Assembly: GCA_947179485.1 (NCBI GenBank) | Contig: OX359247.1 | Coordinates: 41,454,801 to 41,518,800 of the forward strand | DNA: 64,000 nt | From: Allacma fusca | Lineage: Eukaryota; Arthropoda; Collembola; Symphypleona; Sminthuridae | Direction of reading: 5' to 3' | Shown here: in pieces, positions 1-64,000 of the stretch | How the letters are laid out: every line of letters begins with the position of its first letter | How positions within the stretch are numbered: the stretch's first letter is position 1 | Program-made: the position numbers and the translations under genes | The notes under the pieces: generated by a model | Seen by the model: the letters and a program-made list of their open reading frames with translations, nothing else | Told to the model about the DNA's origin: nothing | Database searches by the model: none

Positions 1-760
1 GCAGGACTGGTTTAAAGTATGTAAAGCTGAGGCGGGAGATTCAAAATGGGGAGTTTGAAGTAGTACAGGGAATTTTTGGAGGTTCGGAGGGAAAAGACGG
101 GAGTGGAAAAAGAGAAGGGAAAATTCCCTTTGGAGAAATTTCACTTTCACTTAATGACACACAAGTTCGTACTTGAAGTCTCTGCGTGCAAAACACATGG
201 ATGTACATATGTGCATGGAGGGATATTACTAAACACGTGCTTGTGTTGGTTGTTGACAGTAAAGTGTGTGGACGGAAGGGTCTGTCTGAGATTGGAGATG
301 AGTTGGTGTCTAAATATGAGCCATGGAATCTCTCCTGTAGACGCTTCCCCATTGAATTTTATGACCATCTCTCCACCACTCCTTCAATTCCATTCAACCA
401 CATTTACTTTCACGGCCTCATCAAATTTTCCACGACATTCGGTCATTTATTCCGTCTCAGCCTCAACTTCACTCTCGCTCTCCTTCAACACTCCCCAGAC
501 TCAGACACACACACATTCCACTCAACATCATCCAGATGCATTTACATCCTCTTCACACCAATCTCCTCCTCCTCCACTCATTATAAATACATACTTCCAT
601 ACAGACCCTTCAAATGTGCCTTTCTCCCGCCGTAATACTTTAGGGCAGTATGGAAGTTTAAGGTGTATATGTACATACGGGATTTATTATGGGATTGTCT
701 GGGAAGGACTCAATAGCGTCATCTAGGGAGTGTTATCAGCTGAAGGGTAATTTGTGGCGC
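1..760. other. Non-coding stretch, no gene supported
   Basis: Open frames here lack domain-like composition, overlap on both strands and follow TC- or CA-rich low-complexity runs (about 360-600). I see no splice-linked exon series, RNA gene or transposon. It may be intron or flank of a gene outside the window. Confidence 0.5.
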
Positions 761-764
761 TTGG

Positions 765-1515
765 AATTTTACCACTTGTGGTAATTTACCAACTGCACTG
801 GAAAGTATTGGGAATTGATGGGCATCATTTAGTTTTAATTAGTAACTTCAGGTGTAAGATTTTGTTACCAATTATGGTAACGCTGATTTACCTATTATAA
901 GGTAGCATTTGCTTACCAGGTGTGGTAACGTGTTAAAAATTATAGGGACGTATTTGTAGTGAGTTACCAATTTTGGTAACATTGAGTTACTAAGGATGGT
1001 AACGTTTTACAAATTATAGTGACGATTCATAGGGAGTTACCACTTGTGGTAACATTTTGTTACCAAGTATGGTAACGTGTTAAAAATTATAGGGACGTAT
1101 TTGTAGTGAGTTACCAATTTTGGTAGCATTGCGTTACCAAGGATGGTAACGTGTGACAAATTATAGTGATTGTTCATAGTAAGTTACCACTTGTGGGGAC
1201 ATTTTGTTACCAAGATGGTAACGTGTTACAAATTATAGTTACTGTTCATGGTTATTTACCACTTGTGGTAACATTTTGTTACCAAGATAGTAACGTGTTG
1301 CGCATTATAAGGATGTATCTATATTGGGTTACCAATTGTGGTAAAAATTAGTTACCAAGTACGGTAAATAGAGAGTTACCAATTTTGGTACCAATCATAG
1401 ATGTTTCATTTTTATCAGGAGCATTCATTATAAGCAGTTTCGATTGTACGCCTTATTTACCAAAATGTTACCGCGGGTACCATGTTTTGTTACCATTGCT
1501 GCCCAATTACTGGGG
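765..1515. repeat. Satellite of GTTACC...GGTAAC dyads
   Basis: From about 890 to 1400 a unit of roughly 72-75 bp recurs about seven times. Each unit holds two imperfect palindromes of the form GTTACC, six bases, GGTAAC (for example GTTACCACTTGTGGTAAC near 1036), separated by a spacer resembling GTTAAAAATTATAGGGACG. A degenerate copy lies near 765-790, and single half-sites continue to about 1515 and more thinly to 1770. The 6-bp gap between half-sites is longer than in an RFX X-box, so that reading is not supported. Confidence 0.8.
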
Positions 1516-2388
1516 AAAATCACTGTTAACATTTCCCAAGAATTTACCCTTCAGTCACTACTCTGGTAGTTACTTTGTTTTGACTGGTACGGTTTAGTTT
1601 GTCCAGTAGTGGTCACAAAGTTTCCCTATTAAAATCTCACTCCAGTTCCTATTTAGTAACCAAGCCTCATGTTATTCCTGCGAGATATTATTTACCAGGA
1701 AATTACCATTTTGCTACTACCAGTATTATGATAGAGTTGGTTCAAACACCAACAAACATCATTGGTATCGTCGGACTAGTAATTAGGAAAAAAAATGTAA
1801 GAACGGCGCGAAAGTTTGAAATAATTTGAGCATAAGAATTAAATTCAGAGGAAATAATGCTTACATGCAATAGGTGATAAAAATAAAATGGACTCATTCG
1901 GCATAAGCTGCATAATGGGGGAAAAAGGTAATTTTTTGGAAGGAATTTGTGAGATGAATTGATGAAGTGGGTCAGGAGAGTGGAGGGGAGTTTGTTTGAG
2001 AGCTAATTTATGCATGTGCATGTGCTGGGATGGGAATTGGAAAAAGGAGGACACCCCTCCGGTAATCTCGTTAAAGTCATCCTCCGTCATTTTTCACACG
2101 GTCACCCTTCTCCCCCTTTTCCCCCTTTTCCCTATCTCCGCTCCTTCTTCCTCTCCCTCCCTCATTAGAATGTCACAATCGGAGGAAGCCCACTTGAGAC
2201 ATAATGGGCCCATTAAATCTCAAAACTTATTCTATCACTTGAGGCTTTGCTCTCTTTACCCCAACCTCCACAATTTACCCAATTCGATGTATATAGCCAT
2301 TTTCATAAAGAAACTTTCCATATTTTATTATCATTTCCCATTTATTCGTAAGTAGATCCAAATCTTACATTTACCTCATTCCCCAGGG
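1516..2388. other. Non-coding stretch
   Basis: No supported gene. Scattered TTACCA motifs at the left are decayed edges of the preceding satellite. A pyrimidine-rich run lies at about 2100-2170. Short open frames are not corroborated. Confidence 0.4.
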
Positions 2389-2812
2389 TTCTGCTCAAGT
2401 TTGCAAAAAATACTTCGAGTTTCAGCTCAAGTTTCGGATCAATGTCAAAACTTGGTCAAGTTTCTAGAACAACATAGTTAATATAAACTCCAGGATCAAG
2501 TTTCAATAAATTGTAAACCAGATCAAGTCAAGTTCTGGCTCAGGTCAAGTTCAGGTCAAATCTCTAGTTCGGTTCAAGTATTAATATATCAACTTGACCT
2601 CGAGTTTAATTTCATGTAAGAATGCATTCAGAGGGATCAAGTTCAAGTAAGGGTCAAGTTCAAGTAGGGTCAAGTTCAAGTAAGGGTCAAGTTCAAGTAA
2701 GGGTCAAGTTCAAGTAATGGTCAAGTTCAAGTAAGGGTTAAGTTCAAGTAAGGGTCAAGTTTAAGTAAAGGTCAAGTTCAAGTAAAGGTCAAGTAAAGGT
2801 CAAGTGCAGCCT
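2389..2812. repeat. TCAAGT-core tandem array A
   Basis: Degenerate TCAAGTT/TCAGG copies from 2389 lead into a regular array at about 2635-2800 with a 17-bp unit, GGGTCAAGTTCAAGTAA, repeated about eight times with 15-17 bp spacing. The TCAAGT core is on the + strand. Confidence 0.85.
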
Positions 2813-4175
2813 CTACCCTTTTGGTTCAAATTCAGATCCATACATCCCCGTGCACTGTCCAGGCTCACACACGTAAAATTAACCACTCAGTTGTGGGATA
2901 GGATTGAAAGTTTCGGAGTTTGAAAAGTTGTGGCATGGTTTACTGGAAGAACCGAAGGAGGAGGAGGAGGAGGAGAAAATATATGTTTTTGAAGTTGAGC
3001 TCGACTCGTAATAAATTTGAAGGTCGTATGATCGGAAACCGCAACGTGTTAGACTCCCAGCGTCCGCTAAAACCAAAGTCGAGTGCCAAATCCTGGCTCT
3101 TCCGCTAATCGTAAATTATGATTAAGGTATACTCCAATGCCTTGTCTCTACCTCAACTAGAACTTTCCCCGACTTTCCCCGAGTTTCCCAATTGAGGTTG
3201 TGTCTGAGGGAGGGGACGGAAGAGGAAGAGGAGGAGGAGGGAAAAGAAGACCAAGTCTTGGAAAAGACAGAGCTTGGAGTGCGTTGATTAACTGGAGTGA
3301 TGAGAAGAGAATTTGTGAATTAGCGGAGGCCTAATTAATCATTTGCGAGGGGTTACAACAACACTCCCACCTTCCCTCATCTCCCTCCACATCTATTAAA
3401 AGCAAGTGTCAGTCTCAAGCGAAAATCATATTTCCCACGCTCACGCCTCCTCATCAAGTATCATTCCCTTTAATTACTCCACTCTTGTATCACGCTCCAT
3501 GCAATTACCGACCATGTCTTTCCATATGCAAGTGTACCTGCACTTATGCAACTATACTTAAAGCCTCTCCAGCACTCTACAGCACTATGCACACTATCTA
3601 AACAAAAATCCAGGTTTTATTAACTCTTGATAAATTTCCAAAACTTCCTCCCCTTAATTTTTTTTACTTTTGAGAATTTTATTTTCATTGAAAAAATACA
3701 TGTTGATTTGGCGCCTCCACCATGTTAGGTAGACGCCACTAAGAATGTATACTCTAGCGTTAAAGGGAATCATAGGAAAAATCCTACATGCTCAGAGTTG
3801 GAGAGGGAGAGAATTATTTAAGACACACTTGAGAAGTGAAGGGACCTCTCAAACGCACACGTGCACATTTCCCGAGCACAAGCCCAAATGTGGAGCTCCG
3901 TCCGTATGCATATGGGAATGGGAAGCAGAAGGTGGGGTAAGGAGATGATCGTAATGTAATTTAAAGTTGGGGTCGTAAATCATACTATGAGTGTGGAAGG
4001 AGCACTTGAGGACACCCGCCGCCCCAAAGACTTACGACTTGACTTTCATGATTGAATGTGGCCTTTACGCAGACAGGACAATGGCAGACTAAATAGCATC
4101 CGTCCGGAAATTCCCACTGAACACAACAACAAATTCCATGCAAATGTCCTACGTGTCTCTCTCAATTCCATGCAA

Positions 4176-4195
4176 ACACACACACACACACACAC
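4176..4195. repeat. (CA)n microsatellite
   Basis: About ten uninterrupted CA dinucleotides within a CA-rich context. Confidence 0.85.
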
Positions 4196-4340
4196 AAACA
4201 GTCAAACGGCATGGCGTGAAATCTAACTCTATGGTCCTCCAAAACCTTTAATCCCATCCTCCTCTATATGCATGAAACAAATCCTGGAAGACACCCCATT
4301 GGCCAATAAATTTCTCCAGATTTTAGTAAAAAAATTCAAT

Positions 4341-4441
4341 GACCCAGGTCAATTTTCCTGGTCAGAGGGGTCAAAAATCTATAGACCAATTTTTTTTTTT
4401 TTTTTTTTTTGCGTTAGATCTTCTTTTTAAGGACCTGGGTC
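4341..4441. repeat. Poly-T tract inside an inverted repeat
   Basis: GACCCAGGTC at 4341-4350 and its exact reverse complement GACCTGGGTC at 4432-4441 flank a T tract (about 4390-4411). This could be a decayed short retroelement or foldback element. No target-site duplication was identified. Confidence 0.5.
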
Positions 4442-6479
4442 AATAATTAATTTGGGTCACTGGTGGAAAAACCAGGCGGAAGCGTGTAGGATTTGGAGTA
4501 CCTGGATTTTAAGAAAGGACGCTGGGAACTTTGGCTTTTTTTTATGTTTTTGACCCTGGTGACTGGAGCGATTAGTATGGGTTAGCAAAAGTTGCATCGG
4601 AAAAACTGAGGGAAATTTCGAATAGTTGTGTTGTAGGGGTTAGGTAGGAGGATTGGGGGATTTGTGGGACTCGAGTTCTGGAGCCAGCTCAAAAAAGACA
4701 AATGAGCCAACTAACGACTTGCTATAGGGGCGGCGGAGGGCTGGAAAATAGAGAGAAATTTCAGTTCTACGGAAATACAATCCATAGCACATTCAATTGC
4801 TCTGTCTCGCTCCACGTCCGATACTTCCCAGCCATTTATTCACCCAGGGCCCATAAGTTAAGCTTGATTGCTCCAGCTCCAGATCCTTGTATGTATGGAC
4901 CGATGTGTAGGGCCTTTTGTACACGTGCTAAACAATGGGGTAAAAAGACCGAGACAGCTTCTCTGGCTTTAAATTCTCCGGCTCTTGTTGTAATCTTCCC
5001 AATAATTATGTCACTTTTCAATTGTACGCACTGTCTCGAGGTAGTCCCGTGGCTCCGCAACTGGACCTTTTTAATGGACTCCTGGGCCTTGATTAAACCG
5101 CAGTCATTTCCATGGATGAGGCGTTGGAATTTCTAACGATTCAGGGGCTTGCATCGGTGGATTTCGACTTTCAAAAAATCGGCCTTGGTGGGTTTTATGT
5201 GTCATTTGTATATAAGAAAATTTGTGCGCATGGTCCAGTACAAGAAGAACCTTAGATTCTATAATATAAGTATTGCATCGAGAGATTGATCCGATTCGAA
5301 CTGGCCGATGCGTCGATTCGGATTAATTTTCTTGAGGGAAGGGAAGCTTTCCCGTTAGTTTTAGATAATCTAGTCATGTGGAATATACAGAGGAATGGAA
5401 ATCGTCGGAACGTTTCAAAATTTCCATGGCTGAGTACTCACATCGATGTGACGTTTCGGAATTATAGTAATGTTGGGAAGATTAAAATATAATGTTAGTA
5501 TCATATTTGCAATATAATTTCCATATTTCCTTCCCAGAACCATTAGGTTGAGGGAGAAGATATAGAAATAGGCTGAGATAGATCCATGATGTTGTCAATG
5601 CATCGGATACACATCGGATCAATAAATTGTTGTTTAGAAGCCGTTACAAAAAATAGCAAGTGAAAGGGAGGATATGTGAGGAATTGAGGGAAGGGATTGA
5701 AAATCAATATAAAATTGTCTCCATGTCTGGAGAAATAAAAAGGAAGGAAAAAATTCCCCCTGGAAATCGATGCGAGTCAATTTTTTCTCACTTCCCCCTT
5801 CCCCTTCAAAAAACATACAAAAGGCAGGAAGACCGAGTCGGAAGAGAAATCAAAAGACTTTTTTTTACAGCCTCCCCTCAAATGTTACATAGAGAAAAAA
5901 GAATGGCAGAAATTGTAATAGCATTTCAAAGGTGTTCCAATTTCAGTAAATTTGAATCGGATTCGCAAGAAAAAAAAGTGACATTTCCCGCGAAACCCAA
6001 AAGCAATTTGCCGCTTTGGAGTCCCTTGAGCGTTCATGTGTCCCCACAAAAAAAGAAAACCACGGAAGGAATGGAGCGGGACATGTCACCATTTACAGAC
6101 CACTCTTGCCAGAACGGCTGCCTAGCTGTACATCGGAAACTTCGTTATACCGGACTGAATTTCCTAGTACCGTGTGCTTTCCTATTAAATTTAAGGACAT
6201 GACATTGGCTGGGAATGTCCCTATACGTTCAAGATGTAATCGGTGGAGTGGAGAATATGAGTGTGGAGTGTCGGGAGAAGAGGTCCCAGTTCAGTAATAA
6301 AATTGCAACTTGCATCGGCGATGTGCGCTCATCTTGTTTCATATTCCACTCTCATCACCGTAACTCACTCCTGAATTCACAACTCATCCTTTCCTAACAG
6401 CCCTTCCAGTGAATTCTGGGACTTGTGTCGAGTTGAGTTGAGTATCCGATGGAATTTCAAGGGCGAGAATTCGAATTTC

Positions 6480-7445
6480 AGATCTGAACTTCAATATTCA
6501 AGATCAACAATTATCAGAGTTGGACTTGACCTTACTGTAACATTCTTACTTGGGATTACTACTTGAAATTCCAATTTGACTCACACTTGAAATTAACTTC
6601 CAATTTAATTTGACTCACACTTGAAATTAACTTCCAATTTAATTTGACTCACACTTGAAATTAACTTCCAATTTAATTTGACTCACACTTGAAATTAACT
6701 TCCAATTTAATTTGACGACCACTTGACCATGAACATTACTTGAACTCACTCAATCTTAACTTTAATCTTACTTGAACTCACTCAATCTTAACTTGAATCT
6801 TACTTGAACTCACTCAATCTTAACTTGACTCTGACTTGAACTCACTCAATCTTAACTTGACTCTTACTTGAACTCACTCAATCTTAACTTGACTCTTACT
6901 TGAACTTTGCCAAGCTCAACTTGACTCTTACTTGAACTCAGCCAACTTCAACTTGACCCGTATTTGAACTCAGCCAACTTCAACTTGTCCCGTATTTGAA
7001 CTCAACCAACCTCAACTTAAATCAATACTTGAACTCAACCAACGTCAACTTAAATCAATACTTGAACTCAACCAACGTCAACTTAAATCAATACTTGAAC
7101 TCAACCAACCTCAACTTAAATCAATACTTGAACTCAACCAACCTCAACTTAAATCAATACTTGAACTCAACCAACCTCAACTTAAATCAATACTTGAACT
7201 CAACCAACCTCAACTTAAATCAATACTTGAACTCAACCAACCTCAACTTAAATCAATACTTGAACTCAACCAACCTCAACTTAAATCAATACTTGAACTC
7301 AACCAACCTCAACTTAAATCAATACTTGAACTCAACCAACCTCAACTTAAATCAATACTTGAACTCAGCCAAACTCAACTTAAATCAATACTTGAACTCA
7401 GCCAAACTCAACTTGACCCTCACTTGACCTACACTTGACCTCTCA
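6480..7445. repeat. ACTTGA-core tandem array B, three sub-arrays
   Basis: Three successive repeat types share the ACTTGA core on the + strand. About 6577-6716 has a 34-bp unit (ACTCACACTTGAAATTAACT...) in about four copies. About 6725-6990 has a roughly 32-bp unit (ACTTGAACTCACTCAATCTT...). About 7025-7420 has a 33-bp unit beginning AATACTTGAACTCAACCAAC in about 12 copies. The last is a multiple of three, so it gives a spurious 11-residue repeat frame (NQYLNSTNLNL) at 6996-7427, which I do not call as a gene. Confidence 0.9.
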
Positions 7446-8780
7446 TTGACATTGTCCCTTAATTGTATCATCGAAAAAGAATAAAACATCCCGAAAAACA
7501 AATGCATTCTCAACTTCCCTACACAAGTCAAATTCATAAAACTTGACTTGAACATTCAAGCCCAAAATTGTCAAGCCTAACTTGAACTTGACTAGAGTTC
7601 TATTTGGCGGAACATGAAATAATGCGTCTGCATCGGAAGCAGAGTGTGGTCTAGGCCAAGTTAATTTGGTTGTGGTATTATTATTATTAGGAGGAAGTCC
7701 CCGCCTCCTCCACCTCCTCCAAGTGATTACACTGAAATGCACACTCATTGCTCATTCCACTCACAAGCGAAGTTTCGAGTCAGCTCACAAGACAAAAGAC
7801 ATTTTAAACCAACTTCGTACATAAGATGAGACTCCTCCAGGACTGTCTCCTCAATCAATGCAGATTATTTTTTCATCCTCATGTCTAATCCACCATCCAT
7901 CACTTTTCTTCCAGTCCTTTCCTTCCGGGGGGAACCGCAATTTAAATTTTAAATTTCCCGCCTTCCAATATCAATTTTCCAGTCCAGCGCCTCCTCCTCC
8001 TCCCTATCCCCATCATAGCAAGTCCATTTCAAATCTATTTTTCCCATTTAAATTTAAATGTTCCCGCGAAAATTATTCAAATTAAAGGGTCCGTGAATTT
8101 ACAGCTCCAGAGCCAAATTTCTAGCTCGTTTTAATTTCCCGCCAAAAAATTCTAATCTGGAAAAAATCTTTAAGCTCTCAGAGACTCGTTTTAGGGGCAA
8201 AGTGACACGTTCCTTTGTAAGTTTAGCCCAAAACTAAGGAAATCTCTAAAGGCTGTATTTAACAAAGTAGGATTTACGTCCTAGGTTTTACAATGGGAAC
8301 AGATGCGATGGCACTTTGTTGTATAAGTATGGGGCTTCACATGGCCCTATATGTACATATGGCTTGGGCATATTCACCACTATGTTGGCAAGTCTTGAGC
8401 CCAAATAGTGTTTTGGGAAGGAAGACAAATGTTGAGCCAAGTAAATCATGATGGCTTGAGTCTGCCTCGCCAAAAGTAAGTCGGGAGCTAAAAAGTGGCG
8501 TTGCCAAAAGACGGAAGTAGAGCCCTCGTTAGACTTTACATGTGTACTTGGCCCAATGCATATACTTAATGCTCGTAAAGAGCCGCTCTCCTCGGACACG
8601 TGCTCGTAGAGCCAGCCCTTTGTCCGCCAACTACCAAAGCCTCCCCAGACAATCACATTTCTCCGCAACTTTTAACATTATTCCCGCTCCTTATATCCAA
8701 CATAGGACCACGTCAGGACTAATGCATACAAAGCGGTTCCTAGGTTCTTCTGTAGAGACCCAATCATGTTTCAACCCTGT
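7446..8780. other. Non-coding stretch
   Basis: No supported gene. It contains a CTCC-rich run (about 7700-7725), AT-rich TTTAAATTT palindromes (about 7940-8060) and short unsupported open frames on both strands. Confidence 0.4.
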
Positions 8781-9345
8781 AGATTCAACTCGAGTAAGGG
8801 TCACACACTCAAGCCAAACCTAAACTTCAAGTCCTGTAGGATTGACCTGAACTTGACCGAGGACCTAAGAATCTGAGGTTGCCTTTAATTTTAGACTGAC
8901 CTCTATGACCTAATTTAAGGTTGACATGTGCTTGACCCAATCGAATTGGAAGATTGACCTGTGCTTGACCCAATATAATTGGAAGATTGACCTATGCTTG
9001 ACCCAATCCAATTAAAAGATTGACCTATGCTGGACCCAATCCAATTAAAAGATTGACCTATGCTTGACCCAATACAATTACAAGATTGACCTATGCTTGA
9101 CCCAATACAATTACAAGATTGACCTATGCTTGACCCAATCGAATTGCAAATATTTAAGCCAAATGTAAGATACGAACGCCAACTTGACCTACACTTGAGG
9201 AACTGGAACTAATTTGACCTTATCTAACGTTGACCGGAAATCAAAATCAACTTGACCATGCACTCTAACCTAACATAGATCCAGACTCCAAATACACTTG
9301 AACTTGAACATTGTACTTTAAGAACTTGACCTAAACTGATCTTGG
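8781..9345. repeat. ACTTGA/TTGACC tandem array C (33-bp unit)
   Basis: The core at about 8915-9150 is a 33-bp unit containing GACCTATGCTTGACCCAAT followed by an AATT-AAGATT segment, in about seven copies. Each copy holds TGACCT-like and TTGACCC half-sites. Flanks to 9345 are degenerate TTGACC copies. Confidence 0.85.
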
Positions 9346-9899
9346 TGTGAATCCAGCCGTAAAAAGAGGAGTGTTTTGTAAAATAATAGAAGATTAAATT
9401 GAGTTAAAGGGAGGGAAATGTTTGAGGGGACCCTGGGCTGGGATATGAAGCTAATTGAGAATAAGTTGGTGCGAAGAAAAAGTAAATCCTGGTTCCACTT
9501 CCTGTCCAATAATAATGTGGTTGTGGTGAAAGATACAGTGGTATTTTCAACTGCTCAATCTCCTCCGGTAATAAATGCACTTGGATTTCCCATGACCCCA
9601 TTCCTAGCCAACCCTATCGTCAACACAATGCACACTCCTCATCTTCCCTGTCTCTCCGAGAACTAAAGAACGTCTCTTACACAAATCAATTTCCTCCACT
9701 CCGCCCTCCGTCCCACATTTCATCACCCACCTAAATTCAAAGGGCGTTCGGAGATGTGTCATTCCGAGTTCTTTCCAATAAAACACCTTCCTAATGCTCC
9801 TCCACTTTCTTATCATGTAAATTTATTTTAAAATATTCCTACAGTCTGTCACAAGCATTTCTGTTCAACCTCAATACCTACATTTCATCAGTTACGGGT
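9346..9899. other. Non-coding stretch
   Basis: No supported gene; overlapping open frames on both strands look like chance frames. Confidence 0.4.
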
Positions 9900-10470
9900 A
9901 TCTCAAGGTTGGTTGAATGCGTCCAGGGTTTAGCAAACTGTTGATTAACGTTGACCCAAATTAATGTTTGACCTAGTCTTGATCTAAAATAACCAAACTT
10001 GACTCACACTTGACTCACACTTGACTCACACTTGATCTAATTTTACACGAATAATGTAACCTATACTTGATTTACATTTGACCTGTGATTGGTCTTTATA
10101 AAAATTAGAATTTAATCTAAACTTGACCTATACTTGACCTAAGCTTGTTTTAAACTTGATCTAAACTTATTCTAAACTTGATCTAAACTTGATCTAAACT
10201 TGATCTAAACTTGATCTAAACTTGATCTAAACTTGATCTAAACTTGGCCTATACTTGATCTAAACTTGATCTAAACTTGATCTAAACTTAAACTAAACTT
10301 GGCCTACACTTGACCTACACTTGACCTACGCTTGACCTACACTTGACCTACACTTGAACTACACTTGACCTACACTTGAACTACACTTGAACTACACTTG
10401 AACTACACTTGACTTAAACTTGACCTACACTACTTAAACTTGACCTAAACTTGACCTAATGTGTTTGACA
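9900..10470. repeat. ACTTGA-core tandem array D (11-bp unit)
   Basis: Dense runs of an 11-bp unit: ACTTGATCTAA (about 10,125-10,290) grades into ACTTGACCTAC (about 10,295-10,460), with degenerate copies from 9,940. Adjacent homogeneous blocks of two variants indicate local amplification. Confidence 0.9.
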
Positions 10471-11665
10471 ATGAAAAAATATGTTGATTGAAAAAATATC
10501 CAGTACTCAGTATCTTATGAATTGATTGATGGAAAAAGGGATAGAAGAAAGGAAGAAATGATTGAAGATAGTAATGTTTGAATAATATGTGAAATGATAG
10601 CATTAGCTATTTGCATGGTGCTTCAAGCCCTGCTCAATTCTCACACTCACAATTCAAATATTGACAGAGACTTTCACTCTGCCCATTATTATGGCCCAAG
10701 CCTCAACCTCCCTCTTTCCATCCTAAATCCCATTTTTAGGGTAAGAAGAAGCGAAGCATCACACACGCCTTGTCTCCGCTCCAGAAACATCATGCTAATT
10801 CCAATGTCAATACCCTACCACGTGTTTTATCCCACCCTAAAATCTTATTTCCCTTCCTCATCGTTACCTCTCCTTATTCCATTTTTATCCCTCAATGAGC
10901 ACTCATTTGAAATCAAAGCAAGAGCATAAATTATTTCCATAAATTTTATACCTTTCCCTGAAATTTCTAGACCAGGTTTTTGAAACCTTTAGTTTAGGAA
11001 TAATTTTTTTTTTAAATCTAGAAAAACATTTTTAAAAAAAAATTTGGACATCAAATATTTTGCATGATGTGGTCCCTGGTGTGGGGCAAGAGGAGATAAA
11101 ATTTTGGTGTCACCTTGTACGCAGAAGCTTATTAGAGAAAATGTTACAGAGACATAGGAAGAAGACAAGAAATAATAAGGCAATCAATTTTCATTGTGTT
11201 TTCATCATTTACGCTGACATTGTGTGCTGTGTGGGATGATTTTGGAGGAGGGAGTTAAGAGGAAAATCCGGAATTCAATTTGAAATAAATGAAAATCCAG
11301 GCCCTGATATAAGCAGAATGTGTTGATACATGTAGGAAAATGGGCTGTGGGGGACAGTGTGTAAATCAAATGGGGGAGAACAACACATGATAAAGCCAAA
11401 GTCAAGATTAACAACCTTTTCCCCTATTTCCTTCCCCTTCGTTTCCTATATATACAGGGATCTCGGGCTATAACGGCTGGGTATATGGTGGAAACTTCGT
11501 TATGACGGCCTCACTTATTGAGTGTCTCCAGGACGTTATATAAACAATGCTTAATGGTAGGGCAAATAATGGATATTTTTATTGCGGATAACAATCCCCT
11601 GTTCGGAGAGACTGCGTCAGAAAGTTTTCTGTGTGCGGGAATTCCATTCATAATGTTGTAATCGC
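10471..11665. other. Non-coding stretch
   Basis: About 1.2 kb without a supported gene. AT-rich runs lie near 10,990-11,050. The minus-strand frames at 10,989-11,711 are not corroborated. Confidence 0.4.
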
Positions 11666-12388
11666 TTTTGTAAGAGTTCAAGTCGAGGCTAGGTTTCAGG
11701 TCAAGATTCAAGTTCAGGTTTCAGGTCAAGATTCAAGTTTCAAGTTCAGGTCAAGCTCAAGTTCAGTTTTTATATCAAGTTTGAGTTGAGCTAAAGTGAA
11801 AGTTTCAAGCCAAGTTCAAGATTCAGGTCACGTTCAGTTCAAGCTTGAATTAAAGGTCAAGGTTATGCTTGATCAAGTTCGAGTTAAAGGTCAAGATCAG
11901 ATTTTAGATCAAGTCTTAGTTTCAAATCAAGTTTCGAGTCAAGTTTCAAGTCCAGCTCAAGTTTCAAGTCGAGTTTAAGTCTCAAGTCAAGCGCAAGTTT
12001 CAAGTCAAGTGCAAGTTTCAAGTCAAGCTCAAATTTCAAGTCAAGTGCAAGTTTCAAGTCAAGTGCAAGTTTCAAGTCAAGTGCAAGTTTCAAGTCAAGC
12101 TCAAATTTCACGTTAAGCTCAAGTTTCATGTTAAGCTCAAGTTTCACGTCAAGTTTAAGTTTCACGTCAAGCTCAAGTTTCAGGTCAAGCTCAAGTTTCA
12201 AGTCAAGCTTCAAGTCAAGCTTCAAGTCAAGCTCAAGTTTTAAGTCAGGTTCAAGTTTCAGGTAAAGTTCAAGTTTCAAGTAAAGCTCAAGTTTCAATTC
12301 AACTTCAAGTTTCAAGTAAATTTTAAGTTTCAAGTAAAGTTTAAGTTTCAAGTAAAGTTCAAGTTTCAAGTCAAGTTCAAGTTTAACC
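11666..12388. repeat. TCAAGT-core tandem array E (18-bp unit)
   Basis: Copies of an 18-bp unit, AAGTTTCAAGTCAAGTGC and variants (CAAGCTC, CACGTCA), fill about 11,940-12,370 with looser copies to the left. The TCAAGT core is on the + strand. The unit is a multiple of three, so the minus strand shows a long LDLKLEL-type frame (11,884-12,471) that is repeat, not a credible protein. Confidence 0.9.
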
Positions 12389-13101
12389 CCATGACTACAA
12401 GATGTATTATTCAGCATCGTTGTGCTAGTATAATTATTGTAGTAAACGCTCCGGTTGCTATCATCCTGCATTCTAACAAAATAATTCTTAAAACGACGCT
12501 AATCCCTTAACAAAATTATGCCTTCCCCAACAGACGCAGCAAACTCATTTCTTACAGACAGAAAGTGGAGGTTGTGAAAAGAGGGGAGAATCTCTAGGCA
12601 GAGGTAAAAAAAAGTAGCATAAGAATTTTGGTCTCTCCCAAGTGAATCCATCACTCATAAAAAATGATGACTTTTTCCGTCCGCAGACAAGTCCTGAGGA
12701 GGAGTCGATTAAGGGAGATGATTTTCTCCGGATGATGATGATGATGATGACTGTGTGATCACCGGAGCGTGACTCTCCTCCTCGTCCCCTCCCCTCCCCT
12801 CACCCTCACCTCCTCCACCATATAAATAATCCCACACTCAGCAGTACTACAAATAGACCTTCAAAAAACCAGTTCTATTTTCCATTTAATCTCTATTACG
12901 AACCTTCATCCCCTTTAAAAAACATTTGCGTCCACCATAAATTTATATTTTCCTATAAAAACACACAGGGCGTCCTCTATCATTTCCCCCTTTTTACAGC
13001 CCATTACACCAACTGATCAAGTATTTCATTCCACATTTTTTTACCAATTTATTTTCAGCATTTGTCAAATTTTATTTTCTCTGACCTACAGAAAAAATTC
13101 C

Positions 13102-13180
13102 GGTCACAGGGGTCAATATTTCATTCCCTCAACTTTGATTATTTTCACCACTGTGACCTGAAATATTGACCTAGGTCAAT
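13102..13180. promoter_or_regulatory. Cluster of GGTCA inverted repeats (function unknown)
   Basis: GGTCACAG (13,102) has its reverse complement CTGTGACC at about 13,152, and GGTCAATATTTCA (about 13,110) has TGAAATATTGACC at about 13,159. A perfect 16-bp palindrome, ATTGACCTAGGTCAAT, sits at 13,165-13,180. AGGTCA is the half-site of many nuclear receptors. Regulatory use is only an inference. Confidence 0.35.
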
Positions 13181-14039
13181 GTAACAAAAATTGTAGAAAA
13201 TGTAAAAAAATATTTTTTTAAAAATTCCGAATCTATACATTTAATTCAAAATAGAGAGAAAATTTGGTAAAAAAATTTACTAAAAATTTTGGGCCTACCA
13301 GGCCAATGGGGCGGGAACGTTTTAAGGTACCCCCAATGTTATTATACATACATATGTCATTTCCCCTTTTCCCCTTACTTAGCCCGACTGTATGTCCAAG
13401 AAGAAAATGTTTGAGTGTCAAGACTAAATCCCGCAACTCAAAACTTTTCCTTGGAAATTTTTCCCCTCAGCTTTCGACGCAAAAAAAAATTTTTTTAGGG
13501 GGAAAGCGAAAGGAAAACTTTACTTTTATCTCCTTCCCAGCCTCTGACTGGACTTGCAATCGAACTAGACATGGCAGAGGATGTGAAAATTTATGGGCCA
13601 GGTCAACGTCAATGGGATCACGATAAGGGAGAGATACTTGTACTGAATCTCCTCATCCAAATCCTTCTCGCTTCCAACGCCATTTTTTCTCCTCTTTTCT
13701 CCCTATCTTTTTTTCCTCTCTATCCTTTCGAATTTATTTTTTCCCACTATTTTTTTCACTTCTAAAAAAATTAAAGCTCAAAAACGCTTAGAGAAAGAGA
13801 GAGGATTTTTAATATTGAAGGATTTATTTAGTTCAATTTTTACAAGGTGTTTTTATAGGAAAGGAAAATTTTTTAAATAAAATTTTGTTGTGCAACTTCA
13901 ACGCCGGTTACAATTTTAATGAGCTTAGCCGACCTGTCCTATTATGTAAGGTTGCGCTAAGGTTTCATCAAAAAATTTTGGTCAGTTTAAAATTTTTTTG
14001 ACCGTTTTATAAAAAGTTTTTGCTTGTTTAAAAAATATT

Positions 14040-14290
14040 TTTGTTTGCGTAAAAAATGTTTTTACCCATTTCAATTTCTTTTTGCCCATTTCAAATTTTT
14101 TTGCCCATTTCCAATTTTTTTGCCCATTTCAATTTCTTTTTGCCCATTTCAATTTCTTTTTGCCCATTTCAAATTTTTTTGCCCATTTCAATTTTTTTTT
14201 GCCCATTTAAAAATTTGTTTCCTCATTTCAAATTTGTTTTGCCCATTTCAATTTTTTTCTCATTTAAAAATTTTTTTGCCCGGTTAGAAA
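14040..14290. repeat. TTTGCCCATTTCAA minisatellite
   Basis: About eleven copies of a unit of roughly 19-21 bp (TTTTTGCCCATTTCAATTTC and variants) in tandem. It produces low-complexity frames with repeated FCPFQF, which are not genes. Confidence 0.85.
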
Positions 14291-14978
14291 TTTTTCCTCG
14301 CGTTAAAAAATATTTTGGCTGTGTTACAAATTGTTTAGTGCTTAAAAACTATCAGACGATTAAATAAAATAAATGTCTTTAAGATTTTTAAAAATTAGGT
14401 CTAAATGACTGGTCTTTTTGGGCGCTAGAAATAGCCCTTGGTAGAAATAATTACAGGACAAAGAAACCGGGAAAACCCACAAGTTTAGGACGGAGTGGAA
14501 ACTTTTGGGAAATGGTTCCGTTAACGAAGCAAACAAAAAAGCGAGAACGGAGGGGGAAAAAGTGAGTGAAAGTGTGGAATCTAATCGTAAGGCTAAATTC
14601 CTCCTCATCCTTTTCCCCTCGTCCAGTTTTTTTCCCTCGGACGTGCCTCCCTATGACTCAGCCAAAAACAACCGCAGTTAGCAATTCCCACAATATTTAA
14701 CTCCCATATAATGGAACGCTCATACATGCATATGTATAGGTACAAAAACTATACCTTTAGGTACATACAGAGCCCCGAAAAATATTTCCTTTGCCAGTAA
14801 ATTTTAAAAATATAAAGTTGGTTAAAATTTATTTGCTTTTTGTTGTTTTCTAAAAATATATTTCTCTACAAATTTTGTATAAAATGGGGAGAGGGAGAAA
14901 AAAATAGTTGTGGACATTAAATTGGCGAAGCAAAATTTTACTTAAATATTGGAAATAAGATATTTTTTAATAAGCTTT

Positions 14979-14995
14979 GTGTGTGTGTGTGTGTA
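14979..14995. repeat. (GT)n microsatellite
   Basis: Eight or nine uninterrupted GT dinucleotides. Confidence 0.8.
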
Positions 14996-15440
14996 GGAAA
15001 TAAATTTTGGGGACCTAGTATAAAAAAAATCAGGGGGTCAGTTTACCATATAAAAGCCTGACTTTGAGAGTAAAAGTTTGGGGATTTTTTTCTCATGAAA
15101 GTTTGTTTGAGTTAACGAGAGAAGGAGGTTTTTGGCTTTTGAAAAGCTTTCATTAAATTACGCATGTCTAAATCGTGGTCAAAAGTCAAACAAGTTTTCA
15201 TTGGAAATGCTGGGCCAATTCAGCTTTCCCTTCTGCTTCAACTCTCACTATTTCCAATTTCCTATTGACTCAATCCCATACCTTCAATTTTCCCTTTTTA
15301 AGGCCCGCAACTTTTTATTAAAAGATTTTATTTGCCTACACTTTTTACACTGATTTCTCTATTTTACTCACGCAGAGTCTGGGGCTATGGTGCGTGCGGA
15401 CTTGGGTTATTGCAGAGATTGAGACGAATTTTGAGAACCA

Positions 15441-16092
15441 CTTTGCTTAGAATTTAGCTTGACCTTAACACACCCTTTCAAAACTAGATGACAAATAGTG
15501 TGTAAGGCTGAACTTGAAAAGTCTCAAAGTATACGCTGAAATTCAATCCACACTTGGGTTTTACACACTTAAACTTCAACTACATTGTTTTTCAACTCGA
15601 ACCTTAAATATTCTTAAGGTGTACTTGAATTCAAACTATACATGACCTCAAACTCCACTTGAACTCAAAATCTACTTGACCTCTAACTCTACTTGAATTC
15701 AAACTTCACTTAAACTCAAATTCTACTTGCCCTCAAACTCTACTTGATCTCAAACTCCACTTGATATCAAACTCCACTTGATATCAAACTCCACTTGAAC
15801 TCAAACTCTACTTGACCTCAAAATTCACTTGAACTCAAACTCTACTTGAATTCAAACTTCACTTGAACTCAAACACTACTTGAATTCAAACTTCACTGGA
15901 ACTCAAACACTACTTGAACTCAAACTTCACTTGAACTCAAACTCTACTTGAATTCAAACTTCACTTGAACTCAAACAAAACTTCACTTGATCTCAGACTC
16001 TACTTTACATGAAACTCCACTTGACCTCAAACTTCACTTGACCTCGAACTCTACTTGATCCCATACTTCACTCGAACTTGACTTAAAACCTA
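15441..16092. repeat. ACTTGA-core tandem array F (17-bp unit)
   Basis: The unit ACTTGAACTCAAACTCT (17 bp) and variants recur across about 15,600-16,080, with degenerate copies to the left. Confidence 0.85.
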
Positions 16093-17729
16093 AAATGTCA
16101 AAACTAACCATCCCCCCACCCCACCACTGATTTTCGAGCCTTAGTAGAAAGAGCAGTGCAAACAAAATTCAGAGCTTGGAAGCGTGTCTACAGGAATTGG
16201 TGTTTTCCATGGGCCATTATACGCAAGCTAAGGGAAAGCCGGGCTTTAATAAATTGCAAGTTCGAGCGAGAGACAGAAAAAGAGGCCGTTTAAACCGACA
16301 CCCCGAAAATCAGGTCCGGATTAAATCCCCGAGTTTATCAATGGCTCCTGTCCTATTCCCAGCAAAATATGAGCTCCAATTTCACCCATCCCACACTCTT
16401 CCCTTTCCAGGCTCGCTATTCCTACACATGTACACAAAGCCTTTCTCCTGCTCATCTGTACCAAGGGAATAAAAATCTCACAAGATTTTCTCCTGGACAA
16501 AGTCTTACTTTCCCTCCTACACTTGACTCCTAGGCCAAGGAATTTCATCCTTAGAGTCGAGCGACAGTTTCAAATGTGTCAGTGAAGAAAATACTCCACG
16601 ATCGTCATCTCAATCGCAATACACTCCGTTCTTAGTATCAGTTAAAATAAAATAGATTTTGAAAAAAAACCTGCACAACTCAATCCTTGCTTCGGTCTAT
16701 TCCTCACATGCTAAAAATGCCAGTGTTGGGCAGCTTTTAATTAAAAATTTAAAATATGATAAACCTCAACGCGCCAATTTCAAAATAAACGAACTTCCAC
16801 GAAAATTTAACTAGGTCAATTCAATGGTAAGCAACCGTTTGACCCAATTTTTAGGGTCAAATTTTGTGACCCAGAAAAGGTCAAAAAGGTCACAAAATGG
16901 ATAAAAAGGGTCAATTACGGTCATTATGCGTAAAACGTTCCCTTGAGATAAAAGTTTGGCAAAAATGGTTACATTTTCTGAAGCGGGAAATTTAAATGCG
17001 TGTTTGAAACCCGGCCCCAGCTTTGCAAGTGGGAAAAATCTTAGACATATTTCCCCATAAAAAAAAATCAAGGAAAAACTTTCCCCATCAGTTTTCCAAT
17101 ATTCCACTGAAGTTTACTATGCCAAGCAGGTAATACATATATAACTGCAATACGTATTAAAAAAAACTTGAGAAAATCAGGATCTTTACAAGAGTGCTGA
17201 AGGATTTTCGAGAATCTCCAAGCACTTAGAATATTTCGGACTCGTGGAACGGAGACAGGCATACGGGATACAGCCCGTATGGAAAACCCGTACCAGGGCT
17301 GACGTAAACCCATCAAGATGGGAAGTTGGAGTAAAAATGGTTTTTACATTGTTCTTTCCTAAATGAGGCTAGATACAAATAAAGTGGAAGGGCATGTATT
17401 TGCATGTCAAAGAATGGAAGGAGGAAAATGCTTCCTGGGACGTTGAGGATATAAATAGGGACATAAATAATGGACAAGTATGTATTCCTTTTCTTTTGAC
17501 ACAACAACATTTCCTTCAAGCATTTCTCACATTTTTTCCCTCCTCAACAAAATCCCCCAGCTCTTTATGAAGCTTGAGAGCCAGGGCTTTTGCGAGGAGT
17601 TGCTGCATTTTTAAAGCGCCGTTTTTTGTTGTATGACTGGGACGCATCATTACCATCAATTCCCATGCTTTCTCAGCATCATCTCATGCACGGATGTATT
17701 TATTAGTGGTGGATTAAACTACATGAGCT
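16093..17729. other. Non-coding stretch with a second GGTCA dyad cluster
   Basis: No supported gene. At 16,838-16,898 there are two inverted repeats: TTTGACCC/GGGTCAAA (16,838-16,845 and 16,854-16,861) and ATTTTGTGACC/GGTCACAAAAT (16,861-16,871 and 16,888-16,898). Several further GGTCA half-sites extend to about 16,925. Confidence 0.45.
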
Positions 17730-18235
17730 TGGTTCAAGTTAGGAGGAACTCTCATCTTGAGTGAGGATAACTTGGGACTTGGCTGAATTCGAATATAAGG
17801 TCAAGTGTAGTTTCAAGTTCAAGTGAAAGGTCAAGTGTAGTTTCAAGTTCAAGTGAAAGGTCAAGTGTAGTTTCAAGTTCAAGTGAAAGGTCAAGTGTAG
17901 TTTCAAGTTCAAGTAAAAGGTCAAGTTTAAGTTAAAGCATAAGGTCAAGTTTGAGATCATGTTCAAGTGTAAGGTCAAGTGTAGTTTCAAGTTCAAGTGA
18001 AAGGTCAAGTTTAAGTTAAAGCATAAGGTCAAGTTTGAGATCATGTTCAAGTGTAAGGTCAAGTTTGAGATCAAGTTCAAGTGCAAGGTCAAGTTCAAGT
18101 GTAAGGTCAAGTTTGAGATCATGTTAAAAGGTAAGGTAAAATTTAAATTCAAATTCAAGTGTAAGGTCAAGTTTGATATCAAATTCAAGTGTAAGGTCAA
18201 GTTTGATATCAAAATCAAGTGTAAGGTCAACTTCA
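17730..18235. repeat. TCAAGT-core tandem array G (30-bp unit)
   Basis: At 17,798-17,927 a 30-bp unit (AAGGTCAAGTGTAG followed by TTTCAAGTTCAAGTGA) is repeated just over four times. Variant units with TTTGAGATCATGTTCAAG continue to about 18,230. Each unit has two TCAAGTG motifs and one AGGTCA motif. Confidence 0.9.
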
Positions 18236-18619
18236 CGAATTTAACCACTTCTTTAAATAATATATGCCAACCAATTTTGACTCAAAATTCCAAAATAGAA
18301 ATATTGATCAAGATGCCGAATTTCAATTTCCACTCAAATAAATGCCATTGACGATAGGACAGCCTCATCCTCCACATCACATAGCGGTAAATACTTACTA
18401 TGCACGCAATAAGCCCGAAATACCGATTTAACTTTAAAATACAGTAAAACCAAACGAAAAATTGTAATTACCTGTACAAAATTCGTTTACAGCAGCAAGG
18501 GATGAGCACGTCCAGGACCAAGCACGAAGGTGAACATGAAAAGATTCAAAAAAGTTCAAATATTAGCACCAAAGTTGGAATTATTAATATGCTTATTAGT
18601 ATCGCGCGGATTAATTTGC

Positions 18620-18856
18620 CTCCATTCAAGTTCAAGTTCAATTTTTCGTTTGAGTTCAAGTTTGAGTTCAAGTTTGAGTTCAAGTTTGAGTTCAAGTTTG
18701 AGTTCAAGTTTGAGTTCAAGTTGGAGTTCAAGTTGGAGTTTAAGTTGGAGTTCAAGTTGGAGTTCAAGTTTGAGTGCAAGTCTGAGTTCAAGTTTGAGTT
18801 CAAGTTTGAGTTCAAGTTTGAGTTCAAGTTTGAGTTCAAGTTTGAGTTCAAGTTAA
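18620..18856. repeat. GAGTTCAAGTTT 12-bp tandem array H
   Basis: About 19 copies of the 12-bp unit GAGTTCAAGTTT (minor variant GAGTTCAAGTTG). All frames are open because the unit is a multiple of three (FKFE repeats on +, NLNS repeats on -). These are treated as repeat artefacts. Confidence 0.92.
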
Positions 18857-19989
18857 ATGAATTTAGCATTTTTATTTTTCAAATATGAGGAATCTCGTGA
18901 TAAACTGAAAAGTAGAGATTGAGATGAATTGTGAAAAGTGGGAACCTGACAGGACGAAAGCTTCTGAGATTTTGGAAAGCGTGAGAGTGTAGGGATGAGA
19001 AAGTCTAAAATAGGGAGAGGTTGAAGACGTAGAACAAGTTGTTTGGTGTTATTTGGTGGACAGGGAAAGACACTTTGGAAGGGAAAGAAGGACGGGAGAG
19101 CAGTGCATTTTGAGTAAAGCTGGATAAGTGAAAGTGCACTGGGATTGGGCTTTCCCCCTGTAATGCCCCTCTGCATGTTAAGGAATAGGAAGGAAATTCT
19201 CCGTCCCATCAAACATTCAACACTTGACGAACAAAAGTAAAACCTTTTAACTTTCTCAAATGGAAGCAGCTCGGTCAAATCATCCCAGCCCTACTTAACC
19301 CTCACTTTACCTCTCTCCTCAAACGCACCTTAACTCCCATCAATCATCCACTTCCCCTTCAAATACATATAAATACATATTCAAAATACCAAATTCAAGG
19401 TTACCATCATCATTTCATTATCATTTGTTTCAATTCATTTTTTTATACACAAATTTTACTTTCTCCACCAAAAATAAAATGTTACATTTTTCTTACTTTT
19501 CTTTTCATGAAAAAAATTTTTTTCCTCAGATTTTGTTCCCTTTACTGAATTGCCATTTTTAGCATTTTGAATGTGATGCTTTTAGTTTCTGTTGAGGATT
19601 TGGAGGGATAAAAGCCTGAGCGCTTGGAAATTGATGGAAATGAGTGGAATTGAGAGAGGAATCTAAATTGACAACTTTTCCTTCTTCCTCAGTAATTTAC
19701 GAATATAAACTCTTGGGATGCAATCTTCAAATATTTACTTCAAAAATCCCATCTTCTCAGGTAACAAAAACATGGGGTTCAAACGTATATTCGAGTTTAA
19801 GTTCCTATTCCTGTTTCTAGCCCCGTTAATTTATGAATCGAATTTCAAGTTTTTTTTCGAGTGGGCTTTCAAGTTTGAGAGGTATTACATCCTTTGAAAT
19901 TTATTTTTTACTTAAATTTAAAAAAAATGTCGTATATCCAGTTTAGAGGATTATTTTGTTGAGAGGTGAAGTGTTTTAGAAAAAGTGAC

Positions 19990-20023
<34 letters not shown>

Positions 20024-20640
20024 GGAGAGAGAAAGGCGTTGTAAAGTGAAGGTACACTTGTAATACGGACATTGATGAGCTCGGGTTGAAGTATGATATT
20101 GAAGAAGGTTTGTTGAGTTGGAATAGGTGACAGAGGGTTTTCTTACATAGGTGGGAGCGTACTTGGGCTAAGAATATACGGAAGATTACTAGAAGGAGGA
20201 AGGGAATGTGCATTACAAGAATTCCCCTGCACTTGACTCTTTCCCAGCTCGTTAATATTCATAGCGGAAAAAATGGTGGGGGAGAAAGTGGAGGATGAGA
20301 TGATGGGTGGAAAGATGCGGAGCTAAAACCAACTGCGGGAAGGGAAGTGAAGGAGAGAGAGAGAGAGAGCAAAATTAATGGCGATTCCAGAGCTACTAGT
20401 TCACATGCAAATCCAAATCCGCTTTCACCCGCTACACGCCTTCTTTCCTGTCATCTCCAATCCTAATCCCAAAGGAGCCACTACTTTCTCCCACGAGCCA
20501 CAGCCAAAGCATAAGTCCCGGCCCTAACAAACCCTCACTTTTACAAAAACCAAAAAAATTATCTCAACGACTCAATTCTCTACTCGGGGGGTCTTTCAAT
20601 TATTTCTCTATTTAATCATTCGTTTGAGAACATGAATAAA
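18857..20640. other. Non-coding stretch with GAGA tracts
   Basis: No supported gene. It contains a GA tract (19,990-20,035) and a shorter one (about 20,352-20,369), plus T-rich runs near 19,440-19,530. Confidence 0.4.
19990..20035. repeat. (GA)n microsatellite
   Basis: About 46 bp of nearly pure GA repeats. GAGAG is also the binding core of the arthropod GAGA factor, but no function can be assigned. Confidence 0.85.
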
Positions 20641-21032
20641 ATCTTGAACTTGAATTTGTACTTGAATTTGAACTTAAACTTGAATTTGTACTTAAACTTG
20701 AATTTGAACTTAAACTTGAATTTGTACTTAAACTTGAATTTGTACTTGAATTTGAACTTAAACTTGAACTTAAACTTGAATTTGAACTTGAATTTGAACT
20801 TGAATTTGAACTTAAACTTGAATTTGAACTGGAATTTAAACTTGAATTTGAACTTGAACTTGAATTTAAACTTGAATTTGCACTTGAACTTGAATTTGAA
20901 CTTGAATTTGCACTTGAACTCGAATTTGAACTTGAACTTGAATTTGAACTTGAATTTGAACTTGAACTTCAGTTTAATTTTGAAAATGAAATATGGCGCG
21001 AATTGAAATTGAAATTTGAACTTAAGCCTGAA
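20641..21032. repeat. ACTTGAATTTGA hexamer/dodecamer array I
   Basis: Alternating AACTTG and AATTTG hexamers, mostly as 12-bp pairs, over about 340 bp. The long LNLNLN frame at 20,632-21,006 is an artefact of the repeat. Confidence 0.9.
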
Positions 21033-22515
21033 ATCTGATTCTGTGAAATACCTTAATTATTTGAGTTAATGAAAATATTTTGGAAGGCCTTCCTTTTCTT
21101 ACATATGAAATAAGGGTGGGAAAATAGGCTTGGTGAGGCTCGGAGAATTTTTGGGAATAAAGGCCACCTTCCCTCCCGCTCCGTCCTCATTGTTACCATT
21201 ACAAATGAGGATTGAGCTCCATGCGAGTTCCTCCACAATCATTTCCGGTTAATTTCCTTCCAAGAAAGCAATCACAATTTGCATAATTTTCCCATCCTTA
21301 ATCCTCCTTTCATTCCTACAAATTCTCTCCATGTCTCGCACAAATTACTGCAACCTCTGCAAAATAAATTCCCTCTCTCCTCTCCCTCAAAAGTCATTTC
21401 ATAACACGTGCATTACTCCTTATTGCAATCAGTCAAAACATTACTCGCAATACGAGAACAGCCATTACTACCCCACCTCCTTCAACTTCCACCTATTTCC
21501 CCAACTTTTTCAGCATTTTCCCAAACTATACCTCCAATTTAATCCAAACCCCCCTTTCACCCAAATTCTCCAAAATCCACGAAATTTTTTCGTATCAGCA
21601 GAATTTACAAAATTAACCCTTAATTTCAAATTTTTTTAAATTTTTTTCCCCCATATTTTATTTGAATTTTTTAAAAATTTGAATTTCACTAAATTCAAAA
21701 TTTAATCCCGTTTTCTTATAACTGGGTGTGATCCTTTTTTGAAGTTCGATATGTTAATAATTATTTTTATTGTGACGGGATCGAAAATGTATTCGTTGCT
21801 TGCTCCAAAACGACTATGAAAAATGCGGGGAGGGAACAAAACTCGCAATTTTAATTTGGTCGTATGGGGATGTGTTGAAGGATAAGTAAATATCCATCTT
21901 TGAGACGTCTCCCGTGCTCATGAATTCTTTGGAGTGATTAGTAAAGTAGTCACGATCTCAGGATATACTTCCCCTTTCACCACTTTCTCCCAAACCATTT
22001 CTCTGTAGACATCCATTTCCAGTCCGAATTCCTCACAGGCTTTTCTTCGACTCTTTTGTCCTCACACACCTTCACCAAAGGACATGCACACAGTATTCGG
22101 ATCCCAGTACATTTAATTCTTAGGATATCTTTCCACCCTCACACAGAGGGAACACGCGCTGGGAATTGTTTAATTCTGCCATTGAACATTATTGTCCCGT
22201 CCTTGAAACTACAATTGAATGGTCGTCAGAAACAAGCAAACGGATTGGACCATTTTCCTGGAATTGTTGCAGAGTGAAAGGATACTTTCACTCCATTTTG
22301 GGTTTCCCTTTCTTCCTTTCTCCCTCCTTTCAACGTATGTTAAAGAATTAGAGCAAGGTTTTGTTTATTTAGCTCTAATTTCGGTTTCGTATTTTGAATT
22401 GATGAGATTGAAAGAAATAATCAAGTTTTCCTTCAATGATGTTAAAGTTTTGGGAAAGGGAAAGGGAATGGCATGCTGGGGTCCCAGTTGTTTAGAATTT
22501 TGAAGACGTATCCAG
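21033..22515. other. Non-coding stretch
   Basis: No supported gene. A pyrimidine-rich, low-purine strand runs over about 21,280-21,620. Three overlapping open frames near 22,056-22,503 are unsupported. Confidence 0.4.
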
Positions 22516-22965
22516 TATCTGGAGTGTGCACTTGAATTTTTAGTCTGCATCTTAACCTTAAAATTCACTTAAGTGTGAACTTGAACTTGGCATAAACTTG
22601 AACTTGAGTAAGCTTGAGTATGAAAATTAAATATCAGCGGAAATTATAATTTTGTGGAAGTGAATTTGAACCTTAGCTTAAACTTCAGTCAAATTTGAAA
22701 TTTACACACACTTGAACTTAAACCTGAACTTGATACACACTTGAAATTAAGCTTGCCATACATTTGAACTTGAGCTAGCCATACATTTGGACTTGAGCTT
22801 GCCATACATTTGAACCTGAGCTTGCCATACACTGACCTGACCTCAATTTAAATACTCATCAAAAAATGTCTCCCAAAAGTTCGTAAAATATTTACCTAAT
22901 CAGAATTTTGAAGTAACCAATACTCAAGTTCAAGTGTACATCCAATACTTGACCTGAGCTTGACC
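22516..22965. repeat. Degenerate ACTTGA-core array J
   Basis: Loose copies of ACTTGAACTT and GAGCTTGCCATACATTTGAA (20 bp, about four copies at 22,745-22,830). This is the last ACTTGA array in the window; none was seen to the right. Confidence 0.75.
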
Positions 22966-23354
22966 CCGATCTTTCAAGAGCTCTAGGAATCCCCTCCTTC
23001 CCATGAAAGCTTCAATGCCCTATATACTTTGGTAACGTGTATAGTGAGAGCAATGTTTGAAATTGGTTTGAAAGTCCGGGATTAAATTATGAAGGAAAAT
23101 TAAATGCAAGAGAGAAACTTTCCAATGTTATTAAATTCAACTTGTATTTCTCCCTGTATAGACACAACCCACGCATATACATATTTACTAAGAAAAAGTT
23201 ACGAGACTTTCCAAAGGCTGTCACTCCTCTCTACACAAGTCCCTTCATAATTCAATTGATTATTAACGCCATAGGAAATTTCAATGGAGGCTTTTTAACA
23301 CGACCCCTGTTTTTACTCCCTTTCCTTCCATTCCCTATTCACACACTAATTTAA

Positions 23355-24190
23355 CTCAAGGCCCAGCATTTATATGAAAGAGAAAGTAAACAGATTTCCT
23401 CTCTTTCCACATCAACGTCAGCTCCAACCCTCTCCATTCCCAGACCTCCCATAGTTAACCTTCCTATCTAGAACTTCCCTACTGACTCATATGTATGTAT
23501 ATGCACGTAATTACAGGGTAGCTCCAATTACTTGACCCTCCTCGAATCATCCACATAATTTCAGTTCATTCTATCTTTACTTTATTAAAATTAACTATTT
23601 TTAATGACAAGTTAATTGAGAGAAAAAGCGCCCAGAAATTGAAAATGAATATATTTACCCACAAAATAGCTATTTATCTGAACTTCCTAACAGTATTTTT
23701 ATGACAGAATTTTAGCCGGAACGCAATCTTATAAAAATTACAATTCAAAATAAATTAAATTAAATTAAAACCCTGAAACTAACGCTAAGCTCAAAAACCT
23801 TTTAAAATGTTGATTGCTCCAAATTCCGAGTTTGCATGGGAATTAAAATAACTTTCGATCAATAATACAAAATACAACTCCTGGAGTTAATAACGTCCAA
23901 TTTTCAGATTTAATGAACCAGTGGACGAAACGCGCACAAATTTCCTTGTATACAGGAAATAATTCAAATTGATCTAAACATGTTTTGACGAACGGTATAC
24001 TGTAAATAATTAATATTGCTGGAGAAGTAATTATTGGATTTTAATTTCAATGTTTTCAAGACCTAACCGTTTTAACACTCAATGAAGTAAGAACTCAAAA
24101 ACATTTGGAGTTCAGTTCCAGTTACCTTTGGATATAATAAGGCAGTATCTGTGGATGGATCTACTTGAGTCAATTCCCTTAAAAATTACT
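23355..24190 (+). other. Orphan duplicated 5' flank of the receptor family
   Basis: This block resembles the flank just upstream of the first intact gene and also 28,605-29,010 plus 30,470-31,400. It starts with AGGCCCAGCATTTA and contains CAACCCTCTCCATTCCCAGA, an AATTGAGAGAAAAAGCG-type motif and, at 24,111-24,182, the promoter-like block TTCAGTTCCAGTTACC...TCTACTTGAGTCAAT. No exon follows before the next copy of the flank begins at about 24,195, so its gene appears to have been lost. Confidence 0.6.
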
Positions 24191-24821
24191 AATTTAACAC
24201 CAGGCCCAGCATTTAAATAAAAGAGACGTAAACAAATTTCCTCTCTTTTGCCCATCAACGTCAACTCCAACCCTCTCCATTCCCAGACCTCAAATAGTTA
24301 AACAGGTTGACTCCGATAATTTGATAACTGGAATCATTCACTTATAATAAAATTACAGTTCCTTGTATCTTTATACTAACACAATTGAGTATTTTTAATG
24401 ATAAAAGTTCGTTGAGAGGAAAATAAAATGGATATATAATAAAATAAATGCAAATAAATATATTCACGCAGTAAAGACCAATTTATCTAAATTTATTTGC
24501 ATAAGGTAAGACAGAGTTTGAGCGTAATTTTCTAAAAATTATTATTCAAACAAATAGAAAATAAATATAAAAAATTAAATAATTATTAGGGATAACTTTA
24601 ATAACCTAACGAAATCCTCTAATTCTGAGTTTGCATTGAAATTAAATTAACTTTTGGTGAATAATACAAACTAATGTTACATTCCCCAAATTCAATAAAT
24701 CATTACAATTTTTCAGGAAGAACACACGGGAAAAATCTCAGAACCCTCATAAATACAGTAGACATGAAGACGGAAACACTTTAAGACCCATTTTCAAGAA
24801 AGAATTCAAAAATATTATCAT

Positions 24822-24940
24822 TTCAGTTCTAGTTATTACCTTTAGACCCAAGACAATATTTGTTGATAAATCTACTTGAGTCAATACACTGAAAAATTAC
24901 CCAGAAAAACTGTAAAACGGACTGAAAATTCTTTTCTAAA
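24822..24940 (+). promoter_or_regulatory. Promoter-proximal block, subtype 1
   Basis: A conserved stretch about 120 bp before the ATG carries TTCAGTTCTAGTTATTACC and TCTACTTGAGTCAAT. The same block precedes the genes at 27,062 (26,945 on) and 31,443 (31,330 on) and occurs as orphans at 24,111 and 30,700. TTCAGTT matches an arthropod initiator (TCAGT), so transcription may start here. This is inferred from conservation only. Confidence 0.5.
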
Positions 24941-26652
24941 ATGTTAACAAAGTATGAGCTCCGGTTTAATCGTCAAGCCCTCAAAATCCTATTGCTTCTG
25001 CGTCTAATGCCTTTCGAAATGGATAAAAATGGCAGGTTGTTTTACATCAAGGGTGTCAAAGGACATTTCATTTGGAAAATTTACTACGGAATTATGTTCG
25101 TCCAAATGAATTTCATGTATTTTCGTCTCCTTCAACAATTATTTCTCACTCAAGGATGGAGTAGCCTTTTTGAAATCGTTGAACAAACTTTGTTCACTGC
25201 TTGTTTTTCCACTATGTTTCACTGGAATTCAGTGATCTATCTGAGGGAGCCATCACTACTGACCGCCATCTACAATCAAATTTCTCAAACAATTACGAAT
25301 GGTAAAGTTGATCCTTCAATTCAAAAATTTAGCGGGAAATCTTGCAGGGGGTTTACTTCAGATTTTGTACAAATATGTAATGGAAATGGGGAATACAGTA
25401 TGTAGTTCGGTTCTATTTTGTTGCAACATTTTTGCAACGCACAGACAGATTTTTTTTACAAAATTTCCTGACCTGCGGCCACATTCCTGGCCAGCAAGTG
25501 TCAAAAATATAAAGAAAATTTTCGAAAATTTTTTGCAGAAGTTTTCTAGTAAAATTTGTCCCTGATTCCTTTAAATGTTTTCTTGTGAACTAAATGTTTG
25601 AAAATGTAGTCAAGTTATATTTAGGTTTTGCCCCAAATGATCTGAAGATAATTACTTGGGTCATGGACCACTATTTTTGAGACAGCAGACAAGTTCCCTT
25701 AAAAATCGTTTTACTCAATTATTTTCTTGTAAATCGCAGGATCGTCCAAGGATTTCTCGTCTCATTGGAGGAATTACACATTGCAAGAACTTCTCATAAT
25801 TTTCCTCCCGTTTTGTGCTTTCTCTCCGTCTTTGATTTTCTACCCCATTATTTTTGTGATGAATCCTTCCGCAAAGTTTTTCTGGTTTTCTATTATCAAT
25901 CCCAATTCAAATCCTTTGCCTTTCCCCATCATAGTAGTTGCCCTTGCTGAGGGCTGCATTCCCGCCATTTTTGTTTCTGGGTCCTTGCTCGTAATATACA
26001 TGCAACTCATGTTTTTTGAAAACCTTTCGCACGCTGTGAACACCCTAGTTCCTAATTTGAGGTACGAGATATTTTCAAGATTTACATTTTATTTTTAAAA
26101 TAAATTTACCATATTTTTATTATGTACATAACTCGTAATTGGATAATTCATTTGGAAAGACACAGGGACGGGATTGGAGCTGGAGAGGAAATTATCTGTG
26201 CTATAAAAACATCCCGAAGACTCCAGCTGTCAATTCAGAATTTCAATCAAGTTTTTTCAAGCATTATTTTGACATTTAAATTAGTTGCACTCTCATGTGG
26301 GATCCTCTGCCTTTTTGTGACAATCAAAATTTACCGCACGAAGCCAATACTCGCTCTGGTTGAGTTGCTAATAGCAGCCGATACAACTATTGTATTTGTA
26401 ACGATGTACGATCGAGCATTTTCCATCCCATCCAAAATTAACAGTCTCAAGAGAGCCGTTCTTTTGGCATCCAACAAAGCGGAACATGGTGAAAATTTCC
26501 GTAGGATGATTCGTCAAACTTTAAGATCAATTCGACCCTGTGGGATTAAAGTGGGTCAGTTCCATAAGTTTGAGAGGACCTCAACTCCAAATTTTGTTAA
26601 TTTTGTGAAACGTTGTTTGCAGGGGATGTTGGTAACATTTCGTGCTATTTAA
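24941..26652 (+). CDS. GR-like 7TM chemoreceptor, copy 1 (intact, 389 aa)
   Basis: Probable membrane chemoreceptor subunit. Exons are 24,941-25,301, 25,740-26,061 and 26,166-26,652; intron phases are 1 and 2, and the joined frame is open to TAA. The start is the ATG of MLTKYELRFN, shared by most copies. Exon 1 has two hydrophobic segments, with one extra Leu in LLQQLF. Exon 2 has two more around NPSAKFFW. Exon 3 has SIQNFNQVF, TM5, TM6 and the C-terminal RPCGIKVGQF and ERTSTPNF motifs. The intron 2 acceptor (GACACAG) lacks a strong pyrimidine tract, so that boundary is the least certain. Exon 1 resembles copies 2-3, whereas intron 1 and exon 2 resemble the gene at 45,351, suggesting a mosaic. 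A GR-like identity is inferred from topology. Confidence 0.8.
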
Positions 26653-26944
26653 TTTTATTTAATTGGTTCATTGGGAGAAAAATTGGGGAGTGTGACATAC
26701 ATACATAGTTTAAACCGGAACGTAATTTTCAGGAAATCATTATTCAAACAAATGGAAAATAAATTAAAAGCTTGAAATTAACTGTTAATTTAATAACCTA
26801 ACAAAATACTCCAATTAAATGACTCATTTCAATTTTCCAGCAACAAAACACAGGCAAAATCTCAAAACACCCATAAATACAGTAGAGGTGAAGACCGAAC
26901 CGCTTTAAGACCCATTGCAATTCCGAACTCAAAAACATTTGCAC

Positions 26945-27061
26945 TTCAGTTCCAGTTACCTTCATAGTCAAAACAGTATCTGTAGACAGATCTACTTGAT
27001 ACAAATCCTTGACAAATTAACCCAACAAAGTGTTAAAACGGACTAAAAATTCTTTGCTAAA
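26945..27061 (+). promoter_or_regulatory. Promoter-proximal block, subtype 1
   Basis: It matches the block upstream of copy 1: CTTCAGTTCCAGTTACCTTC, then CAGTATCTGTAGACAGATCT and CTACTTGA, ending just before the ATG at 27,062. Confidence 0.5.
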
Positions 27062-28596
27062 ATGTTAACAAAGTACGAGCTCCGGTTTAATCGACAAGCC
27101 CTCAAAATCCTCTCGCTTCTGCATCTTATGCCTTTCAAAATGGATAAAAATGACAGGTTGTTTTACGTCAAAGGTGTTCAAAGACACTTCATTTGGAAAA
27201 TTTACTACGGAATTATGTGCGTCCATATGACTTTCATGTATTTTCGTCTCCTTCAACAATTCCTCACTCAAGGATGGAGTAGTCTTTTTGAAATCGTTGA
27301 ACAAACTTTGTTCACAGCTGCTTTTTCCACTGCGTCTTATTGGAATTCATTGATCTATCTGAGGGAGCCATTACTACTGAGCGCCATCTACAACCAAATT
27401 TCTCAAACACTTCCTAATGGTGATTTAGAAATTTAATTTAATTATTTGGCAGGGATTTACCATTCCTGACTTACCTCAATATTTTTGGTCTACATCTTTT
27501 TTATTTAGGGTAAAAAAAAACAAAGGGAAGTATATTCTTTTTAAGATATTAAGAATAATATATTTTCTAATTTATAATTCCTGGGCCAGAAGATCTTTAA
27601 TGTATACGTCAATTCATATTTTTTCGTTTCAGCATTTGACTTCAAAAATCTTTATAAATAATTATTGATAATTGCAAATTATTTCAGGATCTCCTCGGAC
27701 CTTCTCTTTTCACTGGAGCAATTACACATTGCAAGAAATACTCATCCTTTCCCTCCCTTTCTGCATTTCAACTGTGCCTTTCATAATGTACCCTTTCTTG
27801 TTTTTAATGCATCCCTCTGCAAAGTTTTTCTGGTTTTCTGTCTTCAATCCCAAATCGTATCAAGTGCCTTTCCTTATCATGTTTACTTTCATTGAGGTCT
27901 TCATTGTTTCAATTTTTGCAAGTGTTGCAATGATCCAAATGTACGTCCAACTCCTGTTTTTTGAAAAAGTCTCCTGCACTGCTAAGACTGAAGTTAATAA
28001 TTTGGGGTAAGACAAATTTTAATGTCCCAATACGTAATTTAACTAAACATTGTAACTATAATAATTACACGTATGACGGCTTACTGTAAATTTATTTCAG
28101 GAATTCCAAAGACAACAACGATTTCGAAGCAGAGATTAAAAGATTAATCAAGACACTCCGGAAACTCCAACTGTCAATTCAGAATTTCAATCAAGTATTT
28201 CCGAACGTCATACTCTCCTTCAAAATAATTGCACTCACAAGTGCCATTGCGTGCCTTTTCATGGCAATCAAAATTTACCGAACAAACCCTCTACTGGCTC
28301 TCGCAGAGTTGATAGTCGCAGCTGATGTCAATTTTCTGTTTCTGACGATCTTTGATCGGACATTTTTCATCCCTTCAGAAATTAAAAGTCTTAAGAGAGC
28401 CGTCCTTTTGTCGTCTAACAAAATACAAAATAAAAATAATTTTTACAGGATTGCTCGTCAATCATTGAGATCAGTTCGTCCCTGTGGGATCAAAGTGGGT
28501 CAGTTCCATGTGTTTGAGAGGACTTCAACCCCAAATTTTGCTAATTTTGTGAAACGATACTTGCAGGGCCTGTTGGTTACTTTTCACAGCACATGA
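27062..28596 (+). CDS. GR-like 7TM chemoreceptor, copy 2 (intact, 390 aa)
   Basis: Exons are 27,062-27,419, 27,688-28,006 and 28,101-28,596. The phase 1 and phase 2 joins restore one frame to TGA. Six clear hydrophobic segments are predicted. Motifs are HPSAKFFWFS in exon 2, and SIQNFNQVF, FDRTFFIPS, RPCGIKVGQF and ERTSTPNF in exon 3. Residues after the exon 2/3 joint (NSKDNNDFEAEIKRLIKTL) look like a charged cytoplasmic loop. The intron 1 donor is GTGATT, weaker than the GTAA-type donors of other copies; read-through would end within a few codons. It lies about 410 bp after copy 1 and is closest to copies 3 and 4 in exons 2-3. The ligand is unknown. Confidence 0.85.
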
Positions 28597-29233
28597 TCTA
28601 GAACTTCCATACGGACGTATATATGTGCATAATTACAGGGTACATTTATTTGACCCTACTGGAATCATCCACACATAATTTCACCTCACTGTATCTTTAC
28701 TTTATCATAAATGACTATTTTTAATGACAAGTTAATTGGGAGAAAAAGCGTCCAGAAATTGCAAAATAAATAGAATTTACCCACAAAAACCTATTTATCT
28801 GAATTTCCTTGCATAATATATGACAGAGTTTCAGCTGGAATGAAATTTTATAAAAAGAATTTTATTAAAAGAAACGAAATTAAATTAAAGCCTTGAAATT
28901 AACGCTAAGCTCAATACCTTTTCGAAATATTGCTTGCTCCAGTTCTGAGATTGCATTGAAATTAAAATAACTTTCGGTCAAAAATACAAAATACAAATCG
29001 TGGGGTTAATATCGTCCAACCTTCTAATGAAATTCATACGCGGGAAAAATTTTCCTGATATAGATGAAATAATCCAGCTTGCGGTAAAACCATTTTTGAG
29101 AAGTGGCATAATTGCCCGAAAAATTTAAATAAATTAAATAAATTGTCCAAAGGACCTAATAATACTCTGTGGATTAAATGCTCTTTCAGAGAGATAACGG
29201 CACTCAAGCCTGTCAAATTCATTCTTTGAGGGG
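28597..29233 (+). other. Duplicated flanking DNA
   Basis: It begins TCTAGAACTTCC and matches the orphan flank at about 23,465-23,890 (shared TTTTTAATGACAAGTTAATT and AGAAAAAGCG motifs). No gene of its own. Confidence 0.6.
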
Positions 29234-29544
29234 ATGTTAACAAAGTACGAGTTCTGGTTTAATAAAATTGTAAAATCCTTCGTTTCTGCATCTAATTCCT
29301 TTGGAACTGGTAAAAGATGGCAGGTGGATTTATGACAATGACGTCAGAAGAAATTGTGTGATTTATTTTTTTTCATCTCCTTAAACAATTTTTCAATCGA
29401 GGAAGGAAAACCTGCTTTAAAATAACTGAACAAATCTTTTTCACAGTTTGATTTCCAAGTTAATTTAAATTTCCACGATCGAGCATTTTCCATCCCATCC
29501 ATCGTTGTTTGCAGGGGATGTTGGTAGCTTTTCCTGCTATTTAA
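29234..29544 (+). pseudogene. Receptor-family relic: exon 1 joined to exon 3 scraps
   Basis: It starts with ATGTTAACAAAGTACGAG as in functional copies, then loses frame. Near 29,474 it jumps to the exon 3 segment CGATCGAGCATTTTCCATCC and near 29,503 to the terminal CGTTGTTTGCAGGGGATG. Large internal deletions removed all of exon 2 and most of exon 3. Non-functional. Confidence 0.75.
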
Positions 29545-29982
29545 TGTTATTTAATTGGTTAAAACGCTATCGCTTCGGCCAAAGCATAGGAATGTTCCAG
29601 TAGCGAGCAGCTTAGAACTGGACCCAGTCCTTGACATCAGGGAAAGGCTCAAAGTGCTACATCGCAGTTTTTGTTAATTACTACAGAGAGGGTCCTAATG
29701 TTTGGAAAGGTTCGACCTTTCCAAGATTTGCAATTACTATTGTTTGTTTAATCCTTTGGACGAGGACAATTTTTTTAAAATTGTAAGCAAATTTACATAC
29801 TTAAGATATAAGGATCTGGTGAGATTCTGAAACTATACAACTGGAGCTAATTCCAATTTTTATTAAATAATTCCTGTGCAAATGAGTATCTACTGAATAA
29901 TTAAAAGATCACGTTGTGAAATTCATATTTAATGTAACGTGTGAGAAAATTTTATTTCCATTTTGCAGCTTCTTCTTCTTTT

Positions 29983-30116
29983 CAGCTGCATTTGAAATTT
30001 CCTTCAAAACTGGAACACTTACATTTGTGATTCTCGACTTTTGTGTGCCAATCAAATTCTTCCGGACGAATCCAGAACTAGCTTTTTTTGGAGATCCTAA
30101 TATCAACGGTTCTTAA
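29983..30116 (+). pseudogene. Receptor-family relic: TM5 region of exon 3
   Basis: The segment GTGCCAATCAAATTCTTCCG with GACGAATCCAGAACTAGC matches the TM5/TM6 part of exon 3 (AIKIFRTNPILAL in functional copies), then ends. The surrounding DNA resembles 39,920-40,120. Confidence 0.5.
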
Positions 30117-30119
30117 TTT

Positions 30120-31442
30120 TGTTTTTATAACATTCTACGATAAAGCAAAAAAGTTTCATGGGTGACTTCAACCTGGGACCGACACGTTATCAGCACGAAA
30201 AACCCAACTGGTACTGTCAAATACATCCCACAATTCTCTTTAAAATTTGTGTCGCTGTTTGTTGATGGCTAATGGCCAGAGTGACTAATTTCATTGCCTT
30301 TTAAGGTCAAAATAAGCAACAGTATTTCTTTTCCAGTATTCTTTCCCAAAAAACTGTTACTCCGTTCAAACACAGGAAGGGCTAAATGTCATAGCAATTG
30401 TATTTTCCTTAAATTACTTGAGTTTCCCGGCTCTCCATGGTGATTCGAGCCTTCCATGTTGTTTAGTATCTCTGAGTTAATAACGTTCTATTTTCAGATT
30501 TAATGGACCAGTGGACAAATCATACAAAAATTTCCATATACAAATAAACAGGAAACCGTATTCAACTCGATGTAAACATGTGTTAATTAACGGGATAATT
30601 ATTATTATTGCTGGAGAAGTAATTCGATTTTAATTTAAACGTCCGCAAGACGTAACCGCTTTAAGACTCATTAAAGTAAAAACTACAAAATATTTGCTTT
30701 TCAGTTCCAGATACCTTTAGATCTAAAACAGTATCGGTAGACGGATCTACTTGAGTCAATTCCCTTAAAAATTACAGCACTAATTTAACACAAGCCAAGC
30801 ATTCATATAACAGAAAGTAAGCAGATTTCTTCTCTTTCCACATCAACGTCATCTTCAACCCTCTCCATTCCCAGACATCCAATAATTAACCTTCAGTTCC
30901 TTATTTACTCTATCACAATTGAGTATTTTTAGTGAGAAGGTCATTGGGAGAAAAATAGCTCAGAAATACGGAAAAAATATACTTACGCAATAGTAAATAA
31001 CAATTTATCTAAATAAGGTATAACAGAGTTTAAACCGGAATGTAATTTTCAAAAAATTATTATTCAAACGAATCGAAAATAAATTCAAAGCTTGAAATTA
31101 ACGGTAAGTTTAATAACCTAACGAAATACTCCAATTTTGAGTTTGCATTGAAATTAAAATAACTTTTGGTCAATAATGCAAACTAATATTACATTTCCGC
31201 AAATTAAATGACTCATTACAATTTTCCAGCAATAACACACCGGCAAAATTTCAAAACCCTCATAAATACAGAACAGATTTTACAAGCTTTAAGACCCATT
31301 GCAAGTCAGAACTCAAAAACATTTGCACTTCAGTCTCAGTTACCTTCATATTCAAAAACATCTGTAGGCAGATCTGCTTGAGACAATAACTTGACAAATT
31401 AACCAAAAAAACTGTAAAACGGACTCAAAATTCTTTGCTAAA
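30120..31442 (+). other. Duplicated flanks with one orphan promoter block
   Basis: About 30,473-30,780 continues the flank seen at 23,883-24,190 and ends in a subtype 1 block (30,700-30,762) with no gene. A second copy of the flank starts at about 30,789 and leads to the block at 31,330 before the next gene. No other gene seen. Confidence 0.55.
31330..31442 (+). promoter_or_regulatory. Promoter-proximal block, subtype 1
   Basis: CTTCAGTCTCAGTTACCTTC and CATCTGTAGGCAGATCTGCT correspond base for base to the blocks upstream of copies 1 and 2. Confidence 0.5.
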
Positions 31443-32930
31443 ATGCTAACAAAGTACGAGCTCCGGTTTAATCGTCAAGCCCTCAGAATCCTTTCCCTTC
31501 TGCATCTAATTCCTTTCGAAATGGATAAAAATGGCAGGTTGTTTTACATCAAGGGTGTGAAAGGACATTTCATTTGGAAAATTTACTACGGAATTATGTG
31601 CGTGCAAATGAATTTCATGTATTTTCGTCTCCTTCAACAATTTTACACTCAAGGATGGAATAGTCTCTTTGAAATCGTTGAACAAACTTTGTTCACTGCT
31701 TGTTTTTCCACTGCGTTTCATTGGAATACAGTGATATATCTGAGGGAGCCATCACTAGTGACCGCCATCTACAACGAAATTTATCAAACACTTCCTGATG
31801 GTGATATACAAATTTAATTTAATTATTTTTTGGGTGGGTTTTACCCTTCCTGACTTCTCTCAATATTTCTGGTCTGCAGGGCAAGGGGCAAAAAAGCAAG
31901 GAAAAGTATATTCTGTTTATTATTTGAGAAATAAATAATTTCCCTATTTTGCATTCCTGGGCCAGAAGACATTTTATGTATGTCAATTGTCTTCAGAATA
32001 TTTTGAATTGATAATTGTAATTATTACTGCAGGATCTCCCCGGACTTTCTCTTTTCACTGGAGGAATTACACTTTGCAAGAATTACTCATCCTTTCCCTT
32101 CTTTTCTGCGTTTCTGCTGCGGCTTTCGTAATATACCCTTTAATCTTTTTGTTACATCCCTCTGCAAAGTTTTTCTGGTTTTCTGTCCTGAATCTCAATT
32201 CGTTCCAAGTACCTTTCCTAATCATATTTACTTTCATTGAGGTCTGCATTGCTTCAATTTTTGCAGTTATGACAATGTTACAAATTTACATCCAACTCCT
32301 GTTTTTCGAAAAAGTCTCCCACACTGTCAAGAGTGAAGTTAAGAAATTGGAGTAAGACAATTTGTAATATATCAATCCTTAATTTGTCTCAACGTTATAA
32401 CACTGTATCACAGCTTAATGTAAATTTATTTCAGGAAGTCCAAAGACAGCAACGATTTCGTAGCAGAGATTAAAAGAATTATTAAGACACTCCGAGAACT
32501 CCAACTGTCCATTCAAAATTTCAATAAAGTGTTTCCAAGCATCATATTATCCTTCAAAATAATTGCACTCGCAAGTGCCATTGCATGCCTTTTCATGGCA
32601 ATCAAAATTTACCGGACAAACCCTCTACTGGCTCTCGGAGAATTAATAGTAGCAGTTGATATAAATTTTATATTTCTAACGCTCTTTGATCGGACATTTT
32701 TCATCCCGTCAGAAATTAAAAGCCTCAAGAGAGCCATTTTATTGGCATCCAACAAAATACGAAATAAAGAAAAATTTTGCAAGATTATTACGCAATCATT
32801 GAGATCAAGTCGTCCCTGTGGGATCAAAGTGGGTCAGTTCCATGAGTTTGAGAGGACTTCAACCCCAAATTTTGCTAATTTTGTGAAACGAAACTTGCAG
32901 GGGCTGTTGGTTAGTTTTCCCACTAATTGA
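31443..32930 (+). CDS. GR-like 7TM chemoreceptor, copy 3 (intact, 390 aa; reference copy)
   Basis: Exons are 31,443-31,800, 32,033-32,351 and 32,435-32,930. Hydrophobic segments lie near residues 43-66, 74-100, 136-160, 180-210, 260-283 and 289-310, with a weaker C-terminal one at 370-387. Motifs: PSAKFFW 162-168, SIQNF 251-255, DRTFFIPS 311-318, RPCGIKVGQF 352-361, ERTSTPNF 365-372. The N-terminus (1-42) has no signal peptide, as expected for a GR/OR-type topology with an internal N-terminus. The C-terminal pattern (Arg-Pro, then a Gly-x-Phe segment, then a final helix) resembles the TM6-TM7 hinge of the insect chemoreceptor superfamily, but the classic TYhhhhhQF motif is absent. Donor 1 is GTGATA. 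Closest relative in the window: copy 4. Confidence 0.87.
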
Positions 32931-33329
32931 TTTTTCTTAGAATAAAAATCATATTTGAGGCTATCAATGTGTTGGAATGAGTTAATAAAATCCAGTATGT
33001 ACTTTACGTGCAATGAAAAACAATTTTTCATCTTGTAATTCTTAGTTTCAAGACACGTATTACAGCCCATATTATGTTGACATAGTTTGAACTGGGAATT
33101 AGTTGAGTGCCTTGTTGAAAATAAATAATTGTTCTAGGACGTACTGTCATGACAATAATATTTACTGAATAAATAAAACAGAATGATTAAAATGACAAAA
33201 CAGGGAAATTATGTGGAAAAAAACAAACATATTTTTTCGTTTCACTACTCCAATTGAATTTGAAATAGTTTTCAGTTCACACTTTAAATGAAGCATTAAA
33301 TAGTAATTTCTCCCCTCGGATATTTCAGC

Positions 33330-33458
33330 ATTTAAAATTTATTCCCCTGCTCCGTTTATATTCCCGTTTTGATTTTATTTACCCAGTTATTATTTTGTTG
33401 AATCCCTCAAGGTCTTTCTGATTTTCTGTGATCATTTCCAATTCAAACAAATTACACG
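33330..33458 (+). pseudogene. Receptor-family relic: part of exon 2
   Basis: GATTTTATTTACCCAGTTAT and TTGTTGAATCCCTCAAGG followed by TTTCTGATTTTCTGTGATCA align with the TM3 and NPSAKFFWFS part of exon 2, with a small deletion removing the KFF codons. It lies upstream of the exon 1 relic at 33,552, so the two come from different lost genes. Confidence 0.65.
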
Positions 33459-33551
33459 AAGCACAAAATAATATTCAATTACCCGAATCATTACAATTTT
33501 CCAGGAACACCAGATCCAAAAAATCTCAAAACCCCTATAAATACAGTCGAG

Positions 33552-33896
33552 ATATTAACAAAGTATGAGCTTCGATTTAATCTACAAAATCCTATCCCTC
33601 TTGCATATCATTCCTTTTGAATTGGATGAGGATGAGATTTTTAGATATCGAAAGGATTTCAAAGGAAATACTATTTGAAAACTTTCCTACGCAGCTGTTG
33701 GGATTTATGTAATCTTCCTTTTTGTCGACTCCTTCGGCAAATTTCCTAAGAAATTAATCTTTTTTGAAATTTTGGAACAATTCTATTTCGTATAGTGCTT
33801 TTGTCACTGTGTGTTATTGGAATTCAGTGATATTCCTGGCCGTGCTTATTCTGGTGACTCTCATCTTGATCTAAATCTCTCAAGGAATGACGGATG
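33552..33896 (+). pseudogene. Receptor-family relic: exon 1
   Basis: Full-length exon 1 homology, but the start is ATA instead of ATG (ATATTAACAAAGTATGAG) and the frame is broken (for example ATTTGAAAACTT near 33,676). A donor-like GGTAAA remains at the end. No exon 2 or 3 follows within 1.1 kb. Confidence 0.75.
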
Positions 33897-35033
33897 GTAA
33901 ATTGTATTTGGTTATTAGAAATATACAAATATTTTCAGACATTTACGGAGGGTAACATGAAGTAGGAATTCAATTTGTTTTCTTTTGATTTGAGTTGATA
34001 AATTTTTAAATCATTCAACATTACTTTAATTATTATTTTCCTCCGAAGCCTGAAAATATTCATGAATGAAAATAATTTTCTTTCAAAATTATTATGAAAT
34101 TAATGAGGAGTAATTATACAAATTATGAATCGTAGGTACTCCTAAATGATTAATAGGTAAAAATTGTCAATTTACAAATTAAATCCAATTATATAAATTT
34201 TAATTGTTTTGTAACTTCCCAGGCATTGTTGTTGTAATCTGGAAACGAGGAGGGAGTTGAAATACAGAATAAAGTTTTCTTTTCACTGCAGTTCCAGCTC
34301 CCTTTGGATTCCAATAATTTCCAGACCAAAGCACAAAATCACGTTTGGACAAGTCACCATAGTAAGCTTAAGCTATAGTTCCACAAAAATGTGTAATTAT
34401 TAATTAATTAATTAATAATTTATTATTATTATTGATTGAAACAGAATATTTAAAGATACATTGTTGAGTGCCCGTGTGAGTTCACTTGACAGGATAACTG
34501 CTTTAATTTATTATTTTATTTCAGCCGAAATATGATGTGTTTCCTGTTTCCTGTTTCATTCTCATTAGTTACTGTAACTTCCGCTAAGAAACGGTCTGAG
34601 TGCAAAGTAACATCTTTATATTTTTTGCAAGATTACCTGAATATCAAAGCCGTACATGGAGATACAATCATTCCTAGTTGTTGACTTTGTTAATAATGCC
34701 CAATTTTCCAATTAAATACCCAAGTGGCCGAATCGTACTCAAATATCCTTGTATACAGGAAACTCTTCAGCTTGAGCCAACCATATGTAGATATTGATGA
34801 ACGGTATAATTATTATTGCTGGAGAAGCAATTCGAAGTTATTTTAAGCACAATTTAATTATTTTTTTCCAAAAGGCGGAAACGCTTTAATGGAAATTGCA
34901 CCCGGAAAATCTTGTCATTTCCCAGTAACCATTAGATATAAAATACAATTTCCAGAGAAAACCATCCGAGGCATTACTCCCAAAAATTACGAACACTCAA
35001 ATCAGTAAAATTGACTGGAAATTCTTTGACAAA
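33897..35033 (+). other. Intergenic DNA, partly duplicated
   Basis: About 34,180-34,370 matches the 5' flank of the gene at 48,573 (shared TTTTGTAACTTCC, GCACAAA and CACGT...GGACAAGT motifs), so it is probably the stranded promoter of another copy. About 34,690-34,820 matches blocks at 37,190, 40,520 and 45,040. There is an ATTAATTA run at about 34,400. No gene. Confidence 0.5.
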
Positions 35034-36535
35034 ATGTTAACAAAGCACGAGCTTCGGTTTAATCGTAAAGCCTTAAGAATTCTCTCGCTCCTGCATCTAA
35101 TGCCTTTCGAAATGGATAAAGATGGCAGGTTGTTTTACGTCAAGGGTGTCAAAGGACATTTCATTTGGAAAATTTACTTCGGAATTATGTGCGTCCAAAT
35201 GAATTTTCTGAATTTTCGTCTCCTTCAACAATTCCTCAATGGAGGGTGGAATAGTCTCTTTGAAATCGTCGAACAAACATTTTTCACAGCGTGTTTTTGT
35301 ACTGCATTTTACTGGACAACATTGATGTTCCTGGTTGAGCCATCTCTTTTGATAGCCATCTACAACGAAATTTCTCAAACATTTCCTGATGGTGAATTTA
35401 GAAATTTAATTTGATTATTTCGTAGGGATTTACCCTTCCTGACATACCTCAATATGTTTGGTTTACATGGCACGGGTCAAAATAAAAGAGCCAAAAGTAT
35501 TTTCTTTTCAAGATATCACAAATAAATTATTTCCCCAATTTATCATCCCTGAATTTGATGTAGGTCAATATTAGGTATTTTCGTTTCCGTAGACATCTGT
35601 CGTCAGAAAGGTTTTTAAATGCAAATTGTAATCGCAGGATCTTCCCGGACTTTCTCTTTTCACTGCAGGAATTACACATTGCAAGAAATACTCATCCTTT
35701 CCCTCCCTTTCTGCGTTTCCACCGTGACTTTCGTAGTGTACCCTTTGTTGTTTTTATTACATCCCTCTGCAAAGTTTTTCTGGTTTTCTGTCTTCAATCC
35801 CAATTCATATCAAGTACCTTTCCTTCTCATATTTACTTTAATTGAGGTCTGCCTTATTTCAATTTTTGCAAGTGTGACAATGTTACAAATTTACACCAAA
35901 CTCCTATTTTTCGAAAAGGTCTCCCACACTGTCAAGAGTGAAGTAAAGAAATTGAAGTAAGACAATTTGTAATCTATCAATCCTTAACTTGTCCCGACGT
36001 TGTAACATTGCATGACGGCGTATTGTAAACTTATTTCAGGAATTCCAAAGACAGCCACGATTTCGAAGCAGAGATTAAAAGATTAATCAAGACACTCCGA
36101 GAGCTCCAACTGTCAATTCAGAATTTCAACCAAATATTTCCAAATGTCATTCTCTCCTTCAAAATAATTGCACTCACAAGTGCCATTACATGCCTTTTCA
36201 TGGCAATCAAAATTTACCGAACAAACCCTCTACTGGCTCTTGGAGAGGTAATAGTAGCAGTTTATATCAATTTTATCTTTCTAACGCTCTTTGATCGGAC
36301 ATTTTTCATCCCGTCAGGAATTAAAAGCCTCAAGAGAGCCATTCTATTAGCATCCAACAAAATACGAAATATAGAAAAGTGTCACAAGATTATTAGGCAA
36401 TCATTGAGATCAAGTCGTCCTTGTGGGATCAAAGTGGGTCAGTTCCATGAGTTTGAGAGGACTTCAACCCCAAATTTTGCTAATTTTGTGAAACGATACT
36501 TGCAGGGTCTGTTGGTCACTTTTTCTACCAGTTGA
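35034..36535 (+). CDS. GR-like 7TM chemoreceptor, copy 4 (intact, 390 aa)
   Basis: Exons are 35,034-35,391, 35,638-35,956 and 36,040-36,535; phases 1 and 2. It starts MLTKHELRFN. It differs from its neighbours by Cys for Trp in the exon 2 HWRNYTLQE motif (HCRN) and by Tyr for Ala or Asp in the TM6 region (AVYINFIF). Its C-terminus (SSRPCGIKVGQF, HEFERTSTPNFANF) is almost identical to copy 3, indicating recent duplication or conversion. Donor 1 is GTGAAT; acceptor 1 is TAATCGCAG, shared with most copies. The 5' flank differs from subtype 1, so regulation may differ from copies 1-3. Role inferred as above. Confidence 0.85.
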
Positions 36536-37331
36536 ACAAATTGATTGAGCATTATTTTTCAAATCGTATAAGAAGCAGGGACTGTATTTACTGAACGGAA
36601 ATACAGCCTAAATATTACAGCTTTCTAGAAAAGTTGGTTCCCATCATAAACAAACATATGCAGGTCGTAAAACAAGAAGAGCCTGAAAGAGCTTCCACAT
36701 TCATCAATTCGTTTTCTATAAAATATGTTCCAAAATTGTGTCATGTTTTCATCTGAAAATGAATAAGTAATTGTAATAATTATATGTAGTTCCCCGGTGA
36801 TCCCATCCGGTAGTAAATCAATGGCACAACAAAACTGACAGATTCATTTAGTAACAGGTATTTCACCCGGTACAAAACAGATGTTTTGCAAGAATGAACG
36901 AGTCAGTATGAGACACTTTTGTTCCAACTGAAGTAATGGACCAGGATCACAACTTTAGTAGATTTTTATCCCGAAAACAAATTATGATTCATTTCCTGGT
37001 TAATTATCATAGTATTTTAATCTCAGTTAAAAAACAGGAAGAGCTCAATGTCATAATTACAAGCTTTGTATTTCCCTACTCAATGTTGATTTGTACATTC
37101 AATTCCAGGAGATTCAAACGTTTCTGTCTACATATGTAATTATATGAAATTGTTTTCGGCTAAAGCATCCAATTTCATAAATTAATGCACAGTTATTGGG
37201 GCATTTGATCACAAATCTTTCGTCGAATGGAAATCATTCAGCTTGAGCCAAACCTATTTTGATAAGAGGTATAATTACTTGAGAAATAATCGCTAAATAA
37301 ATAAATTATGTAAAGACGGAAATGATAACCC

Positions 37332-37451
37332 ACTGAGAAACGTGCGGAATAAATAAACTTCGCAGTTCCTCGTTTCATTTTCTTAAACGAATCATGACTC
37401 GACAAGGTTCTCAGCTCTCTTGTCTGTAAAACTGATTTGAAATCTGACGAA
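37332..37451 (+). promoter_or_regulatory. Promoter-proximal block, subtype 2
   Basis: CTGAGAAACGTG, then GGTTCTCAGCTCTCTTGTCT, GTAAAACTGATTTGAAATCT and GACGAA before the ATG. The same block precedes the genes at 40,831 and 45,351. TTCTCAGCTCTC could hold the transcription start. Confidence 0.5.
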
Positions 37452-38852
37452 ATGTTAACAAAGTACGAGCTCCGGTTCAATAGTAAAACGATAAGAATAC
37501 TCTCACTTTTGCATATAATGCCTTTCGAAATGGATACAGATGACAGGTTGTTTTACGTCAAGGGTTTCAAAAGAAATTTCATTTGGAAAATTTACTATGG
37601 AATTATGTGCGCCCATTTAAATTTCATGTATTTTCGTCTCCTTCAACAATTCTACACTCAAGGATGGAATAGTCTCTTTGAAATCGTTGAGCAAATATTT
37701 TTCACAGCTTGTTTTTCCACTGGGTTTTACTGGAATTCAGTGATTTATCTGCGCGAGCCGTCACTACTGACCGCCATCTTTAACCAAACTTTTCAAACAA
37801 TTCTAGATGGTAAATTTTAGAAATTGCATTTAATTATTTTGTGGGATTTGACTCTACCATTACTTAGCTCAGGCTACCTAGTATCATAAAAGGGAAGGGA
37901 ATTTTTTGAAGCTATGGAATACATTTTTTAAAATTCTAACAAATTTTTTTGAAATATGAATCGCAGGTTCTGCCCAGATATTCTATTCTCGTTGGAAGAA
38001 TTACACATTGCAAGAAGTGCTCATCCTTTCCTTACCTTTCTGCGTTTCCACCGTGGGTTTCGTAATGTACCCTTTATTGTTTTTAATGCATCCCTCTGCA
38101 AAGTTTTTCTGGTTTTCTGTCTTTAATCCCAATTCGTACCAAGTTCCTTTCCTTATCATATTTGCTGTCATTGAAGTCTTCATTGTTTCGATTTTTACAA
38201 GTGTGACAATTATCCAAATGTACGCCCAACTCTTGTTTTTCGAAAAAGTCTCCCACACTTTTAAGGACGAAGTTAAGAAATTGGGGTAGGACTGTTTTTA
38301 ATATTTATCTCAAAGTGTATTTTGACTAAATGTTGTAACGTATGCATGGTAGATGTTTAATGTATATTTTTTTCAGGAAATCCAAAGACAGCAACGATTT
38401 CGAAGCAGAGATTAAAAGAATAATCAAGACACTCCGAGAGCTCCAACTGTCAATTCAGAATTTCAACCAAATATTTCCAAATGTCATTCTCTCCTTCAAA
38501 ATAATTGCACTCACATGTGGCAATCAAAATTTACCGAACAAATCCTCTACTAGCTCTCGCAGAGTTGATAATAGCAAATGATGTCACTTTTACCTTCCTA
38601 GCGCTCTATGATCGGACATTTTTCATCCCTTCAGGAATTAAAAGCCTCAAGAGAGCCGCCCTTTTGTCATCCAACAAAATACAAAATAAAGAAAAATTTC
38701 ACAAGCTTATTAGGCAATCATTGAGATCAATTCGTCCTTGTGGGATCAAAGTGGGTCAGTTCCATGAGTTTGAGAGGAGTTCAACCCCAAATTTTGCAAA
38801 TTTTGTGAAACGATACTTGCAGGGGCTGCTGGTCACTTTTCGTACGAGTTGA
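37452..38852 (+). pseudogene. GR-like chemoreceptor with a 20-bp deletion in exon 3
   Basis: Exon 1 (37,452-37,809) and exon 2 (37,967-38,285) are intact, with normal length and splice sites. Exon 3 (38,377-38,852) is 476 bp instead of 496. Between CACTCACA and TGGCAATC near 38,511-38,521 there are 2 bases where copies 3 and 4 have 22. The deletion shifts the frame inside TM5 and stops the protein at about 38,579. Downstream of it the old frame is open and well conserved through ERSSTPNF to the normal stop, so the break is recent or the copy is polymorphic. I prefer the ATG at 37,452 (MLTKYELRFN) to upstream in-frame TTG codons. Confidence 0.8.
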
Positions 38853-39046
38853 ACAAATTGATTTAACATTATTACTCAAACCGTATTGAAAGCATTTATT
38901 GAAGCATTGACACTTTATTGGTTGAAATGTGTTGTTAAAATCCTACCTGTGAGAAAAAGTCAAGGCAGATTGCAGTGGTAAAACAGGCTATAATGTGATA
39001 ATTATTATTGCTAAAGGAAATGGCTTTAAATGTAACTTGATTTCAG
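38853..39046 (+). other. Short intergenic segment
   Basis: Nothing recognisable beyond 3'-flank similarity (the AAAAAGTCAA and AATCCTA motifs also occur after the gene ending at 46,891). Confidence 0.4.
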
Positions 39047-39577
39047 GAATTCCAAATAATTACAGCAATACACTCAAACTTGAAATTCTTAGAGGATTCA
39101 AGAGACTACGAAAACTGCAATTGTCAATTCAGAATTTCGATCATTTTTGGTTAAAAATCATACAGTTAAGATACTTGCACTCACCTTTGGTATTCTCTGT
39201 CTTTTCGTGCCAATCAAAAAATATTCGGAACGATTCCTATAATTACTTGCTTTGGTGGAGTTGCTAAGAGCAGCTGATATTAATATTGCATTTTTGATAA
39301 CCCATGACGGAGTATTTTTGAGCCCACTTAGAATCAAAAACCTCAAGAAAGGCGTGCTTTTGGCATCCAATAAAATACAAAATAAAGAAAAATTTATACA
39401 AAATAAAGAATGAGCAGAAATGCTCACAAATTATTCCGTCAAACAGTGAGGTCAATTCGTTACTGTGGAATCAAAGTGGGTCAGTTTCATATGTTTGTCA
39501 GGACCTCAACCCCAAATTTTTTAAACTTTGTCAAACGTTGTTTGCAGGAGATGTTTCTAGCTTTTCGTGGTATTTGA
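39047..39577 (+). pseudogene. Receptor-family relic: exon 3 only
   Basis: It is preceded by an intact-looking acceptor (GATTTCAG). The text follows exon 3 from NSK through TM5, TM6, a decayed RYCGIKVGQF and VRTSTPNF to the final TGA, but several indels and a duplicated AAATACAAAATAAAGAA-type segment near 39,373-39,410 break the frame. No exon 1 or 2 belongs to it. Confidence 0.75.
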
Positions 39578-40689
39578 TTTTATTTAATTGATTAAAACGA
39601 TATGGCTTCGACCAAATCTTAGGAATTTTCCAGTATCGAGCAGTTTAGTACTGGGCCAAGTCCTTGACATCAGGGAAATACCCATCGTGTTACATGCCAC
39701 GTTTTTCTAAATATCACAGACAGGGTCCTAATACTGTATAAGGAAATGTCCAGTGATTCCAGGGTTACCAATTATTATTGCCTATTTTTTCCTTCGCACG
39801 AGGACAATTATCTAAAAATTATAAGCAAATGTACACACTCAAGATATAAGGATCTGTTGACACTATGAAACTGTGCAACTGGAGCTAGGGTTTATTTTTA
39901 TGAAGTAATTACTGTGCAAATGCTTACAGAATAAAATAAAATGAGTGTAATTTGTAAACTTTATTCGAACCGTAATGGGTGGGAAAATTTTATTTGCATT
40001 GTGCAGCTTTTCTTTTCAGTTGCTTTTGAAGCAGGCTTCAGTCTCGCACTTACAATTTTCTTTAAAATTAACCCCAAAAATATTATGCGAAAGGTTCAAT
40101 CCATGGAAAATGTTTCTAGATACATGCATAAGTATTTGCAATTGTTTGTGGGCTAACAACATCCAAATTTGTAAATCAATGCACAATTGGGTAAATTGAT
40201 CCCGAATCTCTTGTCTGAAGGAAACGTCACGGTTCGTGGTACCTGGTTCCCTGATCAGAACAGAATATCACGAGGATTTAATTCTGCGGAGAAAATTCAC
40301 TCCCAAATTGTTCCGGCTTTCAGAATGATTGGTGATTTTATACCAAGGAAATTGTTTAGCCAACATTATTTTATTCCATTCAAATTAGTAAAAGTAAATT
40401 TCCGAATTGACTTTTACCACTAACAAGCAAGAATTTAAAGTACGAAATGAAAACCTATAGGAATGAGAACCTATATGTTATATATGTTTTAGTAAGTTGT
40501 TTGTTGTTGAAACTAATAACATCCAATTTTGTAAATCAATGCACAATAATTGAGTCAGTTGATCACACATCCCTTGTCTAAAAAAACCATTCAGCTTGAG
40601 CCAAACCAATTTTGATAAAAGGTAATACAAATTGCTGGAGAAATAATTGCAAATTAAATAAATTGTCAAAATGACGGAACTGATAAATG
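39578..40689 (+). other. Duplicated intergenic DNA
   Basis: 39,581-39,910 matches 29,560-29,900 (shared CAGTATCGAGCAG-like and CCTTGACATCAGGGAAA motifs). 40,230-40,440 matches 44,835-45,010. 40,500-40,680 matches 37,190-37,300 and 45,040-45,180. No gene. Confidence 0.55.
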
Positions 40690-40830
40690 ACTGAGAACCG
40701 TGTGTAATAAATGCATTTCAAATACCCTACACTTTAGATTTAAAGCAATTTGTAGACGATTTTAAACGACTCAGTACTCAAGATAGTTCTCAGCTCTCCA
40801 GTTTGTAAAACTGATTAGAAATTTGACGAA
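40690..40830 (+). promoter_or_regulatory. Promoter-proximal block, subtype 2
   Basis: CTGAGAACCGTGTGTAATAA, then AGTTCTCAGCTCTCCAGTTT and GTAAAACTGATTAGAAATTT plus GACGAA immediately before the ATG. Confidence 0.5.
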
Positions 40831-42350
40831 ATGTTAACAAAGTATCAATTGCGGTTTAATCGTCAAACCCTCAAAATCCTGTCATGCCTGTATATAATTC
40901 CTTTGGAAGTGGATAAAGATGACAGGTGGATTTACGCCACGCGTGATAAAAGAAATTATTACTGGAAAATTTACTATGGAATTATGACCGTCCATTTGAT
41001 TTTCCTTTTTTGTCGTCTCCTTCAACAATTCTTCACCCGAGGATGGAATAGTGTCTTTGAACTAATTGAGCAAATTGTTTTCACAACTTGTTTTTTCACT
41101 TCGTTTTACTGGACTTCAGTTATATATCTAAACGAGCCATCACTACTGGCCTCTATCTTTAACCAAATTTTTCAAAAAATTCCAGATGGTAAATTTCTAA
41201 ATTTGATTTAATTATTTTGTGGGAAATGATTCCCACTGACATAACTCAGCATACAAGGTCAGCATGGAGACGGGGTCATAAATGTAAAGGAAAATAAATT
41301 CTTCAGGGCTCATTTAGAAAGACAGATTTTCCTTTTTTTCCTCCCCGAACCGAGACATCTTTACTTTCGTCAATATAAAATAGTTTTCAATAATTTGAGA
41401 AAATTTTCTCTAGAAAGGAATTTTTACACGATTATTATAACTTAAATCGCAGGCTCATCCCAGGATTTCTCTTCTAATTGGAAGAATTACACATTGCAGG
41501 AGACACTCATCCTTTCCCTCCCTTTCTGTATTTCTACTACGACTTTCATTATGTATCCTTTATTGTTTTTATTACATCCCTCTGCAAAGTTTTTCTGGTT
41601 TTCTGTCCTCAATCCCAATTCGTTTCAAATACCTCTCCTTATCATATTTGCTTTCATTGAGGTCTTCATTAGTTCAATATTTGCTAATTCGGGATTGATT
41701 CAGATGTACGTCCAACTCCTGTTTTTCGAAAAAGTCTCTCACACAGTCAAGGACGGAGTTAAGAATTTGGGGTAAGACAAATTATAATCTCTCATCCCTT
41801 AATTGAACAAAATGTTGCAATTCTGAATGACTACTTAATGTACATTTATTTCAGGAATTCCAAAACCAGGAACGATTTTGAAGCAGAAATTAAAATATTA
41901 TTCAAGACACTCCGAGAACTTCAACTGTCAATTCAGAATTTCAATCAAGTATTTTCGAATATCATATTCTCTTTCAAAATAATTACACTCACACTGAACA
42001 TTCTCTGCTTTTTCATGGGAATTAAAATTTACCGAACAAACCCAATACTAGCTCTGGTTGTGTTGATATTAGCTGCAGAGGTCAATTTTCTGTTTCTGAC
42101 GCTCTTTGACCGGGCATTTTTCATCCCCTCAGGAATTAAAAGCCTCAAGAAAGCTGTTCTTTTAGCATCCAGGACTCTACAACATAGTGATAATTTCCAT
42201 AGGATGGTTCGTCAAACTTTGAGGTCAATTCGTCCTTGTGGGATCCAAGTGGGGCAGTTCCATGTGTTTCAGAGGACTTCAACCCCAATTTTTGTCAATT
42301 TTGTCAAGCGTAATTTGCTGGGGATATTAGTCACTTTTGGTGATATTTGA
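40831..42350 (+). CDS. GR-like 7TM chemoreceptor, copy 6 (intact, 390 aa)
   Basis: Exons are 40,831-41,188, 41,453-41,771 and 41,855-42,350; the phase 1 and phase 2 joins are clean. Exon 1 belongs to a second subgroup (IPLEVDKDDRWIYATRDKRN), shared only with the gene at 45,351. The C-terminus departs from the family signature: FQRTSTPIF replaces FERTSTPNF, and the last residues are LLGILVTFGDI. The terminal segment is the most conserved part of the family, so these changes may mark altered function or relaxed constraint. Exon 3 also carries RPCGIQVGQF (Gln for Lys), as in the 45,351 gene. It sits between an exon 3 relic and a 2.9-kb gap that may contain a Helitron. Confidence 0.85.
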
Positions 42351-44212
42351 TTCTATGCATGCAATTGTCTATAGCTAGTTCAAAAATCCGAACACAAAAT
42401 CCAGGAATTTGTTTCCTTTGACCGAATCATTTACAACCGGACCTGGTTCTTGATATCAGGGAAATTCTATATGTGCACTTTTTTGCAATCGCTGCAGTCA
42501 AAATTTCTGGAAAGGTTCCAAGTTTCGAAGACTTTCAATTACATATTGGTTTATTCCTCGGACGAGGCCAATTTCCTATTTATAAGCTAATTGACACTCC
42601 AATTATGAGGATTTGGTCACATTATTAAATTGAATTTATAAAATCGTGTCAGACTACAATTCTCAGCTTAGGGACTTCCTGGAATGTTCTCCTTTAAAAG
42701 ATGGAAAGGGGTGTTGTCATAGTCCTGGCCTTTGGCATGTTTCTTAATTCAATTCAATTTGCAAAACAATTCTTATTGTTAGAGACTGAGACATTCCTAG
42801 TAATTGATTGTGTCAATTTTCTAATTAAATTCACACCTCAAATTTTTGCTTACAGAAATTTCATTGTGCAAAAATAATAAAGGAAACTACTCAGAGTGAG
42901 TCAAATCTTTGTTGATAATTTCCGACAAATTATTTTAAATATCAGAAACTGACCACACTAGCAATAAGACTTAATACATTACTAGTATGTAAGCCGTCCA
43001 CCAAGGTGGATGGGAAAACTGGGATTGCAATGGTTTGTAAATCATAAAAAATAATAAACTTAACAATAATATATCTAAGCCGTTTTTACACGTAAGGCTG
43101 TTCTTCGTTTAAATAAATGCAATGGAACCTTTAAACCTCTAATCCGTTTCGATTGGGTAAAATCTGTGACAGAAACCAACTATGTCGCTTATTAATGGCT
43201 TTATATATCAATTTTTTCATTACTTGCCTTGCGAAGGTAATTAAGTTAAATTTAAAAAACATTTAAACCTAATTATGTGAATTTTAGTGGGGTCAACTCT
43301 GGTCAGGCCAGAGTACAAAAAAATAACAAAGGCCCTCAGGTTCCATGCGGACAGGTCTTTCTATTTATTTGATTATTTATGTTATTCAAAGTTCCCCGTC
43401 ACTGACCTACATAAGCAATTAATAATAATAATGTTATTAATAGTTAATAAGGAATGCCCTCCATCACTTGGACGGTGCTGATGGGTTCCTGAAAGCGGAT
43501 GATATTCTGTCGTCATCTTGGAAAACTTGAGGTATTGAGTTTATCTGTAGTCACAATTAAACATCGAATGGAACTGGCATAGTAGTTAGATATGAAACCT
43601 ATACTCTTGGGAAAACTAAAAGCATCCTATTTAGGTTAGCAACATTACCACTTGGTGAAAACAGGATTGCTGATTTAAAAAAACTCCAGCCTCTCCTTTT
43701 AATACTTGAAGTCGGTACTCAAAGAATAAGTTTTAGAATTGTTCTCAAATTTTTCCGTGGCATAAATGTTTTTTGAAAATATTTAAATGCTGTTTAGTAA
43801 ATAGGTGCTGTACAGGGTACTTATAAAATGGTAGTTTAATTAGTTAAGTTGAACGAATGTTTGCAATTGAAATTGCCCTTGTTTATATTCATTTTTGCTG
43901 GAACCCATTATTAAGAATTGACCACAAAATATTGTTTATAAAAGGCCCTAACTTCTGACCACGAAAGTGGCAATGTTTTTAGTAATCCAGAACACTGTCA
44001 ATGCATGATAGCTACGCCATTTTAATTAATTTGATGTCTGACATGTGTTGATTGAAAAGCCACTTTAAAAAAATAGCCTTAAAAATTGTTCCAAAATTTA
44101 AATCTTTAAAGAAATTGACAAAATATGAAAATAAATATGAATTTAAGTTCCTTGATGGAAACAACAATAATTTGATCTTGGAACTACTAATATGACAAAA
44201 ATAATAAATTAC
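42351..44212. other. Intergenic gap with a possible Helitron remnant
   Basis: 42,380-42,620 resembles the 3' flanks at 29,560 and 39,581. From 42,982 the sequence is unlike the rest of the array. It has a Helitron-like end, a 7-bp hairpin (ACTCTGG/CCAGAGT, 43,296-43,314) and no credible gene. Confidence 0.45.
42982..43013 (-). mobile_element. Helitron-like 3' terminus (minus orientation)
   Basis: On the + strand A|CTAG (42,981-42,985) is followed after 8 bp by CCGTCCACC AA GGTGGATGG (42,994-43,013), a stem of eight or nine pairs with one G-T pair. Read on the minus strand this is hairpin, short spacer, CTAG, then T: the known layout of a Helitron 3' end. Only the terminus is called. The other end (TC) and any Rep/helicase were not found. 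Confidence 0.4.
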
Positions 44213-44836
44213 TGAATCCCTGTTCCCTCAGCAAGATTTTATATTATAAATCTCATTTCAGCAAATCTGCCTTTCCTTGTCATATTGGGCCTGACTGCAG
44301 TCTGCATTCTTGAGATTTGTCCTGCTGTACCAATCATCTCAACGTACATAAAACTCATGTTTTTTGAAAACATTTCTCAAATCCTGAACATCAGAAGTTT
44401 CAAGTTCTGAGCAAAACAATTTTAAAATTCTAAATTTTACGAAATGTCTTATTCTAAATGTAAATATATTGATTTCAGGGATTTTAAATACAGTAATACA
44501 CACTCACACTCAAAGCTGAAATTATTGTGTTGTTCAAGACACTTACTATAACTGCAGTTCTCAATTCAGAATTTCAATACAGTTTTTTCAAATATCACAT
44601 TGACATTATAAATAATTACTTTAAGGCACTTCTGGTACAGATATTCTCTGCCATTTTTCCTGGCAATCAAACAATTTTTCGAACTATTGAGCTACAGTGA
44701 GGTAATTTCGTCCCTGTGGAGTCAAACTAGGCCAGTTCTATGTGTTTAAGAGAATTCCAACCCCTGATTGTGTCAATCTTGTCAAACTTGTCACACTTGC
44801 AGGGCTACTGTATTGGTCACGTTTCATGGTACCTAA
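44213..44836 (+). pseudogene. Receptor-family relic: exon 2 (3' part) and exon 3
   Basis: GAATCCC...CCCTCAGCAAG (from 44,213) and CTGACTGCAGTCTGCATTCT through CTCATGTTTTTTGAAAACAT match exon 2 (MNPSAKFF to LFFENVSHT). Exon 3 matches resume at about 44,481, include decayed forms of LQLSIQNF and CGVKLGQF, and end near 44,836. Multiple stops and deletions are present. Confidence 0.7.
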
Positions 44837-45207
44837 TCAAAACAAAAACTCATGAGGATTTAATTGTGTGAAGAAAATTCACTCCCAAATTGTTCCAGCA
44901 TTCGGAATGATTGATGATTTTATTCCAGGGAAATTGTTTAGCCAACATTATTTTATTCAATTCAAATTAGTAATAGTAAGTACAAACCTAATTATAGGAA
45001 TGAGAACCTATATGTTTCACGAAATTGTTTGTGAACTAATAACATCCAATTTTGTAAATAAATGCACAATTGAGTCAGTTGATCACAAATCTCCTGTCTA
45101 CAGGAAATCATTCAGCTTGAGCCAAATCTACTTCGGTACAAGGTATAATTGTTGGAGAAATAATTGCAAATTAAATAAACTGTCAAAATGACGGAACTGA
45201 TAAACGA

Positions 45208-45350
45208 CTGAGAACCGCGTGGAATAAATGTAATTCATTTCACCTTGCCTCTGAATTTAGTAAAACACTTTGCATTCAATATTAAACGAATCAACACTAG
45301 AGAAAGTTCTCAGCTCTCGAGTTTGTAAAACTGATTGGAAATTTGACGAA
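45208..45350 (+). promoter_or_regulatory. Promoter-proximal block, subtype 2
   Basis: CTGAGAACCGCGTGGAATAA, then AGTTCTCAGCTCTCGAGTTT and GTAAAACTGATTGGAAATTT plus GACGAA just before the ATG. Upstream, 44,835-45,180 also duplicates 40,230-40,680. Confidence 0.5.
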
Positions 45351-46891
45351 ATGTTAACAAAGTATGAGTTACGGTTTAATCGTCAAACTCTCAAAATCCT
45401 GTCGCGCCTGTACCTAATTCCTTTGGAAGTGAATAAAGATGACAGGTGGATTTACGCCAAGCGTTCCAAAAGAAATTATTATTGGAAAATTTACTATGGA
45501 ATTATGTGCGTCCATTTGATTTTCCTTCTTTCCCGTCTCCTTCAACAATTTCTCAACCGAGGATGGAATAGCTTGTTTGAAATAACTGAACAAGTCTTCT
45601 TCACAGCTTGTTTTATCAGTTCGTTTTACTGGACATCAATGATATTCCTTGTGGAGCCATCTGTGTTGACAGCCATCTTTAACCAAATTTCTCAAACAAT
45701 TACGAAGGGTACTGTTGATCATTTTACTCAAATATGTAGTGGGAAATATTGTACGTTGTTTTCTTCTATATATGTATGGCGTATAAGAGGAAATTTTCCC
45801 CGGATTCCTTTTTTTATGTCTTGTGAAATTTTTGAAAATTGCTCCAGTTTAAAATATTTACGTTCTGCCCCAAATATTTTCATAAATATACCCCAAAACT
45901 AAAGGAAGAGATGTATTGTTTATGTCAGAGACCATTATTTTGAACAAAGGAGACAAATTTCCTTAAAAATCATTTTAATCGATTATTCTATTGTAAATCG
46001 CAGGATCGTCTAAGGATTTGTCTTCCCATTGGAGGAATTACACGATGCAAGAACTTCTCATCATTTTCCTCCCGTTCTGTGTTTTCTCTGCAGCTTGTAT
46101 TTTCTACCCCATTATTTTTGTAATGAATCCCTCAGCAAAGTTTTTCTGGTTTTCTGTCCTGAACCCCAATTCAAATCAAGTTCCTGTCCTTCTCATATTT
46201 TGTTTAACTGAAGTCAGCATTATTCTACATTTTTCTACCGGCACAATGGTCCAAATATACGTGCAGCTCCTGTTTTTCGAGAAAGTCTCTCACACCGTCA
46301 AGAGCAAAGTGAGGATCTTAGGGTAAGATAAATTTGTATCTGGAAATTCTTAATTTTCCGAATTACAGGACTGCCAAATGTAAATTTATTTTTAGAGATT
46401 CCAAGGACAGTAATACAAACGAAGGGAAGATTAGCAATGGAATCAAAACACTTCGGGAACTACAACTGTCCATTCAAAATTTCAATCAAGTATTTTCAAA
46501 TATTGTAATGACATTCAAAATAATTTCACTCATGCTGGCAATTCTTTGTTTTTTTGCGGCAATCAAAGTTTACCGAAGGAAGCCTCTACTAGCTCTCGTA
46601 GAGTTGATATTGGCAGCTGATGTCAATTTTATATTTTTGACGCTCTTTGACCGGGCATTTTTCATCCCCTCAGGAATCAAAAATCTCAAGAGAGCTGTCC
46701 TTTTATCATCAAGGAATTTACAAAATAGTCAAAATTTCCAGAGGATGGTTCGTCAAACAGTGAGGTCAATTCGTCCTTGTGGGATCCAAGTGGGGCAGTT
46801 CCATGTGTTTGAGAGGACTTCAACCCCAAATTTTGCAAATTTTGTCAAACGATACTTGCAGGGCATGTTGGTTACTTTTCCCAGTGCTTGA
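45351..46891 (+). CDS. GR-like 7TM chemoreceptor, copy 7 (intact, 390 aa)
   Basis: Exons are 45,351-45,708, 46,004-46,322 and 46,396-46,891. I chose the ATG of MLTKYELRFN; the frame is open further upstream but only from a TTG. Exon 1 is subgroup 2 (IPLEVNKDDRWIYAKRSKRN). Intron 1 and exon 2 (SSKDLSSHWRNYTMQELLII) instead resemble copy 1 at 24,941, including intron sequence after the donor (GTTGATC...GTGGGAAAT) and before the acceptor. Exon 3 returns to the copy 6 type (RPCGIQVGQF). This mosaic pattern points to recombination or gene conversion. Intron 1 stays in frame for about 60 codons, so a retained intron would give a truncated two-TM product. Acceptor 2 is TTTTTAG. Confidence 0.85.
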
Positions 46892-47373
46892 TTCTCCTTA
46901 GAATTAAATCCTATTAAAAAGTATGATTACTTCATTTTATTTACACTGTGTTGTTGAAATGAGTTGATAAAATCCTATATGAACTTTACTTTTGAGAAAA
47001 AGTCAAGACAATAAATTGCAGTACTAATAAATTCTATGATGTAATGTCTAAAGCAAATGACTTTAAAATGGCTTTTAATAAGCTGAAAATAGCAATTTAC
47101 AAAAGGACCGAATTAGGTATGGCATGAACCTAATTTTATGAAATAATCACTGTACAAATAAAATCGAAATAAACAACTTTTCCAATTGGAAAAATTAGTA
47201 CAAAACCTAGTACCTGTTTGAAATATAAATTCTTTTGATTCGTGCCTATATCTGTGGTTGTAAAACGTGGGCCTTTAATCAATAATTTTATTGCTTAAAG
47301 TAGGAATGAGCTTAAACCAGAAAATATTTTCTAGGAAATAATCCCTGTACAAAACTGTGCAAATGATGACGTC
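46892..47373 (+). other. Intergenic, duplicated flank
   Basis: Around 47,140-47,185, AAATAATCACTGTACAAATA and AATCGAAATAAACAAC recur at 55,615-55,655, upstream of the gene at 55,833. No gene. Confidence 0.5.
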
Positions 47374-47728
47374 ATGTTAACGAAGAATGAACTGCGATTC
47401 AACCGGAAATCTGTTAGGATCTTATCCTTCTTCCATATAATTCCCTTCGAACTGTGTGACGACGAGATTTTGATTTATACTAAGGGTTCTAAACAAAATT
47501 CAATTTGGAAAATTTACTACTCATTCATGTGCCTTCAAATAATATTCGTTTCTTTCGAATCCTTCAACAAATTTACATGGGGAAATGGAACTTGCTTAAA
47601 AGGGTTGAACAAGTTTATTTCTCATGGAGTTTGTTCACATCATTTTACTAAACTTCAGTCCTGTTTCTGGTTGAGCCATCTCTTTTCCTCGATATCTTGG
47701 ACCAAATTTCTCGAAACCTTACGGAAGC
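47374..47728 (+). pseudogene. Receptor-family relic: exon 1 only
   Basis: It begins with a good ATG (MLTKNELRFNRKS) and is open to about residue 62. A 1-bp loss near 47,554 then shifts the frame, and the old frame also has TAA where others have TGG (TTTTACTAAACTTCAG near 47,646). No exon 2 or 3 follows. It most resembles exon 1 of 55,833 and 61,474. Confidence 0.75.
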
Positions 47729-48572
47729 TAGAGGGATCTTATTCTATTTAATTATTTTTTAATTGTTATTCATAAGCTTAATGAAAACCGTACGTTTACG
47801 TCTAAATCGCATGATCGTTTTAAAAGATGTTACATGTTGGAGATTAAATTATTGTGTAAATAGTTTATATATTACCAATTCCGTCATATTTGTAGGTGTG
47901 TTTCCCAATGAGTGTGTTACACCTTACGTTTCTACTTGCTCCATGTAATTTCTGAATGTGTTAATATTATAAGTTTTAATGAAAATGTAAAAAAAAATAT
48001 AGAAATTTAAATTGCACAATTACTTCCTTCTGCCAGAGATAGGGTATATCTCATGATACAATAAATACGTCGGCCGTAGTTTGAACTATTAGCTTTGCTG
48101 CACCAGCTGTAACCCTCGTATCTTGTACCCTAAAAAAACTTTATTTGTCAATTCAGCTAAAAATATACTATTCAGGAATATTTCCGTCTGTAATTAAATT
48201 AAGTAAAAGTCGGATCGAACTCCACTCAAAAATAGGAAACGTTCAATGTCGTCCATTGCATACATCCAATTGAATGTGCTAGAAAGATCATGAAAGAAAA
48301 TACCTTCAAGTTTTAAATACTCTAAATATTTTGTTGGTCTTACAAATTTAATCCAATCATGTTAATTGTTTTGTAACTTCCTGGCATAGTTAATTACTGT
48401 AATCAGGAAAACTCGGGGAATATTAAATTCAGAATAAAGTTCTCTTTTATTTGTAGTTTCACCTGCCTTTTGGATTCTAATGATTTTTAGAGCAAAGCAC
48501 AAAGTCACGTACGGACAAGTAACCATTGTAAGCTAGGTCTCCAAAATCTGTATAATTCCCTCCTGGAACAAA
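47729..48572 (+). other. Intergenic
   Basis: 47,810-47,870 has a weaker counterpart at 50,275-50,335. 48,350-48,540 is the flank shared with 34,180-34,370 and forms the upstream region of the next gene. No gene. Confidence 0.45.
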
Positions 48573-49988
48573 ATGTTGACCAAATATGAACTGGGATCTT
48601 ATCGCAAAACCTTTCAAATCCTCTCCGTCATACGTCTAATTCCTTTTGAATTGAACAAATATGATCGGCTGATTTACATAAAAGGTTCAAAACGAAACTC
48701 AATTTGGAAAATTTTCTACACAATTACAGCCATTCATGTAATTTTCGTGTCTGTTCGACTCCTTCAACAATTGTACACTCGAGAATGGAACAACATCTTT
48801 GAGATTACACAACAAATATACTTCACCGCTGCGTTCTTCATCATGTTTCATTGGAGCTCTGTCCTATTTCTGATTGAGCCAACTCTTGTGACTGGTATCT
48901 CGAACCAAATTTCGGAAAAAATTCCCGAGGGTATGCTTAAAATAATTGTAATAATTAAACCATTTATTTTTGCTTAAAAATGATTTCTCACCCTTGAAGC
49001 GATAATATGGAATTTGGGAAAGGAAAATTACGTCAAAGACCAGAATTATTAAGGATCTAAAAATATGATCGCAGGTTCATCCCGGGATTTATTTTCCCAC
49101 TGGAGGAATTACACAATGCGGGAGATAATCATAATTTGCATCCCTTCTGGCTTAGCTATAGGGATTTTGATTATCTACCCGGGTATTTTTTTGATGAATC
49201 CCTCAGCAAAGTTTTTCTGGTATTCTGCTGTCAATCCCATCTGGAGCCATAAATCCTCACTTGTCATATTTTATTTCGTTGAAGCCTGCATTCTTTCGAT
49301 ATTTGCTGCTGGGCCAATCCTGTCAGAATACATACAGATCATGTTTTTCGAAAATATATCTTACACCCTCAAGACCGAGATTGGCAAATTTGGGTACGTC
49401 GGATTTGTATTTGGTAATCTTTTATGACTGCGAAAATATTTTAAACTTAAAACTTTTAAGCTAAACGAAACGTTCAATTGATCAAATTTCAGGAGTTACA
49501 ACAACAGCAACACTTCCAAAGCTGAGATTGTTAGAGGTATGAAAACTCTTCGAGAACTACAACTGTCAATTCAGAATTTTAATCAAGTATTTTCAAGTGT
49601 TACATGGACATTTAAAATCCTTGGACTCACACTTGCGATTCTCTGCCTCTTTGTGGCAATACAAATATTCCGAAGATACCCAATCCTAGCTCTCGCTGGA
49701 TTGTGTATAGCAGTTGATGCTAATACCATATTTTTGATCCTTTACGATCGAGCCTTTTCCATCCCATCAAAAATTAACAGTCTCAAGAAAGCCGTTCTTC
49801 TCTCATCAAACAAAATACCCGAGAGAGAAATTTTTCAGAGGATGATTCGTCAATCAGTGCGATCAGTTCGTCCATGTGGGATCAAAGTGGGTCAGTTCCA
49901 TTTGTTTGAGAGGACTTCAACCCCCAATTTTGTGAATTTTGTGAAACGTTGTTTACAAGGATTGCTCGTTACCTTTCGTTCTCTTTAA
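48573..49988 (+). CDS. GR-like 7TM chemoreceptor, copy 8 (intact, 390 aa)
   Basis: Exons are 48,573-48,930, 49,075-49,393 and 49,493-49,988; phases 1 and 2. It is more divergent at the N-terminus (MLTKYELGSYRKTFQILSVI) than copies 1-7 and has PIWSHKS in place of PNSNQVP in the loop before TM4. Exon 3 has the third subgroup's wording (ILYDRAFSIPSKINSLKKAV), also seen in copy 1, then RPCGIKVGQF, HLFERTSTPNF and FRSL. Donor 1 is GTATGC and donor 2 GTACGT. The protein has six strong hydrophobic segments and no signal peptide. Upstream DNA is shared with a stranded promoter at about 34,200. Confidence 0.85.
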
Positions 49989-50949
49989 TTCCCTAATTAT
50001 TTACACAATTATTATTGATGATGTTAACTCGTTCGGTGTCAATTGGCTCCATGTCTGTCACGCCTGTATCCCCAGTTGGAATTTACTAATTTATGACTTG
50101 TATGTATTTTATACATTTATTTATTTTATTATTATTATTATATTTATTTTATATATTTAACATTTTGATACGTGTTTGTCATCGGGTAAGAAGCACCTAA
50201 TAAATATATACGAAACAATTACAAACATACAGATTCTTTAAAACTGTGCTCCAAGTATTATTTTTGTTTTCTAATGCTTTAAAAAGAAGTCACATATTGG
50301 AGTTTAGCTTATAAATTATTGAGGTTTAAAACATGTCAAACATACGACAAACGAAACATAAACGCAGTCGTGGGATAGTGAATCAAAATCTACGTTGTTC
50401 AACAAAACATTTGATTCCCCTTGTTCCTGAATTCTTGATGTAAGGGACAATATGGGGAAATATTTGATCCTCACATTTTTTAAAGCGGTAATTTCAAATT
50501 CTTTTGGTTTTCAAATCATTCAAAATTCTCTTCAACCCCACCTAATCAATCCTCTACCTACAACTCATATTTTTCGAAAAAAATTCTCAAACCCTCAAAA
50601 CATTTCCTAATACCACTTAAAAATCCGGAAGCGTAAATCGAGGGAATTGCAAATGTTTGTGTGAGAAATATTAACAAGAAATTTATTGAGCAAATTTAAA
50701 AGGGGAAGTAATTTACAAAGTGCCTTACATTTTCTAGGAAGGTCCGTTCGCTTGAGTCTATTTTTATGAAATAATCAAACAAATTAATAGAAAACTAATA
50801 CCGAGTTGAAAACAAATTATTATCAATGAAACTGTTCCTTGTTCAAATGGATGGAAAGTATTTGCCAGATGATATCCTTAAAAATATTTTGCAAAAAATT
50901 AATTCTTGCAAAAGGACACGTCTCACTAAACCCCATAAATTTGGACGCC
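49989..50949 (+). other. Intergenic with a trace of exon 2
   Basis: An AT-rich ATTATT run lies at about 50,125-50,165 and polyadenylation-like AATAAATATA at about 50,200. At about 50,541-50,606, CTACAACTCATATTTTTCGA and ACCCTCAAAACATT resemble the LQLLFFENVSHTVKT end of exon 2, heavily decayed. I add it here rather than as a separate gene call. Confidence 0.4.
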
Positions 50950-52371
50950 ATGCTATCGAAAAATGAGCTCGGATTTAATCGTAAGACCTTCAAAATTTTG
51001 TCGGTCCTGCGAGTGATTCCCTTTGACGTGGATAAAAACGAGAAGCTAATCTTCCGTCAAAGTTTGAAAGATAATTTAATTTGGAAAGTTTACTACCTCA
51101 TTATGTTTTCCCATATAACGTTCCTTGTTGTTCGGCTCCTTCAACAATTTTACACTCAAGGATGGAACAGCATGTTTGAAATAGTGGAACAAATCTTTTT
51201 CACAGCCAGTTTCTTAATAGCATTTTACTGGAACTCTCACTTATCCCTGGTGGAGCCAACTCTTCTGGTCGCCGTCTTTAACCAAATTTCTCAAACAATT
51301 CCGAAAGGTATGCTTTAAAAGATATTAGTGATTTTGGGTTTCAGGAAACTCTCAGGTACTTTTGTTTGGTGATCCTTGGATGGAAGGTTAGAAAGGAATT
51401 TCCAGGATTTTTCATGGAAGAAAATATCAATCGGAAATTATGCTTCGTAGGTTGTTCCCAGGATTTCTGGTCGCATTGGAGAAATTGGAGGAATTATACT
51501 TTGCAAGAGATACTCATCATTTTCCTCCCGTTTTGTTTTTTTTCTGTGACTTTGATTTTCTACCCAATGATTTTTTTAATGAATCCCTCCAGAAAATTTT
51601 TCTGGTATTCTATTTTCAATCCTAATTCAAACAAACTGTATTTTCTTATATTATTTTCATTTGCTGAAGCCTTCATTCCTTCGATCGTAAGTGCTTTGCC
51701 CCTGCTCGCAGTTTATGTTCAACTTCTGTTTTTTGAAAACGTCTCCCACACTGTCAGGACCACAGTTGGGGCTCTAATGAGGAGTAAGGACGGGAAATTT
51801 ATGGTAAGGGATATTTGTTTTGTGTGAGAAATTTTGTGGCAAACATTTGCCCATAAATTTTAATTTGGAGTTTCTAAAGGTTAGGGACAGCATTACACCA
51901 GAAAGGGAAATTATCGACGCCATCAAAACTTGCCGAGTACTCCAGCTATCAATTCAGAATTTCAATCAAGTTTTTTCAAGCTTCATATTAACTTTCAAAA
52001 TATTTTCACTCACAGCGGGGATTCTCTGTATTTTCCTCGCCATTAAAATATACAGAACGAATCCAGTACTAGCCCTGGTGGAGTTAGTGATAGCAATTGA
52101 TATAATTTTTGTTTTCCTTACACTGTACGATCAAGCCTTTTTCATCCCATCTAGAATTAAAAATCTGAAGAAAGCCTTGCTCTTAGCGTTCCATCAAATT
52201 CACAACAGAGAAAATTTCCAGAGGGGGGTTCGTCAAATTGTGAGATCAATTCGTCCTATTGGGATCCAAGTGGGTCAGTTCCATGTGTTTGAGAGGACGT
52301 CAACGCCCAATTTTGTTAATTTCGTCAAACGAAACTTGCAGGGGCTATTAGTCACTTTTCGTTCCATTTGA
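50950..52371 (+). CDS. GR-like 7TM chemoreceptor, copy 9 (intact, 400 aa; shifted intron 2)
   Basis: Exons are 50,950-51,307, 51,451-51,803 and 51,880-52,371. Intron 1 is phase 1 as usual, but intron 2 is phase 0 (donor ATG|GTAAGG, acceptor TAAAG|GTT). Exon 2 therefore ends in an extra LMRSKDGKFM-like tail absent from phase 2 copies. Exon 2 also has a 9-bp tandem duplication giving WRNWRN (51,477-51,494). The start MLSKNELGFN is chosen because it aligns with other copies; the open frame extends 37 codons upstream, including possible ATGs, so a longer N-terminus is possible. The C-terminal motif is RPIGIQVGQF, with Ile for the otherwise constant Cys. It pairs with the gene at 58,128. Confidence 0.8.
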
Positions 52372-53769
52372 TTGCCGATGATAGTCCAATGAGAACCAAT
52401 AATGATAGTCGAAATTGTCGATGTTGCATATTTTGTATACACAAATGTTAAAGATTTCTTAATACAAGGAGTTTTCTCAATAGTGACATTTCTCTGTGTA
52501 AATAAATGATTTACTTGACATTTTTGACCCCCTGACACGCGCCATGAAATTCTAAGTAATAAATTCATTCCTATAAGTATTCATTTGTATTTATTCCTTG
52601 GTTGAGATACTCCCATATGTGAATTTACAGGGCAAAATAGTTATAATTATCAAGTTGCCAAAAAGTTGAGGGAAGTTAACAGTTGAGTAAAAAACCCTGA
52701 ACAGAAATAGTTTTAGTATAATTGTACGGTAGTATAATATAATTACTAGCATTATATAAATCAAATATATAAAAAACAAATCGTGTACTTAAATGCGCCA
52801 ACATTATCACTACACAACCGAATTACAGTAATTTAGTTTATTATCAACTTTAAAGCGAAACTACGAAAATTGATATTAACATTTTGAATTTTCTTGCATA
52901 GGGTAGGGAGGATCAATATAAGTTGGTTTAAATATTTGGACTAGAGAGATGATTATTGTATCTTGTAATTATTTGGGAACTGTTTGATATGTCATACTTG
53001 GGATAATATTCACTTTGACTAAATCCAGGGAGACAGTTATTTTAGATCTGAAATTAAGACGAATTATTAAAATCGATCAATTACCTGATATTACCAAAAT
53101 CAGGCTTCTCCCATTGACTGCTAACTCAAGTTTGACATCAAACAGTCCCAAGTATTTACAAATAAGTACTTACAAAATAATCATCTCAGAAAATCAGCAC
53201 AAAATATTTAATCCGACGAAAAGTAATTTCAATGAAATCTCAAAATGAAATGTATCAAAACTTTTATTATCAACGCAATAATCATTATATTTTTCTTAAA
53301 TTACCCATTTTATGTAGCACCCGCAAAATACTTGAGGGTAACCTTCGTTAAAAATCTGAAAGTGTTCAAATGTGACTTTAAAAAAAAGTTTACTTAGAGA
53401 TTATTCAATTCCAAGTAAATATTCAGATGTTAACATCAATCATGGCCAATTCACCAACAAAAAGTTTTACACGTGGACAAATATCCTCTAATTTCCTTAC
53501 ATAAAGTAGGAACGAGCTGTAATTATGGGTAATTTTTAGAATTATAGTGCAAAGTAATGCAATATAAATATTATGTCAAGTGAATGAAGTCAACACAAAA
53601 CTTAGTGCATACTGAGCTCAACCCAACTTAGAGATATTCTTTTCAATCTGTCTTTGGATCGAATCTTTGAAACATAAAAATCGGAGCAAATTAATAATCT
53701 TTGGACAAGTAAATTCTCATAGAATTAAAAAGTTGGGAAAACTTCACAAACCCCTTAAAATCTGGCAAT
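52372..53769 (+). other. Intergenic, 1.4 kb
   Basis: No supportable gene. Around 53,030-53,080, GACAGTTATTTTAGATCTGA followed by AATTAAGACGAATTATTAAA faintly resembles the start of exon 3 (DS.DF.AEIKR), perhaps a very old relic. The open frame at 53,015-53,248 is otherwise unsupported. Confidence 0.35.
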
Positions 53770-55210
53770 ATGCTCACAAAAAGTGAACTTCGATTCAATC
53801 GTAAAACCTTCAAAATCTTGTCGCTCCTTCATCAAATTCCTTTCAAATTGGATCCAAATGATATGCTAATTTACCGACAGGGTTTTAAACAAAATTCCAT
53901 TTGGAAATGTTACTATTTAATTATGTGCGTCCATATGACATTTCATGTCGTTCGACTCCTCCAACAATTTTACACTCAAGAATGGAACAGTTTGTTTGAA
54001 ATAGTTGAGCATATCATTTTCACAGCTTGTTTCTTAGTAACATTCTACTGGACCTCAGTAATATTCCTGGTCGAGCCATTTCTTTTGACTGCCATCTTTA
54101 ATCAAATTTCTCAAACAATTACAGACGGTATGGTTTAAATTTGTTCTTCAACGGCATGGTTTTAAAATATTCTTTAACAAAACCTGATTTAATTCAGTCA
54201 TTTCCCCTGGGGTTCGAAAAATCTTAGTTACCCTAATTCACAAACAATTTTAGCTCAACAGGAAGAAAATCTCTTGAATGAATAATAACAAGAATGTAAA
54301 CATTTGAATCCCAGGTTCTTCCCAGGATTTCTTTTCTCAATGGAGGAATTATTCAAAGCAAGAGCTACTCATCACTTTCCTCCCATTTTGCATTTACAAT
54401 GCAACCTTAATTTTTTATCCCATCATTTTTTGGATAAATCCTTCAGGAAAATTTTTCTGGTTTTCTATTTTCAATTATTCTAATTCAAACCAATTCCCTT
54501 TCCTTATATTATTTGTACTGGCTGAAGCCTGGATTTTTTCCGTTTTTGTGGTTGGGGCAATGGTTACAATTTACATACAACTCTTGTTCTTTGAACAAGT
54601 CTCTCACACTGTCCGGACAGAAGTTGGGAATTTGCGGTAGTAACAATTTATTTAACAATCTTTAACTTTACGGACCTTGGTTTCAGCTGATGATCGTTAA
54701 ATTAATTTCAGTAATTTCAAATATAGTAATAATACATCCGAAGCTGTGATTGAGAGAGGAATTTGTACACTCCGAGAACTGCAATTGTCACTTCAGAATT
54801 TTAATCAAGTATTCTCAAGCATCACTTTAACATTCAAAATGATTGCACTCACAACTGGGATTCTCTGTCTTTTCGTGGCAATTAAAATCTTCCGAACGAA
54901 CCCAATACTGGCTCTTGCTGAATTGATAATAGCTACGGATGTAAATATTATTTTTCTAACTCTCTACGACCGAGCCTTTTTCATCCCATCAAGAATTAAA
55001 AACCTCAAAATAGCCATTATTTTGGCATCTAAAAAAATACCCGATAAAGGAAATTTTCACAGGAGGGTGAGTCAAACTTTAAGGTCAATTCGTCCATGTG
55101 GGATCAAAGTGGGTCAGTTCCATGTGTTTGAGAGGACTTCAACCCCAAATTTTGTCAATTTCGTAAAGCGCAGCTTGCAGGGGCTTCTGGTCTCATTTGG
55201 TGCCGTTTGA
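53770..55210 (+). CDS. GR-like 7TM chemoreceptor, copy 10 (intact, 392 aa)
   Basis: Exons are 53,770-54,127, 54,315-54,636 and 54,712-55,210; phases 1 and 2. Exon 2 has one extra codon (FNYSNSNQF where others have PNSNQ), and the motif is NPSGKFFWFS with Gly for Ala. TM3 contains an unusual Trp (IIFWINPSG). Exon 3 starts NFKYSNNTSEAVIERG and keeps LQLSLQNFNQVF, LYDRAFFIPS, RPCGIKVGQF and ERTSTPNFVNF. Donor 2 is GTAGTA, weaker than GTAAGA. It lies about 1.4 kb after copy 9. Exon 3 encodes a Met-rich TM5 start (TFKMIALTTGILCLFV) similar to 55,833. Confidence 0.84.
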
Positions 55211-55793
55211 TTACAGAGTGGTATAAAAAGCCAGCATTAATATGTTGAATGGCCAGAGAGAAATTTCAAGAATTGTTACGGGAAGTTTAAAATTTGGGTA
55301 GTTTTTGATTCTTTACAATTGTTACCGCGTTTAGCATTATTTGTTCCAATTTCAATTATTATTTTTAAAGGAGTTAGGAATTTGTATTTTCTGCTCAACA
55401 ACAAGGAATGATTAAATTGTGTAGGAGTTCTTCCAGCAGAAAACATTTTAATGGAACTCGGAATGAGGAAATTATGGAGGTTTGACTATTCCTAGTTGTT
55501 TGTGTCACAGGTAATCATGACCAATTTGTCAAGTGTAATAACCCAAACTTGGAAAGATATATTCTAATTTCCGGGAATAAAGTAGGAAGGAGCTGAACCA
55601 GAACCTATTTTTATGAAATAATCACTGTACAAATAAAATCGAAATAAACAACCTTTCTAAAATTTGGAACGAGTACAAAACCTGATACGTTTGTGGAATA
55701 CAAATTATTTTTATTCTCGATGCAGGTGCCAATAGATTGAAAGGGATTTCAAATATTAAAACAAAAATTCAGACAAGCTAAGTTAATGTGTGA

Positions 55794-55794
<1 letters not shown>

Positions 55795-55818
<24 letters not shown>
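55795..55818. repeat. 24-bp T tract upstream of a start codon
   Basis: A pure T tract ends 14 bp before the ATG at 55,833. No paralogue has it; those have mixed AT-rich leader here. Confidence 0.8.
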
Positions 55819-55825
<7 letters not shown>

Positions 55826-55832
55826 AAAAAAT

Positions 55833-57188
55833 ATGCTCACGAAGAATGAGCTGGGATATATCCGTCAAACCCTTAAAATCTTCTCGTCCCTGCGTCTAAT
55901 TCCTTTGGATATTGATAAAGACGAGGCTTTAATTTATCGCAAGGGTTTCAAAGGAAAATATATTTGGAACATTTACTACTCAATTATGACTCTTCATTTA
56001 TTATTTCTTCAGACCAGACTCCTTCAACGAATTTACTCGAATGAATGGAACTTGTTTGAAATAGTTGAGCAGGTTTATTTCACGGCTGGTTTCTTCACTG
56101 CATTTTACTGCACTTCAGTCCTATTTCTGATTGAGCCATCTCTATCCCCTGCTATCTTAAACCAAATTTCTCAAAATCTTTCGGAAGGTAGAGTATTCTA
56201 TTTAACTATTTTCTCAGTTTAATGAATACAATTTAGGGATACGATTTTGTGGAAAATATGCAATTTTATTACAAAACGGTTGCAATTTAAATCATACTAG
56301 GATCGTCCAAGGATTTCTCATCTCATTGGAAACACTACACGATGCAAGAGCTCCTCATCATTTTCCTCCCTTTTAGTGGTTACACTGTAGCTTTGCTTTT
56401 CTACCCAATTATTTTCTTGTTGAAACCCTCCGCGAAATTCTTTTGGTATTCTATTATCAATCCCAATTCAAACCATATGCCGTTGCTCAGCATATTTTGC
56501 TTGACTGAAGTCTGCATTCTATCAATCTTTACTGCTGGCCCGATCCTGTCAATCTACCTTCAACTCCTGTTTTTTGAAAATGTGTCTCATACCGTAAAAA
56601 CCGAAGTTACGAATTTGGGGTTAGTCATACTTCTATCTTCTAATTTGTAATTTAATGATGTCTTTTGTGAGTTCTAAATTGTCAAATTGCAGAAATTTTA
56701 AAGAATATATAACCCACGAGACTGAGATTACTAGAGGGATCAAAAGACTTCGAGGACTACAACTTTCTATTCAGAATTTCAATGAAGTATTCTCAAATAT
56801 GATATTGACATTCAAAATGGTAGCACTCACAGTTGCCATTCTCTGTTTATTCGTCGCTGTAAAAATTTTCCGGAGTAACCCAATACTAGCTTTTGTAGAA
56901 TTGCTCATATCGGCTGATGTAAATATTATATTTCTAACGCTGTATGATCGAGCCTTCTTCATCCCATCTAGAATTAATAGTCTCCGGAAAGCCGTCCTTC
57001 TCTCATCAAACAAAATACCGGAGAGAGAAAAATTTCAGAGGATGGTTCGACAAGTAGTGAGGTCAATTCGTCCGTGTGGGATCAAAGTGGGTCAGTTTCA
57101 TTTGTTTGAGAGGACTTCAACGCCCAATTTCGTCAATTTTGTTAAAAGAAGTTTACAGGGCTTATTGGTTACTTTTCGGGCTATTTGA
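55833..57188 (+). CDS. GR-like 7TM chemoreceptor, copy 11 (intact, 389 aa)
   Basis: Exons are 55,833-56,187, 56,301-56,619 and 56,693-57,188. Exon 1 is one codon shorter (SNEWNLFEIVEQ lacks the Ser of WNSLFEI), a feature shared with the relic at 47,374 and the broken gene at 61,474. Exon 2 has HWKHYTMQELLII and KPSAKFFWYS (Lys for Asn or His). Donor 2 is GTTAGT; acceptor 2 is AATTGCAG. Exon 3 carries LQLSIQNFNEVF, RSNPILAF, LYDRAFFIPS, RPCGIKVGQF and HLFERTSTPNF. A long T tract sits immediately before the ATG, so the leader or promoter may be altered. Confidence 0.84.
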
Positions 57189-58127
57189 CTGCAATTATGA
57201 GGAAGGGGACAAACAGAAGTGTTTCTACCGATTTTTCTACAGTACAAAAAGTAGGTGTCATTTAAAATTTTTCAAAGGGTGAGAGTGTTCTTTAACCGTT
57301 ATATCTGTACAGTCTTCATTATGAGAAAGAACATCTTTATGCTGTTTATTTTGTCCAATTATTTATACGTAATTATATTGGCGCACCCATGGGGCTGCCC
57401 AGCTGTGTTTACAGCCTGGTTGTAAATTATTCAATTAAAGCATTAATAAATAAATGAATAAATAGAATTACATAATTAATTACGAATTATATAGTTAAAT
57501 GTATCATTCAAAACACAAGATTTATTTAAATTTTCATACTTTTAACCTCTTTGACCGGTTGCCTTAATTTTCGACAGGGAAAAAGCTAATTGAATCGAAA
57601 TGAGTAGTCATATTTACAAAGGGACAATTGTTACAAAACGTCAATGTAAGCATCCAAAACTAACAATTATTATTGCTTGGTTCACTCGCTATCAAACTAA
57701 TTTGATGAAAATACCTTCAAAACGCAGGAAGTAACCAAATTACCCTTGTTTTTCAGGGGAATATGTGGATATTGGGTCATTTCTGATTGTCTTTTCCGAT
57801 GTAATTATTAGAATCAACTTCCTAAGTAAATTCATACCAGGAATTAATTTATGAACTTGTTTGTACATAGAAAGTTGATAAGAGCTTCTACCGTAACCTA
57901 TTGAATGAGATTAGGACTGAAAAAACATCCATAATCGTTGAAATCAATAAGGTACTAATGAAGTGTTGGATACATTTTTCTTTTCAGTCCAGGTCGAGCG
58001 GTCATTGGATTAAAATCATTTCCAAATAATATCGTTCTACTGATCATTAGACAAGTGGAATTCTCATAAAAGTACAAGGGAAAATAAAATTTTAAGGGTG
58101 TTCCAAAGTTTTGTAAAATTTGGCAAA
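57189..58127 (+). promoter_or_regulatory. Intergenic with promoter-proximal region, subtype 3
   Basis: The right half (57,640-58,127) is repeated at 60,140-60,631 in front of the truncated copy at 60,632. Shared blocks include CAATGTAAG, CCAAAACTAAC, ATTTGATGAAAA and, nearest the gene, ATTTCCAAATAATATC and AATTCTCATAAAAGT. Conservation with the duplicate suggests that promoter elements lie here; no TATA box is evident. Confidence 0.45.
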
Positions 58128-59563
58128 ATGCTAACCAAAAGTGAACTTTGCTTTAACCGTCAAACCTTCGGAATCTTGTCGTTCTTGCGTCTAATTCCCT
58201 TCAAATTGGACAAAAATGAGAGGTTTATTTACCGCAAGGGCTTCAAACATAATGTAATTTGGATTTTGTACTACGTAATTATGTGCATTCATATGATATT
58301 CCTCGTTGTTCGACTCTTTCAACAATTGTACACTCAAGAATGGAACAGCATGTTGGAAATAGTTGAACAAATTTTTTTCACAGGATGTTTCTTAATAGCA
58401 TTTTACTGGACCTCATTGTTGTTCCTGGTAGAGCCATCTCTTGTGGCCTCCATCTTTAACCAAATTTACCAAAATATTACGCTCGGTATGCTGAAAAATT
58501 TAATTACACTATGTTGAGTACTTTCCCACACTTCTGGGAACGGAATTATTCTAATTTTAATTCATTGAAACCAATTTTTAACAATTTGTGGGGAAATTAC
58601 CAACCCAAAAAATTGTAAATTATACCAAAGTGACAAATATGAATTGCAGGTTCCTGCCGGAGATTCTTTTCTGTTTGGAGGAATTACACGATTCAAGAGC
58701 TCCTCATCATTTTCCTCCCGTTTTGCATTTACACCTCGACTTTGATTTTCTACCCAATTATTTTTTTAATAAATCCCTCAGCTAAATTTTTCTGGTATTC
58801 TGTTTTCAAACCCAATTCAATTCAATTCCCTTTCCTGATCCTATTCGCCCTTGCTGAGGGATGTATTTTTTCAATTATTGCCTCTGGGGCAATCCTTGGA
58901 AATTACGTTCAACTCCTCTTTTTTGAAAATGTGACTCACACTATGAGGACCGCAGTTGCGACTGTAATGCAGGGTAAAGATGGAATTGAGGTAAGGGACA
59001 TTTTTTGTGGCAGTATTTCAATTTATGATAATTATTGCCTCGAATTTTAATATGAGAATGGCATTTCAAAGTCAATGGGCAGTATTGCATTGGAGGCTGA
59101 GATTACCGGAGCAATCAAAACTTGCCGAATACTCCAGCTGTCAATTCAGAATTTTAATCAGGCCTTCTCAAACTTTATATTGACCTTCAAAATTGTGGCA
59201 CTCACAGCGGCAATCCTCTGCCTTTTCATGGCGATCAAAATTTACAGGAAGAATCCAATGATGGCTCTTGTTGTATTGCTAATGTCGGCAGACATAAACG
59301 TTTGTTTCCTCACACTCTATGACCAGGCCTTTTTCATCCCATCCAGAATAACCGGGCTCAAGAAAGCCATTCTTCTGCTGTCCAACCAAACACAGAGAGG
59401 AGCAAATTTCCAGAAGATGGTTCATCAAACAATGAGATCAATTCGTCCTTGTGGTATCAAAGTGGGTCAGTTCCATGTGTTTGAAAGGACGTCGACGCCC
59501 AATTTTGTGAATTTCGTCAAACGAAACTTGCAGGGGCTATTAGTCACTTTTCGTTCCATTTGA
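58128..59563 (+). CDS. GR-like 7TM chemoreceptor, copy 12 (intact, 396 aa; shifted intron 2)
   Basis: Exons are 58,128-58,485, 58,650-58,990 and 59,072-59,563. Intron 2 is phase 0 (donor GAG|GTAAGG, acceptor CAAAG|TCA), giving an exon 2 tail VMQGKDGIE. A remnant of the usual donor (GGGTAAAG, 58,973-58,980) lies inside this tail, so the splice site appears to have moved downstream. Exon 2 has VWRNYTIQELLII and NPSAKFFWYS; exon 3 has LQLSIQNFNQAF, LYDQAFFIPS, RPCGIKVGQF and ERTSTPNF. Asp-Gln replaces Asp-Arg after TM6, as in copy 9. The ATG at 58,128 matches other copies; the upstream open frame begins only with GTG. Confidence 0.82.
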
Positions 59564-60631
59564 TTGCAAGTGTATTCAAATTGTATTAAAGCTTATCTTT
59601 TTTGGGATGAACAAGTTTCTCTTGAAAAAATGTGATTTTTCCTAAGATTGAAAAGAGTTTAAAGAAAACATTTTATGTTTTACTCATTCCTATCTCCGTA
59701 GCCAAAGCCTGTACGAATTGGGGCTGGAAGAATCCCAGTCTCCCGTATTGAAACCAGTAGTTCCCAGTTCTAATTGTAAGTTAGGTCCTAATATTCTATA
59801 AAATAAGTCATGTACAATGTTACAACCCGGAAGTCCCGATAAGAATTTATAACGATCCCTGGCCAATTTGGTAAGTACATCTACACCAGGACGCTATTTA
59901 CGAACTTCGTTGTAATAAGCAGGAAGGTGATAAACAAACTTTTTTATCAATTATTTCCGGAACAATTAAATGACGTCCTAATTACTATAATTACCAATAC
60001 CATGTGTAAGTATTGATACGGTGTGAAATAAAAATAATTTTTATTATTCCTCCAGATGTCACTGGACTCAAATCATTTTAACTAGTGAGTATTACTATAG
60101 TAAGAATAATAATTATTTCGGGATAATTATTTCAAAACGGCAATGTAAGTAACCAAAACTAACTATTATTATTGCCTATTTCCCTTGCTAGCAAAATAAT
60201 TTGATGAAAACACCCTTGAATTACAGGAAGTGTCCAAATTACCCATGTTTCACGGGAATACGTGGATATTTGATCGTTCCTAGTTGTCTTTTCAGACACA
60301 ATTATTATTATGGTTAATTTCTTAACAAATTCTTACCGGGAATAAATTTATTAATATGTTTGCACAAATGTTGAACTGAGCTGCTACAATAATATATTTA
60401 ATGAGATAAGGACAGAAAAAAACATTTATAATAATCGGAGAAGTCACCAACACACTAATGAAGTGTTGGCTATACGCATTGTTCGTCTCATTCAAAGTCG
60501 AACGGTCACTGGATTGAAATCATTTCCAAATAATATCACAATAATGATCATTGGACAAGTTTAATTCTCATAAAAGTCCAGGTGAAAAGAAAATTACCAG
60601 GGACTTTCAAAATTCTGTAGAATTTAGAAAT
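59564..60631 (+). other. Intergenic; duplicated subtype 3 upstream region
   Basis: 60,140-60,631 is the duplicate of 57,640-58,127. The left half shows nothing recognisable beyond AT-rich 3' flank. Confidence 0.5.
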
Positions 60632-60865
60632 ATGCTAACCAGAACTGAACTTTGCTTTAACAGTCAAACCTTCAGAATGTTGTCGGTCTTGCGTCTAATT
60701 CCCTATGAAATGGACAAAAACGAGAGGTTCATTTACCACAAGGGCCTCAAACAAAATTTATTTTCGATTTTGTACTATACAATATTGTGCATTCATATGA
60801 TATTCCTCATTATTCGACTCCTTCAATAATTTTACACTCAAGGATTGAACTTGTTTGAAACATCC
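60632..60865 (+). pseudogene. Truncated receptor copy: 5' two thirds of exon 1
   Basis: It opens with MLTRTELCFNSQTFRMLSVL, closest to the gene at 58,128. In LLQQF the second Gln codon is TAA (near 60,826). Homology stops at about 60,865 after CTTGTTTGAAA, with no further exon. Its 490-bp upstream region is duplicated too, so this was a tandem duplication of promoter plus gene that later lost its 3' part. Confidence 0.8.
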
Positions 60866-61473
60866 ATATAATTACGTTAAATTAAATTTATTTTGCTGCA
60901 ACTCTGAATGTAACATTAGAAAGTCGTAACAGAAACTATAAATTCACAAAGCCAATCAACGTATTAGCCAGAAAAAAATTTAACGTTGTAGACTGAAACA
61001 GGAAGCATTCAAAATCCCGCAAGTAACTTTTGAACACGTTCGCGAGCTACATGAAAATTGGAGAATTGGCTTGCATGAAGTAGGAAAGAGATATTTTTAC
61101 GAAATAATGATCGAACAAATAAAAGTGAAATAAATAAGTCAAGAAATACGTTAATTGCTTCCCTTGTTATTCCGCTGATGGAGTAATGGCCAGATCAAAT
61201 TTCTTTTATAACAAGGATATATTAAATCCTGTCAATGACACTTTTGATGATGTTTTTCATATATACATGCATTACATACATTACATTTACACAAAAATTA
61301 TGACAGCAAAATCAGCCCTGGAATACCCTGGCAAATAGGGCACAACACCGCACATTCTTGTTCCAGGAGCCAATTGAATAAAAACAATTTACAAATTTTC
61401 AGAGAATAATATTTTAACAGGATTAATAAAATTGACCACTGAAGCCCTCCTAAAACACATACAATTGGAAGCT
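60866..61473 (+). other. Intergenic
   Basis: About 61,085-61,135 resembles the AAATAATCACTGTACAAAT block found upstream of 47,374 and 55,833. An ACATACATTACATT run lies at about 61,270. No gene. Confidence 0.4.
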
Positions 61474-62003
61474 ATGCTAACGAGGAATGAACTACGATTC
61501 AACCGCAAAACCCTTAAAATCTTCTCTCTCTTACGTCAAATCCCCTTCGAATTTGATAAAGACCAGAATTTGATTTATCGCAAGGATTTAAAACAAAAAT
61601 TGATTTGGAAAATTTACTATGGAATTATTTTCATTCATGTAATATTTCCTTTTGCCCGACTCCTTCAGCAAATTTACTGGGAAAAATTGAATTTATTTGA
61701 AACAGTTGAACAAGTCTACGTCACTGCTAGTTTTCTCACTGCATTTACCTGGACATCAGATATATTTCTTGTGGAGCCGTCTCTGTTCGCTGGGATCATA
61801 ACCAAACTTCCCAAACAATTAAGGAAGGTAAGAATAAATTTAGACATTTTTACGCGGCTACAATTTACGACTTACGAATCAAGCCCTGTCGTGGAGACTT
61901 GGAGACTTATTGTATTACGCGTTTATTTTAAGAGTAGCGAGCGGTGCTTTAAATAATCGGACAAAAAGAAATGTCTTTTAAAAAAATTCCTTATTACAAT
62001 ATA

Positions 62004-62031
62004 CTAGTAAAAGCCCCGTGCTTCGCACAGG
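62004..62031 (-). mobile_element. Helitron-like 3' terminus (minus orientation) in intron 1
   Basis: On the + strand A|CTAG (62,003-62,007), then TAAAAG, then CCCCGTGC TTC GCACAGG (62,014-62,031). On the minus strand this reads hairpin, short spacer, CTAG, T, the known Helitron 3' end layout, and a GTGCGAAGCAC stem is a familiar form. About 100 bp on, CCCGCTTCGCC (about 62,129) is another GC-rich motif. No TC 5' end or Rep/helicase was recognised; probably a non-autonomous remnant. Confidence 0.5.
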
Positions 62032-62382
62032 AGCAATTACTTGTGTAAATAAATAGTGTAAATAATAAAAGTGTAAATGGCAATAAATCTCGTATCAAGG
62101 TCTGTCGAGAAGGATTAATATTGATATCCCGCTTCGCCAGGCAAAGTAATCTAATATAAGACGTGAAGTATTAACTGCAAGACTAACAATTTCATATAGG
62201 TAGTTGGCAATTCATCATCAAAATATTATGGAACAGCTTCCGGCCCACTAAAGTTTTTTCCCAAACTCAATATTGACTATACACGTGGAATTTAACTAAT
62301 CGCTTGATCAGTTTAATACCAACGTCGTTATTAAATCTTGCTGTTGCATCACTGTATGGTGCTTCACTCCTTATTGTTAGTG

Positions 62383-62403
62383 GATCAGCACACCGTGCTG
62401 ATC
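62383..62403. repeat. Perfect 9-bp stem hairpin
   Basis: GATCAGCAC, ACC, GTGCTGATC: exact reverse complements around three bases, inside the enlarged intron 1. Confidence 0.7.
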
Positions 62404-62863
62404 AAATATGATTTTTTATGTTATTATAATTTGTATACAGATCCGTTGTACCGCAATATTGTAACTAAAGCCTGAGACACTGGACGCACTGATTATTTAA
62501 AATGAAAGGATTTCATATTAGCGCAACACATTTAACTTGCTATAGTTACTAAAGTCCATGGTTCCTACAAATCCATCTTACATCCTAATGATATTTTTAG
62601 GGATATAAAGATCAAGACTCTGAATGCTAAGGCTTGTAATTATTCTTCCTAATAAGAATCCCACACTAATGTGAACTAAGTTCAGTCATTAAAATTCTCC
62701 TCTTATCAAATTATTCAGTAATGTAACCGAACGTAGTTTTTATCACTACCAGTCTTAATTTAATCCAAATTTGATGATTTATGTCTAATGTTTATAATAA
62801 TTATGGTTAGCGCTGTTAAGTGATAATCTAAAATGGCGTAATATTGCGAGCTTCCAGTATCCT

Positions 62864-62989
62864 GCAAGCAGTTGGTATATGCCGAGAAGAACAGCGAGCT
62901 GAGCGAGCTGAAAAACCTCTCCACTGCGACAGAGTTTTAGCTTTCAGCCCGCTATGCTTCTCGGCTTGTTGTATATACCACCGACTTGC
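62864..62989. repeat. Foldback (long inverted repeat)
   Basis: The left arm starts GCAAGCAGTTGGTATATGCC and continues through GAGAAG and the GAGCGAGCTGAAAAACCTCT segment. The right arm carries AGAGTTTTAGC, TTTCAGCCCGCT, CTTCTCGGC and TATATACCACCGACTTGC. The arms are complementary with small gaps around a loop of about 10 bp near 62,921. The sequence to 63,085 then has three copies of a GCGAAGGTTTGAATT-like motif. Possibly a MITE or part of the inserted element. Confidence 0.6.
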
Positions 62990-64000
62990 TTGGCTGTATA
63001 GTAAATCAGCCGGGAGGGTTTGAATTCGTGAAATAAGCCGCGAAGGTTTGAATTGTACTACAAACGCGCGAAGGTTTAAATCAACAGAAGTGCTCAATAA
63101 TAATAAAGGATGTACATATTAGGGTCGTCCAAGGATCTCTCTTCTCATGGGAGGAATTACACGATCCAAGAGATCCTAATAATTTTCCTCCCTTTCTGTG
63201 CATTTGCTGCAACTGTGGTCTTTCACCCAATTTTCTTTTTGATGAAACCCTCCTCAAAGTTTTTCTTGTTTTCAATTGTACGCCACAATTCAAACCAATT
63301 CCCGTTCCTGATAATATTTGCAATTGCTGAGGGCTCCATTGCTTCTATTTGTGTTGTCGCGTCGACCGTGGGAATTTACATCCAACTCTTGTTTTTCGAA
63401 AACATTTCTCATATTGTTACGGCCGATGTGAGGAATTTGGGGTAAGACAATATATTGTTTTATATTTTGTACTTGTACTCGTAGTCCATCCTTATTCGTA
63501 AAATTTCAGGATTCCTAAAACCAAGAATGCATCCGAGGCTGGGGTTATCAAAGGAATCAAATCACTCCGAGAGCTGCAGTTGTCAATTCAGAATTTCAAT
63601 CAAGTATTTTCAAACTTTATATTAACATTCAAAATAGCGTCACTCACAATCGGCATCCTATGCCTTTTCTTGGCTATCAAAATTTTCCGGACGAACCCAG
63701 TAATAGCTCTAGTTGAGTTGCTAGTTGCAGCCGATATAAACATTGTATTTCTGACGATGTACGATCGAGCGTTTTTCATCCCATCGAAAATTAAAAGTCT
63801 CAAGAAAGCCGTGCTTTTATCATCCAATAAAATACAAAAAAGGTAAAATTTTCAGAGGATGGTTCGGCAAACATTGAGGTCAGTTCGTCCTTGTGGGATC
63901 AAAGTGGGTCAGTTCCATGTGTTCGAGAGGACGTCTACCCCAAATTTTGTGAATTTCTTGAAACGTACCTTGCAGGGGATGTTAGTAATTCTTCGCTTCG

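Follow-up and report, generated by a model that had tools for sequence, protein, structure and literature searches.

A tandem array of three-exon membrane-protein genes in Allacma fusca, one branch of a large superfamily with possible kinship to gustatory receptors

The window, a stretch of 64,000 nucleotides from the springtail Allacma fusca (contig OX359247.1, positions 41,454,801 to 41,518,800), carries an array of related genes. By searching it with tblastn, using the three exons of unit 53770 as query, we found 13 three-exon units at 24941-63987, all on the + strand, 11 of them intact and two broken (37452 and 61474). GT/AG splicing of the intact units gives proteins of 389-400 aa. Seven of these units encode 390 aa or 389 aa in the first part of the array: 24941-26652 (389 aa; exons 24941-25301, 25740-26061 and 26166-26652) and, each with 390 aa, 27062-28596 (27062-27419, 27688-28006, 28101-28596), 31443-32930 (31443-31800, 32033-32351, 32435-32930), 35034-36535 (35034-35391, 35638-35956, 36040-36535), 40831-42350 (40831-41188, 41453-41771, 41855-42350), 45351-46891 (45351-45708, 46004-46322, 46396-46891) and 48573-49988 (48573-48930, 49075-49393, 49493-49988). 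They are followed by 50950-52371 (400 aa; 50950-51307, 51451-51803, 51880-52371), the query unit itself at 53770-55210 (392 aa; 53770-54127, 54315-54636, 54712-55210), 55833-57188 (389 aa; 55833-56187, 56301-56619, 56693-57188) and 58128-59563 (396 aa; 58128-58485, 58650-58990, 59072-59563). The first broken unit, at 37452-38849, has exon 1 at 37452-37808, exon 2 at 37966-38283 and an exon 3 split over two frames (38375-38521 and 38517-38849); the second, delimited by splicing and exon-level matches at 61474-63996 (61474-61827, 63122-63439, 63529-63996), has an intron 1 stretching over some 1.3 kb. Eight exon-level relics, also on the + strand, are grouped in about six places: pieces of exon 1 (29234-29460) and exon 3 (29997-30147) within 29234-30147, an exon 1 at 33552-33801, an exon 3 in three pieces at 39058-39574, an exon 2 (44225-44395) and an exon 3 (44694-44810) within 44225-44810, an exon 1 in two pieces at 47374-47726 and another exon 1 at 60632-60850. 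The inventory given in the earlier note, 11 complete copies of 389-400 aa, two broken copies and at least eight relics on one strand, is thus borne out. With the exons of all 11 intact units as queries, the window gave 55 merged exon-level matches on the + strand and none on the - strand (E<=1e-5), and the unit 53770 exons had no match at E<=1e-3 in any of 20 copies of the window shuffled by three-base blocks, which rules out chance open frames. The array continues for ~26 kb beyond the window, where eight further three-exon units extend up to about C10:41,544 kb, to a total of some 65 kb and 21 units; the final 10 kb examined downstream (L042) contain no match at E<=1e-4.

The copies share most of their splice pattern. 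Common intron phases had been claimed for the family, and this holds for intron 1, which is in phase 1 in 11/11 intact units, but for intron 2 only in part, since it is in phase 2 in 9/11 and in phase 0 in the other two, 50950 and 58128. In unit 48573, the lengths of both introns are divisible by three. Pairwise identity between intact copies is 53-83%, and the corresponding 17-47% difference rules out assembly duplicates. The median dN/dS over the 55 pairs is 0.30 (range 0.23-0.51): the intact copies are under purifying selection. Together with the relics and a paralogous cluster 2.2 Mb from the array, these values make a tandem expansion well supported, as had been proposed. Large, fast-turning tandem families rich in relics are typical of chemoreceptor loci, and we counted the birth and death of genes in this relic-containing array in favour of a chemoreceptor reading. 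The same turnover speaks against a lineage-specific job outside the senses, for instance a membrane function in gut, immunity or reproduction, whether derived from gustatory receptors (GRs) or not. Such a job would fit the lack of a common upstream motif above shuffles (the best 8-mer is common to 6/13 units and shuffles reach 6) and the near-background frequency of poly(A) signals (5/11, against 0.31 at random places); we consider it improbable. The array contains no inverted repeats (>=40), Rfam gives no match over the window at gathering scores, and no tRNAs were found.

We assessed the membrane topology from the distribution of charges. When six segments are counted, the charge rule places the N-terminus inside in 28/29 proteins, the K+R count being larger on the N-side, with a mean of 31.5 K+R in N-side loops versus 5.2 on the opposite side. 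When seven segments are forced, only 10/29 come out N-inside, because the seventh segment is not found; the seven-segment count places the N-terminus inside in 4/4 GRs of the same genome. Six membrane helices are clear and the seventh is weak, the last helix having a hydrophobicity of 0.79 versus 1.67-1.74 in GRs. The earlier description of the proteins as 7TM-like is thus not secure. Judged by their sequences, these are predicted to be polytopic membrane proteins with the N-terminus in the cytosol. A length of ~390 aa and possibly seven helices would also suit a canonical G-protein-coupled receptor, but the topology is predicted to be N-inside and the 11 proteins matched no GPCR family in Pfam; on these grounds we reject this identity, to which we attach hardly any probability.

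The profile search proposed as a check of the chemoreceptor reading was negative: at E<=10, a threshold at which 12 Pfam families are listed for the 11 proteins, none of them matches 7tm_6, 7tm_7 or Trehalose_recp. As a positive control, a GR from the same genome (L001) matches 7tm_7 at 2.1e-21. Nine relatives (L053 and L067-L074) likewise match none of the three profiles, and a genome search with 7tm_6, which lacked a working positive control, gave 0 matches. The absence of a 7tm_6 match in the array proteins sets them apart from insect odorant receptors (ORs) and Orco and led us to reject membership in the OR family, although a predicted N-inside topology and the formation of arrays are common to both. 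Sequence searches in Pfam, NCBIfam and PDB gave no convincing match, and none gave a confident match to another membrane family, so that the chemoreceptor reading is not contradicted from that side. The NCBIfam SseG model matches 4/11 proteins (best E 0.0063) and Pfam BTP matches the relative L068 at E 0.00014, below the cut-off (22.2 vs 25.6 bits); both models are bacterial and we take these matches as probable membrane-helix coincidences. Against PDB sequences, a C-terminal profile of the superfamily described below found 4 chance matches and no GR; the tail of an own-genome GR found 9 GR/OR sequences.

Direct comparison with the GRs of the same genome revealed one short stretch of similarity, which lies at the TM7 entry. 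The pair PCGIKVGQFHVFER / PLGISPWQFFKLDR ranks first of 162,864 ungapped 14-column diagonals under a membrane-protein background, lies equally distant from the ends of both profiles and is in the register that hhalign chooses independently; under the standard background this diagonal falls outside the best, and with longer windows it ranks 20-187. Aligned by hhalign, with reversed and shuffled profiles as controls, the superfamily and GR profiles are not significantly similar, either whole (E 0.22) or at the C-terminus (E 0.12, with 17/200 block shuffles equally high). GRs carry the TM7 motif TYhhhhhQF and, generally but not universally, a phase-0 intron immediately 5' of the TM7 exon, according to passages of PMC9998090. 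Read by eye, the own-genome GRs L001, L003 and L005 have both an intron before the TM7 exon and the sequence TTYL[IV]ILIQF; the motif is missing by eye from 11/11 intact array proteins, which have ends like KRSLQGLLVSF, and in 11/11 units everything from ahead of TM5 down to the stop codon lies in the single final exon, with no intron before the last helix.

The array is one branch of a far larger superfamily. Four capped searches of the 393-Mb genome, in each of which 105-147 of 1,084-1,501 first-look candidates were scored, located at least 321 places, and the full size is perhaps near a thousand places. The genome also holds at least 53 7tm_7 places; 0 of 53 lie within 1.2 kb of a superfamily place, and a GR query (9 candidates) recovers 6 places, all of GRs. 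This mutual exclusion, the six clear helices and the lack of any significant sequence test against GRs argue for an independent origin, as a superfamily of receptors or channels that are N-inside, have six helices, end in a basic domain in the cytosol and are perhaps sensory by convergence. The topology, length and array habit, all GR-like, and the TM7-entry similarity argue against it, as does, non-significantly, the structural match reported next; a separate origin is possible, though we would not expect it.

We examined two structure models, both of low confidence (pLDDT 61 and 62, pTM 0.41). In model 1, full-length unit 48573, low-confidence long helices occupy 227-277 and 312-366, and a C-terminal helix 439-467. 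Its top Foldseek match is Drosophila Gr43a, which is non-significant (E 0.54, TM-scores 0.27 and 0.31); in VIA-align, two rows exceed 270 aligned residues, Gr43a and a designed protein. The odorant receptor MhOr5 is at rank 28 of the fold list (E 3.5). For model 2, exons 2-3 of unit 58128, none of the 50 matches listed is a GR or an OR, at equally low confidence.

The chemoreceptor identity suggested in the earlier note thus receives hints of GR kinship from the TM7-entry similarity and the Gr43a match, but no profile match. The most likely reading, to which we give even chances, is a divergent GR-like chemoreceptor superfamily, descended from GRs and forming multi-subunit ligand-gated channels. 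Under this GR-derived reading, the tandemly expanded three-exon genes, which are selected as proteins, would have diverged so far that Pfam misses the family, and their ~390-aa products would work like GRs and ORs, with several subunits joining into a channel gated by ligands. The later helices may build the domain for assembly through long extensions into the cytosol, and the pore would be lined by the last helix, if the putative seventh exists; ligands and a sensory role are presumed. The proteins resemble arthropod GRs in length, predicted topology, tandem arrays and TM7 entry, and are unlike them in lacking a 7tm_7 match and TYhhhhhQF and in their weak last helix. The fly Grl proteins, in passages of PMC9998090, are similarly GR-sized membrane proteins with little GR sequence similarity and possible chemoreceptors.

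Passages of two papers (PMC6080948, PMC5644144) report that the springtails and diplurans studied lack ORs; part of the latter reports at least 18 GRs in one springtail, and a passage of PMC6938034 describes springtail GRs as only partly annotated. If the superfamily is sensory, the repertoire of this springtail would be undercounted by searches that use GR profiles and the TM7 motif, and the many members of the superfamily would let one ask, from natural variants, how far the channel plan of GRs and ORs can diverge. Among the papers listed by searches of open-access PMC, none describes such a family in its title or abstract opening. The C-terminal block of the superfamily reads GI[KR]VG-F-H--ER--TP-[FY], and in most aligned members the last helix includes a basic residue. 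We tentatively raise the less probable idea of a second great chemoreceptor superfamily, with this C-terminal signature as its own, outnumbering the listed GRs and missed by family databases; it could account for the sense of smell in an animal group that has no ORs, and the basic last-helix residue would then give a pore or assembly unlike those of GRs and ORs.

The gene family of the array at 24941-63996 is real, under selection and expanding in tandem. The genome that holds the window (G000:C10:41454801-41518800) comprises 393 Mb in 91 contigs. Unit 53770 (units are named by their start position in the window) served as tblastn query, and its three exons recovered 13 three-exon units in the window, every one of them on the + strand. 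Exon peptides from all the intact units gave merged exon-level matches numbering 55 on the + strand and none on the − strand, and 20 shuffled versions of the window gave no match to array exons. Eleven units encode intact proteins of 389-400 aa with GT/AG splicing, two are broken, and the units are interspersed with eight exon-level relics, so that units, strand, copies and relics stand as the earlier note had described them; the uniform intron phases that it proposed are found in nine of the 11 intact units (phases 1 and 2), units 50950 and 58128 having phases 1 and 0. The phase-0 intron 2 (window 51804-51879 in 50950; 58991-59071 in 58128) comes together with an extended exon 2. Sequences L040_2004 and L056_982 share this boundary shift and group with the two units in the tree. 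Because the median dN/dS over the 55 pairs of intact copies is 0.30 (range 0.23-0.51; Nei-Gojobori, own script), we conclude that the array genes have been retained as proteins. The alignment of the 11 intact proteins has 403 columns, 101 of them invariant. The C-terminal part holds a conserved block, GI[KR]VG-F-H--ER--TP-[FY], and F35, S71, G80 and R87 (first-row numbering) are invariant across 14 chosen diverse members. Left of the array, at 2632-22833, lie about a dozen minisatellite fields with periods of 11, 12, 17, 18, 30, 33 and 34 bases, nearly all sharing the word TCAAGT/ACTTGA.

The array extends past the window end to about C10:41,544 kb. The flank adds eight three-exon units; automatic modelling covered the seven that do not straddle a border between fetched pieces, and yielded intact models for five of these but not for the other two. 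The final 10 kb of the fetched flank has no match at E<=1e-4. Genome-wide, unit 53770 has at least 155 exon-level matches, scoring having covered 105 of the 1375 candidates. Units 35034 and 45351 (starred tree branches) and 31443 (an open fork) have close partners in a cluster at C10:39.12-39.29 Mb (L043-L045), where exons close to those of 24941 also sit; this suggests a segmental copy of part of the array, 2.2 Mb off.

The array family belongs to a very large superfamily absent from the libraries searched. Pfam returned 12 families for the 11 intact proteins, each in one protein (best E 0.033), NCBIfam returned SseG in four of them (best E 0.0063), and PDB sequences gave no match at E<=10, nothing of which is convincing. 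Nine relatives (L053, L067-L074) do not match 7tm_7, and one of them, L068, matches the bacterial BTP model below threshold. Queries chosen ever more distant from the array, each yielding 1,084-1,501 candidates, reached members at 21-40% identity, in some of which, such as L067 and L068, a single open frame spans exons 2 and 3. Counting listed loci that reach the C-terminal part, we found at least 321 distinct places (among those listed, 153 on C1, 101 on C8, 59 on C10, seven on C12 and one on C60), 207 of them with a neighbour within 30 kb and 114 solitary. Six superfamily exons at G000:C10:46099421-46117712, spaced by about 3,571 bases, score identically and thus form a very young tandem array; a comparable regular spacing, of 3,095 bases, occurs at C1:57575960-57585694.

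Membership in the gustatory receptor (GR) family finds no support in the three hallmarks tested: the 7tm_7 profile, the TM7 motif TYhhhhhQF and a phase-0 intron before the TM7 exon are all absent from the 11 intact units. The genome has at least 53 7tm_7 GR loci, a count obtained by scoring 111 of 238 candidates; 52 of the 53 exceed the Pfam cut-off. A GR sequence used as query gave six loci out of nine candidates, against the 1,084-1,501 candidates of the superfamily queries. None of the at least 321 listed superfamily loci lies within 1.2 kb of the at least 53 listed GR loci; the sole listed pair of a superfamily exon and a GR less than 10 kb apart is at C1:33898207 and C1:33900977. The 7tm_6 search of the genome returned nothing, as it did in 14 non-insect control genomes, so this zero does not demonstrate absence. 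GR loci without a 7tm_6 match, together with the general appearance of the proteins, suggest that the host may be a springtail or a comparable hexapod outside the insects.

In the own-genome GR L001, the C-terminal end reads PLAISPWQFFRLDRRLLTT, then a phase-0 intron (read by eye), then MFASMTTYLIILIQF; in unit 53770 the array family reads PCGIKVGQFHVFERTSTPNFVNFVKRSLQGLLVSF. A 14-column match to own-genome GRs ranks first of 162,864 diagonals against a membrane-protein background, and hhalign settles on the same register. This likeness may be taken as a hint only, since the window length was chosen after the match had been seen, its rank drops to 20-187 in windows of 20-34 columns (the top 34-column match pairing non-corresponding helices), it does not show against the standard background, and 17 of 200 block shuffles score at least as high in hhalign.

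Hydropathy places six clear helices at matching positions in 26 of 29 full-length proteins, and mean K+R is 31.5 on the N side versus 5.2 on the other, the N side being higher in 28 of 29. A forced seven-segment count predicts N-inside in only 10 of the 29, because it misses the weak seventh helix, and in four of four own-genome GRs; towards the C-terminus, the most hydrophobic stretch of 15 residues averages 0.79 in the superfamily proteins versus 1.67-1.74 in these four GRs. A cytoplasmic N-terminus is thus well supported as a prediction; the seven helices previously taken as certain are not well supported. The most likely working mode, to which we give an even chance, is that of a GR-like chemoreceptor channel.

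Elsewhere in the genome, COX1 copies of almost full length that carry TGA codons (L064-L066; G000:C12:58139742, C12:57617062, C5:4638854 and C8:22971501) occur in large contigs as well as in contig C91, those in the large contigs being perhaps mitochondrial inserts.
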